64,000 bases of DNA from Hydra vulgaris. Taxonomy: Eukaryota; Cnidaria; Hydrozoa; Anthoathecata; Hydridae. Shown here one piece after another: positions 1-64,000 of the stretch. Position numbers and translations under genes: made by a program. Positions within the stretch are counted from its first letter, which is position 1, and each line of letters begins with the position of its first letter. The stretch lies in the NCBI RefSeq assembly GCF_038396675.1, contig NC_088920.1:65789501-65853500 (forward strand), written 5' to 3'. The notes under the pieces are model-generated. The model worked only from the letters and a program-made list of their open reading frames with translations. It made no database searches and was not told the origin of the DNA.

Positions 1-427
1 ATCTTGAGTAGAACCTACTAAATCTCTTTTCATACAGACACCAAATGAGTTCAAATGATCCTCAATATTTTGTATTAAACTTTCAGCTGGATAGAAACCA
101 TAAATCATAGCGAGGCCAGTTTTATAGGTTGACACCATTTTATTATTAATCAAAACACCATCTGTAGCTAGATCAGCTACAATTTCTTTAAGGTTTGTTT
201 TTTGCAAATTACTGTCCATGGTTTTAATTTTTTTTTTGGTGGTGGATTTGAGCTGTTGCTTGATTCTCCAGTCGAAGCGCTATTGATAGTAATTCCATGA
301 CTCAAAGTATGATTTTGCAAAATAGTTGTGGATCCACCGGAGTATGTTACAACAGAACTGCATCTATTACAGATGCCTTCAACATCTCTTAAATTTAGAA
401 TTTTATGCCAGACAGCAAATTTCCAAA
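1..427 (-). pseudogene. hAT-family transposase, N-terminal BED zinc-finger exon (partial)
   Basis: Reading the minus strand from about 427 toward 1 gives a BED-type zinc finger: aromatic residues in VWKFAVWHK, then CNRC (CxxC) and NHTLSH (HxxxH). A Ser/Pro/Lys linker follows, then a stretch starting MDSNLQKTNLKEIVADL and ending at the left edge. BED fingers bind DNA at the N terminus of hAT transposases and of the domesticated ZBED proteins. An in-frame stop lies just upstream and a cag acceptor precedes residue VW, so this may be an internal exon starting near 427. The reading shifts frame in the A-run around 222-240, so the copy looks dead, although a sequencing error in the homopolymer is possible. 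The catalytic and dimerisation parts lie outside the window. Confidence 0.6.
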
Positions 428-433
428 CTGATG

Positions 434-945
434 ATATGATTTATCCAGAAGGTAAATATATTTTCAAAAAGTTAAGTAATGGGTAGAAACATTATCGTGA
501 ATTATCTTTATTACATACCTATATGTTAATATTTTGTTGAACAAAATATGCACTTAAAATATCCTTATGTTTTTCTAAAGAATGAAAATCTTTAATAAAA
601 AAAGTAGGCCATCCTATTTGAGTATTTGAATACTTTATATTCCAATATATATGTGTGTTTTATTCGATATTCAAACTTTTTTTGGAATACTTGAATAGTT
701 TTGAAAATGAAAAGACATGTTAATCTTTCTAGCAAAATACAATCTAAGTAATAAAATAAAAATTTAATTACTTACAAATTTGATTTTTTATACCTTTCTA
801 TAATAAATAAGCATTCAAAAGACATTATACAAAAAAACCGCCAAAACCGTTTTTGAAAACCGACAGTTTTCATTTATATCAGTTTTGACAAAAAACTGAT
901 ATAAATAAAACGTGGTTTTCGGTTAGCAGTTAAAATCGATTGGAA
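434..945. repeat. AT-rich spacer ending in an imperfect hairpin
   Basis: No coding signal. Positions 855-925 form an imperfect inverted repeat (arms near 855-886 and 892-925) built on the words atttatatcagtttt and aaaactgatataaat. It looks like a small MITE-like hairpin just upstream of the tRNA-like sequence. Confidence 0.4.
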
Positions 946-1024
946 ACCCTAGCCAAGTGGTTAGTGCGCAGAACTTCTGAACACAAAAAGCATGGTTCAA
1001 GTCCTACCGCTGGTGACTTTTTTT
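946..1024 (+). repeat. tRNA-like sequence (pseudo-tRNA or SINE head)
   Basis: An A-box-like block (agccaagtggttagtgcgc) and a good B box (ggttcaagtcc) have tRNA spacing and are followed by a T-run that could end pol III transcription. The acceptor and anticodon stems do not pair well, so it is read as a tRNA relic or a SINE head and not a working tRNA gene. No SINE body or A-tail follows. Confidence 0.45.
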
Positions 1025-2749
1025 AAATTTTTTTAGATTTTTTAAAATACATTATACTTTTAAAGTTTTATAAAGATTATACACTAACATATGTAACAAT
1101 ATTATACACTTTAACAAACAAAAATGTTTTTAAAAAAGCTAAAAATTCTAAAAACATCAAAACACGGGGAGAAAAAATTTGTTGCGTATGTGTCATGATT
1201 AAGATACTTATGTTATTAATGTGCTCAGGCAATTAGTCCTAATAAGCTGCAGATGATCTGAGGAAAAAAATTGTCTGAAACTTTATAAAGAAAAAATTTA
1301 ATAATACAGTTTGCTACTCCAGAAGGTGCTGCTGTGGAGGCAAAAAAAAATGGCCTATAGCTAGAAAAAACTTTAAAACTTTCTTTTGGCAATTAAAAGT
1401 TTTTTTTGCTACATTTATCTTTTTACTATAATTATATGGATGATACAAAGAATATATTGAAGTGAGATAATTAGACGTAAAATTTAAAAACTCTTTTCAA
1501 AAGCCACTAAATCGAAAAAATTAAGTAATTGCAGTTCAGTGAAAATTAAAATTCAATTAGTTAAATTAAGTTCAGTAAAACTTTAAAATTTTAAGTATAG
1601 TATATTGGTGTTTGCAAAGAAACATATAAATCATTTTTAATATAAACCAATTTTTTTTTCAACTTTATTGTATAGGCAGGTTTGGCGCTTAACCATCCCT
1701 ATATAAACAATATATATATAAACAAATATGTAATTTGTTTGTATATATTGTTTATAAAATGTAAAACATCCATTTATATAACGTTTTATTTAAGATCATA
1801 TGTAATATAAGTAAACTCTTCTAATAATTACAAGTCTTTTTTGCTCAAGCTGTGTTTATTTATTTTTTGTATGTATTTTATTATATTTAAAAAATTGACA
1901 AGATTGAAAAAACACAAAATATATTGTCTCATCCAAGTGGAAAATTTGGAACTTCAATTTTAGGTTTGCCCCTCTCTTGATAATTTCTCATTGCTAAAAT
2001 TATGTCATCGGCTTCTTAGATCATTAAAAATGATAGATGCGGCTTTTTCATAAATCGTTGAAGCCACATTTTTTTTGCGTATGTGATGTCACTTTGTGGC
2101 AAAAAAAACTAGAAAATCAAACTAGAAATCAGATTTTGTTTGAATTTTTCAAAAAAACTCCTTTTATTAAAGATATATGGAATATATTTTTATGGAATAT
2201 ATTCTAATAAAGACAAAAACTATTTATATATTGCTATTATTGTAATAAATACAAACTCTTATCCCTGAAATGATATATCTGTACCAGTTTATATCTTTTT
2301 GTGCAACTATATGCAACATAATTAAAATTAATCAAAAAAATGTCAGATAAATGCAAAAGGAAACTTAACGCATAAAAGTTTATTTTGCCACAAACTGACG
2401 TCAATGTGCAAAATTGTTTTAGCTAAACTTTTAGATAAGCATTTGATATTATTCTTTAGTTTTTAATTATAATCATAAGAATGAACTTTTTTTTTACAAC
2501 TATGTTTTAGTGGTCTAAGATCTTCTTAGTTCCATTTGTATAGTACAAACATCTGTAAGTATGAACGTTTTTAGCATATGTTGAGCAGGTTTTATATGGA
2601 ATATTCGCGTATATTTTATCTATATAATGAGAAAACTCTAAAATTTTATTTTGAATTTTAGAAGTATTTTTTTGCTAAATTAATATTTTTTTGCCATAAA
2701 TATATAAGCAAGATTGAAAAAATGTCATTAATTTCAAAAATTTATCAAG
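1025..2749. other. AT-rich noncoding sequence
   Basis: Long A and T runs with stops in all frames. No motif, terminal repeat or RNA gene is recognisable. Confidence 0.5.
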
Positions 2750-2818
2750 CTAAAGGGAGGTCTCAAACCCCCCAAAACAAAACTGATGACAGCGCACTTA
2801 ACCATTGAGCTATCAATG
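2750..2818 (-). repeat. tRNA-like sequence (pseudo-tRNA or SINE head), minus strand
   Basis: The minus strand has an A-box-like tagctcaatggttaagtgcg (2793-2812) and a B box ggtttgagacc (2759-2769) whose flanking G- and C-rich runs pair as a T stem. The anticodon arm is irregular. Read as a pseudo-tRNA or tRNA-derived repeat. Confidence 0.45.
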
Positions 2819-3779
2819 AAATGCATTTAGCAGAAAAACAAACCTAATTATAAGTCTCTTATAAGCACTGTGTATGCGGAAAAGGTGTGCATTTTATGTT
2901 TTTTGCTCTTAAAGTTTTTTTTCAAAATAAATTATTTTACTAAAAAATAATTTATTAAGTAAATAAGGAATAGGTATATAAATAATCAGTGTGGAATAGA
3001 TATGTATAGAAATGGTTGGTTGGACCCATATTCTACGGATCTGGAAAGCTAGGATATATAAGGAAAAAGTATAGAAAAGCTCGGTTTGGAATAGACTTAC
3101 AAAGACCCGTATTTTTATGGGTTTGATCTCAGCTAGTGTCCTAATAATTCTCATAGAATTCAGCTGATTGTTATTGCGTTTTATCTCAATATGGATCATA
3201 AACCTGTTAAATATTTTTACTATAAACAATTAATATTATTCAAGAAAAAAATTTTCTTTAAAAAACTATAAGTTTGCAATCATAAAAGTACAAACATCTT
3301 ATCAAAAATATTTCATTTTTAGTTTTAAAAGCTAAAAACTTTCTTTCCTTTTTACTTAATTCATAAGTATTTTTTCCTTTATTGTTTATAAGCTTGAATA
3401 AGGTGTCTTTTTTTAAATTGTTTTTCAAATATGTCTTTGTGCCAGCATAAACGTAATCTAACATTTACATTGTTTTTTTTTACGAAAAAAGTTTAAACTA
3501 AAATAGACAGGGTTTATCAGGCATTATAAGGTTATTCTTTTTTATTAATATGTACTTTTTATATTTATTTTATATTTATATTACATATATCTATAATATT
3601 CTTTTTTATTAGTTTTTATTAATATGTAATTTTTATTAATAATAGTTTTTATTAATATGTATGTTTTAGACTTTGGAACAAAACAAGAGAGAGTTTGTCA
3701 AATACTCCAAAAGTTTTAGCGACACTCTGAAACAATATTTCAAAGACGTAAAGTAATTATGTTTTTTTTTTGTTTTGTG
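2819..3779. other. Noncoding sequence, no feature recognised
   Basis: Two short minus-strand open frames (2909-3229 and 3258-3464) have AT-biased composition and match no family I know. At 3530-3660 words such as tttttattaatatgta recur as a loose tandem array. Confidence 0.4.
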
Positions 3780-5255
3780 TTTTTTGAATATGGTTTTTAT
3801 GTAAGATCAGTAGTAAATGGTAAGAAGAGGACTCAGTGAGAAAGTTGCCATTCATTAGTATAGGAATGTCAACAGTATTGTGATAGTTGTTTGAAGTAAA
3901 TAATGGTTTCTATGTAAGATCATGACAGTCCAAGAAGACGTAAAGAAGAGCACTAGTGAGAGGTTTGCCATTCAATAATATAGGAATGTCAACAGTATTA
4001 CGATAGTTGTTTCCAGTAAACAACTGATTTTTGTTGGAGTTAAAATTTACAAGCCTCTGCAAGTCCCAATCTGTTACAAAAGTGAGATCAGATTCAAGAT
4101 CGGCTTCCTGTTGTGATCAAAAAGAGAAGACTTTTTGTCATGACAGAAGTATAAAGTTGTAGAGTATAAGTTAAAGTTGTAGAGTATAAGAGTATAAGTT
4201 GAGTTATCAGCAAAATGAGCTACTTTAGATGTAAGGTTGTCAAGAAGATCATTAATGTAGATAAGAAACAAAACAGGACCAATGATAGAACCTTGAGGTA
4301 CCTCAGAAGTTACTGGAAATAAAGAAGAGTGTTGTCAAGAGCAATAGTCCTAGCTTCTCTCCCTCCATCTAATGCACAATAAAATCATTCATTCACAGCA
4401 GTTAGCAAATCAGCTGTAGAGCAAGAGAATCAAAAACTATATTGATTGTCTGATAGTAAGTTATTTGACACAAGATGGGATGTGAGAAATCTGTTGATCA
4501 AAGACTCAAAGACCTCGCTAATAATAGAAAAAAGACTGATCGAATGATGTTTGGAGGGGTCAGAAGTTCACCTGAGTTTTTGAAAATTGGAACAGGAGAT
4601 GCCATTTTTTTGCAAGCAAAAAAACAAGGCAGTTTTGTAAGACTATGACAAGAATGTTGTCTCGACCACAAGCTGTAGAAGAGTTTAATTGAGATATGAG
4701 TTTAGCATTGGAAGCTGGAGTAATTTAAATGTCTAACAATGGGTTAACCTGTTTAATTGGAATGAAAGGAAGACAATGGCCATAAGATTCAACAGTCGAA
4801 TTAGAAGAAAAGTTCTTTGCAAATAGTTCAGCCTTATCCTTAGGAGCGGTAATTAGATCAGTCTCATAAATGAGAGATGGAATGTTAGACTTCCCTTGTT
4901 AATGACGCTGTTGAAGATTTTCCAAAAGTCTCTAGAGCCTAACTTCTAAGATAAGATGAGATTTAGTGAACTGAAAATAATGGAGTTTAGCATCAGACAG
5001 TGCTTTTTTATATTGATTTCTTGCAATAATAAATAGACATTTGCTCTTAAGAAAGTTATTCTTTTTTGATTACAATTAGATATAGCAGCTGTACAAGAAG
5101 GTAAAAACCATGGAGCAGAATTAGGCTCAACTTGGAACTGACAAGAAGGAATAAAAGACATTCTTCTTTTCCAGATTCTCTTCATGGCAGCTCAAGGACT
5201 GTCATGAAGAGAATCTCGAAAAGGATCCCAGTCAGCTTTAGTATAATAGGGTGAA
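3780..5255 (-). pseudogene. Jockey/CR1-like non-LTR retrotransposon, reverse transcriptase remnant
   Basis: On the minus strand near 4310-4180 the RT block reads [19 protein letters not shown], followed by a degenerate HFADN in place of the catalytic F/YADD. Upstream (higher coordinates) come decayed pieces of the RT N terminus and the endonuclease-RT linker, full of stops. The copy is clearly related to the element at 41122-43930: both share the segment around the AKxFSS block and the block ending cccagtcagcttta (about 5230 here, 42510 there). Such LINEs encode an APE endonuclease plus RT that copies the RNA by target-primed reverse transcription. This copy lacks the endonuclease and is dead. 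Confidence 0.7.
3792..4024. repeat. Tandem duplication, about 115-bp unit x2
   Basis: Units at 3792-3904 and 3905-4024 share a tatgtaagatca start, the block gccattca and the block ataggaatgtcaacagtatt. They differ by substitutions and small indels, so the duplication is old. It lies in the 3' part of the LINE remnant. Confidence 0.7.
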
Positions 5256-5820
5256 TGCAGGGCTGTATCCAGAAGCAATTCCACCAAACCAATCCGCCCA
5301 AACTATAAGTTCCATAAATCATAAAATTAAGCATCTAAGTCCATTATTAAATGAAAGCAAATAAAAGGAAAGAAAACTTGTCACTGTTGTTAGCTGTACA
5401 TTGCGTTTGATAACTATCTAAATAATGGCAGACTTAATTAATGTTGCTTATTTATGTATGTAATTAATTTTGCAAAGGAGTGTTATACATCGTGGATTAA
5501 GAAATGCAATAAAGAACTTCCTTTTTTTTTACATCAGATAAGTAAACGAGGTCTATGAATGCCCTATAATTATAAGTTTTGAAGCAAATTATTTGAAAGA
5601 ATTTCAAATATATATAGTTGTCAGTTGCACTAAAAAGTGGTGGTCAGTTGCACTAAAAAGTGGTACACTGAAACACTCTGTGAAGTATCTAGTTGAAGTA
5701 ATGGAAAAACAAAGGAAAGTATACCAAAAAATGGAATCTTTCCTTCTAAAATCCTACTAGAAAAAAATCTTTTTTTTTTTGTCTACTGAATAAAATTCAA
5801 CTATTAAATTATTCATATAT
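5256..5820. other. Noncoding sequence with a 23-bp tandem duplication
   Basis: No gene is visible. A unit containing cagttgcactaaaaagtgg occurs twice back to back at 5620-5642 and 5643-5665. The stretch ends at the (TA)n tract. Confidence 0.5.
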
Positions 5821-6129
<309 letters not shown>

Positions 6130-6234
6130 AATTATGTTAGTGTATTCTACAAGCAGAGTGCTCAATGTTCTAAAAGAACAGAGCAATAATAAATTAGTAA
6201 AAACACTTATCTAGTTTTTGGTTTCTTCTACACT

Positions 6235-6259
6235 GTTTCACCATCAGTAGGTTCATCAG
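6235..6259 (-). ncRNA. Hammerhead-ribozyme-like core, minus strand
   Basis: Read 5'-3' on the minus strand: CUGAUGA (6259-6253), a 3-bp stem II ACC/GGU with a 7-nt loop, then GAAAC (6239-6235). This fits the CUGANGA...GAAA hammerhead core. A complete stem I and the cleavage-site UH could not be assigned, because the surrounding palindrome competes as a simple hairpin. The A-U closing pair of stem II is less usual than G-C. Confidence 0.5.
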
Positions 6260-6269
6260 GAAGAATCAC

Positions 6270-6294
6270 CTGATGAACCTACTGACGGTGAAAC
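6270..6294 (+). ncRNA. Hammerhead-ribozyme-like core, plus strand
   Basis: CUGAUGA (6270-6276), stem II ACC/GGU closing the loop UACUGAC, then GAAAC (6290-6294). It mirrors the core at 6235-6259 with one loop change. Stems I and III are not convincingly formed from flanking sequence, so self-cleavage is unproven. Confidence 0.5.
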
Positions 6295-6342
6295 ACAGTG
6301 TTGAAGAAAATTAAATAAGTGTTTTTACTAATTTATACAAAC

Positions 6343-6359
6343 ATATATATATGTATATG

Positions 6360-6444
<85 letters not shown>
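6343..6444. repeat. (TA)n microsatellite
   Basis: TA dinucleotides running directly into the TA target site of the Tc1 element that starts at 6445. Confidence 0.95.
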
Positions 6445-6447
<3 letters not shown>

Positions 6448-6986
6448 TGGCGACAACATAAATAGCACACTTCCATGACCAGTTAGTTTTACTTTTTGAT
6501 GCCAACTTTTTTGTATTTATAGCAATTGTTGTTATTTTTTATAGCATCAACAATGTTAACCTTTTTGAACGGAAACATTCATTTGACATTTATAGCTGTC
6601 AAAATTGCTTGTTTTGAGCATTTGAGCGGTTGTGTTTATCTTTTTGTGGTCATTTTAAATAGCACACATTTACTTTTTATTTAAAAAAACTTAAATTCTT
6701 TTATATCAAAAGATAATCGTTCTATTCATTATTTAAAGGATATTCTTCTAACTCATTTAGCAAAAAAAAAAAATCATTATCTATTAACTATGGGATGAGG
6801 TAAACATGGAACAGATGTCTTTCGAGGACAAGTACAGGCATTTCGAGATCTAGGATTGAACAATTCTGAAATAGCTTGAAGACTGGGTTGTTCTTGTAAG
6901 AAAGTTATCTATGCTATTAATTTATTTAATGGTGCTGGTTCATTAAGCAACAAAAAACGTAAGTCTTGCGAGCGAAAGACTCCCAG

Positions 6987-7257
6987 AACAATAAGTTTTA
7001 TAGAATTTCTATAAACTTTTGGAACATATGGTCTATAGAAATTCTATAGAATTTTTATAGAACCTCTGTTAATTTCTATAGAAATTCCAATAGAACTTTT
7101 TTTTCTACTTTTTATTTTATAGAAAAAAAAGTTTTATAGCAATTTTTATAGAAATTAATAGACATTCTATAGAAATTCTATAGAATTCTATAGAATTTCT
7201 ATAGACCATATGTTCCAAAAGTTCATAGAAATTCTATAGAACTTTGTTTCCTGGGCA
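6987..7257. mobile_element. hAT-type MITE, 271 bp
   Basis: The ends are about 80-bp inverted repeats: left from 6987, right ending at 7257, both containing cttttggaacatatggtc and repeats of ctatagaattt. An 8-bp direct repeat flanks it (actcccag at 6979-6986, acccccag at 7258-7265, 7 of 8 identical), matching the hAT target-site length. Removing it restores the Tc1 reading KTPRIDAA. It has no coding capacity. Confidence 0.8.
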
Positions 7258-7540
7258 ACCCCCAGGATAGATGCAGCCATTGTCCATATAGCTAAGCTGA
7301 ATCCTTTTGTTGGCACACCAAAAATTAAAGAACAAATTGCTCAAAATTTAAAACTCGATCTGTCTGTCAGCACTGTTGCAAAAGTCGCTTACGCGAAAAT
7401 AAGCTATTTGGAAGGATTGCCCAAAAAATACCATTGGTCTCAAAATGTAATCTCGTCAGCCGTTTGAAGTTTGCAAAACAGCACGTACACAAGGATTTAA
7501 GTTTTTTGCAAAATGTGCTTTGGACTGACGAGTCTAAGTC

Positions 7541-10240
7541 AAGGCGTACTTTATAACAGGCCTATTCACCATGCGGATGACATCATAAACTGGAGGTGAA
7601 CATTTTGTATTCCCTATATTCATTCGGTAACATAAAGTCGAAAAAGGCACTGGCCTGTTGGATACATTTTGACAAAAGATTATGGCAAAGAAAGACCATG
7701 TGATCCTCCATCTGTGTTTAAGTGTGTAAAACCAAGTTTAATACCTAAACCATCTGGTTGTCCCAGAACAACTTCAAGATTACATGCAGAAACTAGAAAT
7801 GTTCAACCTGACGAGTTGTCTGCTTTTAATTTAAAAGATGTTATAAAATCTTTTAATGATCTGAAAACAAGCATAGAAAACTATAAATTTAATGGAATTG
7901 ATATATTTAATACTAAAACAGAAAATCAAGTTTGATTCAATCTTTAGAGAATGTTCATGACACAGGTGTTCCATTGTTTCTTCTAAAGAATAATAATTTT
8001 CAGTATGAATCTTTTCACTTTGGAGTCAAATGCTTAATAAAAACACTCTCACAGAACAGAATAACCATATTAAATAGATGGTCGAATAATGAAGAAGCAG
8101 TTCGATTTTTAAATTCATATGAGATAAGCAGTAAAAAAAAATTATTCAACAGCAACTTTTTTCAATGAACGATAAACCTGTTACAGATAAAAAGTATTCC
8201 GTTGAGACAATGATTAGAGCTTTTGAGTACTTTGCAATATCACGTGCTACATATAATCGTCTTCGAGAAGACTTTGAACTTCCTAGCATTACAACATTAA
8301 CAAGACTAACATCAAAAGTAAAATCTATTCATGAGGATATTTATCTGCGAAAGATATTTTCAAACTTAAGACATAAGACATAAAAACTGCATTCTTCTAT
8401 TAGATGAAGTTTATGTAAAGACTATGTTGCAGTACCATGGGGGAACAGTTTTTGGAAAAGCAGTTAATAATCCAAATGTTCTTGCAAATTCTGTTTTAAG
8501 TTTTATGGTTATTACTTTGTTTGGTGGACCTAAATTTTCATGTAAAATGCTTTCTGTGTGTGACATCGATTCAAATTTTCTTTTTGAACAAACTACTTTT
8601 CTGCAATAAAAGCAGCTGGCGGTCATGTTATTTCTATAGTTTGTGATGGTAACAAGGTAAATCAAGCCTTTTTCAAGAAATTTGAGACAGATGGCGTACC
8701 TTGGCGAACAAAAGATAATATATATCTTCTCTATGATTTTGTGCACCTTTTAAAAAACATTTGCAATAATTGGATCACTGAAAAGTCACAGAAACTTGAA
8801 TTTTTTGTTAATAAAGAAAAAAAAGTTGCCAAATGGTCTCATATGGTAGCATTGCATAAATTAGAATCAAATCAAATGATTAAAATATCTAAACTTACAG
8901 ATGTTGCCGTGTTCCCAAAACCAATTGATAGGCAAAAAGTTTCAACTTGTCTGAAAGTATTTTGCGAAGAAACAGTTTGTGCTTTAAAATGTCACCCGGA
9001 GTTAAAAAATGTTGATGATACTATTTCTTTTTTTTCAGTAATAACTGAATTTTGGAGAATTGTTAATGTTCATAGCCTATATGCATATGTACATATGCGT
9101 GATCCGAATCAGTCTGCTATTTTCTCTTTTGATGATTTTAATCTTCAAAAGCTGTTAGAATTTTGAAACATGGCTAAGCAAATGTGCTCTTCTCAAATAG
9201 TTTGTTTTAAAAGCTTCACTAAAGATACTTCTAAAAGTATGTATCATACTTGTAATGGTCTTGTGGAGTTATCAAAGTTTCTCTTGTCTACAAGTCATAA
9301 GTATGTTTTGCTTGGAACATTTACAACTGATCCTTTAGAAAAGCGGTTTGGAAAACTGAGACAGGGATCAGGAGGTACATATTTTATCACTGTTCAACAA
9401 ATACTAGAGAAAGTGGGTATCATAAAAACAAAACTACTTTTGCAATTAGACAAATATGGTGTTGATCTTGTTGATTGATGTTGATTTTACTATATCAGGT
9501 CATTCGTGTGAAAGATGTTTTTTACTTAAATGAAGAAAAATGTTTGGTATTTGATAATTTGCCAGAATTAGAAAATATATTATCTATAGATGTCAAAATG
9601 ACTCTAATTTACATAGCTGGTTATATTGTCTGAAATGACAAAGACTCAGATAATTCATATTTTTATTATGAGAAATTTAGAGATTTTACTGAAGAAATTA
9701 ACTGTGGAGGATTAACTATACATGGTGATTGAGTTTGTCAATGGGTAATATATTGCTATATTATGTTTCGTGAAGTAGCTGGTAATACATGCATATCTTC
9801 TTTGTGCAATCTAATGATGCTTGTATCAGAATCTTATAAATTAAATATGAACAGAAACCATGGTGTTACACTTTCAAATGTTTTCTTTAAGAACTATTGT
9901 AATTTATATTCTTTAAGGTCTGAAAAAGAACCGAAACAAAAATTTTTAAAACTTAGCGTTAAATAACAAAGGTCAACAGCAACTGTTTTTTTGTTAAATT
10001 GAACTGTTAAATTTAAATAATTGTACTGTATATAACTATAATAGAATAAAAGAAAAAAGTATTATTATTTTTTAATATATTTTAAATGCATTTTTGTTGT
10101 TTATTATTATTTCTTCCTTAAATATTAATTTTTATGTTCAGTTCAGGTTATTTTTTCTGTAATTTTTTGTTTAAAAAACTTGCCTCCAGTTTATGACGTC
10201 ATCCGCACGGTGAATAGGCCTGTTATATAGTACGCCATGG
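7541..10240 (+). mobile_element. P element, 2.7 kb
   Basis: About 55-bp inverted repeats (ggcgtact, then aacaggcctattcacc and gcggatgac) bound the insert at 7541 and 10240. It is flanked by imperfect 8-bp direct repeats (tctaagtc at 7533-7540, cctaagtt at 10241-10248). P elements make 8-bp duplications. The insertion split the Tc1 transposase right after its first catalytic Asp (WTDES). It carries a decayed P-type transposase. Confidence 0.85.
7669..9966 (+). pseudogene. P-element (THAP9-like) transposase, multiply frameshifted
   Basis: Successive fragments in three frames read as one protein: LDEVYVKTMLQYHGGTVFG (near 8405-8460), DFVHLLKNICNN (near 8736-8770), PELKNVDDTISFF, then TTDPLEKRFGKLRQGSGG (near 9325-9375) and a C-terminal tail ending at 9966. 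The DE...GG, D-x-x-HLLKNxxNN and TDPLEKRFG blocks are typical of P-element and THAP9 transposases, which use an RNase H-like domain with a GTP-binding insertion. The usual N-terminal THAP zinc finger (C2CH) is not recognisable upstream of 7669; it may be lost or decayed. At least five frame changes or stops make it a pseudogene. Confidence 0.8.
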
Positions 10241-10464
10241 CCTAAGTTTAATCGCTTTGGATCCGACGGAAAACAGTATGTTCATCGTCCCCAAAACCAA
10301 GAACTCAGCCCTCGGTATACTCTTAAGACTGTAAAACATGGTGGTGGCAATGTGATAGTTTGGGGCAGTTTTTCATGGCGTGGTGTGGGCCCGTTGCAAA
10401 GAATTCAAGGGACAATTGATCAACACATGTACAAAGAAATACTAGAAAACGTCATGTTGCCATA

Positions 10465-10715
10465 TCGTCAGCTCGGAATACAAGTGTCGTATCTAAAATT
10501 TATTAAAAATATATAAATATGTAATTATCTAGTTTATGTAAATTTAACATTATGTTAATGAAAAAAGATTATTTTATATAACTTTATATTGAAACGTTAT
10601 ATAAAAATAACTTTTTTCATTTGCATTACTTTAAATTTTCATAAATTAGATAATTATATATTTATTTACAATTTTGTTAAATTTTAGATACGACATTTGT
10701 ATTCCGAGCTGACGA
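10465..10715. mobile_element. Palindromic MITE, 251 bp (copy A)
   Basis: Inverted repeats begin TCGTCAGCTCGGAATACAAG and extend inward for over 100 bp with mismatches. The insertion duplicates TA (or ATAT) inside the Tc1 transposase codons for LPYAEE, and the reading resumes after 10717. A second copy with the same tips lies at 56624-56875. No coding sequence. A mariner-type TA target is likely; an ATAT target cannot be excluded. Confidence 0.85.
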
Positions 10716-11360
10716 TATGCCGAGGAAAATCTCCCTTTGGTTTGGAAATTCCAACAAGACAACGACCCTAAACACATCGCCAAAAGTGTTAAAATGTGGT
10801 TAAATGCTAAGAAGATTGATTTATTGGAGTGGCCCGCACAGTCACCAGAATCACAGTCACCTAAATCCGATAGAAAATTTGTGGGAGGAAGTTGACAGAA
10901 ACATAAACCGGTCAACTGCAACAAATTTAGACCGACTTTGGATTGAAATAAAGGCTGCTTGGGACGCCATTACGCCTGAACGATGCCAAAAATTGATCAC
11001 GCCAATGGGCTGTTGTTGTCAAGCAGTTATTGACTCAAAAGAATACCCCACTAAATATTAATTTACCTCTATTAAAGTATTTATACAAAGAACCTCCATG
11101 ATTTTTGTAGCAAAAGGACGAAGTGATAATTTTGTACAGGGTGTGCTATTTAAATTGCCCCTTTATTCTGTACTTCTAAATCATTTATATGATTGTACTT
11201 TTTTTAACTAAGTTACTTTCTTTTCTTACTCAGTAATGTTATCTTCTAAAATTAATATTTTATTAGGCTGAAAAAGTTTAGATCTCAAAAACTCAGATCT
11301 CTGGAAAATATATCATTACATATTGAACATCAATCTTTGCTATTTATTTTGTCGCCACTG

Positions 11361-11868
<508 letters not shown>

Positions 11869-12599
11869 ATATATATATTTCTTGATATCAATGACCAGAA
11901 GTGATTTATTTTTTTATAGCTAATTAAAAATTTTTCTGCTTATTTTTTTTTTTTTTTTTTTTTGCTTATCAATGTTGTATTTAGGAACTTTTTAGGTTTT
12001 TGTAAAATGTCATCGTTGATTGTATTTCCTACTATTCCTTTTTTTATGAAATGATTTACAATTTCAATTTTTTTTATTATGGTTCTTTAAAAACAAATTT
12101 TGAGACGTTTTCGAAAAGGTTCTTATTTTGTTTAATTTTTTTTTGATAAAATTTTTTATTAATAATAAAATAAACATTTCCTTGGGTTTTTATGTTATCA
12201 AATCGCATGTTGTTTAATTTGCTAGAAAAATTTAATTAAAGTTTGTCGAATAATTTAGGTATGACCCGGTAAGGTAAAAATAAGCTATAGTAAGGCAAAC
12301 ATTTGGACAACCAAGATAAAAAAATTAATGTAAGTAAAAAAAATTATTCAATGCAACTGCATATAAAGAGGCTTTGTTTTATCAATACTTTAAGAATTTG
12401 GTAACTATATAAAAAGATACATAGCTTTAGAAATTTGAGCCTAAAAAGATTTACTACTTTGTTGGTATACTATTTAATTTTTAATTGAAGTTTCTTTCTG
12501 TTTAACCTTCATTTTTAAGTAATTTTTGGATACAAAATTGCAACAAAAACAACAGAAAGAAGTTAAAATTCCTTTTTTCTATTCAAAGTCTAACTTGAT
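11869..12599. other. AT-rich noncoding sequence
   Basis: Long T-runs (for example 11943-11963) and stops in all frames. Nothing recognised. Confidence 0.5.
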
Positions 12600-12940
12600 A
12601 GGAATACTAAATTATGAAAGTAAACAGTACTAATTTATTAAGTGGAAAACGCATATCGACTATATTAGTACAAAAATTTCTTAGAATATTGGAATTTTAT
12701 ATAAAACCAGAACATATTTATGTAAAAAAAGTCTAACTCAACTTTACTACTCTTTAATTCATAGTTATTTAAATTATGCTAATGTTGCATGAGGAAGCAC
12801 TGAAAAAAGTAAGTTAAAATGCCTTTATCGCCGTCAGAAACGTGCGATCCGTTTAATAAACTTTGCGGATCGATATACTCATTCCAAACCACTTTTTATT
12901 GAAATGAAAGTTCTCAATAATTGTGATTTAATAATATGTG
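12600..12940 (+). pseudogene. CR1/L2-like LINE, RT C-terminal fragment
   Basis: The plus-strand reading around 12735-12930 gives QLYYSLIHSYLNYANVA, then LKCLYRRQKRAIRLINF and THSKPLF. The same region occurs in the LINEs at 18010-19176, 30800-34420 and 57418-59338. These residues lie C-terminal to the RT catalytic core, in the thumb/connection region. It is broken by stops and interrupted at its right end by the SINE at 12941. Confidence 0.75.
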
Positions 12941-13132
12941 CGGCTGTGGCGCAGTGGTTAGAGCGCTTGCTTTAAAGCAGGAGATCGAGGTTCGAAACGA
13001 GCTTTGGACATAATTTCGCGTCACGGTAAGAATAGGAGGCGTGAACTTTCTGGTTAAATGCACTTCCGCGGTGCTCTGTGACAAGACCGCTAGGACTTGT
13101 CACAAAGGCACTAGGGGCACCTAAAAAAAAAA
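12941..13132 (+). mobile_element. tRNA-derived SINE, full length
   Basis: The head has a pol III A box (tggcgcagtggttagagcgc, 12947-12966) and B box (ggttcgaaacg, 12989-12999). The body contains cacttccgcggtgctctgtg (13061-13080) and caagaccg, and the element ends in an A-run (13122-13132). The body recurs at 19177-19256, which confirms a dispersed family. SINEs are transcribed by RNA polymerase III from the internal boxes and moved by a partner LINE; the partner is not identified here. Confidence 0.8.
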
Positions 13133-14328
13133 GAAGTAAAAAACTTAAAAAGCGTTTGAATTATGCGGCTTTTAAACTAATGTTCTGCTTAAAGTTTTTT
13201 CATTTCAGAATTAAACTTTATTGCTTTCTAAAAAATGTTAAAGGCAAAAAAATAAAACGATGCAATGACTTTTGAAAAAAATATCTTTTTTTTTGTTAAA
13301 ACTTTTTTTAAAAAGGTTTTGTGTATATGGTTCCTCACTTGTGGAGCTTGCACAAGTTACCATAATGCGATTTTCTTTTATGAACTTATATTCTCATATG
13401 ATGCTTTGGAAGAGTTAAGATAATTTTTAAAACTAAATGCCCTTCCTGGCATTATCTTTTTTTTCGGATCGGCACTGAGTATATTTATCGTGGTACCACT
13501 AATCAAAAGGAAAATTCCCATCCTAGCATTATGAGCTCTTTCTACCCTGACCCACAATGTAGTTGTGAGTTTTATCGCAGTGTTTATAAAAATTACAATG
13601 CTATTCCAACACAAAATTACTTTATATAATGCCATGACTAGGGCATTACATAATTAAAAAGGTAAGCTATAATTTTTTTTCTGTAAATCACTGTATATTG
13701 ATCACAAATTGTTGGATTTATTTGCTTAATTCAATAACAAAAAGAATAGTATAAAAATATTTTTAACTTAATAAGTTTTCACTTTTTATATGACTTTTTA
13801 TTTTTTAGACAAGACAGCGTGTTTTTAAGCGCAAACTCCCTCATTAACCAAACAAACAATATCCTTATAGTCTTTCGTATGGTTGGGCGAGATTAGAAAT
13901 ATATTATAAATTGTAAATACTTGGATTTTAACAACTGTTTAGTGTAGAATTTTTTGTTATTTAATGTTGAATTATTTTTTAGAAATTTAACTTTCGAAAT
14001 TATTCGTCATAAATATTTATTTTTAGCAAGCTTTTTTTCAACAAGCAAACAATCAGTTAAAATAGTTTTTATAATGATCATCAGATTCTAAGTTCTAACA
14101 CTTTAAAGACATTGCTTGTAAACAGTATTTATTTTTTATTTAATATATACATTTGGTTGTCAAGTTAATATAATCAGAGATAATCATCACTCAAATCCTT
14201 AACATCCTTTTGATTTGTTTTTACTATAGCAGTGAAGAAATCCTTTTTGTTTTTTTTATCTTTCGTTGGATTTTAATTTAAATTGTGTTACGATATAAGG
14301 AATAGAAGAAATCTAATCAATATAATAT
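13133..14328. other. Noncoding sequence, possible LINE 3' end on minus strand
   Basis: An 85-codon minus-strand frame at 13378-13635 has no family match. Its DNA contains gccaggaagggcattta (minus strand, about 13435-13455), which resembles the 3' region of some RTE-type LINEs or SINEs; this is tentative. The rest is AT-rich without signals. Confidence 0.3.

Positions 14329-14407
<79 letters not shown>
14329..14407. repeat. (TA)n microsatellite
   Basis: About 40 TA dinucleotides. Confidence 0.95.
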
Positions 14408-14410
<3 letters not shown>

Positions 14411-15324
14411 AATATGATAACAGGCAGGTATATAATAGCAGGTAATTGTGAAACATGAAACATACCAAGTTGGTGGTCAAATAGTAAGTAAAAGAGTATA
14501 TAAAAATTTTTAACATGTAATTAAAAATTCTTTAAAAAAATAATTTTTGAACATACGCTTTTTAAAATATTTTAATTTTTTAAATTTATTTCATATGCTC
14601 GTTAAATTGAGTAGTAATTAAATTTAATTTTTGTTAAGGTGAGTCTGTTGACTGCTTTTGAAGACCATACCGATGCTGAATCTTTAACAGATACAACTTT
14701 ATGACGTACCAGTTGTACAGCAAAGATTTTTAAATACTATCGAGAACAAGTTAATAGAATCAAGTTATTTGCATCTAAATTTACATAGAAATAGTGCCTG
14801 TGGGCGTTGACAGTTTATTTAAACTGAGAGGGGGAGGTTGGCGTGGACTTTGTAGAGTAGGGGCAAAAACAATCAGTCTGTATGCTGCTATATGCGTAAG
14901 CTACTTGTTGTGGCACAACTTATAGTTTGTGCACATAGCACGTTTTTAGGACTACTAAAATAATATTTTTTAGTAATGAAATTTTTTTTATTAAAAACTT
15001 GGTTATATTAGCAACTAACTCTCAAAACCGAAATTCCAAAACACGAACCTTGTTAAACAAAGGCCGTTTTGTAACACGAACCTTTTTAAACAAGGTGTTA
15101 GTTGTAATATTTACCGCACATTCTGTATAAATAGTCTTTTTTAATAAACCTCGCAAAAAAAAAATATCCCCAATGTAAGTTTACAAAATACTTTTTTTTA
15201 GCACTTACAAAATTTATAATCATTAATAGGTTTTTAATTTAATTTAGCAGGCTTTTAACGTTCTAAAGGTATAACTGTATAAACTTTAGGCCTTCCCCAA
15301 AAACGCGGGTTTTAAGTTTACCAC

Positions 15325-15381
15325 AAAAACCACAGCAATTTCGAACAGCGACTTTAGCTGTTCGAAATTGCTGTGGTTTTT
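15325..15381. repeat. Perfect hairpin, 25-bp arms
   Basis: The arm 15325-15349 (containing ccacagcaatttcgaacagc) is exactly complementary to 15357-15381 around the 7-nt loop gacttta. It sits where the left TIR arm of the enclosing element stops matching the right arm. Confidence 0.9.
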
Positions 15382-15749
15382 TTAACTAAAAACCTAATTA
15401 TTTAAAAAAAAAAAATTTCTTTTTTTACAACCAAAGTTTTTAAATACATACAGTATTGGACAAAACATTTGCAACCAACATCGAACAATGCTAAAAAGTG
15501 TTCCTAATTTTACATGTCTTAAAAAAGAAACGAATTATATTACCACAGCAAACAGTTCAGGAGTCTGGAGTCATAGCATGCCATGACATAAGCAATCAGC
15601 TGACAGGTGACAGCACACAGGCAGAATTTTATTGACAAGTGCCATTTTGCAGCGGACAAAACAAGTGCAACTTTTTTGGTTTGTTTCATTTTCTTAAGTC
15701 TGGTCCGTGTCAACGTCACGGAAGTTTTTTAATAATTAAAGGAAGTATC

Positions 15750-15850
15750 CAGAAGTTTCCAGAAGAAGCATCCAGAAACATTCAGAAGCATCCAGAAGCA
15801 TTGAAAAAAAGCATCTAGAATCTTCCAGAACAGGTTCACTTTACTATATA
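15750..15850 (+). promoter_or_regulatory. CATCCAGAAG tandem motif and TATA-like box of the Tc1 element
   Basis: Between 15745 and 15825 the words ccagaag and catccagaa recur about six times. They are followed by tatataaaag near 15845, about 280 bp before the transposase frame. The position fits a pol II promoter; this is inference from motif alone. Confidence 0.4.
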
Positions 15851-16128
15851 AAAGACATGTAAATCGACATGTAATTCAGTCAGTATTTGGAAGTCAATCA
15901 GTCAGTATTATCAAGACAGTTTATCGAAGTGAGTTTTATCAAAGTGTTTTATCGAAGAACATCAATACAAGAAGTGAAATACAACAAGTGTTTCATTACA
16001 TCAATACAGTCCACATCCAACCAAGACGTTGTGTTCCACAGAGCATTATTGTATCATCACAAGGTAAATGTAACACGGTAAACCTTGATAAGCGTGATTA
16101 TTTATTTTTATTATTTTTATGACTTCAA

Positions 16129-17142
16129 GTGCAAAAATGGCTCCCGACAGTCTTGGATTTGGAACTAAGAAAGAAAATTATTGGCGATTACGTAAGTGGA
16201 ATGTCACAAAAAAGTATTTGTGATAAATATCGCGTGAAAAAATGGACCGTATCAAGACTATGTTCCAAATATCGTTCTACGGGGAAGTTAGCAGCAGATA
16301 ACAAAGGTGGAAGACCGCGTTCCACCACTTCTAGAGAGGATTCTATGATCGTCAGATCCGTCAAGAAGGATCCCTGGATATCATCAGTCGAGATACAAAA
16401 GCAATTAGAGCTGCCTGCATCGGACCGAACAATCAGACAACGTGCTGAAGAAGCCGGAATGTTTTCTCGACGCCCTGCAAAGAAACCGCTGATCTCATTA
16501 AAAAACCAGAAGAAAAGACTCCTGTTTGCTACATCTCATATTGACTGGAATGTGCAGAAATAGCGAACTGTCCTGTTCAGTAATGAATCGAAGTTCAACA
16601 TCATTGGAAGCGATGGCATTTGCCGTGTACGTCGACCGGCCGGAAAACGCCTCGATTTACGTTACTGCCATAAGACCGTGAAGCACGGTGGAGGCAATGT
16701 AATGGTCTGGGGGTGTTTTTTTGCTAACGGTCTAGGTCCAATACATCGAAACGATGGAATAATGGACCGTTTCATGTATAAAAATATCGTGAAAGATGTT
16801 ATGTTACCTCATGCTTAATGGAATATGCCAATAAAATGGGTTTTTCAGCAAGACAACGATCCAAAACACACTGCAAAAGTAGTCAAGCAGTGGTTTCAAG
16901 ACAACCACCTATCGGTGATGGATTCGCTGCCTCAATCTCCGGATCTCAACCTTATCGAGAACCTGTGGGTGATCGTCATCCGCAGAATTATTCGTGAAGG
17001 TGTTCGTAATAAGGATCAACTGTTTGAACAAATCCAAAAGGCCTGGGCAGCGATTCCACAAAGTTTCATTGATCACCTGATCGAATCTATGCCTCGAAGA
17101 TGCAAGGTTGTGATCGACAACAAAGGATTCGCCACGAAATAT
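16129..17142 (+). pseudogene. Tc1-type transposase (two stops, first catalytic Asp changed)
   Basis: The single frame reads an HTH DNA-binding region (MSQKSICDKYRVKKWTVSRL), a GRPR motif (GGRPRSTT), the middle block VKHGGGNVMVWGCF, then QQDNDPKHT (second Asp) and DLNLIENLW (Glu). In-frame stops occur at 16561 (TAG after VQK) and 16816 (TAA after PHA). The first catalytic residue reads FSNESKF where relatives have SDES, an Asp-to-Asn change that would abolish the DDE triad. There is no in-frame ATG near the start and a TGA lies just upstream, so either a short 5' exon joins near 16129 or the start is lost. Length is about 340 codons, normal for the family. Confidence 0.9.
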
Positions 17143-17400
17143 TGATAGCGAAATACAGCTTGGTCAACATTTTGTCGAGTTGAACTTGTTTTGTCCAGAA
17201 GGAAGTCAACTTTTTTTAATACTTTTGATTAATTTATTAATTTTCGTGTACAAATAATGAACTTTGTGATGAATAAAACTTGAAGAACTTTGTCTCTAAA
17301 CAGTTACATAGTTATTTCTCTAAATTGAAAAAAATGCAGCACTTTTATATAAAAAAACTAAATTAGCATTCTTTAGTTGCACTCGTTTTGTCCGATACTG

Positions 17401-18009
17401 TATATATTAACGAAGAGCTTATCAATTATATAATTAAAAAATTTTTTTTGATTGCGAAGACTAATTACATATTTAAAAAGGAAATCAATTACTAAAGTTT
17501 CTAGTTTTAACAGTAAACTGCTTCGCCATTTTTTTTAATAAGCTAATTTAATGCGTATGCTCACAATGAAATCCTATGCTTAAATCGCCGTGACCTAAAA
17601 GCGTTTGAGGTCGGCAAAAAAACGCTTACCTTGTTTCTATGTTTTATGATGAGACCTTTGATTCAAACTTTTTTTGCCGACCTCATTTTTCCTAATTCCG
17701 TGGTTTGAACATACCAAAACAGTGTCTCAAACAGTGTCTTATTTTTTTGTAAATTCCTTTTATTATTTAAAATATATTTTTTTATATCAGATTTTCTTCA
17801 TATTGTTACAAATTTGAACAAAAAGAAAAAGTTAAGTTTATAGAGCTTTTTTTTTTCATAATAAATACTGAGCCAACTTTTTTTTTTTTCTTAAACAAAA
17901 AAAAGTAGCACAATCCTTTTCTAAGATCGTCAAACCCATAATGACAAACCTCTAATTGTTGGGTAAATTTAACAATAGCAATCATTAAAACTTCAGAAAA
18001 AGCTGAGCG
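17401..18009. repeat. AT-rich spacer with a 17-bp perfect inverted repeat
   Basis: The arms tgaggtcggcaaaaaaa (17606-17622) and its exact complement (17669-17685) are separated by 46 nt. No coding sequence; long T-runs. Confidence 0.7.
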
Positions 18010-19176
18010 CTACGTCGATCATCAGTAGTTTTTGCTTTAATTTATTCTTAAACTCATTAAGCGTAGAAATTTTTTTAAGTTCATTAGTTAATATTTTATT
18101 CCATAATTTCGGCCCTCTTGTAGAAATTTAAAATTCGGTCGCCGCAAAATAACTTTTGGGTTGAATATAACTGTTATTTGAAAATCTGGTGAGATATCTA
18201 TTCTGATTTATTTTGAATAATGGGTAAAATATTTTAGGAGATATATTTTTATTAATTTTGAACATAAATATAAGAACTTGATAGACATTTTTTTGATAAA
18301 CATTCGTTATATTTAAATTAACAAATAATGCTTGGGAGTGTGTATAACGGCCCACATTGGAAATGATTGCATGCTTTTATTTATTAAATAGTTTTTTTAT
18401 TTTATTTTTATTTGTACTGCACCAAGCAATATTTGCATAATTAAAATGGCAATGAATGAACGAGAAATATAAAAGCTTTAAGCAAGTTGGATTTAAAAAA
18501 GGCTTAGCTCTGCATAGCAGGCCTGTGTTCCTTAAGATTGTATTTTCGAGATATTGTATGTGATCTCTCCACGTCACATTTTCATCAAGAAGCACGCTGA
18601 GAAATTTTAAAGTGGTTTCTCTTTTTATGTCCTGATTAGCAATACAAAGTTTTGGAAGTTTCAAGGGAATTTTATCTCGGTCATGAAAACGATGGAAAAA
18701 AGTATATTTTGTTTTGGTAACATTTAAAGATAATTTGTTTGCATTAAACCATTCAGTAAGATTTAATAGCTCATTGTTTACTGACTTAAAAAGAATATTT
18801 ATATCATTATGTACATAAAATCGATTTGTGTCATCTGCAAATAAAATTGTATCTAGTTCAGTACAAGCTTTGCTTAAATCATTAATAAAAATGAGAAATA
18901 GGAGTAGCCCTAATATAGATCCCTGAGGAACCCCACATGTTATGTTCATATTAGTTGTTTTACCTTCATTATAAGAAATGTATTGTTTTCTATTTGACAA
19001 ATAGCTTTTAAACCACGCAGTATTTATATGTTTAATACCATAGTTTTCTAATTTTGTTAATAAAATGTAATGATCGACAGTGTCAAAAGCCTTACTGAGA
19101 TCAATAAATACACCTAATGTATATTTATTTTCATCAAATGATTTAAAAATATCATGAACAAGATGAACAATAGCCT
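18010..19176 (-). pseudogene. CR1/L2-like LINE reverse transcriptase (5'-truncated)
   Basis: The minus strand encodes most of an RT: AIVHLVHDIF, FIDLSKAFDTVDH (palm motif A), GVPQGSILG (motif B), LFADDT (catalytic FADD), then the thumb region FIHCHFNYANIAWCS and the C-terminal KISTRGPKLWNKIL near 18110-18070. Defects are few: one stop after LFNK (about 18374) and a frame change near 18125. RT copies the LINE RNA at a nicked target. The N-terminal endonuclease is missing, because the element starts abruptly at 19176 against a SINE fragment. The intact FADD and few lesions suggest a younger copy than the others here. Confidence 0.85.
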
Positions 19177-19256
19177 GAACTTCCCGGTAAAGTGCACTTC
19201 CGCGGTGCTCTGTGACAAGACCGTTAGGACTTCTTGGAGCACCTAAAAAAAAAAAA
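19177..19256 (+). mobile_element. SINE fragment (3' half) with A-tail
   Basis: It shares gtgcacttccgcggtgctc and tgtgacaagaccg, then agcacct plus an A-run, with the SINE at 12941-13132, and lacks the tRNA head. It meets the 5' end of the LINE on the other strand exactly at 19176/19177, so an open frame spuriously fuses the two. Confidence 0.8.
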
Positions 19257-19819
19257 TTATCAACTGACAGTGATGGCAATCATAGTAATATAGTTTGATG
19301 TAATCTTGTTGATTGACTTTGTTTCACCTGAAGGCAACACTCTGAATTTCTTTTATTCATGGTAACAGATGCTTTTTATTACGTTTATTTAAAAATTCTA
19401 TTTTCTATATTTAAGACTTAACTGTCTTATGTAACTGTCTAAATAACCGTTAAAAAATCTAATCTAAAGTGGAAAATAACGTTAAAATTGCAAATTGCAT
19501 TTCGACTGTGCTTAGTGCCCAAAGTGTGGAACAACAAATGCATTCTTTAAAATTTGTGTTACAGTAACAACAACAAAAAAAGTACATTTATTGCAGGTTA
19601 TTGAGCTGGACAACATTCGACCACCCATTACGCAACAACTTTAATCATGAAAGTTGGTTTTTAGCTGAACATAGCCGCTAATTTTAAGAGCATTGTTTAA
19701 ACTTTTTTGTTTCAGAATTTTTCGTAAACAAATAGTTCGCATTTCATACTCTATTCTGGATAACCAAAACAAACAACCTCAATAAACCTTAGATATTTTT
19801 ACTGAATATTTCTATTGCA
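19257..19819. other. Noncoding sequence inside the long-TIR element
   Basis: No coding frame or motif recognised. Confidence 0.4.
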
Positions 19820-20994
19820 TTTGCTATGTCCCAGTGGCTAAAGTCACGCCCCGCTGTTCGAAACTTATTAAACAATTTAACCTTGTTAAACTTACAATTA
19901 AACCTTGTTAAACTTACAACCCGCTTGTTTGGGGAGGGCATAAAGTTTATATAGTCATAGCTTTAGAACGTTAAAAGTATGCAAAATTATATTTTAAGCC
20001 TATTAATGTTTATAAATTTTGTAAATGCTAAAAAAAGGTAACTCACAATTAGGATATTTTATTGCTAAGTTCATTAAAAAAAAAGTTGAAATGTGAGTTA
20101 CGAATACAGAATGTGCGGTAAAAACTCTGTTTAAAAAGGTTCGTATTACAAAACGGCCCCAAAAGAACGGCCTTTTTTTAACAAGGTTTGTGTTTTGGTG
20201 TTTAGGTTTTGAGAGTGCGTTGCTAATAAAACAAAAAGTTTTCTAAAAAAAAACTTTATTACTAAAAAGTAACATTTAGTCCTAAAAACGTGCTATGTGC
20301 ACGAACTATAAGTTGTGCCACAACGAGTAGCTCAAGCATATAGAAGCATACAGACTGACTGTTTTTGCCTCTATTCTACAAAGTCCGCGCCACCCTCCCC
20401 TCTTAGTTTAAGGTGGTAATTAAAATCGAAAAATTCATTTTTTCAAAAATTTAATTTTTAGCTAGTACAATTATTCTAAATTCCATTTTTTTCTTGGTTA
20501 ACAAAAAAAAACCATGATATCCACTTCTAGTATTTGTTTTAAATTATTCGATATCAATTTTTATCCATAGCAACACTTTGTTTATTCCGTTACTACGCGT
20601 CTTTACAATAAAAGTTATTCCACAAAAAGCAATAAACCCATCTCACTATCAACTGTACGAAAGGAATATTGTTATTTAGTTACTGCTTCTTGTTTATTGA
20701 CTCGATTTATGCGCATGCATTGCGCATAAATCAGTTTTAACTCTTTTCGGTCCAATGTCCCGCGTGACGGGACATCATGAAATTGTCGTTGCGGTCTAAT
20801 GTCCCGTCCCATGGGACATCTACTATGATGATGTTTATACAGCAAAAATTATCTTTTAAAGCTAACTTGGACAATTTGCTAGGTTCAATTGGTAATATTA
20901 TAGTGTGTTTTTAATATAGTGCTTTTCAGTAACATTTTTTAATTGTCTAACCTTACTTATACTCTTAGAAATTTTTATAAAAATTTATTTAGAA

Positions 20995-22753
20995 ATGACA
21001 AGAAAACGTTATACAACTGAAGAAGTATTGAAGGCATTGGATAAAACAAGTACTGAAAAGCGACAGTATATACAATTTTAGTGAATCTGAGACTGAATTC
21101 TCAGAGATATCAGAGTCCGAGGAAGATATTGAACTAAATGAAATTGATGACAATGGACCTGCTTTAAACATAGGGTGGACAAAGGTAGTGTAAGATACTC
21201 AAGCATTTAAAGCATTACCATTTACAGTAGCAAATGTAGGCCCTCAGCATTCAATAAACTTAACACGTGAACTAGATTTTTTCAAGTTATTTTTTACTGA
21301 TGAGTTACTTGCAGATATTGTAACCGAAACTAATTGTTATGCTAATAATTTTTAATTTTTGACTAACTAATCGTTAGTCAAAAATTGAAAATAACGATTT
21401 GGAATCTCATTCTATTTGGCATAAATGGAAAGTTGTGACACTTGAAGAAATTCATGCTTACTTTGGTACTATTTTGAATATGGCTCTGAATGAAAAATCA
21501 AGTATAAAACATTATTTTTCTTGTGATTGGCTGAACTACATGCCATTTTTTCAGCAGTTTTCTCTCGAACTCGGTTTCTTCAGATACATTGGATGCTGCA
21601 CTAATCCCCACCATCAAATCCATCTAATAAACTGAATAGACGTGCAAGGAAAGTGCATCGTGTTGTATCAGAATTGAAAAGTTCCTGTTCTAGAAATTTT
21701 GTCCCATCTCGTAACATTGCAATTGATGAAAGTACTATTGGATTCAAAGGTAGAGTTGCATTTCGCATGTACAATCCACAAAAACCCACTAAGTGAGGCA
21801 TTTGTGTTTTTGTCTTAGCTGATAGTGAAACAGGTTATATTAGTTTCTTTGAACCGTATTATGGTAATTGAACTACCGAAAGTTTGGCAAAACCTATGAT
21901 GCAGTTTACAAGTCGAATCGTGTTACATTTGTGTGATGAGCTTTTATAGGCTGTCCAAGGGAGTGGTTACCACTTATTCACTGACAGATTATATACTATT
22001 TTTCCTCTTGCACAAGAGCTCCTCAAAATGAACATACAAACTACAGAGACAATAATTAAAAATAGAAAACAGTTACCTGAAGATATAAAAAAAACTCAAA
22101 TTAAAAAGGCATGAAGTTTCTGCATATGTACACTCTTCCAATGTTATGGTTTTGGCATGGCAGGACAGGCGACAAGTTCTGATGCTGAGTACGTTCCGTG
22201 ATTCAACAACTGAAGTTGCAAAACAAAGAATAAAACGAGGTATTGTAGACATTGATAAACCTACTGTTATTGTAAATTATTCGAAACATATGGGAGCTCT
22301 TAACCGAGCTGATCACTATTGTTCCAGCTATTCATTTCTACGCAAGTCTTTAAAATGGTGGAGAAAAATATTTTTCTGGTTGTTGGAAGTTACAGTTGTA
22401 AACAATTATATATTGTTCAATAAATTTTGTGAAGGCAATGGTAAAACAAACTTCGACACTTAACCTACAGGCAAAACCTCATTGAGCAATTAGTAGGAGC
22501 ATGTTAACAATTCAAGAACGAAGAGGAAGGCGATCATCATTAGATGACAATGAACGCCTCAACCAAAAGCCACATTTTATTGCACAAGTTCCAAGTAATA
22601 ATGCTAAAGACTGTTTAGTCTGCAGTGACAGAAAAACACAGGGTGTAGAAAAAAAACTGTATACTTTTGTAAAACCTGCACTAGAAAACTAGGACTACAC
22701 CCTACTGATTGTTTTGAACTTTATCATACAAAGACTGACTTTCGTTTAAAATA
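20995..22753 (+). pseudogene. piggyBac transposase, multiply disrupted
   Basis: The ATG at 20995 opens a frame with a Ser/Glu-rich acidic N terminus. The DDE_Tnp_1_7 blocks follow in shifting frames: HSIWHKWKVVTLEEIHAYFG (21405-21470), NIAIDESTIGFKGR (21715-21755) with the first catalytic Asp, a degraded FTDRLYT (about 21979) for the second Asp, LAWQDRRQVLMLSTF (22150-22195), and YSKHMGALNRADHYCSSY (22278-22330). The C-terminal cysteine-rich zinc domain is recognisable at 22610-22735 (CLVCSDRKTQG, then a TCT..LG..PTDCF region). piggyBac excises precisely at TTAA. Stops, frameshifts and a 14-bp hairpin at 21354-21386 inactivate it. Confidence 0.85.
21354..21386. repeat. Perfect hairpin in piggyBac coding sequence, 14-bp arms
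   Basis: aatttttgactaac (21354-21367) is exactly complementary to 21373-21386 with a 5-nt loop, inside the transposase coding region. Confidence 0.85.
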
Positions 22754-23118
22754 GGATATTCAAAGCCAATATTGTAATTTAATTGTGAATAAAAACAAGT
22801 GTTTACATATTTTTGTTTTTTCTTTCTTGTTTAGTGCTTGCACTTAGGTCATAGTGTTTTTGGCAGAATAAAAATTAAACAATTTAGTGCTACACTAAAA
22901 ACCTTTTCTTTTTGAAAAATAAAGAGAAGCCATGGATCAAACATATTTTTTCTGTTATATTTAAGGTCAATAAGTAAAAAAAAAATTTGGACCTGATAGG
23001 CAAAAAAAATTTTTTTTTAAAGACCTCAAAGGGTTAATACCATTTAGCTCTTGACAAGCTTGCTTTTTTCTATATACTGCAGTCAATTTTTGTAATATCT
23101 TATTCAAATAAAGGTGTT

Positions 23119-24945
23119 ATGGGTGGATCGAAAAGAAAAGAAGCGTCAAAAAGGCTATATCAAAATAAAAAATTAAAGTTTCATGGAAACAGATATAAAA
23201 AAAATTGCAATTTTAATGAAACTACTGCTATGCCTTCAGTTGATCAACTTCAGTTGTCAATTGACAACATTCCATGTTCATCATCCTTTAAGAATTTGTT
23301 TAACAAAGAGATTATACAGGATCCTCAAAATATAAGTGAAGACTTTAACTTTATTATGAATTTTATTTTACTGAAAAATGCAATAATGTTTCTCAAATGT
23401 CCAGCATGTGAAGAGTTAGTTAACTTGCAGTTTGATTCTTCAAAAAAATATGGCTTAAGTATTAGACTAAAAATTTGTTGCAATGGTTGTGAATGGGAAA
23501 CTACTTTTTTTTCGTCTACTACTATTGAAAAAAAGAACTGTAATGCAAAACAAAATTATCTAGTTAAAAATAAATGTGTTAGGCGTAAACCGTTTGACAT
23601 AAACACTCGTATAATAGTTGCATTTTGTGAAATGGGTAAAGGACTGTCAGCTATAAAAAACTTCTGTGGAATTATGAATATGCAACCGCCAATGAATAAA
23701 AACAGTTATAATAATACATTGCATATACTGTTGGATGTGTATCAAAGTTTAGTTGATAAAAGCATGAAAAATGCAGCCGATGAATTACGACCTATCAGTG
23801 AAACATCTAAAGATATTGCATGTGGGTTTGATGGATCTTGGCAGAAAAGTGGATATACATCGAACAATGGAGTAGTAACAGCTGTTGCTGTAGAAAATGG
23901 TAAATGTATTGACTTTGAAATTGAAACTAAAACTTGTAAGTTGTGTTCAATATGGGAGTTAAAAAAATACATACATCCTGTTGAATACACTGAGTTTCAT
24001 TATTTACATCATCAAAAGTGTCAAATTAGTCACACTGGTTCAGCTTCTTCTATGGAATCAAGTAGTGGAATAAAAATTTTTTTGCGTTCCAAAAAAAAAA
24101 CAATTTAAGATATACAACATTTCTAGGTGATGGAGATAGCAGTTCCTATGTTAGTGTTGTTGCTGTTAAGCCTTATGGAGATATTACAGAAATTAAAAAA
24201 GTGGAGTGCATTGGGCATATTCAAAAACGTGTTGGTACTGGCTTAAGAAATTAAAAAAAAAATTGTAAAGAAGTTTTATGTGATGGCAAAATGTTAGGAG
24301 GAGATCGTCGCTTAACAGAAAATGTGATAAATACATTGCAAAACTATTATGGCAAGGCAATAAGGCAGAACATTGGAAATTTATATGGAATGAAAAAGAG
24401 TGTTGCAGCTGTACTTTTTCACTGTTCTGAAAATTGTAATGGTGAAACACGCCATCAGTATTGTTTGCGCACCAAAGATTCGTGGTGCAAATTCCAGGCT
24501 AGGCAAACTGACTGGAAAAGTGACATATAAAGAAAATATTTGTATTCCTGCTTCTGTGTGTGATGCTATCAAACCAATATTTATGGACCTTGGTTCCGAT
24601 AAACTTCTTGAAAAGTATTTACACGGTAAAACGCAGAATCCCAATGAGTCGTTTAATCAATTGATATGGAAGCAATGCCCAAAAGATATATCTATTGAAA
24701 GAACTGTTCTAAGTATTGGAGTGGCATCATCTGTGCTAAATTTTAATGATGGTCAACAATTTTTAAACAAGTTGTTTAATGAACTTGGAATGATATTTGG
24801 TATAAATGCGCAAAATTATGTATTGCATAAGGGCACTAAACGAATATCTAAAGCAGAAAAGCAATGTACCCCTAAAGTAAAATCTAGAAGAAAAAAATTA
24901 GGAGCAATACGAAAAGGTTTTTGTTATCAAAATGAAACATTGTAA
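23119..24945 (+). pseudogene. Phantom/Mutator-type transposase (two to three frameshifts)
   Basis: The first frame, 23119-24108, carries a basic N terminus (GGSKRKEASKRLYQNKK), a zinc-binding CPACEELV...CCNGC region, the catalytic-type block ACGFDGSWQKSGYTSNNGV and HQKCQISHTGSASSME. The reading continues in another frame with FLGDGDSSSYVSVV and VECIGHIQKRVG (24122-24245), then MLGGDRRLTENVINTLQNYYG (24291-24350), and from 24400 in a third frame NPNESFNQLIWKQCPK to the end. These blocks define the Mutator/Phantom transposase family found in many invertebrates. The protein cuts DNA at long terminal inverted repeats. The shifts sit in A-runs near 24090 and near 24500. The coding sequence is otherwise well kept, so the element is fairly young. 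Confidence 0.8.
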
Positions 24946-25495
24946 GGTGTGACGTATAAAAGTGGAGAACTTTGAACTAACGTTTTTTACTTTTTTTTTT
25001 TAAATTGCGTTTTTTTCAAAGTCATGTTTTTTGGCTGGCGACAGAAATATTTTCAAAACTAATAATCAAAATTACTTGAAATTCGGCACACCTATTTACT
25101 ATATTAGTGTCTACAACATACACTAGAATAATCTTGAGTGCTTTTTTGGTTTGGTAATTTTCAAAGATTTTGTGCCATCATTTACCCCCAAAATTACCTT
25201 AATTCACATAAATGCAAATATTTTGTTATTTTTTAGACCCAATTTAAATCTTTTAGTCCACGACACAATCCACATGTAATATATCACCAGCTAAAATTCC
25301 AAATAAAAAAATATATCGGTTGCTGAAAAATCTCTGTCGCCCTCTACCCCATTTTTGGGCCTTTAGCAAATAATAAATTATTTTATATTAATTTTTTTGT
25401 GTTATTTTTTTTAGCTATTTAATGGTGTATTAAACATTGTAGAAAAAAAAATATGTAAAAGCTGAATATATATATTTTTTCTCTCTTAACTGTAC
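24946..25495. other. 3' noncoding part of the Mutator-like element
   Basis: AT-rich with no coding signal, between the transposase stop and the right inverted repeat. Confidence 0.5.
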
Positions 25496-25552
25496 TGCCA
25501 CCTTGAATAAACTGTCAACACCCACGGGCACTATTTCTAAGTAAATTTAGAC

Positions 25553-26692
25553 TTCAATTACTTTCGACCAACCATTGTGGGAAAGGGCAATTGAAACTGT
25601 TGTTGAAAAGTCTCTAAATATAGAGTACATCAAGGTGGTTTCCATTCACTGATGTCTTTTGCCAGTAGTATTGGATCTTTTAGGAACAGTTCAGGCTTAG
25701 AGTGTGCTCTTCAAACTGCCTATGGAGAGAACAGTGTGAAAAATATGCTCAACGGCAAAGCAATAGCTAGGGCAACGCGAGGGCATTATTCTTGTTAATG
25801 CTGCTCTCTCTCTCTCTAAAGCTCCAACAATATGCAAATTTGGAATATGGTGAAAAGCAAATTAACACCTGAAGAATTAATCGAGATTAAAAAATTCTGA
25901 AAGCAAATCTCAGAAAAAGAAATTATCTACCTTGATGTTTTTTGTGCAGGTGAAAAACATCCTTGGATGTATCGAAAATTGGCATCTATTGGTTTTCATG
26001 TAATTTGAAGATTGGAGCGTTTTTGGGCTGGGTTGTAGCCTGAACTTGCGATTGAACAGGTATTTACATGCATGTGTTAATGTTCTTTCTTTTCGCTTTA
26101 AAATTTATAGTTGGTTATGCTCAAATAAGTATTGATAGATTTGGTTAGTATTGCTTATTGGTCAGGCTTTAGAATATTATTAGCTATAGAACTAGTTATA
26201 TATTTTAGTGTGTAATCTGTATTCTACCAGGCTCCAGTCTCTATCTACTGGTTTGATTGCATATGAAACAATAAACTGCGACAAAATTAAAAGTGTTGGG
26301 TTCAATTTATAATTAATGTTGGATGGTGTAGGAGTTGTTGAAGCTTTAATAAAGCGAAAGCAGCAAGTAAAGTCTTTTTCTGATCTAAAGAATATTGTTT
26401 GCATCAACATTCAAGAGATCAGCATCAATCCTGCTTTATGTTTTACGCGATTGATGGTGATTGCAGAGCAATGTGATGATATTAAGATCATCACATCGCT
26501 TGCTCATCACATTACTTTGACTACGAATTGATTCCAGTTCCACAGCATTATTTTTAGACGATAACATAAGAATGCCGAACAAAGCATCTCTTATCGAAAC
26601 ATTGTTGGGAAAGGATTTTTCAGTCAATTGATGAACCTGATATTATCGAGGCGAAGCACCACGTAGAGGATGGCGGAGCACTGTTAAGAAAG
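25553..26692 (+). pseudogene. Cnidarian orphan-family protein, upstream exon(s), broken
   Basis: The plus-strand reading in shifting frames gives FDQPLWERAIETVVEKS (25560-25610), GFHSLMSFASSIGS, SGLECALQTAYGENSVKNML and GKAIARATRGH (25640-25785). Further on come RMPNKASLIETLLG (26568-26610) and EDGGALLRK ending at 26692, where AAG meets gtaagt. These blocks follow the order seen in a large, uncharacterised family of cnidarian predicted proteins (FDQPL..., GFH..MSF.GSIG, GKA..RA.RGH). No function is assigned to that family. Several stops and frameshifts make this a pseudogene, or a mobile element of unknown class. Confidence 0.55.
26472..26493. repeat. Small hairpin in the orphan-family exon
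   Basis: gtgatgat and atcatcac flank a 6-nt loop (attaag). Confidence 0.6.
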
Positions 26693-26781
26693 GTAAGTTT
26701 GATTTACTTTTAGTTTTTAGGTATAATTTACAATTATTAATTTTTAAATGGAATTTAAAAACTTTTTTTTATACATATATA

Positions 26782-27091
26782 TTAGGGTGGCTCTTAAAAC
26801 AACATTTTTAAAAAAAACCGAAATTATATAAAAACTTTAAAAATAGAAATCAATTTACAAAAAAAAAAACTTTTTTCTTAAATAAATGCATAAAAACTAT
26901 TGTTTTTAAGCTGAAAATAAAAAAAGTCATTATTTTCAAGTTTAAAAAAAAAGGTTTTTTTAAACATGCTTTTTTTGTAAAGTGATTACTGTTTTTGAAG
27001 TTTTTATATAATTTCGCTTCTTCTGAGTACCAGGTTGACATACTTTAGAAGAACTTTTATTTTCAAAATTTTAGGGACCAGTCAAATTTAT
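26782..27091. mobile_element. Foldback MITE, truncated copy
   Basis: It starts TTAGGGTGGCTCTTAAAACA exactly like 44437-45054, lacks most of the left arm, keeps much of the right arm (gagtaccaggttgacatact) and stops at cagtcaaattt, where (TA)-rich sequence begins. Confidence 0.85.
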
Positions 27092-27312
27092 ATATATGTA
27101 TATGTATATATCAACTATAGTAAATTTATGTGAGCATTTGCTCACTTTATTGCTTATCTAAATTGATATTAATACGGCTTTTTTAGAAAAAGAAAAAGTA
27201 AGCGAAGAATAATGAATGAAAACTGCTTCATCCTCAGTTATTGTAGCATCACTCCACTGCGAGTCAGGCTATTTGTCAGTCAATGTATGTATGACGTCAC
27301 TGCTCACCTAAG

Positions 27313-27313
<1 letters not shown>

Positions 27314-27403
<90 letters not shown>
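27314..27403. repeat. (TA)n microsatellite
   Basis: TA dinucleotides up to the left tip of the mariner element. Confidence 0.95.
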
Positions 27404-28836
<1,433 letters not shown>

Positions 28837-28906
28837 ATAATTAAATACAATTAAATTTAATTTATAAATTAATTTAATTTATAAATTAAATTTACTTCAA
28901 TTTTAG

Positions 28907-29735
28907 ATCGTCTGGAAAAGTGATAAAACTTTTATAAGAATTGTTGATCTGTACAGAAAGTTAAAAAAAGATTGTAGCTTTCGTGAAGTTTGTTAAAGCA
29001 AATTTCACGAAAGCTACATTCGTTTTTGACGGTTATAATAACAGTTGCATGAATGGTTCTCATTCATGCGTTTGGTGGATGTGAAACAACATCAGGTATA
29101 CATGAAAAAGGTAAAGCTTCGACATTACGCCTTCAACAGAAATTAAAAACGATACAAAAATTGTACGACTGCTTCATGAACTTATCTAGTGTGGAAGAGG
29201 AAGTTGTTTATCATACTGTACAACGGAAAAGCTGATGATGCACTTTAAAAAATAAGATACAACACATATATGCAAACGGCTGCATCTTCCTCAGAAATTG
29301 TAAACCGAAACTACTACCTACGAAAAGGGCAGTGGTATGGTATTACAGTTTAAGAGTACGCCTTCAGGTTTGGGAGTGAAAAACGTTGAAGAAGTGTAGC
29401 TTGAATCTGTTGAAATGGGGTTAGAAAATTATAAGTAAAAAATTGGTACCCATTATGACCAACCAGGTATCTATTTTTTTTCTTATGGTGCTCATATTCT
29501 ATACTTAGAGCAAATATACAAAATTATATTAGATGTCACGGCAAATAAATGTCGAAGAGGCTATGTGGATCTAAGCTATGTTCGTGTCGAAAAAATAACA
29601 TTTCTTATGTTTCGGCATGTGGTGATTGCAAAGTTGTTGGTTGTGAAAACACAACTCAAAATGAACTCGACGATATTTATGATGACGACTCACTCGATGA
29701 CGGAAGCGTATTCGATATTATTTCAAGTCTATAAA
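28907..29735 (+). pseudogene. Cnidarian orphan-family protein, downstream exon with CXC-like cysteine cluster
   Basis: After the acceptor the reading is IVWKSDKTFIRIVDLYRKLKKD, then (after a hairpin) ATFVFDGYNN, LIHAFGGCETTSGIHEKGK (29055-29115), LPTKRAVVWYYSLRV (29310-29355), and a cysteine-rich end CGSKLCSCRKNN...SACGDC...GCEN (29560-29655). The last block resembles a Tesmin/CXC-type cluster (CxxxxCxCRK...C..CG.C...C.N). An acidic C terminus (ELDDIYDDDSLDDG) ends at 29735. The order HAF.GC.TTS, LP....A, CXC is characteristic of the same uncharacterised cnidarian family. Stops and shifts make it non-functional as read. Confidence 0.6.
28973..29018. repeat. Inverted-duplication hairpin inside the orphan-family exon
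   Basis: tgtagctttcgtgaa (28973-28987) is exactly complementary to 29004-29018, with further pairing in the 16-nt loop. Removing the extra arm gives the continuous reading CSFREATFVFDGY. Confidence 0.9.
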
Positions 29736-29744
29736 ATATCACTC

Positions 29745-30300
29745 ATATTGATATATATTGAATACATGATAAAAATACATGATAATTTTAAATTTAATCG
29801 TTCAGGTTCACTTTTCTTTTAATCATGACAAATCAAAATAAGATAGACAAATAACAGTCATTAATAACATTTTACAGCTTATAAAAGGCCTAATTCATGC
29901 AATATTGGCTGAAAATCCGCAATTTTAATTATTTTGACCCCCTGAAATTGCATAACAGTTTTAAATTTGGTCGTTGAGGTTCACTTTTCCTTTAATCATT
30001 AAAAATCAGAATAAGATAGCCTAATAACAATTATTATTAACATTTTACTGCCTAATTTGTGCAAAATTGGCTAAAAATCCAAAAATTTTAATTAATTTTA
30101 CCCCCTAAAAACAAATAACAGTGTTAAATTTTAAACTTGAGGTTCACTTTTCTTTTAATCATGACAAATCTGAAAAATTTTTTCAGATAACAGTCATTAA
30201 TAACATTTTACAACCTATAAAAAGTCAAATTTAGACAAAATTGACTATTTTAAATTTTTTTTTTTGACCTCCCTGATATTATTTTTTCTATAAAAATTTT
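29745..30300. repeat. Three tandem copies, about 165-175 bp
   Basis: The word ggttcacttttc recurs at 29805, 29978 and 30141, each followed by tttaatcat and, further on, by taacattttac and a tgacccccct-like or taccccct block. The copies differ by substitutions and indels. No coding capacity. Confidence 0.8.
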
Positions 30301-30799
30301 TTATTTTTGTTAACTTACGTTTATATTTGATAAATGTAAATTTAAATGAGATCAATTCAGTAAATTAAAAGTTCATATTTTTAATTTGAATAGAGGTGCT
30401 TTTTTAGGATTTCCTTTGAAAACCATATGTTTTTGAAATTTATTGTACTAGGTACCTCACTCCGACATCAGATTGTGAGAAATGTTCAAGGGGTATGCAG
30501 GTGGGGTTTTGGATTACAACAATTGAAGGGCAGTAGAGACTTTTAGGCTAAAGACTGCTTCTGCACTAATTAGTTTCCACTTCGACCCTCTATTTACTAA
30601 ACTACACCTGAAATGAACCAGTAGCACAAAACCGAAATACAACTGACCGTTGTTGTACTGGTGAAATGTATTTATATAGTAAAAAAATAATGGTTCATTA
30701 GTAATTTGCTCATGAAATGAGTAAATTGAAGAAAATTCTTTATAACTTTTTACGACATATTTACAAAATGATAATGGCGATTGCTTTTTTTATTTCTAG
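30301..30799. other. Noncoding sequence
   Basis: No feature recognised between the tandem repeats and LINE A. Confidence 0.4.
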
Positions 30800-31076
30800 T
30801 TTGCTTTTAAGACTGGTTTTACTGAACTTCAAAAACTCCTAAGCTATAAAGATAAGATTGATATAACGAAGAGATCTCTAAGGCTTAAAAGAATGAACAT
30901 TTACATCAACGAAGATTTCTGTTACGAAACTGTTCAAATACGAAAAGATTTAAGAGATAAAATGTTAAGAGAAAGAAAACAATGAAAATATGCGTTTATC
31001 TCCTACGACAAACTTATCATTCGTGAATGGGCAGGAAAGAAAGTTGACGCAAAAAATCGCCAAGTATAAATTAGTT
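30800..31076 (+). pseudogene. LINE A ORF1, C-terminal fragment
   Basis: FAFKTGFTELQKLLSYKDKI through INEDFCYETVQIRKDLRDKM matches the C-terminal part of LINE B ORF1 (VNEDFNERTIEIR). ORF1 proteins of this L1-ORF1-like type bind RNA and act as chaperones. A stop follows KQ near 30984. The N terminus and coiled coil are missing. Confidence 0.65.
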
Positions 31077-31237
31077 TTTTGCTTTTTATTTTTTGATACT
31101 TGATATTTTATGGGATATTTTTAATTTTTTTATCCTTCAAATTATTAACTTGATATTTTTAGTGAATGTAACATTTACATTTGTCTCATGCCTAAATTCT
31201 TACCGAAATTCTTTTAGTTCTATATTTAAAAACTATA

Positions 31238-32230
31238 AAATGGACTCAAAACGTGAAAACAATTTTGAGTTTAATTCTTTTGACTTTTTTCAAACAATAA
31301 ACAATGAAACTGATTCAATTTGTTTTAGTAAAGCAGATGCTTTGTTTAACAATTGTTCTTATTTCTGTAACAATGAACTAAAATAAATTTCTTGAACGAG
31401 ATCGCTTAAATGTGATACATTTTAACATAAGAAGTTTAAAAAAGAATTTTAAGAATAATATTGAGGAAACTTTAAATATTTTCAACGTTATATGCCTAAC
31501 AGAAACTTGGTGTAGTTCTGATGAGGCTTTATCTAACTCGAATCTTCACCTGCCAGGTTTTAATCCTGTAGCGCAATCTATAGATTGTGCTACAGGATTA
31601 AAACCTAATCTAAATAAAAGATTAAAACACAATCTAAAGATTGTGTTACAGGATTAAAACCACGTAAAACAAAAAAACGAGGCGGTGGAGTACTTTTTTA
31701 TGTAAGTGAAAGAATGCATTTTATAAATAGGCCTGACATGAGTATTTTTGATGCCGATAAAGAAGTTTTAACAATTGAAATTTTAGCCAAAAAAACTAAA
31801 AATATACTTTTAAGTTGCTGCTATCGTCCACCATCTGGTGAAATAAATAGTTTCAAGTTCTTTTTAATTACTGATCTTATAAAAAAAATGTACAATAGAA
31901 AAGAAATTAAATTACTTAATTGGTGACATACATTTAGACGCATTAAAATATCACGTAAATTCCAAAATCAATAGTTTTTATAACGGTTTATTTAAAAATG
32001 GTGCAATTCCGCTAATCAATAAACCAACAAGAGTAACTTTAAAGTCAGTATCCTTAATAGATAATATTATGACAACAGACACTTTTAATGAATCTCTTAA
32101 AAAAAGGTTAATTAAAAATGATGTTTCAGATCATTTTCCTATCTTCTTGTCAATAAATACTGATATTGAACAATTACAAATAAAAAAACAAGTTATCCTA
32201 AAACGCTGTTTCAGTGAAGTAAATATTGCA
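31238..32230 (+). pseudogene. LINE A ORF2, APE endonuclease domain
   Basis: The ATG at 31240 begins the ORF2 N terminus (ENNFEFNSFDFFQTINN), followed by VIHFNIRSLKKNF (31411-31449), VICLTETWC with the catalytic Glu, GVLFYVSERM, SCCYRPPSGEI, then GDIHLDALKYHVNS, NKPTRVT, SLIDNI and NDVSDHFPIF (the SDH active-site motif, about 32120-32150). APE endonuclease nicks the target for reverse transcription. A complex inverted duplication at 31556-31645 and several frameshifts break the frame. Confidence 0.8.
31556..31645. repeat. Inverted duplication in LINE A endonuclease
   Basis: 31556-31580 and 31581-31605 are complementary over 25 bp with one mismatch and no loop. A further copy of the arm (acacaatct...agattgtgttacaggatta) follows at 31627-31658. 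The duplication replaces the expected continuation after LPGFNPVAQ. Confidence 0.9.
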
Positions 32231-32625
32231 TAATTTAATGAACAAAATCATTACTACATTGGAAACATATAAATTTTTCGTCGGAAGCAAATGTAGTTTA
32301 TGACTCATTCTTTAGAACATTCTATTAAGTTTATGATGCAAACTTTCCACAATACTAAGTTAACTTAAACAAAAAAAGCTTAAAGTCACCATGGATTACT
32401 AAAGAACTCAGGAAATCTTCCAAAGTTAAACAAAAATTGTATATAAAGTATTTAAAAACAGATAAAAATAAGGAAATTTATAAAAATTATGTAAAGCTTT
32501 TTGAAAGTCAAAAAAAAAAACCTAAAAAAAAAATACTATTCAAACTTATTAGAGAAGTTTAAGAATAATGCTAAACACACATGGCAAATTTTAAATAAAA
32601 TCACTGGCAATCAAAAAATTAAAAC

Positions 32626-34360
32626 ATGCAACTAACCAAAGTTTATTTAAACAATGATGATTTTTTATATAATCCTAAAGATATAGCAAATCAAATAAGT
32701 AACTTTTTTGTAACTATTGGTCCAAACTCAGCAAAAAGTATTCCAATTATAACTAACTCAAGAAATGATTTAAATCTTCCGATAATTTCTATACTTAATA
32801 ACTTTTAACTTTCCATTAAAGAGTTTGAATTTGCTTACAAAATGCTAAAAATCAATAAAGCGATGGGCCCAGGTTAAATAAATGGTAACATTTCAACTAA
32901 AGATAGCCAAAGTTACACCAATATTTAAAGGGAGGGGGGGGGGTATTATCAAATATAACTAATTATCGTTCAATTTCTGTACTTTCTGGTTTTTCAAAGA
33001 TTTTTGAAAGGATCCTTTACAATAAAATTTATGATCATCTTTCTACAAAAAAAGTACTAAATACAACCCAATATTGGTTTAAAAAAAATAATTTCACTGA
33101 ACACGCAGTGCTTCATTTGACTAAAAAACTAAGAAATTATGGAATCGGGGTAATTTTCTAAAATTACTTAAGAGCAATTTAAGCGATTGTAAACAGTATG
33201 TGCAAATTGATGTATCCTCTTCAACAAATTTAGAAGATATAACATGTGGTGTCCCCCAAGAGTCTATACTAGGACCACTTCTTTTTTTCATTTATATTAA
33301 TGATCTTTAAAATGCCTCAAATTTAAAAACAATAATGTTTGCTGATGACACAGACTTTTTTCTGTCTAGCAATAATATCATAACACTATTTAACAACATG
33401 AACATAGAGCTGATTAAAATTTCAAAATGGTTTAAGCCAAATAAGTTATCAATTAGCATAAAAAAAATTAAATGGACTCTATTTCATCCAAAATCCAAAA
33501 AATATCTTTTGCCAAATGATATGCCTCAAACATATATAGATAATATTCAAATAAAACAATCAAAAGTTATACTTTTTCTTGGTCTTTTTATCGATGAAAA
33601 CCTTACGTGGAAAAATCATATTGAAACATATAATAATAAAAATTAATTCATGATTTTATAATATTAAAAATTAAATTTTCCCGTGCTTTTAGAAGAATTT
33701 GTAGTAATAAGCGCTTCTTGTTATTTTTTAATAATAGATGTTATATCTATTTTTTTTTACCAATTTTACGTTTGTTTATTTTATATAATTTTAAACTATA
33801 GAAAGTGCTTATTTTTAAATAAAATTTTATATCTACGGAATTTATCAAGGGGCTTGGCGATAAGACATATTAGTCTTCTTCTCGCCCCTGCTACATATAT
33901 ATCTTGTTATTAACATTCGGTTTGTATATATTTAAACAGCAAAAAAAAAAAATAAAAAAAAAAAAAAAAAAACCTTGCGCAACAAAGTTTCAAAAAATAT
34001 TGGAGTATTATATAAAGCGAGAAGTTTTGTAAATAGACACGCATTAATTCAACTATATTACTCACTTATTCAATACCATCTAAATTATTCAAATATCGCA
34101 TGGGGTAGTGCTAAAAAAAGTCAATTAGATCCTCTTTATTGGCAACAGGAGCATCTTTCACGACTAATAAACTTTAAAGATCGTTTTACTCATGCAAAAC
34201 CACTTTTATTCGTTCTTTGCTTTATATTTAAATGTAAGATAAACTTAACTCCTATACCTTTTCAAAATTTAAATGCGATAAAGCCCAAAAACAAATATGA
34301 TCTAAGAAATGACAATTTCATTTATCAACATTATTCGCATACAAATTTTGGTAGATAAGA
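32626..34360 (+). pseudogene. LINE A reverse transcriptase, interrupted
   Basis: Fragments in order: DIANQISNFFVTIG, FEFAYKMLKINKAMGPG, a short TNYRSISVLS-like block near 32965, then GVPQESILGPLLF (33249-33290), MFADDTDFF with the catalytic FADD (33335), LGLFIDENLTWKNHIE (33570-33620), and after an insertion VSKNIGVLYKARSFVN, SNIAWGSAKKSQLDPLYWQQE and NFKDRFTHAKPLL (33985-34205). Many stops. The FADD core is intact, but the gene cannot be translated. Confidence 0.8.
33650..33975 (+). mobile_element. 5'-truncated LINE 3' end inserted in LINE A
   Basis: About 320 bp separate the codons for KNHIETYNNK from those for NKVSKNIG. The insert ends in a long A-run (33942-33972), preceded by ggggcttggcgataagac and gtcttcttctcgcccc, a complementary pair (33850-33891) forming a 3' stem-loop of the kind used for RT recognition in several LINE clades. 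Confidence 0.65.
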
Positions 34361-34391
34361 TATAAGAGACAAAGGTCTCTTATATCTTATC
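34354..34391. repeat. Perfect hairpin in LINE A, 16-bp arms
   Basis: gataagatataagaga (34354-34369) is exactly complementary to 34376-34391 with a 6-nt loop. It interrupts the coding block NFGRY...RGAFLWNQ. Confidence 0.9.
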
Positions 34392-34420
34392 GCGGAGCTT
34401 TTTTGTGGAACCAAATAGTT

Positions 34421-35107
34421 TTATAAAATTTTGATTTTTCCCAAAGTTGGAATTTTTCTTCTTTCAAAAACAAACTGAAAAAAATTATTTTCTCAATAGA
34501 AAATATTTTCGAGGTCTTCTGATCTCGTTTCTCTTTTATAAATGTTATCTAAATGTAATTTAAAATATTTGATTTTATTTTTTATTGTTTTGTTAAACGG
34601 TGATTTAAAATTGAAATACCTTCGTTTATTTGTATGAAGGTTCTTAAACGGTATTTACTAATTTAAAACATTGGATTTGATTTTTTATTTTTTTATTAAA
34701 CGGTGTTTTATAATTGAGATACCTTATTTTATTTATATGGTTTTCTTAAACGGTATTTACTTTTCATTTTGTATTTTTTTGAAATAATTGGTTTATCATT
34801 TTTGTATTGTTAAACGGTTCTCAGTGACAGGATCATACGATCCTCTTCGAATTTCCGTTTTCTTCTTATATTATGTACCAACGACATTTTTACCAGAAAA
34901 AATTATAAAATGAACAGAAAAAAAAAGTTTGACTTCAAATTTCAAGTTCGCTTCTTGCATTCCACTCTAAATGCCTACTAACGTTATTGTTTTATTTTTT
35001 TTAAGAATTATAAAAAAATTCATAAAAGTTATTACTTTCAAAAAACGTTTACAAAGAGTTTATAACTTTTTTTTAATTGCGTTTTTCTTAAAATACGTAA
35101 TTAACAT
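34421..35107. other. AT-rich noncoding sequence
   Basis: A degenerate word (ttaaacggt) recurs about five times between 34590 and 34820. Otherwise nothing recognised. Confidence 0.4.
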
Positions 35108-35963
35108 CTTATGGCCAATGCCGGATTAACCCCGGGTTCCTGGTAGTCTAGGCGCCCGGCCCCCAGAAATTAGGGTACCAGCTGGGCCTCCGATTTTTAA
35201 CGTATATATTATTTTCTATATTATATATGACTTGACATTATAAATTATTTTCATTCAAATAGCAAGATTGAAGTAGTTTTTAGTGGCAGTGACAAATTTA
35301 AAACAAATTTTTTTCCCCCAATCATAGACAATTTGAAAATGTGTTTGATTGTGTTTTGAAAGGCTTTTTGCTTACGTGTCTGCAGAGAGAAAGTATGATT
35401 TTCTAACTAGTTTTCAGACCTTGACCGTTCCTGCCATTATTGCTGCTGCCAAATTCTTATGTACTATTAATCCTTCAGACTTAGAAACACAATTCCCTGA
35501 TAAAATTATCCAGTTTTCCAAGTTCATGGCAAATGAGAAGAATATATCAGCAGTTGATTGTTTACAAGCAATTCGTAGGAACAAGTTAGAATCAGTTTTT
35601 CCCAATCTTAACATCACATATCTGATTTTTCTTACCCTTCCCATAACGAATTGTAGTGTAGAAAAAGCATTTTCAAAAATGGCAATACTTAAAAATGACC
35701 TCCGTTCTTCAATGTTAAATGATCGTTTAAAAACTCTTTGTTTAAGGACAATTGAAAGAGCACTGTTAAAAAAAGAATAAACTTTCAAGATGCTGTATTT
35801 AATTTTGCAAATGTAAAGTTTGCAAATGTAAAGTTTTTCTGTAAACAAAAAAGTAATCTTGTGCTTTTTGCATTCATTTTTAAATACATTTTTTAGGAAT
35901 GAAGCCCCAAATATTTTTTTGGCTCCCGGCCTCCAAGACCCTTAATCCGGCCTTACTTACGAC
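35108..35963 (+). mobile_element. hAT element, internally deleted, 840 bp
   Basis: The ends CAATGCCGGATTAA (35116) and TAAGGCCGGATTAA (read inward from 35955) are inverted repeats. They are flanked by 8-bp direct repeats differing at 2 positions (cttatggc 35108-35115, cttacgac 35956-35963). Only the C-terminal end of the transposase remains inside. Confidence 0.85.
35349..35780 (+). pseudogene. hAT transposase C terminus with dimerisation domain
   Basis: A 143-codon open stretch ends in FPNLNITYLIFLTLPITNCS, VEKAFSKMAILKN, LRSSMLNDRL and LCLRTIERALLKK, the hAT-family dimerisation domain (usual form: P...FLTLP.TNCS.ER.FS....IKN.LRS.M...RL). The frame is open and ends at 35780, but the BED finger and the RNase H core are absent, so the element is non-autonomous. 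The kept domain could only mediate dimerisation if expressed. Confidence 0.85.
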
Positions 35964-36448
35964 GTTTTGAAAAACAGCTGCCGTATATTACTGTTTTATT
36001 TGATCAATAACTATATGTTACATTTTTTAAATTAAACAAATCTATGTAAGCGATTCTCGATGACAACATTATACGATCTTATGCGAAATAAGATCGTAAA
36101 AAGTAATAAACTTCTCATTCATACGTAGTTATTTTATTGCAACAGAGACAAAATGTCCTAAAGTATTACTTATTAAAATGGAAGCCTTAAAATAAGACCC
36201 GTGTAAAAAAGACTTTTGTTATTCGTGTTACCAATCCATTAAGGCCACTAATTAATAATTATTTTTAGTATAATTTTAAACTAAATTAATAAAAACAAAA
36301 GAATAAAATCATCATCACAAGCTTATAGTAAATTATCATCGTGAGAGTTAAAAATTATAACAAAAAGCGTTTTTTTTTAAATACTCCATACTATAACTCC
36401 TAAGGGAAACATCGATTGTTTTACCATTTTAAATCTACTTTAAACATT
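35964..36448. other. Noncoding sequence with a short palindrome
   Basis: Near 36072-36098 acgatcttat and ataagatcgt flank a 5-nt loop. No gene. Confidence 0.5.
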
Positions 36449-36602
<154 letters not shown>

Positions 36603-36787
36603 TACATACACTTTTTATAAATTAAGTTAAAACCATAAATTAGTTATGCTTCTAAAAGAAAATGTTCGTCAATTATATTTTATCTAAAGATAAAATTTAT
36701 ATATATTAATTCTATTATTAACCAAATATATTATATTATATGTAATACATATTAATTATATTATTAACTAAAATAATAATAAAATAA

Positions 36788-39700
36788 TTAAACAATTTGT
36801 TTGCTGTTTTTAAAATTTTTCAAATAGTTTAATACTGCGATATTTTTCTTTGTTGACATTGTATCTGGATGGTTGATACCTAAAATTTCAGTTTGTATTT
36901 TATCAACAGAATAATAAATTTGTAAAACTTCGTTATATTTTCCAATTTTGCTCAAACAGCTTGCGATATTGTGTTTTGTTGACATTGCATTCGGATGGTT
37001 GATACCTAAAATTTCAGTTTGTATTTTATCAACAGAATAATAAATTTCTAAAGCTTCATTATCTTTTCCCATTTTGCTCAAACAGTTTGCGATATTATTT
37101 TTTGTTGACATTGTATCTGGATGGTTGATACCTAAAATTTCAGTTCGTATTTTATCAACAGAATAATAAATTTCTAAAGCTTCATTATCTTTTCCCATTT
37201 TGCTCAAACAGTTTGCGATATTATTTTTTGTTGACATTGTATCTGGATGGTTGATACCTAAAATTTCAGTTCGTATTTTATCAACAGAATAATAAATTTG
37301 TAAAGCTTCATTATATTTTCCCATATTGTACAAGCAGAGTGCGATATTACTCTTTGTTCCTATTGTAGACTGATGGTTGATACCTAAAATTTCAGTTTGT
37401 ATTTTATCAACAGAATAATAAATTTCTAAAACTTCGTTATCTTTTCCCATTTTGCTCAAACAGTTTGCAATATTATTTTTTGTTGTCTTTGTATCTGGAT
37501 GGTTGATACCTAAAATTTCAGTTCGTATTTTATCAACAGAATAATAAATTTGTAAAGCTTTGTTATATTTTCCCATATTGTAGAAACAGAGTGCGATATT
37601 ACCTTTTATTCCTAATGTAGACGGATGGTTGATACCTAAACATTCAGTTTGTATTTTATCAACAGAGTAATACATTTCTAAAGCTTCGTTATATTTTCCC
37701 CTATTGTACAAACAGAGTGCGATATTACTTTTTGTTCCAATTGTAGACGGATGGTTGATACCTAAAATTTCAGTTTGTTTTTTATCAACAGAATAAAAAA
37801 TTTCTAAAGCTTCGTTATCTTTTCCCATTTTGCTCAAACAGTTTGCGATATTATTTTTTGTTGACATTGTATCTGGATGGTTGATACCTAAAATTTCAGT
37901 TCGTATTTTATCAACAGAATAATAAATTTGTAAAGCTTCGTTATATTTTCCCATATTGTACAAACAGAGTGCGATATTACTCTTTGTTCCTATTGTAGAC
38001 TGATGGTTGATACCTAAAATTTCAGTTTGTATTTTATCAACAGAATAATAAATTTCTAAAACTTCTTTATCTTTTCCCATTTTGCTCAAACAGTTTGCAA
38101 TATTATTTTTTGTTATCATTGTATCTGGGTGGTTGATACCTAAAATTTCAGTTCGTATTTTATCAACAAAATAATAAACTTGTAAAGCTTCGTTATATTT
38201 TCCCATATTGTAGAAACAGAGTGCGATATTACCTTTTATTCCTATTGTAGACGGATGGTTGATACCTAAACATTCAGTTTGTATTTTATCAACAGAATAA
38301 TAAATTTCTAAAGCTTCGTTAGATTTTTCCATTTTGCTCAAACAGTTTGCGATATTACTTTTTGTTCCCATTGTATTCGGATGGTTGATACCTAAAATTT
38401 TAGTTTGTATTTTATCAACAGAATAATAAATTTCTAAAGCTTCGTTATCATTTCCCATTTTGCTCAAACTGAGTGCGATATTATTTTTTGTTGCCATTGC
38501 ATTCGGATGGTTGATACCTAAAATTTCAGTTTGTATTTTATTAACAGAATAATAAATTTGTAAAGCTTCGTTATATTTTCCCATATTGTACAAACAGCTT
38601 GCAATATTACTTCTTGTTGCCATTGCATTCGGATGGTTGATACCTAAAATTTCAGTTTGTATTTTATCAACAGAATAATAAATTTCTAAAGCTTCGTTAT
38701 ATTTTCCCATATTGTGCAAACAGAGTGCGATATTATTTTTTGTTGCCATTGTAATCAGATGGTTGATACCTAAAATTTCAGTTTGTATTTTATAAAGAGA
38801 ATAATAAATTTCTAAAGCTTCGTTATATTTTCCCATAGCGTACAAGCAGAGTGCAATATTATGTTTTGTATAAAGCGTGAATTCATTATCATCACTATAA
38901 GTTTCTGTATTAAAATTTTGAACTGCTCCTAATATTTCGATTGCTTCTTCAAATAAACCTTTACTTAAAAATAATTTTGCAATAGCTGTCGTCATACGAT
39001 GGAAAGTTTTCGAAATTCTTTCTTTATTGGTACGAAACATATAGAGAAAATGAAAAGCAAAATGGTTTCCGTAATCCCGGTGATCTTTTACTTCCTTCAA
39101 TTCATCTTGAAAATAATTTCCAATTAGATCAAGATAAGTATTTGTACTTGAATTTCTCTGTTGAAAACATTTACATGTCAACTGTGTAAGTTCGTGTACC
39201 GAATATTTTTTATCATCAAAACAGTTTAGTAAAGAATAACTCATTAGTAATCCAATGGCTTCATCTATTAAATATTCATCGTTTATTTTCATATGATTTG
39301 AGATTTGGATTATAAATTGTTTACTGATGTTTTGAATCTCGCAATGAGATAAACAGTTTAATATATTAAATGGAAAAGGTTTATTTTTTTCTAATTTTAT
39401 TAAAACTAAGTTAATTGCTTTTATTGCAGACTTTGATTCTTCTTCGGTTGGAAAGTTATTATTGTCTAATATTTCTGATGGTCTTGATCTATATCGATCT
39501 ATGTATTTTTCTATCGAAATTTTATGTATATTTATATATTTTATTGCTTGAGTAATAGCAAATGGATGATAACCAAGTTCTTTAATTAAGTTTCTTATGT
39601 TTTCATCTGTGTTTTCTTTAATATTATTTTTTACATAAGCAATTGCTTCTTCAAAAGAAAAAACATCAACTAGCATTTTGTTTACATTATTCGACCAAAT

Positions 39701-40134
39701 TCTCCATTGGGAGGTAATCAACGTGAAAGAATTCGGTTTTCTTGAAATGTACATTGATAAATTTTTAACACTTTCATCGTCGACATTGTCAAAAATATAC
39801 AAGGTCTTTTCATTTTTATAATAGTTGTGAATTTTTTCAACGATCACTTCTATGTTCAAATAATCACCTTTCGAATCATGAACTTCGAATCCTATCATTT
39901 GGCATTGGTTTCTCATTGAAGTTTGAAACTTTCCAAATGTTGCGTCAATCCAAACAAAGTTTTTATAGAAGTTATAAAATATTTCACAATATTTTCTGGC
40001 AATATGTGTCTTTCCGACACCAGACATTCCATATAATACTAATATTGACTTGCTTGCACCTTGTAAAAAATAATAATGAATTTCACGAAGGAGTTTCTCG
40101 CGTGAAAATAAATTTTCTGAAAAAGGTTGAATAC
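36788..40134 (-). CDS. NB-ARC STAND NTPase with 16 TPR units (NLR-like), 3' exon
   Basis: One open exon of about 1,114 codons, the longest undamaged coding stretch in the window. An acceptor (ttttag) precedes 40134; the first residues are IQPFSENLFSREKLLREIHYY. Numbering from the Met at 40027: Walker A GMSGVGKTHI (Lys6), Walker B TLYIFDNVDD (Asp80), an ITSQWRIWS sensor-like motif (104-112) and GYHPFA (152-157) in the place of the NB-ARC GLPLA motif. A winged-helix-like region and a helical stretch follow, then 16 units of 42 residues with the core NIALCLYNMGKYNEALEIYY, of the kinesin-light-chain TPR type. Such STAND proteins act as cytosolic signal switches; NB-ARC/NACHT receptors with TPR or WD40 repeats are expanded in cnidarians and thought to sense stress or microbes. 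The N-terminal effector domain must lie in upstream exons to the right of 40136; none was identified. A function in immunity is inference. Confidence 0.85.
36820..38870 (-). repeat. 126-bp TPR-coding minisatellite, 16 units
   Basis: Each unit encodes 42 residues and units are nearly identical in DNA (ggttgatacctaaaatttca recurs every 126 bp). A higher-order period exists: the block tctttgttcctattgtagac at 37351 recurs at 37981, exactly 630 bp (5 units) apart, and the 5-unit blocks share their unit-specific variants (CLGINHPST, GINHPDT, GINHQST). Confidence 0.95.
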
Positions 40135-40656
40135 CTAAAAATAAACGCAGTGTTACATGTATAATAAATACTTATTATCTCAATTAAATTAAATTTATTA
40201 TAATTTATTTAGTAAAAAGTTTCAACTTTATTCTTAATAACGCGTATTAAGTCGAATTTAAAAAATTCTTTATATATATAAAAGTATACTTGTTTTATAT
40301 AAATTTTATATACTTAAAAAAGATTTTGTAAACAAAACTTAATATAATGTACTTTGTAAACGTAACAATTTGAAAAACTTCAATTAATTATTTCTACTCT
40401 AAAGAATATAAAAGTATAATTCAGCTTTGCACTAAATTTAATTTTTTATTGAGCTTGGAGTTTAAATTTTGCCTGTAAAGAAAAACTTATTTTTTTTTGA
40501 ATGCATGTATTTTACCAATCCGTTGACAAATATTTGGATTTATATAAAATTATTATTTTTATTTTATATTTGCTTTTTGTTTTTTTATTACGAATTTTAA
40601 AAGTTGTACAAATTATTCAATTAATAAACATAATGTAATATATTATTAATAATAAA

Positions 40657-40663
<7 letters not shown>
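40135..40663 (-). other. Probable intron of the NB-ARC/TPR gene
   Basis: Upstream of the acceptor at 40135-40136. AT-rich, with no upstream exon or donor confidently seen. Confidence 0.5.
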
Positions 40664-40742
<79 letters not shown>

Positions 40743-40746
40743 GCCA
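40664..40746. repeat. (TA)n followed by (CA)n
   Basis: TA dinucleotides to 40726, then about seven CA units. Confidence 0.95.
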
Positions 40747-40758
40747 TAACCACAATAT

Positions 40759-40830
40759 TGGGGGGGGGGGGGGAGGGCAGGATGGGGGGCAGGGGTTTCT
40801 CCGATTAAAAAAAAAAGGAGGGGGGGGGAA
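40759..40830 (+). repeat. G-rich purine tract
   Basis: A run of about 14 G, then gaggg, gatggggggcagggg and later ggaggggggggg. This is very unusual in this AT-rich sequence. At least four G-runs of 3 or more lie close together, compatible with a G-quadruplex on the plus strand. Confidence 0.8.
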
Positions 40831-41030
40831 GATAGTTATGATCAAGAAAAATTTGAAAATAATAACTTATAATAACTAAAACAAACCTTTTTAAATTAGT
40901 TTTTGGCTATACTTATTGCAGAATTCAGAGAAGTAATTTAAAGTAGTAGTTTAATGACCATCTAAAACCATATACTTTTAAATATGTATGTATATATATA
41001 AATATTATAAAAATATAAATAATAAAATAG

Positions 41031-41032
<2 letters not shown>

Positions 41033-41121
<89 letters not shown>
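41033..41121. repeat. (TA)n microsatellite at LINE 3' end
   Basis: TA dinucleotides adjoining the 3' end of the minus-strand LINE that starts at 41122. Confidence 0.95.
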
Positions 41122-41126
<5 letters not shown>

Positions 41127-43930
41127 CATCATTGCTTCTAACAAGGCTGCAAGCAGCCACTAATTAAAGTTGGAAGTTATTGGAAGAGAAAAGATAAAGA
41201 TTGAAGAGCTAGATAACGATTGACGGACGACTTAAAGGATTGCAAATTATATGAATCAGGAAAGCAAGATGAAGGAAGCGAATTCCAAAGAGCTGATGTT
41301 CAAGGAAAAAAACTAGACGAATAAGCGTTTTTGGAGCACTATGCTTAGATTGCGTTTTTGCACCTTGTCTAAAAGAGAAAGGGCATCATTAGAAGATCCG
41401 CCCCAGATATGGTAACAGTATTCCATACAAGGCCGGATTTGAGATTTATAGAGATAGAGAATAGAATCCAAAGTAAGAAAATGACGAGTTCAATAAAGAG
41501 ATGCAACCTTAACAGATGCTAATTTTGCAACTGATTTCATATATGGTTTCCAAGAAAGTTTCAAATCAGCTGTAGAACGAGAAGATCGAAATCAATATTA
41601 ATGATCAGAAGGTAAGTCATTAGTTTCAAGATGAGAAATTATGTGTTTTTTTAATAAAAATTCAAAAACCATGCTTATGATAGGAAAAAGACTAATAGGA
41701 TGGTAGTTAGACGAATCAGATTGCCCTCCAGAATTTTTGAAGATAGGGATATCAGATGTCGCTTTCTAGCAGGCAGGAAAACAAGCAGAAAGGAAGACAA
41801 GTGGTAAGCACTTGTTAAATAATTTTTAGAGAGTATAGACGACAGCTCCGGAGAACACTCCTGCAAGACAATAACAGGTATGTTGTCCGGGCCACAAACT
41901 GTTGAAGAGTCTAGGCAGGAAATCACTTTAGATACAGAAGCTGGAGTAATACAAATGTCAAGCAATAGATCAACCTTTTTGTTGTCAATATCAGGTAGAA
42001 CGTAACTAGTGGAATCCGGAGATGGTATTGATGAAAAGCTTTTAGCAAACAATTCAGCTTTGTCTTGAGGTGAGGTGACAAAGTCTGAACCATAGAAGAG
42101 AGGTGGAATAAAAGATTTGCTCTAATTATTAATACTATTAAAGATTCTCCAGCAGTCATAAGAGCCTAATTTTTGAGATAATATACGAGATTTCATGACC
42201 TGAGAATAGCGGGTTTTGGCGTTAGATAAAACATTTTAACAATGGTTTCTAGTAATAAACAGAGTAAACAGTGTTTTCTGGAGAGTTATTTTGCTGATAA
42301 ATATGGAAGTAACGGTTTCGACTGGCAATCGCAGCAGCACTGTGTTTGGAAAACCATGGAGGAGAGTGAGGCTTGACCTAGAATTGTCGAAAGGGAACGA
42401 AAGATTCAATGCCAGCCTGAATTCAAAAAGTTATGTAAGAAACACATTTGTCGACAGGAAGACTAAAGATTTCTATCCACGGGCCATCACGAAGAAAATC
42501 ACGGAAAGAATCCCAGTCAGCTTTACTGTATTTGTAAGAGGTTCGATAATAGGGGGATTAAGGTGATGAAGAAGAATGAGATATTTGTTTTAGAGAGATA
42601 AAACTATGATCAGAAGCACTTAAGGGTGAATGTGGAGAAACTGAGCACTGATTAGGATCAGAAACAAGACATAAGTTGAGTAGAGAAGGTAAATGATTCG
42701 GGTTGTCAGGAAAGCGATTTGGAAAGTTGACTATTTGAGTTAATTATTGAGAAAGGCAAAAGTTGCGGGCTTTAATGCCTGCAGAATCACTGACACTAGA
42801 GCCAAGCTATTCAGAGTGGTGAGCATTAAAGTCACCGACAACAACTATATTAGCTGATGGATAAAGAGAGAGGGCTTGGTCAATATGATCAGAAATAACA
42901 TCAAAAAGAGTGCAGTCTTGAGATGAAGGGGAGCAATATAGAACAAAGAGAAAGGCAATAGAGTGAAGTGGTGCTAAACGAAGCACATGAAAGAATAGTC
43001 TGTGGATTCAAACCTAGTTTTACGACAAACGGGTGAGATCTTACGAATTTAAATGCCCAGGCCAAGCATGTGACTATTGGAGTCTTTTCGAATTAAAGAA
43101 AGATAACCATCAACACTAAGATCGCAAGATGAGACAGCTGAATTCAAATTAGTCTCACAGAGAGCAAGTAGGTCTGGTGAACTTTGCAAGAGATAAGACT
43201 CGACAGAAGAAAAGTTGCTTCGAAGACTACAAAAATTAGTTTTAGAGAATTAGGTTTAGAGAACTTGGTGATGATGACGGTTTTTTGTGTTTTATAGTTT
43301 TTGGTACTTTATTCATTTTTAAATTAGATTGAAGAACTTGACTCAAAGCATAGATAGTACTCAGAATACTGTTTAATAGCCCAAGCAATTGCCTCATTAC
43401 TACTAATAAACCATAATCCGTAACAAAGGGCTCCAAAAAAATGCCTCCGCAATGCACACCAAAAATACAAACAGGGACACCATCCATGCGCAACATGGCA
43501 CTGTTAATACTTTGATATTTTTCAGCTGTTGATGGAATCAGCCTCTCTGAGAGCTACCACAGATTTTGTAAAACTTGACTACCAGCCAGCCTCAGAACCA
43601 TAAAACTGAGTTTTAAAGCTGTACCCTCATTAGGAGATAATAGAATGAGTTGCCTAGTCATGAAAACAGAGACAAGCAAAACCCATGCATTGAATCAAGA
43701 AGATCTAGTATTCAACATCCTAAACTGGAAACAATGTATTAAAAATACATCTGCGCCAGCCTAATAGATGAAGAAAGGGTGCGAGGCTGGTCAACAGATA
43801 GAATCTTTTTAGCGCTTAAATCTTTGTTTAGGAGGACAAGACAGAAGCCGGATGCATTTAACATTTGCCTTAGATGAGTATATATTTTAAATATCTCAAC
43901 AACTCTTGTTCTCAGCAAAACAATCAAACA
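41122..43930 (-). pseudogene. Jockey/CR1-like LINE, endonuclease to RT N terminus, decayed
   Basis: On the minus strand, from high to low coordinates: an ORF1-like stretch (43927-43740, SIRLAQMYF end), the start of the endonuclease (ETNLNSA, about 43155), NIVVVGDFNAHHSE (about 42855-42810, catalytic GDFNAH), a linker, then MFAKSFSSIPSPD, CITPASVSKVISCLDSSTVCGPDNIPVIVLQECSPELSSIL (42050-41845; only short parts are exact family blocks), and the start of the RT (near 41700). The RT catalytic core is missing, and the sequence below about 41650 continues with degraded C-terminal LINE sequence to a (TA)n end. It is the same family as 3780-5255. Many stops and frameshifts. Confidence 0.75.
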
Positions 43931-44183
43931 ATTGCCTTCTAATAGAATGCTGATAATAATTCGAAAAAAATTTTGATAATAACATTATTCGATTTGACAA
44001 TCGAATTGTAATGTGTGAAAACCTCACGTGTATTACAATAAATACTTCATTTTTTGCAATAAAATGCAGTATTGAGAAAATGTAAGGTTTTCGCAGATTT
44101 TAAGTTTATCTTAAGAAAAAAAATGCTATAGAAATAAAGTCATTCTATATATTTTACAATAGGTTTCTTATAAAAAAAATATT
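43931..44183. other. Noncoding sequence
   Basis: Inverted words aatcgaat and attcgatt occur near 43988-44008. Nothing else. Confidence 0.4.
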
Positions 44184-44252
44184 AAAAAAAAATTATTGGG
44201 GCGGTCTAAGCCCTCCTGGCCTGTCCCCGCCCCCCCGGCGGTGACGGCTCTG
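44184..44252 (-). mobile_element. Probable hAT terminus, GC-rich
   Basis: Read on the minus strand from 44252: CAGAGCCGTCACCGCC, then a G-rich stretch, starting directly after (TA)n. It resembles the CAGAGCCGGCTCGTGGG tip of the hAT piece at 51128-52164. The other end was not found. Confidence 0.5.
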
Positions 44253-45380
<1,128 letters not shown>

Positions 45381-45589
45381 ATTAACAATATATTAATAAT
45401 ATAATGTAATAATGTATTATTAATATTATATATAATTTTAAATTAAGTTAAGGAAAATACAAAAAAAGAGATGTAGGTTTAATTATCAAGTTAAAGAAAA
45501 TGCTAAGATCAGCTTACTCTGGTTATGAGTTAAACTCTAAATGTTTTAGTAAATACTCTATGAAATTACAGCGCGAGTAGTGAAAAATG

Positions 45590-46585
45590 ATTTCTCGTGA
45601 AATAAAACAATCCACTTATTAAGCAATTGTTCATCTTGGTCAAAATATTTTTCTGGCATTCGATAAATATAAATATACGTTAGAATATAAATATACGTTA
45701 TTTATTGATCTTAGCATAGCATTTGACGCTGTTGATTATTATATTCTCATAAATAATCTAGAAAATTACGGGATTAAACATATGAATATTAAACAGTTTT
45801 AAAGCTATTTGTCAAATAGGAAGCAATATATTTCTTTTAAGCTACGAAGAAACTAATAGTATGAATAAACACTGCCGGGTTCCCCAAGAGTCAATTTTAG
45901 AACCACTCTTCATTTTTTAATTTATATTAATGGTTTACGCAAATCTTGTAATTTACTAGAAGTTATTTTTATTAAAATTTCCAGGTGTACTCCTTGACGA
46001 AAACGCAACTTGGACAGTCTCTTGATAAAATATATATCTTGAGATTTTACAAGTGTCCAAACGTAAGTAGGGCACTTGTAAAATCTCAAGATACATCGAC
46101 CTACTTTATAAAGCGAGACCGTTATTAAATCAAAGTTGTTTAAAATTGCTATATTTCTCTTTTATTCATTGTTATTTAGGTTATGCAAATATAACTTGGT
46201 GTAGCGCACGTTAAAACAAAATTAAAAAACTCTTTAATAAACAAAAACTTGCAGTTAAAATATTATCTAAAGTAGGCCGTTTTACACACTCGAAAGAACT
46301 AATTATGAAGTTGAATACTTAAAGTCTACCAACAAAGCGTTTTTCATTTTTTAATTTTAACCTTTAAAGTTAATACAAAAATAACACTTAACATTAATTC
46401 GTTATTCATAATAAATAAGCACAGATACTTAACCAGATGCTTAAACAACATTATATTCAGCTCAAACGTTTTTTTAGTTTAACTGAATTTTCAATATTTA
46501 TTAGAGGACTACTGGTATGGAATAAAATTATATCTAATAAACTTATAAGTCTTGAAACTCTTAACAAAATCTCACCAAAATTAAA

Positions 46586-46590
<5 letters not shown>
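45590..46590 (+). pseudogene. CR1/L2-like LINE RT fragment, heavily decayed
   Basis: Recognisable blocks are LFIDLSIAFDAVDYYIL (45690-45750), YLSNRKQYISF (45805-45840), a degraded VPQESILEPL (45875-45905), LLDENATW, LYKARPLLNQSCLKLLYFSFIH (46095-46170), IKKLFNKQKLAVKIL and the C-terminal [12 protein letters not shown] (46505-46540). The FADD motif is lost. Removing the hairpin at 46035-46093 brings an SRYIDLLYKAR reading into register. The sequence ends in (TA)n. Confidence 0.75.
46035..46093. repeat. Perfect hairpin in LINE fragment, 21-bp arms
   Basis: tatcttgagattttacaagtg (46035-46055) is exactly complementary to 46073-46093 with a 17-nt loop, inside RT coding sequence. Confidence 0.9.
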
Positions 46591-46632
<42 letters not shown>

Positions 46633-46652
46633 CTTTTAAGTATATATATATG

Positions 46653-46719
<67 letters not shown>
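46591..46719. repeat. (TA)n microsatellite, two runs
   Basis: TA runs at 46591-46631 and 46640-46719 separated by aacttttaag, at the boundary between LINE and Penelope fragments. Confidence 0.9.
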
Positions 46720-46722
<3 letters not shown>

Positions 46723-47900
46723 AACATCCTTGTGAACAATAACATCCTTGTGAAATCATTTAAAAGATACGTCCTATCAACAATAACATCCTTGTGAAAT
46801 CATTTAAAAGATACGTCAATGATGTTCATTCAAGGTTCCAGGTAGAAGAAGATGCGCAAAAGTTTTTAGATCTACTTAGCAAACAACACAAAAGTATTCA
46901 ATATTCAATGGAATCTGCCGACTTAACCAATACATTAAACTATCTTGATATTTCAGTTACCAACAATAGAACCGGTAGATATAGTTTTAAAACACATCGC
47001 AAAAATGCACTCACAACGTTCAAACTAAACCGAACTCATGCCATGACCCTAAAATTATCAATGGTTTTATTGATTTCGGCAATGGAGCACTACGTTTATG
47101 CACAATAAATAACATTGATGATGAGTTGTCGTTTTTTATTGATGTATCTGTAGAAAACGGCTGTGAGAGAAAAAGTCTGGAAAAACTAGTCAAGTCTACA
47201 AAAGAAAGTGCTAACAACAAAAAAGATCTAACAAAAAATCAACATTTCCAAATGTCTTCAAAAAGATTTGTATGGATCCCTGGCAACACTCCTAACTACA
47301 AAGAGTTTTTAAAAAAAACAGGATACGTATCAGTGTTTAAGTCTCCAAAAAATCTCCGAAGTTTACTTAGTTTAAAAATAAGCCTTCACTATCAGTTAAT
47401 TCCTATCCCAGTGTTTACAAATTAGAGTGCTCTTGTGGCAAATGTTATGCAAGTGAAATTGGACTGAAGATATCGTCTCAGATATGTCAGCATCAAACAA
47501 GTACACAACAAGGTAAAGGGGAAATTCAGCTCTAGATGAACATTCCAAAACTTACCAAAGAAATTTCTACTGGAATGGTCACAATACTTTAAAAATAAAA
47601 ATAAATAGTTATAATAGGAAAGTTAGGGAAGCGTTGGAAATACAACACAACTAAAGTTCCTTTCCCGAAAATGGTTAAAACCGGGATGATCGCAATTAAG
47701 TCATTTTGGAAATCCATGTTCAAATTCTTAATTTTCTTAAAAAACTCTTAAACAGAAGCTCTTTCAAAGAACATTGTTTCGTAAATTTAAACGGTTTTAT
47801 TTTTTGTAACGGTTTTTAATATACTTGATAACGCGGGTATCAATGTTCCCTCAAAATATCGTAAAAATAAATTTATTTTTAACAAATAGAAATTAATCCA
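46720..47900 (+). pseudogene. Penelope-like element, RT C terminus plus GIY-YIG endonuclease, decayed
   Basis: [15 protein letters not shown] (46793-46838) corresponds to the catalytic YVDD block, here YVND, so one Asp is replaced. Next come FLDLLSKQHKSIQYSME, LNYLDISVTNN, the spacer domain, PNYKEFLKKTGYVSVFKSPKN (47288-47350), and the GIY-YIG block near 47405-47490 (PVYKLECSCGKCYA-like, split by a frameshift). The downstream region (47790-47860, aacggtttttaata, cgcgggta) matches the pLTR of the element at 60809-63692. Short direct repeats (caataacatccttgtgaa three times) mark the 5' truncation. Confidence 0.85.
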
Positions 47901-47959
47901 TAAAAAGAAGTTTTATTTTAAAATATTTATACAACTAAAATCTATTCAAGATGTCAACA

Positions 47960-48187
<228 letters not shown>

Positions 48188-48189
48188 TA

Positions 48190-48400
48190 TTTATATATTT
48201 TACCAATTTTAAAATGTATTCTACAAAATAGAGTGCTCAATGTTCTTAAAAGAACACAGCAGTTATAAATTAGTACAAAGTTACTCAACGAAAATTGTTC
48301 TCATTTTACATTGTGTTTCATCAATAAAGACTCGTCAGAAATGAAAGATCATATTAATAAAACTTCAATTTAAACCAAAAATTAAATTACAGGATGTCGC
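48190..48400 (-). mobile_element. Penelope-like terminus (pLTR piece) related to 6130-6342
   Basis: gtattctacaaaatagagtg, ctcaatgttct and ataaattagta are shared with 6139-6200. The minus strand contains a hammerhead-like core at 48338-48315. The left side is (TA)n. Confidence 0.6.
48315..48338 (-). ncRNA. Hammerhead-ribozyme-like core, minus strand
   Basis: Read on the minus strand: CUGACGA (48338-48332), stem II GUC/GAU (with a G-U pair) around the loop UUUAUU, then GAAAC (48319-48315). This fits CUGANGA...GAAA. It has the same position relative to the shared pLTR words as the core at 6235-6259, but a different stem II and loop. Confidence 0.5.
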
Positions 48401-48723
48401 AAATGTCTTAACTACTGTAAATTTTCACACATTTGTGGAATTTGCTGAAACTTTTATAGAAATAATTCTTTGGAAATGATTACTTATGCTTTTTTAAGAA
48501 ATATTTTTTAAAAGGGGGACTTAATATAACTATTATTTGTAACTATTATTTGAGCTCATTTATTTTTATAATTTTTTAGGAGAAACTTATTTTCGTGCCT
48601 ACATTTAGAAATTAGTTCCAATTTTTTGTTTAATAAACATTCTTGGCTTGGTTCATGTGGTATTATAGCAGAAGAAGGCAATCAAAGCGACATTGTTCAC
48701 AGTTACCAGCTCATTGCCTCCTG

Positions 48724-48724
<1 letters not shown>
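48401..48724. other. Noncoding sequence
   Basis: Nothing recognised before the next (TA)n. Confidence 0.4.

Positions 48725-48816
<92 letters not shown>
48725..48816. repeat. (TA)n microsatellite
   Basis: TA dinucleotides. Confidence 0.95.
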
Positions 48817-48817
<1 letters not shown>

Positions 48818-48869
48818 CATATGTAATGACAGATGAGCTTTTTCAAGGCGCATGCAGCATTTTTTAATG

Positions 48870-49430
48870 TTTGAGTTATCTAATTTCCGGATATGGAGCA
48901 AACTTCAAAAATTTATATGCTTTTACTTATATCAAATAAGGATGCTTTGCAAAAAATTGAGACGTTTGGAGCCTGGGAACAACAAAGCCCTAAAATTTTA
49001 GCTACACCTGGCCCAATCGTGAGAGCAATAATATGATAAAATATTTTTTATACTATTCTCAACCAAGTTTATATTCATCGATAAATTTTAAAACTCACAA
49101 AATATTTTCTTAGCGTTCAACAATTATAGTCTTATAAAATTTGCAAACCCCTCAAATTGAGGGGGTTCAAACTTTTTATGGTCATAATTTTTGATCGCTA
49201 AGAGTTTGAAATTTAAATTGTTTGAAATTTAAAATTTATTGATAAATATAGATTTAGTTAAGAATAGTATAAAAATTGTTTTATCAATTTGTTGCTCTCA
49301 CGTTTGGGGTAGGTGTGACTAAAATTTTAGGGCTTTATGCTCCCTAACTTTAATCATTGCAATTTTTTGAAAATAATTCGATTTGAAAACAGTACCCAGA
49401 TATAGTGGTTGAGCGTGAGCGACATGCTGT
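48870..49430. mobile_element. Palindromic MITE (family of 56000-56613)
   Basis: Imperfect inverted arms (for example ccctaaaattttag with gtgagagcaa on the left at 48990-49027, and their complements at 49297-49345 on the right) surround a central hairpin (caaacccctcaaattgaggg, 49144-49163). The same layout, with central accccctcgtt...aaggggg, is found at 56000-56613. No coding sequence. Confidence 0.7.
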
Positions 49431-49539
49431 TGGTAGTTAACGAAAAAGGTGACAAGGAAAACAAAACAATGATTATTTTAATTTTGTTCCAAACAAGCCA
49501 TTTACGGGGAACAGCTTCTCCATTTTTCATACTTGTATG

Positions 49540-50031
49540 TAGTATACAAACAGGAAATGAATGTCAGATCACATTTTTTGGAAATTGAGATGGGGTTTCT
49601 TCTGGACTTCTTCGAACTTTTTCCTCAATTTCAGAAGCATTTGGTCTTTCATTTTTGAGACTACCAACATCAAGCAGTTTTATTTTAATAATATTATCAG
49701 CTATATCTGATTTGTAATTCTAGGAGATATTGTTGATAGGAATGAAAACATTATCGTGCAATGTTTTTATTCCTAACAACACGGTATTTTTTTACTACTT
49801 TATTTTCTATGTTATAAGGATCTGGATAGGCACCAGTCATATTAATTAAATCTACAACTTGTTCAACAACGCTGTCGTTATTGTTGAAAATAACTTCTCC
49901 ATTATGATATTGATTTTCTGAATCTTTCTTGTTCGAAGACCCTTAAAATCTTTGTTTTCCATTTGTATTTTTAAACCTTAACAATTTTTTTCTCCTTTTT
50001 TGAGCTCCAGATTTGTGATTGTGATTCATTT
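49540..50031 (-). pseudogene. hAT transposase N terminus (SGAQKRKK/ZMYM-associated type)
   Basis: The ATG at 50031 (minus) opens NHNHKSGAQKRRKKLLRF, the N-terminal signature of hAT transposases related to the ZMYM/TTF-finger group, then acidic and Asn-rich sequence (ENQYHNGEVIFNNNDSVVEQVVDLI) and PYNIENKVV before stops. The catalytic region is absent. The terminus at 50325-50362 probably belongs to it. Confidence 0.6.
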
Positions 50032-50324
50032 TTTATTTGACTACTAAATAAGATTTTAGATAAATTGTCATTAATTATCATTCCAGTAAATAAAACATTC
50101 TGTATATGAAATATCGGTGGTATGCATTAAAAAGCGATATGAACAGCAAATTTTTTTAAGCGTAACGAGGGGAGACCACAGAGGAAATGGCCCCAGGCGC
50201 AAATGACCAAAGGCGCAAACGGGCCGAAAAAAATCAAGAAGCAAAAAAAAAAAAAAACAGTCAATTTTAACATATAAAGTAATTCTTTTTTAAGCTACAT
50301 TGTAAAAGAAGCGTATTTTTTTCA

Positions 50325-50362
50325 TTTTTGCCCTGGGCGCAAAAATTTTTGCCACGTCACTG
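50325..50362 (-). mobile_element. hAT terminus
   Basis: Read on the minus strand: CAGTGACGTGGCAAAAATTT followed by GCGCCCAGGGC, a CAGTGxCGTxGC hAT tip, about 300 bp upstream of the hAT N-terminal fragment in the same orientation. Internal copies of aggcgcaaa lie at 50199-50220. Confidence 0.6.
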
Positions 50363-50784
50363 TTCTTAAGTGTCGTATATTTTAAATAAAGCCATTTTTA
50401 TAATTGAATGTTTTTTACCTAATAACAAATCTCTATATACAACAGAATAAACTATGACATTAAAATAAATTAAAATGTAGAATCAAATAGACAATTCTCT
50501 AACATTCATTTATTTTTACTTTAAAATGCCTCAAGTGATTTAAAGTACCATAAATGATTTGAAGTACTCTCACAATACAAACTATAAATGCTTCCAAATA
50601 TTGTGTCCCAAGTAGTTTCTACATAATTTTTTTCTTCATACATTTTCCTGCAAGAATATTTTTCAAATAACTTATCTTATAAAACAATTTTGATCAACAA
50701 AATCAAATGCAATTTGTTTAAAAAGGCAATTATAATATTTTATAATTCACAAGTCCGGGCCCTTGAACATTGCCAGGTCTTAGG

Positions 50785-50785
<1 letters not shown>
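50363..50785. other. Noncoding sequence
   Basis: AT-rich, nothing recognised. Confidence 0.4.
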
Positions 50786-52278
<1,493 letters not shown>

Positions 52279-52378
52279 CCTTATAAAACCTAAGCGACAC
52301 TAGGTTGACGAAGATAAAATTTAAAATTTAAAGGCGAAGATAATAACTTTATAATTTATAATTAAGAAATAACTTTAT

Positions 52379-52740
52379 AATTTAAAGAAGATAAACTTTA
52401 CGATAAACGAAAGAAGAAACCTTACGATAAACAAAAGAAGAAACCATAAGATAAACGAAAAAGACGACGAAAAAAGAAACCTTACGATAAACGAAAACGA
52501 TGACGAAAGAAGCAACCTTACGATAAACGAAAACGATGACGAAAGAAGAAACCTTACGATAAACAAAAGAAGAAACCTTACAATAAACGAAAAAAAGAAA
52601 CCTTACAATAAACGAAAGAAAATAAACTTTACGAACTTGACGATAAACTTTACGAACTTGACGAACTGAAAGAAGATAAACTTTACAAACTTGACGAAGA
52701 TAAGCTTTAAAATTTTAAGACGAAGATAAACTTTAAAAAA
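52379..52740. repeat. Tandem repeats in LINE B 5' region
   Basis: A loose unit (gaagaaaccttacgataaac, then gaaaacgatgac-like spacers) recurs about ten times. Later copies read cgataaactttacgaacttg. Purine-rich, no ATG frame. Probably the LINE 5' untranslated region. Confidence 0.75.
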
Positions 52741-52928
52741 AAAAGTGACGCTAACTGTGATCGTGAACGGATCTATTAACAAAATAAAAATCGCGAAATT
52801 TTCTGCAACTCAATAAAAGAATTACTTGAGGTTCACGAAAACACACTAATAAAATTTTTTAATGATAAATGCGATAAAATGGAAATTAAAATTTTCCTTA
52901 TGCAAGAAGAAAACAGAAATCTGACTTT

Positions 52929-53405
52929 ATGAGTGAAAAGTATAAAACAACTCTTGTCGAATTAAATGAAATAAAAAAAACATCACCAAGTATGTACCAA
53001 AAAGATAACATAATATTGGCTAAGAACAATAATGACGTAAAAGATAAACATGCAGAACTCGAAGATCAAAGCCGTAGAAACAATCTAAGGTTTCATAGAA
53101 TCGAAGAAAAGGAGAATAAATCGTGGGAAGACTGTGAAAAAAAAGTTCAAGAAGTCCTTAAATCCAAACTTGGTTTTTCAGATGATGTAGCAATCGAAAG
53201 AGCATATAGAACAGGGAAAAAAGAAAACGGAGTGAAAAAAAGCAGAACAATAATAGTAAAATTTTTCAACTACAAAGAAAAAAGTGCAGTTTTAAAAAAA
53301 CTTATCAAGTTAAAACTTTGGAAAGAAAATCCATCCGTAAACGAAGACTTTAATGAAAGAACCATTGAAATAAGAAACAATTGTTTAAAGACGCAAAAGA
53401 ATTAA
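52929..53405 (+). CDS. LINE B ORF1 protein (L1-ORF1-like), 158 codons
   Basis: An open frame from the ATG at 52929. An N-terminal helical/coiled-coil stretch (YKTTLVELNEIKK) leads into EDQSRRNNLRFHRIEE, the start of the RRM-type domain of L1-ORF1-like (Transposase_22) proteins, then LGFSDDVAIERAYRTGKK, SRTIIVKFFNYKEKSAVLKK and VNEDFNERTIEIR. ORF1 binds the LINE RNA and serves as a nucleic-acid chaperone. The frame is intact but shorter than usual; the coiled coil may begin upstream, since an in-frame stop sits just before this ATG, which could mark lost N-terminal sequence. The ORF2 ATG (53502) is about 100 bp downstream. Confidence 0.75.
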   Translation: MSEKYKTTLVELNEIKKTSPSMYQKDNIILAKNNNDVKDKHAELEDQSRRNNLRFHRIEEKENKSWEDCEKKVQEVLKSKLGFSDDVAIERAYRTGKKENGVKKSRTIIVKFFNYKEKSAVLKKLIKLKLWKENPSVNEDFNERTIEIRNNCLKTQKN

Positions 53406-53501
53406 AAGCTAAAAGTAAATTTGCCTAAGTCGTTTACAACAAACTTATTACGCGCGATTTTTAATATAAATTCTTTTATTTCTAATTTTCTAAGTTTAAA
53501 A

Positions 53502-54056
53502 AATGAATTCTACCCACCAAAACAATTTTGAGTCACTATCATTTAACTTTTTAACATTTATCATTTGACACAAATTCAGATCCAGATCTAAATTATTTTA
53601 GTGATATGGGAGCGTTGCAAAACAACTGCTCATACTTTTTAACACAGAAATTAAGGACTTTCTAGAGCGGGATTATTTTAATGTCGTTCATTTTAATATA
53701 AGAAGTCTAAAAAAAAATTTTGAAAATTTGTGTAACGTAATTTACGAAACTTCAAATACTTTTAATATAATAAGCGCAACTGAAACACGGTGTGAATTTG
53801 ATGACGCAAAATTTAATTTTACTTTCCATCTTCCAGGTTTTAATATGATCCCACTAGCGCGAAAAGTAAATAAACGAGGCGGCGGTGTTCCTTTTTATAT
53901 AAAGGAAAACTTGAGATTTATTTTCAGGCCTAAGATGAGTATTTCTGATGATAATATAGAGATTTTAACAATTGAACTTTTAACAAATAAAAGTATACTC
54001 CTAAGCTGCTGCTCTCGGCCATCATCTGGCCATATTGAAAGCTTTAATGCATATTT
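53502..54056 (+). pseudogene. LINE B ORF2, N-terminal endonuclease half
   Basis: The ATG at 53502 (NSTHQNNFESLSFNF) corresponds to the ORF2 start of LINE A. After a frame change, VVHFNIRSLKKNFENL, ISATETRCEF (catalytic Glu), LPGFNMIPL, KRGGGVPFYIKENL, ILTIELLTNK and CCSRPSSGHIESFNAYL follow. The domain is interrupted at 54056 by the inverted-repeat element and resumes at 57418 with NNILKTSLKEK and GDFNLN. Confidence 0.8.
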
Positions 54057-54639
54057 GAGTAACTCCACGTCAAAACAACCAATTTTTTTTTAAAATGCAA
54101 CCCTATGTCCTTGGATTATTATTGTTTTGGTCATTTTCCGCCATTTTTAGATTTACATTTCTCCTTATAAAACCAAGTCTATAAACATGTGAGTTCTAAA
54201 AATAAGCGACTTAGTTAATTTCTAGGTAAGGAATTTGAATATAAAACTCATTTTATAACTAAAAAGTACCTAAATATCAATTATAAATGTTAAAATAATG
54301 GACACCTGCCCCAGTAAAATTTTTAGGTGTGCATTAAATTTTTTATGCTTAAAATTTCATATTAGATCATTATATGTTTGAAGAACATTGTGTGAAAAAA
54401 TCATTTATGCCAAATGCATAGTTTAAAAATTAAATGAAAAATATTACAAAAAAAGCAAATATTGCATATTTCGCTTATCGTATTCAAAATAAATAAAAAT
54501 GATGCATACTTGAATTGATATACAATTTTTTATAATATACCCATTAAAAATTAGTGATTTACAAATACATACTAATTAATTTTGTTAAAATCTTTTTTTG
54601 AAAGTTCATATTTGTCTGATATTATTTTTGGTGCACTTA

Positions 54640-54936
54640 TTATTTGTTACATTGGTGATTGATATCCAACAATAATCATCCCTTTTCGGCCAGAAAAACT
54701 GTTCAGATGGACCGTGTGGATGCATAAACTTTATTTTTATATCATTCTTTTTCTTCTCTATCTTCATCTTTTTCTTCGACTACTGCAATCCACCAAAACG
54801 AGTCATATATACATGCGTAATATTTGTATTTCTGCATTAGCTCAAAATTAATTAAACTTAAATTTTGGTAACTTGATTTTTTAGTTATATTAATAGATTT
54901 TGGATTTATATCGTTACTAGTTTTTTTAAATAACAT
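54640..54936 (-). pseudogene. Protein fragment with WWIAVVEE...HPHGPSEQFFWP blocks, unidentified
   Basis: From the minus-strand Met at 54936: SINITKKSSYQNLSLINFEL, then MQKYKYYACIYDSFWWIAVV, an acidic stretch EEKDEDREEKE, and after a stop/frame change HPHGPSEQFFWPKRDD followed by CWI (near 54710-54665). This Y.AC.YD..WWI.VV...H..GP...FFWP.R.D.CW pattern occurs in uncharacterised cnidarian proteins. I cannot assign a function. It may be the remnant of the element's own gene or a captured host exon. Confidence 0.45.
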
Positions 54937-55999
54937 AGATGTTTTCGAAACTGGTATGCAATGGTGAAATCCTCGACTTCCTGGTATTGTTTTTCCCTTC
55001 TCAAATCGTTTATTTTATGTAGCTCTAACATTAACCATAGTTCCTTTATCAATTTTAAAGAACTTTATTGTGAGCATTTTTAGAGTGCAAAATTCAAACA
55101 TTGCATCGATTGTTAGTATTTGATTTTTCTTTGTACGTTCTCTTGCTGTTGTTCGTTTTACTGTCCCACCTATTGCATCACAAGAATATCTGCATCACAA
55201 AAGACTAGTTGCAAAAGAATGTCCATTCAGCTTCCAATAAAAAATCTTTTGAACGATGGCATAGATTTAGAAAACTTTTATAATTTTTATACTGTCCTCC
55301 ACATACATCAGAAACGTAATACAATTTGAAAATTAAAGAAGGGTTTCTTCAATATAATATCATAAAATATATTTGAAATCAAATTATCTTTTATTTATTT
55401 TTTATACACTTTATAAACATTACAACAATTGCCATTTTTCTTTTCAAATCTTTTTCCAAAGTAGTGAAAATGGTGGTTACAAATGCTGGATAGTTCTTCA
55501 CAGGCACACAACTCAGATCTCCATAAAATGTTTTGACGAGTATCAGTGTCTAGGTCATGTAGTAAAAAATCTCTTTATTTCTAGAATATGTGGTTTTATG
55601 GCATTCTGACTTCAAAACTTCACCAATATCATATGAAATCATTTTGATAATGAATTAAAAAATGTTATACTTGCAAATTTAAAAATGCACAATTATTAAT
55701 TGCATTATTTATGTAGAATTAATTGCAACATTTAAATTAGATGAATATATCTGAATTCAGCAATTAAACTTTGATAATTGGAAAAGACAAGGAACCAAGG
55801 ATCAAAAAGGAAATAAAAAAATGCATTAAAAAACTTTCATAATTTAAGAACCGCTTAGATTTAGATTGGAATTATCACTTTTTCCTAAAGTACTTTGGCG
55901 AAAATTGAAAAAAAAATCAGAGAATTTAGGGTTGTATGGCCTGGTTGTTATGACATGAAATTACTCTTAGGAAAAGAAATACAAACTACACGTTTATTT
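54937..55999. other. Interior of the 3.36-kb element
   Basis: Small open frames (55120-55329, 55373-55609) have no recognisable motif. At 55928-55968 a copy of the element's own terminus (gtatggcctggttgttatga) occurs in the same orientation as the right end, suggesting nested or tandem insertion of two family members. Confidence 0.5.
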
Positions 56000-56613
56000 C
56001 AGGAGCGGATCCACGATTTTTTGGTGTTTGAGTTAAATAACTTCCAGTTAAGTTCTATACTCCAAACCTTTGAATGTTCATACTTATGTCATTTAAAGAT
56101 GTTTTGCAAAAAGTTGCGCTACAAAGAAACTAGGAACAAAAATACCCTAAAAATTAGAAATCTAAAACGTGGGGGAAATTTATTTTTTGAAATATGAATT
56201 CTAATATCCTAAACTAGGTAGAAATTTCTTTACGGTAATAAATTTCATTGAAAAATAATGATTTGTTTAGAAATTATACCTAATTGAACAACCCCCTCGT
56301 TTTAAGGGGGTTGTAAACTTTACATGGTTATACCTTTTGAATGCCAAATGATTTTTTGACAAAAATTTAAAAATATGTACAACTTTTAGTCTTATTAAAG
56401 CAAATAATTTTTCTGTTTGAAAAAATCAATTCCCCTCACGTTTGTGCGGATGATTTCTACTTTATAGGGTATTTTTGTACCTCGGCTCTTTGCAGGGCAA
56501 TTTTTTGCAAAACATCTTTAAATGACATATGTATGAACATTCAAAGGTTTGGAGTATAGAACTTACCTGGAAGTTATTTAACTAAAACACCAAAAAAGCG
56601 TGGTCCGCCCCTG
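56000..56613. mobile_element. hAT-like palindromic MITE, 614 bp
   Basis: The tips CAGGAGCGGATCCACG (56000) and CAGGGGCGGACCACGC (inward from 56613) resemble hAT CAGxGGCGGA ends. The arms are inverted over about 130 bp (gttctatactccaaaccttt in both), and a central hairpin (accccctcgttttaaggggg) lies at 56285-56310. No matching 8-bp target duplication is visible. Related to 48870-49430. Confidence 0.75.
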
Positions 56614-56623
56614 CAATTATATA

Positions 56624-56875
56624 TCGTCAGCTTGGAATACAAGTGTCGTATCGAAAATTTTTTATACTATTTATAAATATGAAATTTTCTAATTTCTCTA
56701 AATTTAAGGATGTGTAAATATAAAAAATGATTTTTGTATAACGTTACAATATAACATTATACAAAAGTAATTTTTTTCATTAACATAATGTTAAATTTTC
56801 ATAAATTAAATAACTATATTTTTATAAATAATTTTAATAAATTATCGATACGACACTTGTATTCCGAGCTGACGA
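56624..56875. mobile_element. Palindromic MITE, 252 bp (copy B)
   Basis: It has the same tips as 10465-10715 (TCGTCAGC(T/C)(T/C)GGAATACAAG, then GTCGTATC), flanked by TA. The arms are inverted throughout. The two copies differ in their centres. Confidence 0.85.
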
Positions 56876-57417
56876 TATACATTTTTAGTACAAAAGTAAA
56901 ATATTTACAAAACTATGCATTTGGCATAAATGATTTTTTCTCACAATGTTCTTCAAACATACAATGATCTTATTTGAAATTTTAGGCTTAAAAAATTTAC
57001 CGCACACCTAAAAATTTTACAGTGGCAGGTGTCCATTATTTTAACATTTATAATTAATATTTATGTACTTTTTAATTATAAAATGAGTTTTTTATTTATA
57101 TATTTAAAATGAGTTTTTTATTTATATATTTAAATTCCTCACCTAGAGATTAACTAAGTTACTTATTTTTAGAATTCACATGTTTAAAGACTTGGTTTTA
57201 TAAGGAGAAATGTAAATTTAAAAATGGCGGAAAATGACCAAATCAATAATAGTTGCTAAAATTAAAACAACCATTACTCACGAACCGTTGGGAGTTAGAC
57301 CTTGAAATTTTGGGATTTGTCTTATTTTATAATGTACTAACTATGGTATAAATATAAAGAAAATCCAAGGGCATAGGGTTGCAAGGCCTGGTTGTTTTGA
57401 CATGGAATTACTCATTT

Positions 57418-59338
57418 GCAAAATAATATTTTAAAAACAAGTTTAAAGGAAAAGAGAATAAATTATATAATAGGTGACTTTAATTTAAATTGTTTTGAGT
57501 ACCACGTAAACAGTAACATTAAAAAGTTTTACGATGATTCATTCCAAAGTGGAGCTATACTGCTTATTAACAAACCAACTAGAGTAACCTCAACGTCAGC
57601 GACCTTAATTGACAACATAATATCAACCGATATTTTTAAGGAATCTCTTAAAGTAGGTATAATTAAAAATGACGTTTCGGATCATTTCCCCATTTTTTTC
57701 TCCATTAACATTGAGAAAAAAATAATAAAAAAGCAAGAAAAAGTCTTTTACAAGCGCTTTTTCAATGATAATAATATGGCATCATTTAAAGATCATCTAT
57801 TCGAAGCAAATATAATGTACGACAGATTCTTTCAAACCCTTTATGAAATTTACGATGTAAATTTTCCAAAACGTCAATTTATAAAAACCGATAAAAGTTT
57901 AAAGTCACCTTGGGTCAATACAGATCTTAAGAAATCCTCAAAAAAAAGCAAAAGCCAGAATTTTGAAAAATTCTGGCTTTTGAAAAAAAAGAATTTGAAA
58001 ATGCATTTAAAATGCTGAAAAATAACAAAGCAGTTGGTCCTGATGACATAAATTGTGACAGTTATAGATTCATACGACGATATAAATTATATTCTTTTCA
58101 AAGTTTTTAATGGTTCAATTAATCAAGGAATTTTTCCAGACAAAATAAAAATTGGCAAGATTACACCAGTATTTAAAAGTGGTGAACCCTCAAATGTCTG
58201 TAATTATCGTTTAATATCTGTCCTCTCTGTTTTTTCAAAAAGTTTAGAGCAATTTTGTTTAACCAAATATACAATTATCTAACTATTAATAATATACTTT
58301 ACATGAACCAATACGGCTTCAAGAGAAACAACTCTACAGAACATGCAATAATTCATCTCACTCGAAGCATAACTGAATCATTTGAAAAAGCAGAACTTAC
58401 TTTAGGCGTTTTTATAGACTTGTCTAAGGCGTTTGACACAATTGACCATAAAATACTTTTTTTTTTTTTTTTTTTTAAACTTGAACATTATTGAATGGTA
58501 TTACTGGAAAAGCTTTAATGTTACTTAAAAGTTACCTGAAAAGTTGGAAACAATATGTCCACGTCGAAGGATCTTCTTCACCTTACTTTCTTAATATAAT
58601 CTGTGGAGTTCCACAAGGATCTATACTTGGACCCTATTATTTCTAATTTATGTAAATGATCCCTATCAAGCCTCCAAATTAACAACAATCATGTTTGCTG
58701 GTGATACTAACCTCTTCTTATAATGTAATAATATCAGTAAACTTTTTAAAGATATGAATATTGAGTTAACAAAAATCTCTAATTGGTTCAAATCAAACAA
58801 ACTATCGCTCAATATTGAAAAGACTAAATGGACTCTCTTTTATCCATCATTTAAAAAACGTTTACTCCAAAGTGATATGCCGATAATTTATATTGATGAT
58901 ATTCAAATAAAAAGAGTAACGTTTACAAACTTTTTAGGTATTATTATAGATGAAAATCTATCCTGGAAAAATCATATCAGAAACTTATGTAGTAAAATTG
59001 CAAAAAGTATTGGAGTCTTTTATAAAGTAAGAAGCGTTATGAATAAATATCTACTAATTCAACTTTATTACACTTTTATATATTATTATATTAATTATGC
59101 TAATATTGCGTGGGGAAGCGCATCCAAAAATAATTTAAAACCACTTTATTGTCAACAGAAGGACATTGCACAACTTATAAATTTCAAAGATCGTCTTGCT
59201 CACTCAAAGCCTCTCTTAATTAATATGAATACTCTTAATATATATCAAGTAAACGTTTTTAATGTTCTTTGTTTTATGTTCAAGTGTAAAACCAACTTCT
59301 CTCCAACCCCCTTTCTTGATTTATATTCTTTAAAATAA
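57418..59338 (+). pseudogene. LINE B ORF2, endonuclease end and reverse transcriptase
   Basis: 57418-58018: NNILKTSLKEKRINYIIGDF, INKPTRVTSTSATLIDNII and NDVSDHFPIFFSI (SDH active site). A deletion then joins the linker (TDLKKSSKKS) to KEFENAFKMLKNNKAVGPDDI. RT fragments: FKRNNSTEHAIIHL and FIDLSKAFDTIDHKI (58310-58455), a T-run of about 20, GVPQGSILGP (58600-58630), MFAGDTNLF (58690-58718), then LSLNIEKTKWTLF, DENLSWKNHI and NIAWGSASKNNLKPLYCQQ to 59338. The catalytic FADD reads FAGD, so one catalytic Asp is lost. Frameshifts lie between blocks. Confidence 0.85.
57949..57982. repeat. Perfect hairpin at the LINE B deletion junction, 16-bp arms
   Basis: caaaagccagaatttt (57949-57964) is exactly complementary to 57967-57982 with a 2-nt loop. 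It lies exactly where linker sequence jumps to RT sequence. Confidence 0.9.
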
Positions 59339-59384
59339 AAAAATTAATATTTTTTAAGAAGTTATACTTCTATTAAATAACCAA

Positions 59385-59520
59385 TTATGTATGTATGTAT
59401 GTATGTATGCATGTATGTATGTATGTATGTATGTATGTATGTATTTATGTGTGTATATATGTATGTATGTATCTGGATATGCATGTGTGTGCGTTTGTAT
59501 GTGTAAGTGCATATTCATAA
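59385..59520. repeat. (ATGT)n microsatellite tail of LINE B
   Basis: ATGT units with TGTG and ATAT variants start about 45 bp after the LINE B coding end. Simple-repeat tails are common at the 3' ends of CR1/L2 LINEs. Confidence 0.85.
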
Positions 59521-59654
59521 ACCTTTATACCGGAAGAGTAGTATTGTACAGATGTATCACAGAAGAGGTAACATTATTACAGAAAAAGAAAGAACATGAA
59601 ATTATATCACAAGTATTTGATCAATATTTATCAATACAAAAAGATCAATACTAT

Positions 59655-60035
59655 CCCAGCAAACATGACAACGTTGAATCAACGTTGAAAACCGGTTGCA
59701 AAAGATGTTGCGGAAACGTTGACAAAGTAATCGATTTTGCAAAGATATGTAACGTTGTTTAATAGACGTTGATTAAACGTCATTGCGTAACGTTGAAAAA
59801 GCGTTACTAAATGACGTTACAAAAGCGTCGCAACTAAACGTTGAAAAAGCGTTACATAAAAAGCGTTGTGAAAACGTTGCAACTTAACGTTGAAAAAACG
59901 TTACCTAAAAAGCGTTGCATAAACGCCGTTAAAGCAGTCTATTTTGCAAGGATTTGTAACGTTGTTAGTAAAACGTCGATTTAACGTGACTCAAAGACGT
60001 CGAGTAAAGGTTGAAATATAACGTTGAATCAACAC
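59655..60035. repeat. AACGTT-rich repeat array
   Basis: The palindrome AACGTT occurs 11 times in about 350 bp, mostly as AACGTTGAA, together with variants gacgtt, gcgttac, aagcgttg and gtcgatttaacg. Units are irregularly spaced and complementary to each other, so many local hairpins are possible. CpG density is far above the surroundings. No coding sequence. Confidence 0.85.
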
Positions 60036-60089
60036 TTAAATGCGCTGTTTAAAATATCGCAAAATATTATTAAACTTAATTAAACGTGG

Positions 60090-60808
<719 letters not shown>

Positions 60809-61061
60809 TTTTTTAAAAGTTAACATCTTAGATAAGCTTTATAAAATTTAATTAAAATGAAACATCTGGTATAGTATGTAAACTTATCCTCTTTCTTATA
60901 ATAATTTACAATATTTCTAGGGGTTATATATACCCTCGTTATTCAAGTAATATAAAAAAACCGTTAAAAAAAACAAACAAATAATAAAACTTCAATGCAA
61001 TGTGTTCTTGCGTCTTAAAAAAGAAAAATAAGGTTTCCAAAACGACGATGTGACGTAATCA
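60809..61061 (-). repeat. Penelope pLTR, 3' copy
   Basis: Matches 63442-63692. Contains the palindrome ggggttatatataccctc (60920-60938) and the end of the coding region (stop at 60992). Confidence 0.85.
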
Positions 61062-63458
61062 CCGTGGTCTTCATTCAAACCGCCTTCACCCGGAGAACAC
61101 TGGTGAAACTGTATTTCCAAGGACTCTCTTACTTTTCTCTTAAAATAGTCTTCCTCTATTTTAACAGTGTTGTTATTATTCCAGCCAAAGGCACCATGGC
61201 AATTTCTGGAATGCCCCGCTACGAATTTTTCCATTTTCCCTCAAAAGTATGTTTTTGATGTTGGCAAATGCGAGTTGAAACCTTGAGTTTTGTTTCACCT
61301 ACATAGAGCTTTCCACACGAACACTCCAGTTTGTAGACTCCTGGGTAAGAGTTGTTGGGAAGTCGAGGCTTGTTTTTTTGAGTTATTAATTGTTGAAGGT
61401 TTTTTGGTGATTTAAAAACTGGAGTATAGCCTACACTTTTAAATATCTGTTTTAATTGATTATTTAATTTTGGTACCATTGGTAGAGAAATATAATTTGG
61501 TTCTAGTTTATTGATGTTATTGTTGTTGTTTTGTTGATTATTTTGCTTATTGTTTTTTATTTTTTTGACAATGTTTTGAAGTATTTTTTTGTTATAACCA
61601 TTTTCTGTAAACATTTCTGTTAGAAACTTTAATTCATGGTTTATGTGTTCTTTACTGCATAATGCAAAAGCTCTTTGGATAAAACCTTTAAATACACCAT
61701 AAATTATTTTTGGATTGTGACAAGAATGCGGCTTTATTTGCACATTAGTATTTGCATCTCTGCGATAGATATTAAAAAGATATGTTCCGGATTTGTTATT
61801 TGTTATTGTGAGATCGAGAAAATTTATTGCGTGTGAATCACTTTCTTTTTCAATTGTATATTTGATATTTGTGTGTTGATTATTTAACAAGTCGAGAAAA
61901 CGTTCTGATTCTGCCTCATTTATAAAACGGAAATGGATATCATCTACATACCTTTTAAATGATTTTACACATATTGGTGGTGTAAGATATTGTGCCTGTA
62001 GTAACGCTTTTTCTTCATAATGTTGTAGAAAACTCTCTGCCATTACTACCATTAATGATAAACTTATAGGACCAGCATCTTCCAATGTGTGTATGTTGTT
62101 TTCATGTAAAAAATAACAATTTGACAAACACAAATCTAAAAGTATTTTTATTTCTGAAAAAGATAATTTTGATTTAAAGACAGGACTGTTACGGAGTTGT
62201 TCTAATAAAATATCGATTGATTCTTTAACTGGTATCGAAGGGTAAAGATTAACAATATCGAAGGAAACTTGAAATTCACCAGGATCGATATACCATGATT
62301 GAGCACATTCAACAAACTGTTTTGAATTTCGAAGTTTTGTTTTGTTAAGATAGGAGGTAGGTTGGATGAGATTTACTAAATAATTTGATAATTTATATGT
62401 AGGTGATCCTATTGTGCTTACTATAATTCGCATTGGGTAGTTATTAGTTGGTTTGTGTGCTTTGATGACACCATATAATCGTGGAGGAGTGGCGTCACTT
62501 GGATAAATTGATCTATATTCATTTTTTGTAAACTTTGTTTTCAGATTTCGTAAAGTATTCTGAACTTTGCGAAGTAGTTTTTGAGTTGGATCATAGTTTA
62601 TGATTTTAAATTTTCCGAGTTGTTCTTCAATTTTTTTAAGAGCATCGATTTTATTAATTCGAACAAAGCCTGATCCTTTATCGAACGGATAAATACTAAT
62701 TGTGTTGCTAGACTTAAGTTCTTTGAGAGCCTTAAACTGATCCTTATCTAAAATTGTATAAACCGGTTTATGAATTTTCAAAACTCGAAGTACAACTTGT
62801 CTAAGTTTATTTGCATCAGTATTTTTGTTTGAATATTTTAACTTTAAAGCTGCCGTTTCAGTTATACTTATTATATCCATATATGGAACTTTACTCGGAA
62901 TTGGAACAAAGTTAGGTCCTAAATCTAGTAATTTTTTGTGATGAGTTGGGATATTATCAGCACATAAATTAAGTGTTACCTCTTTTATAAACTTGTACTT
63001 TTTTTGGTTATCATTATCTTTATATCTACTTTCCTTGATTAATAAATCAAATTTGTTTTTTAGTTTATTTCTCGATCGCAAAAACATATATATTCGTAGG
63101 ACTTATCTGTAATGTTTGTAATTTTTTGAAAATGTTTATTATTTACACATGATTTTATAAATTCTTCTAATTTTTTGATTGAAATTATGTTGTTGAAATA
63201 TCTTTTTTTTGCTAGCTTTTGGGTATGTAGAAGTAGATCTTTTTTAACTTTTATCATTAAGCATTTACTAAATTTACTGTTCAGTGGAATTTTTATACGA
63301 AGAAATCTTGGGATGATGCAATGTTTAACACATCTTTGAAGAAATATCCATTGATTTTTTGATTTTGCTGCGTTTTTCTTTGCGTTTTTTAATGCGTTGA
63401 TGTTATGATATAATCCAATACTATAATTGGCGACAATATAATTTTTAAAAGTTAACAT
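60992..63458 (-). pseudogene. Penelope-like RT with GIY-YIG endonuclease, two frameshifts
   Basis: From the Met at 63458: a basic N-terminal region (132 codons), a frame change near 63075, then a 622-codon frame. RT landmarks: YPFDKGSGFVRINK, PRLYGVIKAHKP, MRIIVSTIGSPTYKLSNYL, VSFDIVNLYPSIPV (motif A), the SLMVVMAESFLQHYEE region and FKRYVDDIHFRF with the intact catalytic YVDD. A linker with FKSVGYTPVFKSPKN leads to the GIY-YIG endonuclease GVYKLECSCGKLYVGETK, then STRICQHQKHTFEG. A frameshift near 61230 separates the last segment (HSRNCHGAFGWNNN to KNTLH). Penelope RT primes on DNA nicked by the GIY-YIG domain. Only two indels separate this copy from a full protein, so it is young. Confidence 0.9.
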
Positions 63459-63692
63459 CTTAGATAAGCTTTATAAAATTTAATTAAAATGAAACATCTG
63501 GTATAGTATTTAAACTTATCTTTTTTCTTATAATAATTTACAATATTTCTAGGGGTTATATATACCCTCGTTATTCAAGTAATATAAAAAAACCGTTAAA
63601 AAAACAAACAAATAATAAAACTTCAATGCAATGTGTTCTTGCGTCTTAAAAAAGAAAAATAAGGTTGCCAAAACGACGATGTGACGTAATCA
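63442..63692 (-). repeat. Penelope pLTR, 5' copy
   Basis: Matches 60809-61061. TATATATAACCCC-type words near 63553-63565 (minus strand) could serve as a promoter TATA. Its outer end abuts the inverted truncated copy. Confidence 0.85.
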
Positions 63693-63704
63693 ATATGTGT
63701 AAAA

Positions 63705-64000
63705 TATTTAATAATGTGCCAATATGTGTAAAATCATTTAAAAGGTATGTAGATGATATCCATTTCCATTTTATAAATGAGGCAGAATCAGAACGTTTTC
63801 TCGACTTGTTAAATAATCAACACACAAATATCAAATATACAATTGAAAAAGAAAGTGATTCACACGCAATAAATTTTCTCGATCTCACAATAACAAATAA
63901 CAAATCCGGAACATATCTTTTTAATATCTATCGCAGAGATGCAAATACTAATGTGCAAATAAAGCCGCATTCTTGTCACAATCCAAAAATAATTTATGGT
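63705..64000 (+). pseudogene. Penelope-like RT, truncated inverted copy (runs off window)
   Basis: The plus strand reads MCKSFKRYVDDIHFHFINEA, then FLDLLNNQHTNIKYTIEKES, INFLDLTITNNKSGTYLF and IKPHSCHNPKIIYG, almost identical to the corresponding part of the 61219-63087 frame but on the opposite strand. It starts just upstream of the YVDD block. atatgtgtaaaat is present twice at the junction (63693-63706 and 63721-63734). Confidence 0.9.

What the first reader, a model, noticed from the sequence alone, without database searches (positions are those of the whole stretch)
15325..57982. Recurrent perfect hairpins that interrupt coding sequence: local inverted duplications
At least seven hairpins with 14-25-bp near-perfect arms and 0-17-nt loops occur at 15325-15381, 21354-21386, 28973-29018, 31556-31605, 34354-34391, 46035-46093 and 57949-57982. 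Six fall inside unrelated coding sequences (piggyBac, orphan gene, four LINE sites). At 28973-29018 deleting one arm restores CSFREATFVFDGY; at 46035-46093 it restores the reading into LYKAR. Each looks like a snap-back copy of flanking sequence, not an insertion. This suggests a frequent replication or repair template switch in this genome.
Basis: partly seen in the sequence, partly recalled or inferred. Interest (0 to 1): 0.78.

Follow-up and report, generated by a model that had tools for sequence, protein, structure and literature searches.

The report
Fold-back copying errors leaving DNA hairpins
Short stretches of DNA in this animal genome (probably Hydra) were copied backwards next to themselves during replication or repair, leaving perfect hairpins that sister copies of the same repeats lack; the process is known, but the many examples here make this genome a good place to study it.

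Summary
All seven hairpins are present and far beyond chance: perfect arms >=14 nt with loops <=20 nt number 14 in the window, against 0.03-0.1 expected. I aligned each site with sister copies from the same genome (911.5 Mb, 15 contigs; probably Hydra vulgaris AEP, inferred). At all seven, the sisters compared carry one arm in place and lack the inverted copy. Hairpins at 872 and 5173 are derived too.

Events are private inverted copies of about 14-28 adjacent nt (sites 3, 5, 872), multi-step inserts (2, 4, 6), or fold-backs at deletion or rearrangement junctions (1, 7, 5173). Ten more private events lie in fetched sisters; fetched loci hold about 95 such hairpins per Mb, of all origins. They occur in LINE-like, piggyBac-like, Tc1-like and an unnamed family, so reverse transcriptase alone cannot explain them.

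Best explanation: short-range template switching. Known kind; new setting, apparently high density. Against 'frequent': 0 of 11 insertions in two young families were long inverted copies. The pathway is unresolved.

The parts
15325..15381 (.). Site 1: 25-nt arms, 7-nt loop. Left arm is in place in one repeat family; right arm is a fold-back copy at a junction with another repeat family
   Evidence: Left relatives w19906, L108, L109 (and more distant L107, L110) continue differently after this point; right flank matches L111/L112
21345..21375 (.). Site 2: 31-nt insert in a piggyBac-like relic: imperfect inverted copy of the downstream ~20 nt plus a direct copy of upstream AACTAATCGTT
   Evidence: 33 listed sister rows span the point and are 19-40 nt shorter (29 of them recounted, 23-40 nt); five sisters aligned, none has the insert, and all five have the C that the window has lost upstream but kept in the copy
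28958..28985 (.). Site 3: 28-nt insert (left arm), reverse complement of the right arm's ancestor, in an unnamed multi-copy family that looks intron-bearing
   Evidence: Twelve sisters aligned (L025 on the right side only), none has the insert; the left arm keeps a base found in 11 of the 12 and lost in the window's right arm
31555..31660 (.). Site 4: net +83 nt multi-step inverted insert in a LINE-like stretch; left arm in place, right arm copied and repeated
   Evidence: 38 of 38 listed copies with both flanks have 4-10 nt where the window has 91; four aligned
34352..34371 (.). Site 5: 20-nt insert holding 17 nt of reverse complement of the adjacent sequence, apparently in the same LINE-like copy as site 4
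   Evidence: 29 of 29 fetched sisters lack it: 25 match a strict pattern, 4 differ by small changes only
46017..46077 (.). Site 6: hairpin core, net about +39 nt, on a weak family inverted repeat (TCTTGA..TCAAGA) in a LINE-like stretch
   Evidence: 27 of 27 listed copies with both neighbouring pieces have 20-23 nt where the window has 61; seven sisters aligned
57949..57982 (.). Site 7: hairpin filler at a junction where about 390 nt of a LINE-like family are missing
   Evidence: 23 listed copies with both flanks have 275-460 nt (21 copies) or about 3 kb (2) where the window has 36; 8 further left-flank rows had no right flank listed; four fetched
897..910 (.). Further site: 14-nt inverted insert making hairpin 872-906
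   Evidence: 37 of 37 listed sister rows that span the point are 10-22 nt shorter; three aligned, none has it
5173..5216 (.). Further site: left arm is an inverted copy replacing family sequence (net loss about 37 nt)
   Evidence: Sisters with both flanks; four aligned, all lack the left arm

Best explanation
The hairpins are mutation scars left by short-range template switching. During replication or gap-filling repair the growing 3' end left its template and briefly copied a strand a few nucleotides away in the opposite direction (its own strand folded back, or the complementary strand). It made a reverse-complement copy of roughly 14-60 nt and then returned to the original template, leaving a simple insert (sites 3, 5, 872), went through several switches (2, 4, 6), or rejoined elsewhere, leaving a deletion or rearrangement junction (1, 7, 5173). 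SHOWN: inverted copies of adjacent sequence, absent from the sisters compared, in unrelated repeat families. INFERRED: that a polymerase made each copy in one event, and that replication-type switching rather than end joining made the simple inserts.
For: Derived state at 9 of 9 window hairpins that could be compared with sisters. Simple inserts: site 5, 29 of 29 sisters without it, and L065, 17 nt, with 10 sisters shown lacking it. Inserted copies at sites 2 and 3 keep bases found in sisters but lost in the window's source. Independent events in other copies: L004, L011, L012, L013, L020, L043, L065, L089, L010, L100 with a 62-nt inverted insert. Multi-template inserts at sites 2, 4, 6. Found in LINE-like, piggyBac-like, Tc1-like and unnamed families.
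Against: No hinge shows a pre-existing stem clearly longer than random positions do (10 hinges tested, sites 6, 7, 1, 872 and 5173 not among them; smallest fraction of random positions as good 0.27), so the classical quasi-palindrome trigger is not demonstrated. In two young families 8 of 11 insertions >=8 nt are wholly or largely direct copies, 2 are unexplained and 1 (12 nt) shares 9 nt inverted; none is a long inverted copy. The source of site 6's inner core was not found in the sisters searched. Support is thin for L020 (one spanning sister) and L004 (two).
Confidence: 0.88

Rival explanations
1. The hairpins are inverted templated insertions made by polymerase-theta end joining of double-strand breaks (snap-back synthesis on a resected end). 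This is a variant of template switching, so its odds overlap with the best explanation.
For: Three of nine window events (1, 7, 5173) and L004, L020 coincide with deletion or rearrangement; sites 2, 4, 6 are iterated. A Pol theta review states that snap-back synthesis can give inverted templated insertions (passages of PMC9962433).
Against: The same review gives 3-10 nt for templated insertions; here inverted copies are about 14-62 nt, and several events lose no sequence (site 5, L065).
Confidence: 0.3
2. LINE reverse transcriptase switched template on its own cDNA during retrotransposition.
For: Sites 4-7 and L065, L089, L100 are in LINE-like stretches.
Against: Same signature in a piggyBac-like relic (site 2), a Tc1-like family (L043; the Tc1 label comes from a window relative with Pfam HTH_Tnp_Tc3_2, and the match of L043 to it was read by eye) and an unnamed family that looks intron-bearing by eye (site 3, L004, L010-L013, L020).
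Confidence: 0.05
3. They are small palindromic mobile elements (MITE-like) inserted into the relics.
For: Some hairpins here look like that: 6244-6285 and L034 share flanks with several loci.
Against: At each listed site the insert is the reverse complement of its own neighbour, differs from site to site and is absent from the sisters compared.
Confidence: 0.03
4. Assembly or sequencing artefacts (fold-back reads).
For: Reads could not be inspected.
Against: At sites 2 and 3 source and copy have diverged since copying, the copy keeping the sisters' base; arms are about 14-60 nt, not read-length; a published assembly of matching size used HiFi reads, Nanopore gap filling and Illumina polishing (PMC12220107 passages), though identity with this genome is inferred.
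Confidence: 0.03

Closest known systems
Short-range template switch mutations in great apes (four-point model; PMC7954356, passages read)
   Same: Reverse-complement copy of nearby sequence explains a local mutation cluster; creates perfect inverted repeats
   Different: Here in a probable Hydra genome, visible as one-arm inserts in repeat copies; apparent density high, but the methods are not comparable (4,017 significant events over six ape comparisons)
Template switching creating and maintaining RNA hairpins (PMC8794818, abstract and opening text read)
   Same: One event can create a perfect stem from one arm
   Different: Here in transposon relics; no functional RNA was looked for
Quasi-palindrome mutations in yeast (PMC3820800, PMC8604942; search listing with start of abstract only)
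   Same: Extends identity between arms of an inverted repeat; by eye sites 3, 6, 872 and L065 have weak family stems
   Different: The ten hinges tested do not have longer stems than random positions
Polymerase-theta templated insertions (PMC9962433, passages read)
   Same: Inverted copies of flanks at break junctions, iterated templates
   Different: Review gives 3-10 nt; here about 14-62 nt and often without deletion

Membership tests
Short-range template switch mutation | Derived sequence is a reverse-complement copy of sequence within about 100 nt | tested here: met
   site 6's inner core excepted (source not found)
Short-range template switch mutation | Ancestral (sister) sequence lacks the copy | tested here: met
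   9 of 9 comparable window sites (5 of 14 window hairpins not compared); 10 sites in fetched loci
Short-range template switch mutation | One switch explains the change better than independent mutations (formal likelihood ratio) | not tested
   No pair-HMM was run; inverted inserts of 14-62 nt make independent origin implausible
Short-range template switch mutation | Arises during DNA replication | not testable with these tools
   Needs mutation accumulation or strand-bias data
Quasi-palindrome correction | Pre-existing imperfect inverted repeat at the hinge | tested here: inconclusive
   Seen by eye at sites 3, 6, 872, L065; none of 10 tested hinges stands out from random positions
Polymerase-theta end joining | Short (3-10 nt) templated insertion | tested here: not met
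   Inverted copies about 14-62 nt
Polymerase-theta end joining | Dependence on Pol theta | not testable with these tools
   Needs a mutant
MITE / hairpin mobile element | Same hairpin present across the members of a family | tested here: not met
   Absent from the sisters compared at nine sites; by contrast 20704 is family-wide
MITE / hairpin mobile element | Target-site duplication around the insert | not tested
   Not examined systematically; inserts are complementary to their own flank

The most novel reading that the evidence does not exclude
This genome (probably Hydra) has an unusually high rate of fold-back template switching, very roughly one event per 1,000 substitutions in young repeat copies, with short perfect hairpins numbering on the order of 100,000 genome-wide (extrapolated from 222 kb of fetched loci and the window, other hairpin types included). 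That would make it a standing source of new perfect stems (for example small-RNA precursors) and point to an altered replication or repair pathway.
Probability: 0.3. Interest if true: 0.7.

Novelty: new member of a known kind. Interest (0 to 1): 0.45.

Why it matters
Template switching is often hard to see because it looks like clustered mutations. Here many sister copies of each repeat serve as the before picture, so single events can be read base by base and placed in one copy. If the density seen here (about 95 short perfect hairpins per Mb in fetched loci, 230 in the window, all origins together) holds genome-wide, rate, length and trigger could be measured directly; it also warns that a perfect hairpin in such a genome is not by itself evidence of a functional RNA.

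Tried and rejected
Considered and rejected: LINE-only origin (cases in DNA transposons and an unnamed family); MITE insertion; chance; a requirement for a pre-existing long stem (one search gave no support). The ORF-restoration argument at 28973 was dropped because sisters show the other arm to be the insert. The first site-5 alignment had about half the sisters unturned; the counts replace it. The insertion census covered only the part of each family shared with one reference, so L065's event fell outside it; L043's is a rearrangement. The pair counts first made by hand were recounted. Eight paper searches were run; two gave no match. Those naming Hydra or Cnidaria with inverted repeats, hairpins or template switching (48: 1 paper; 89: 10 papers, 8 listed) showed no title or abstract start on such mutations in Hydra; a find in the main text of the Hydra genome paper PMC12220107 gave 0 for inverted, hairpin and template switch. 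Work outside this library may exist.

Limits: about 40 candidates per genome search are scored; fetched loci were chosen by similarity to hairpin flanks, so densities are not from a random sample; no second strain or reads were available; the Markov expectation is not a control from another animal genome. Of the 14 window hairpins (arm >=14, loop <=20) nine were compared with sisters and five were not (6999, 7094, 7166, 28852, 6244). Of 21 rows, nine (eight sites) are derived, one (L034) looks like an element, and eleven had no spanning sister, were low-complexity or were not resolved (L003, L009 two, L013 one, L031, L050, L055, L069 two, L072, L081).
Full report
OBSERVATION. The seven hairpins exist as described. 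A scan of the window, with 3,608 nt of simple repeats masked, finds 14 perfect hairpins with arms of at least 14 nt and loops up to 20 nt, 8 of them with arms of at least 16; Markov sequences of order 1, 3 and 5 give means of 0.03-0.1 and 0 (30 replicates per order). The genome is 911.5 Mb in 15 contigs. From size, contig number and repeat content I infer Hydra vulgaris strain AEP: a published AEP assembly has 596 Mb of transposable elements as 65.3% of the genome, i.e. about 913 Mb (PMC12220107, section 5 read). The identity was not tested directly.

POLARITY. Each site was compared with sister copies from the same genome. Site 5: sisters read TTTTGG directly into AAGGTCTCTTATATCTTATC or a near variant, whereas the window has 20 extra nt holding the reverse complement of the next 17; 29 of 29 fetched sisters lack the insert, 25 by a strict pattern and 4 with small differences. 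Site 3: twelve sisters were aligned (L025 on the right side only) and none has the left arm; it keeps a base present in 11 of the 12 and lost in the window's right arm. Site 2: 33 listed rows span the point and are 19-40 nt shorter (29 of them recounted); the 31-nt insert is an imperfect inverted copy of the downstream sequence plus a direct copy of an upstream 11-mer, which keeps a C present in 5 of 5 aligned sisters and lost upstream in the window. Site 4: 38 of 38 listed copies with both flanks have 4-10 nt where the window has 91 (four aligned). Site 6: 27 of 27 listed copies with both neighbouring pieces have 20-23 nt where the window has 61 (seven aligned). Site 7: 23 listed copies with both flanks have 275-460 nt (21) or about 3 kb (2) where the window has 36, so the hairpin is filler at a deletion; 8 left-flank rows had no right flank in the list (four fetched). 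Site 1: the left arm belongs to one repeat family (w19906, L108, L109) and the right flank to another (L111, L112); the right arm is a fold-back at that junction.

MORE OF THE SAME. Hairpin 872-906: 37 of 37 listed spanning rows are 10-22 nt shorter and three aligned sisters lack a 14-nt inverted insert. Hairpin 5173-5216: four aligned sisters lack the left arm. In the fetched loci private events were found at L004, L011, L012, L013, L020, L043, L065 and L089, L010 and L100, whose inverted insert is 62 nt. Support is thin for L020 (one spanning sister) and L004 (two). Fetched loci give 21 hairpins in 222 kb (94 per Mb; 22 in 226 kb); the window gives 14 in 60 kb. These counts include hairpins of other origin. 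Exact direct repeats under the same limits are more numerous (18 against 14 in the window, 65 against 22 in the loci; counted per shift).

NOT ALL HAIRPINS. The 12-nt-arm hairpin 20704-20732 is carried by its family's sisters. 6244-6285 and L034 look like terminal-inverted-repeat elements (the genome search for 6244 did not complete). The first shows that the comparison can return the other answer.

MECHANISM. The inserts are reverse complements of adjacent sequence, absent from the sisters compared, about 14-62 nt long, sometimes multi-part, sometimes at deletion junctions. That is the signature of short-range template switching. Because it occurs in LINE-like, piggyBac-like (Pfam DDE_Tnp_1_7), Tc1-like (by a window relative) and an unnamed family that looks intron-bearing by eye, reverse transcriptase is not the sole cause. 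A weak stem is visible at several hinges (872 GTTTT..AAAAC, site 3, site 6, L065), but in a test of ten hinges none stood out from random positions in sister sequence (sites 1, 6, 7, 872 and 5173 were not in the test), so the classical quasi-palindrome trigger is unproven. Pol theta end joining can yield inverted insertions, but a review gives 3-10 nt for templated insertions; it may explain the junction cases.

RATE. In two young families (29 and 28 copies; 36.8 and 41.3 kb; 521 and 1,094 differences from the majority base) 11 insertions of at least 8 nt were found: 8 wholly or largely direct copies, 2 unexplained, 1 of 12 nt sharing 9 nt inverted; none a long inverted copy. L065's and L043's events lay outside that alignment or were rearrangements. 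Over a longer span of the first family, 49.7 kb aligned with 1,064 mismatches to one copy, L065 is the one such event found. This suggests very roughly one event per thousand substitutions, from one or two events; it is not a measured rate.

VERDICT. The mechanism is known; the probable Hydra setting and the apparent density are the new parts. The most useful follow-up is a whole-genome strain comparison with the published ape method.

Noticed in passing
31400-34400: Sites 4 and 5 appear to lie in one LINE-like copy, about 2.8 kb apart (listed matches on C9 near 20.226-20.229 Mb show a similar spacing), so one relic may have taken two separate fold-back events.
   Followed up: partly
L100 (C3:36239840-36240130): Sister of site 4 with its own private 62-nt inverted insert; self-inverted over 122 nt at 98%.
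   Followed up: yes
36788-40027 (-): A single 1,079-aa open frame with an NB-ARC-like start (below Pfam cut-off) and many tetratricopeptide repeats.
   Followed up: no
61219-63458 (-): Open frames of 622 and 132 aa; the longer has no Pfam hit. By eye (recalled) a Penelope-like reverse transcriptase with a GIY-YIG-like end.
   Followed up: no
6999-7241: Cluster of palindromic TCTATAGAA units giving several overlapping perfect hairpins; looks like a repeat array, not the fold-back kind.
   Followed up: no
20704-20740: A family-wide hairpin near the end of a repeat that abuts the piggyBac-like relic.
   Followed up: partly
23119-24108: Mutator-like transposase open frame (Pfam PF20700, E 1e-37).
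   Followed up: no
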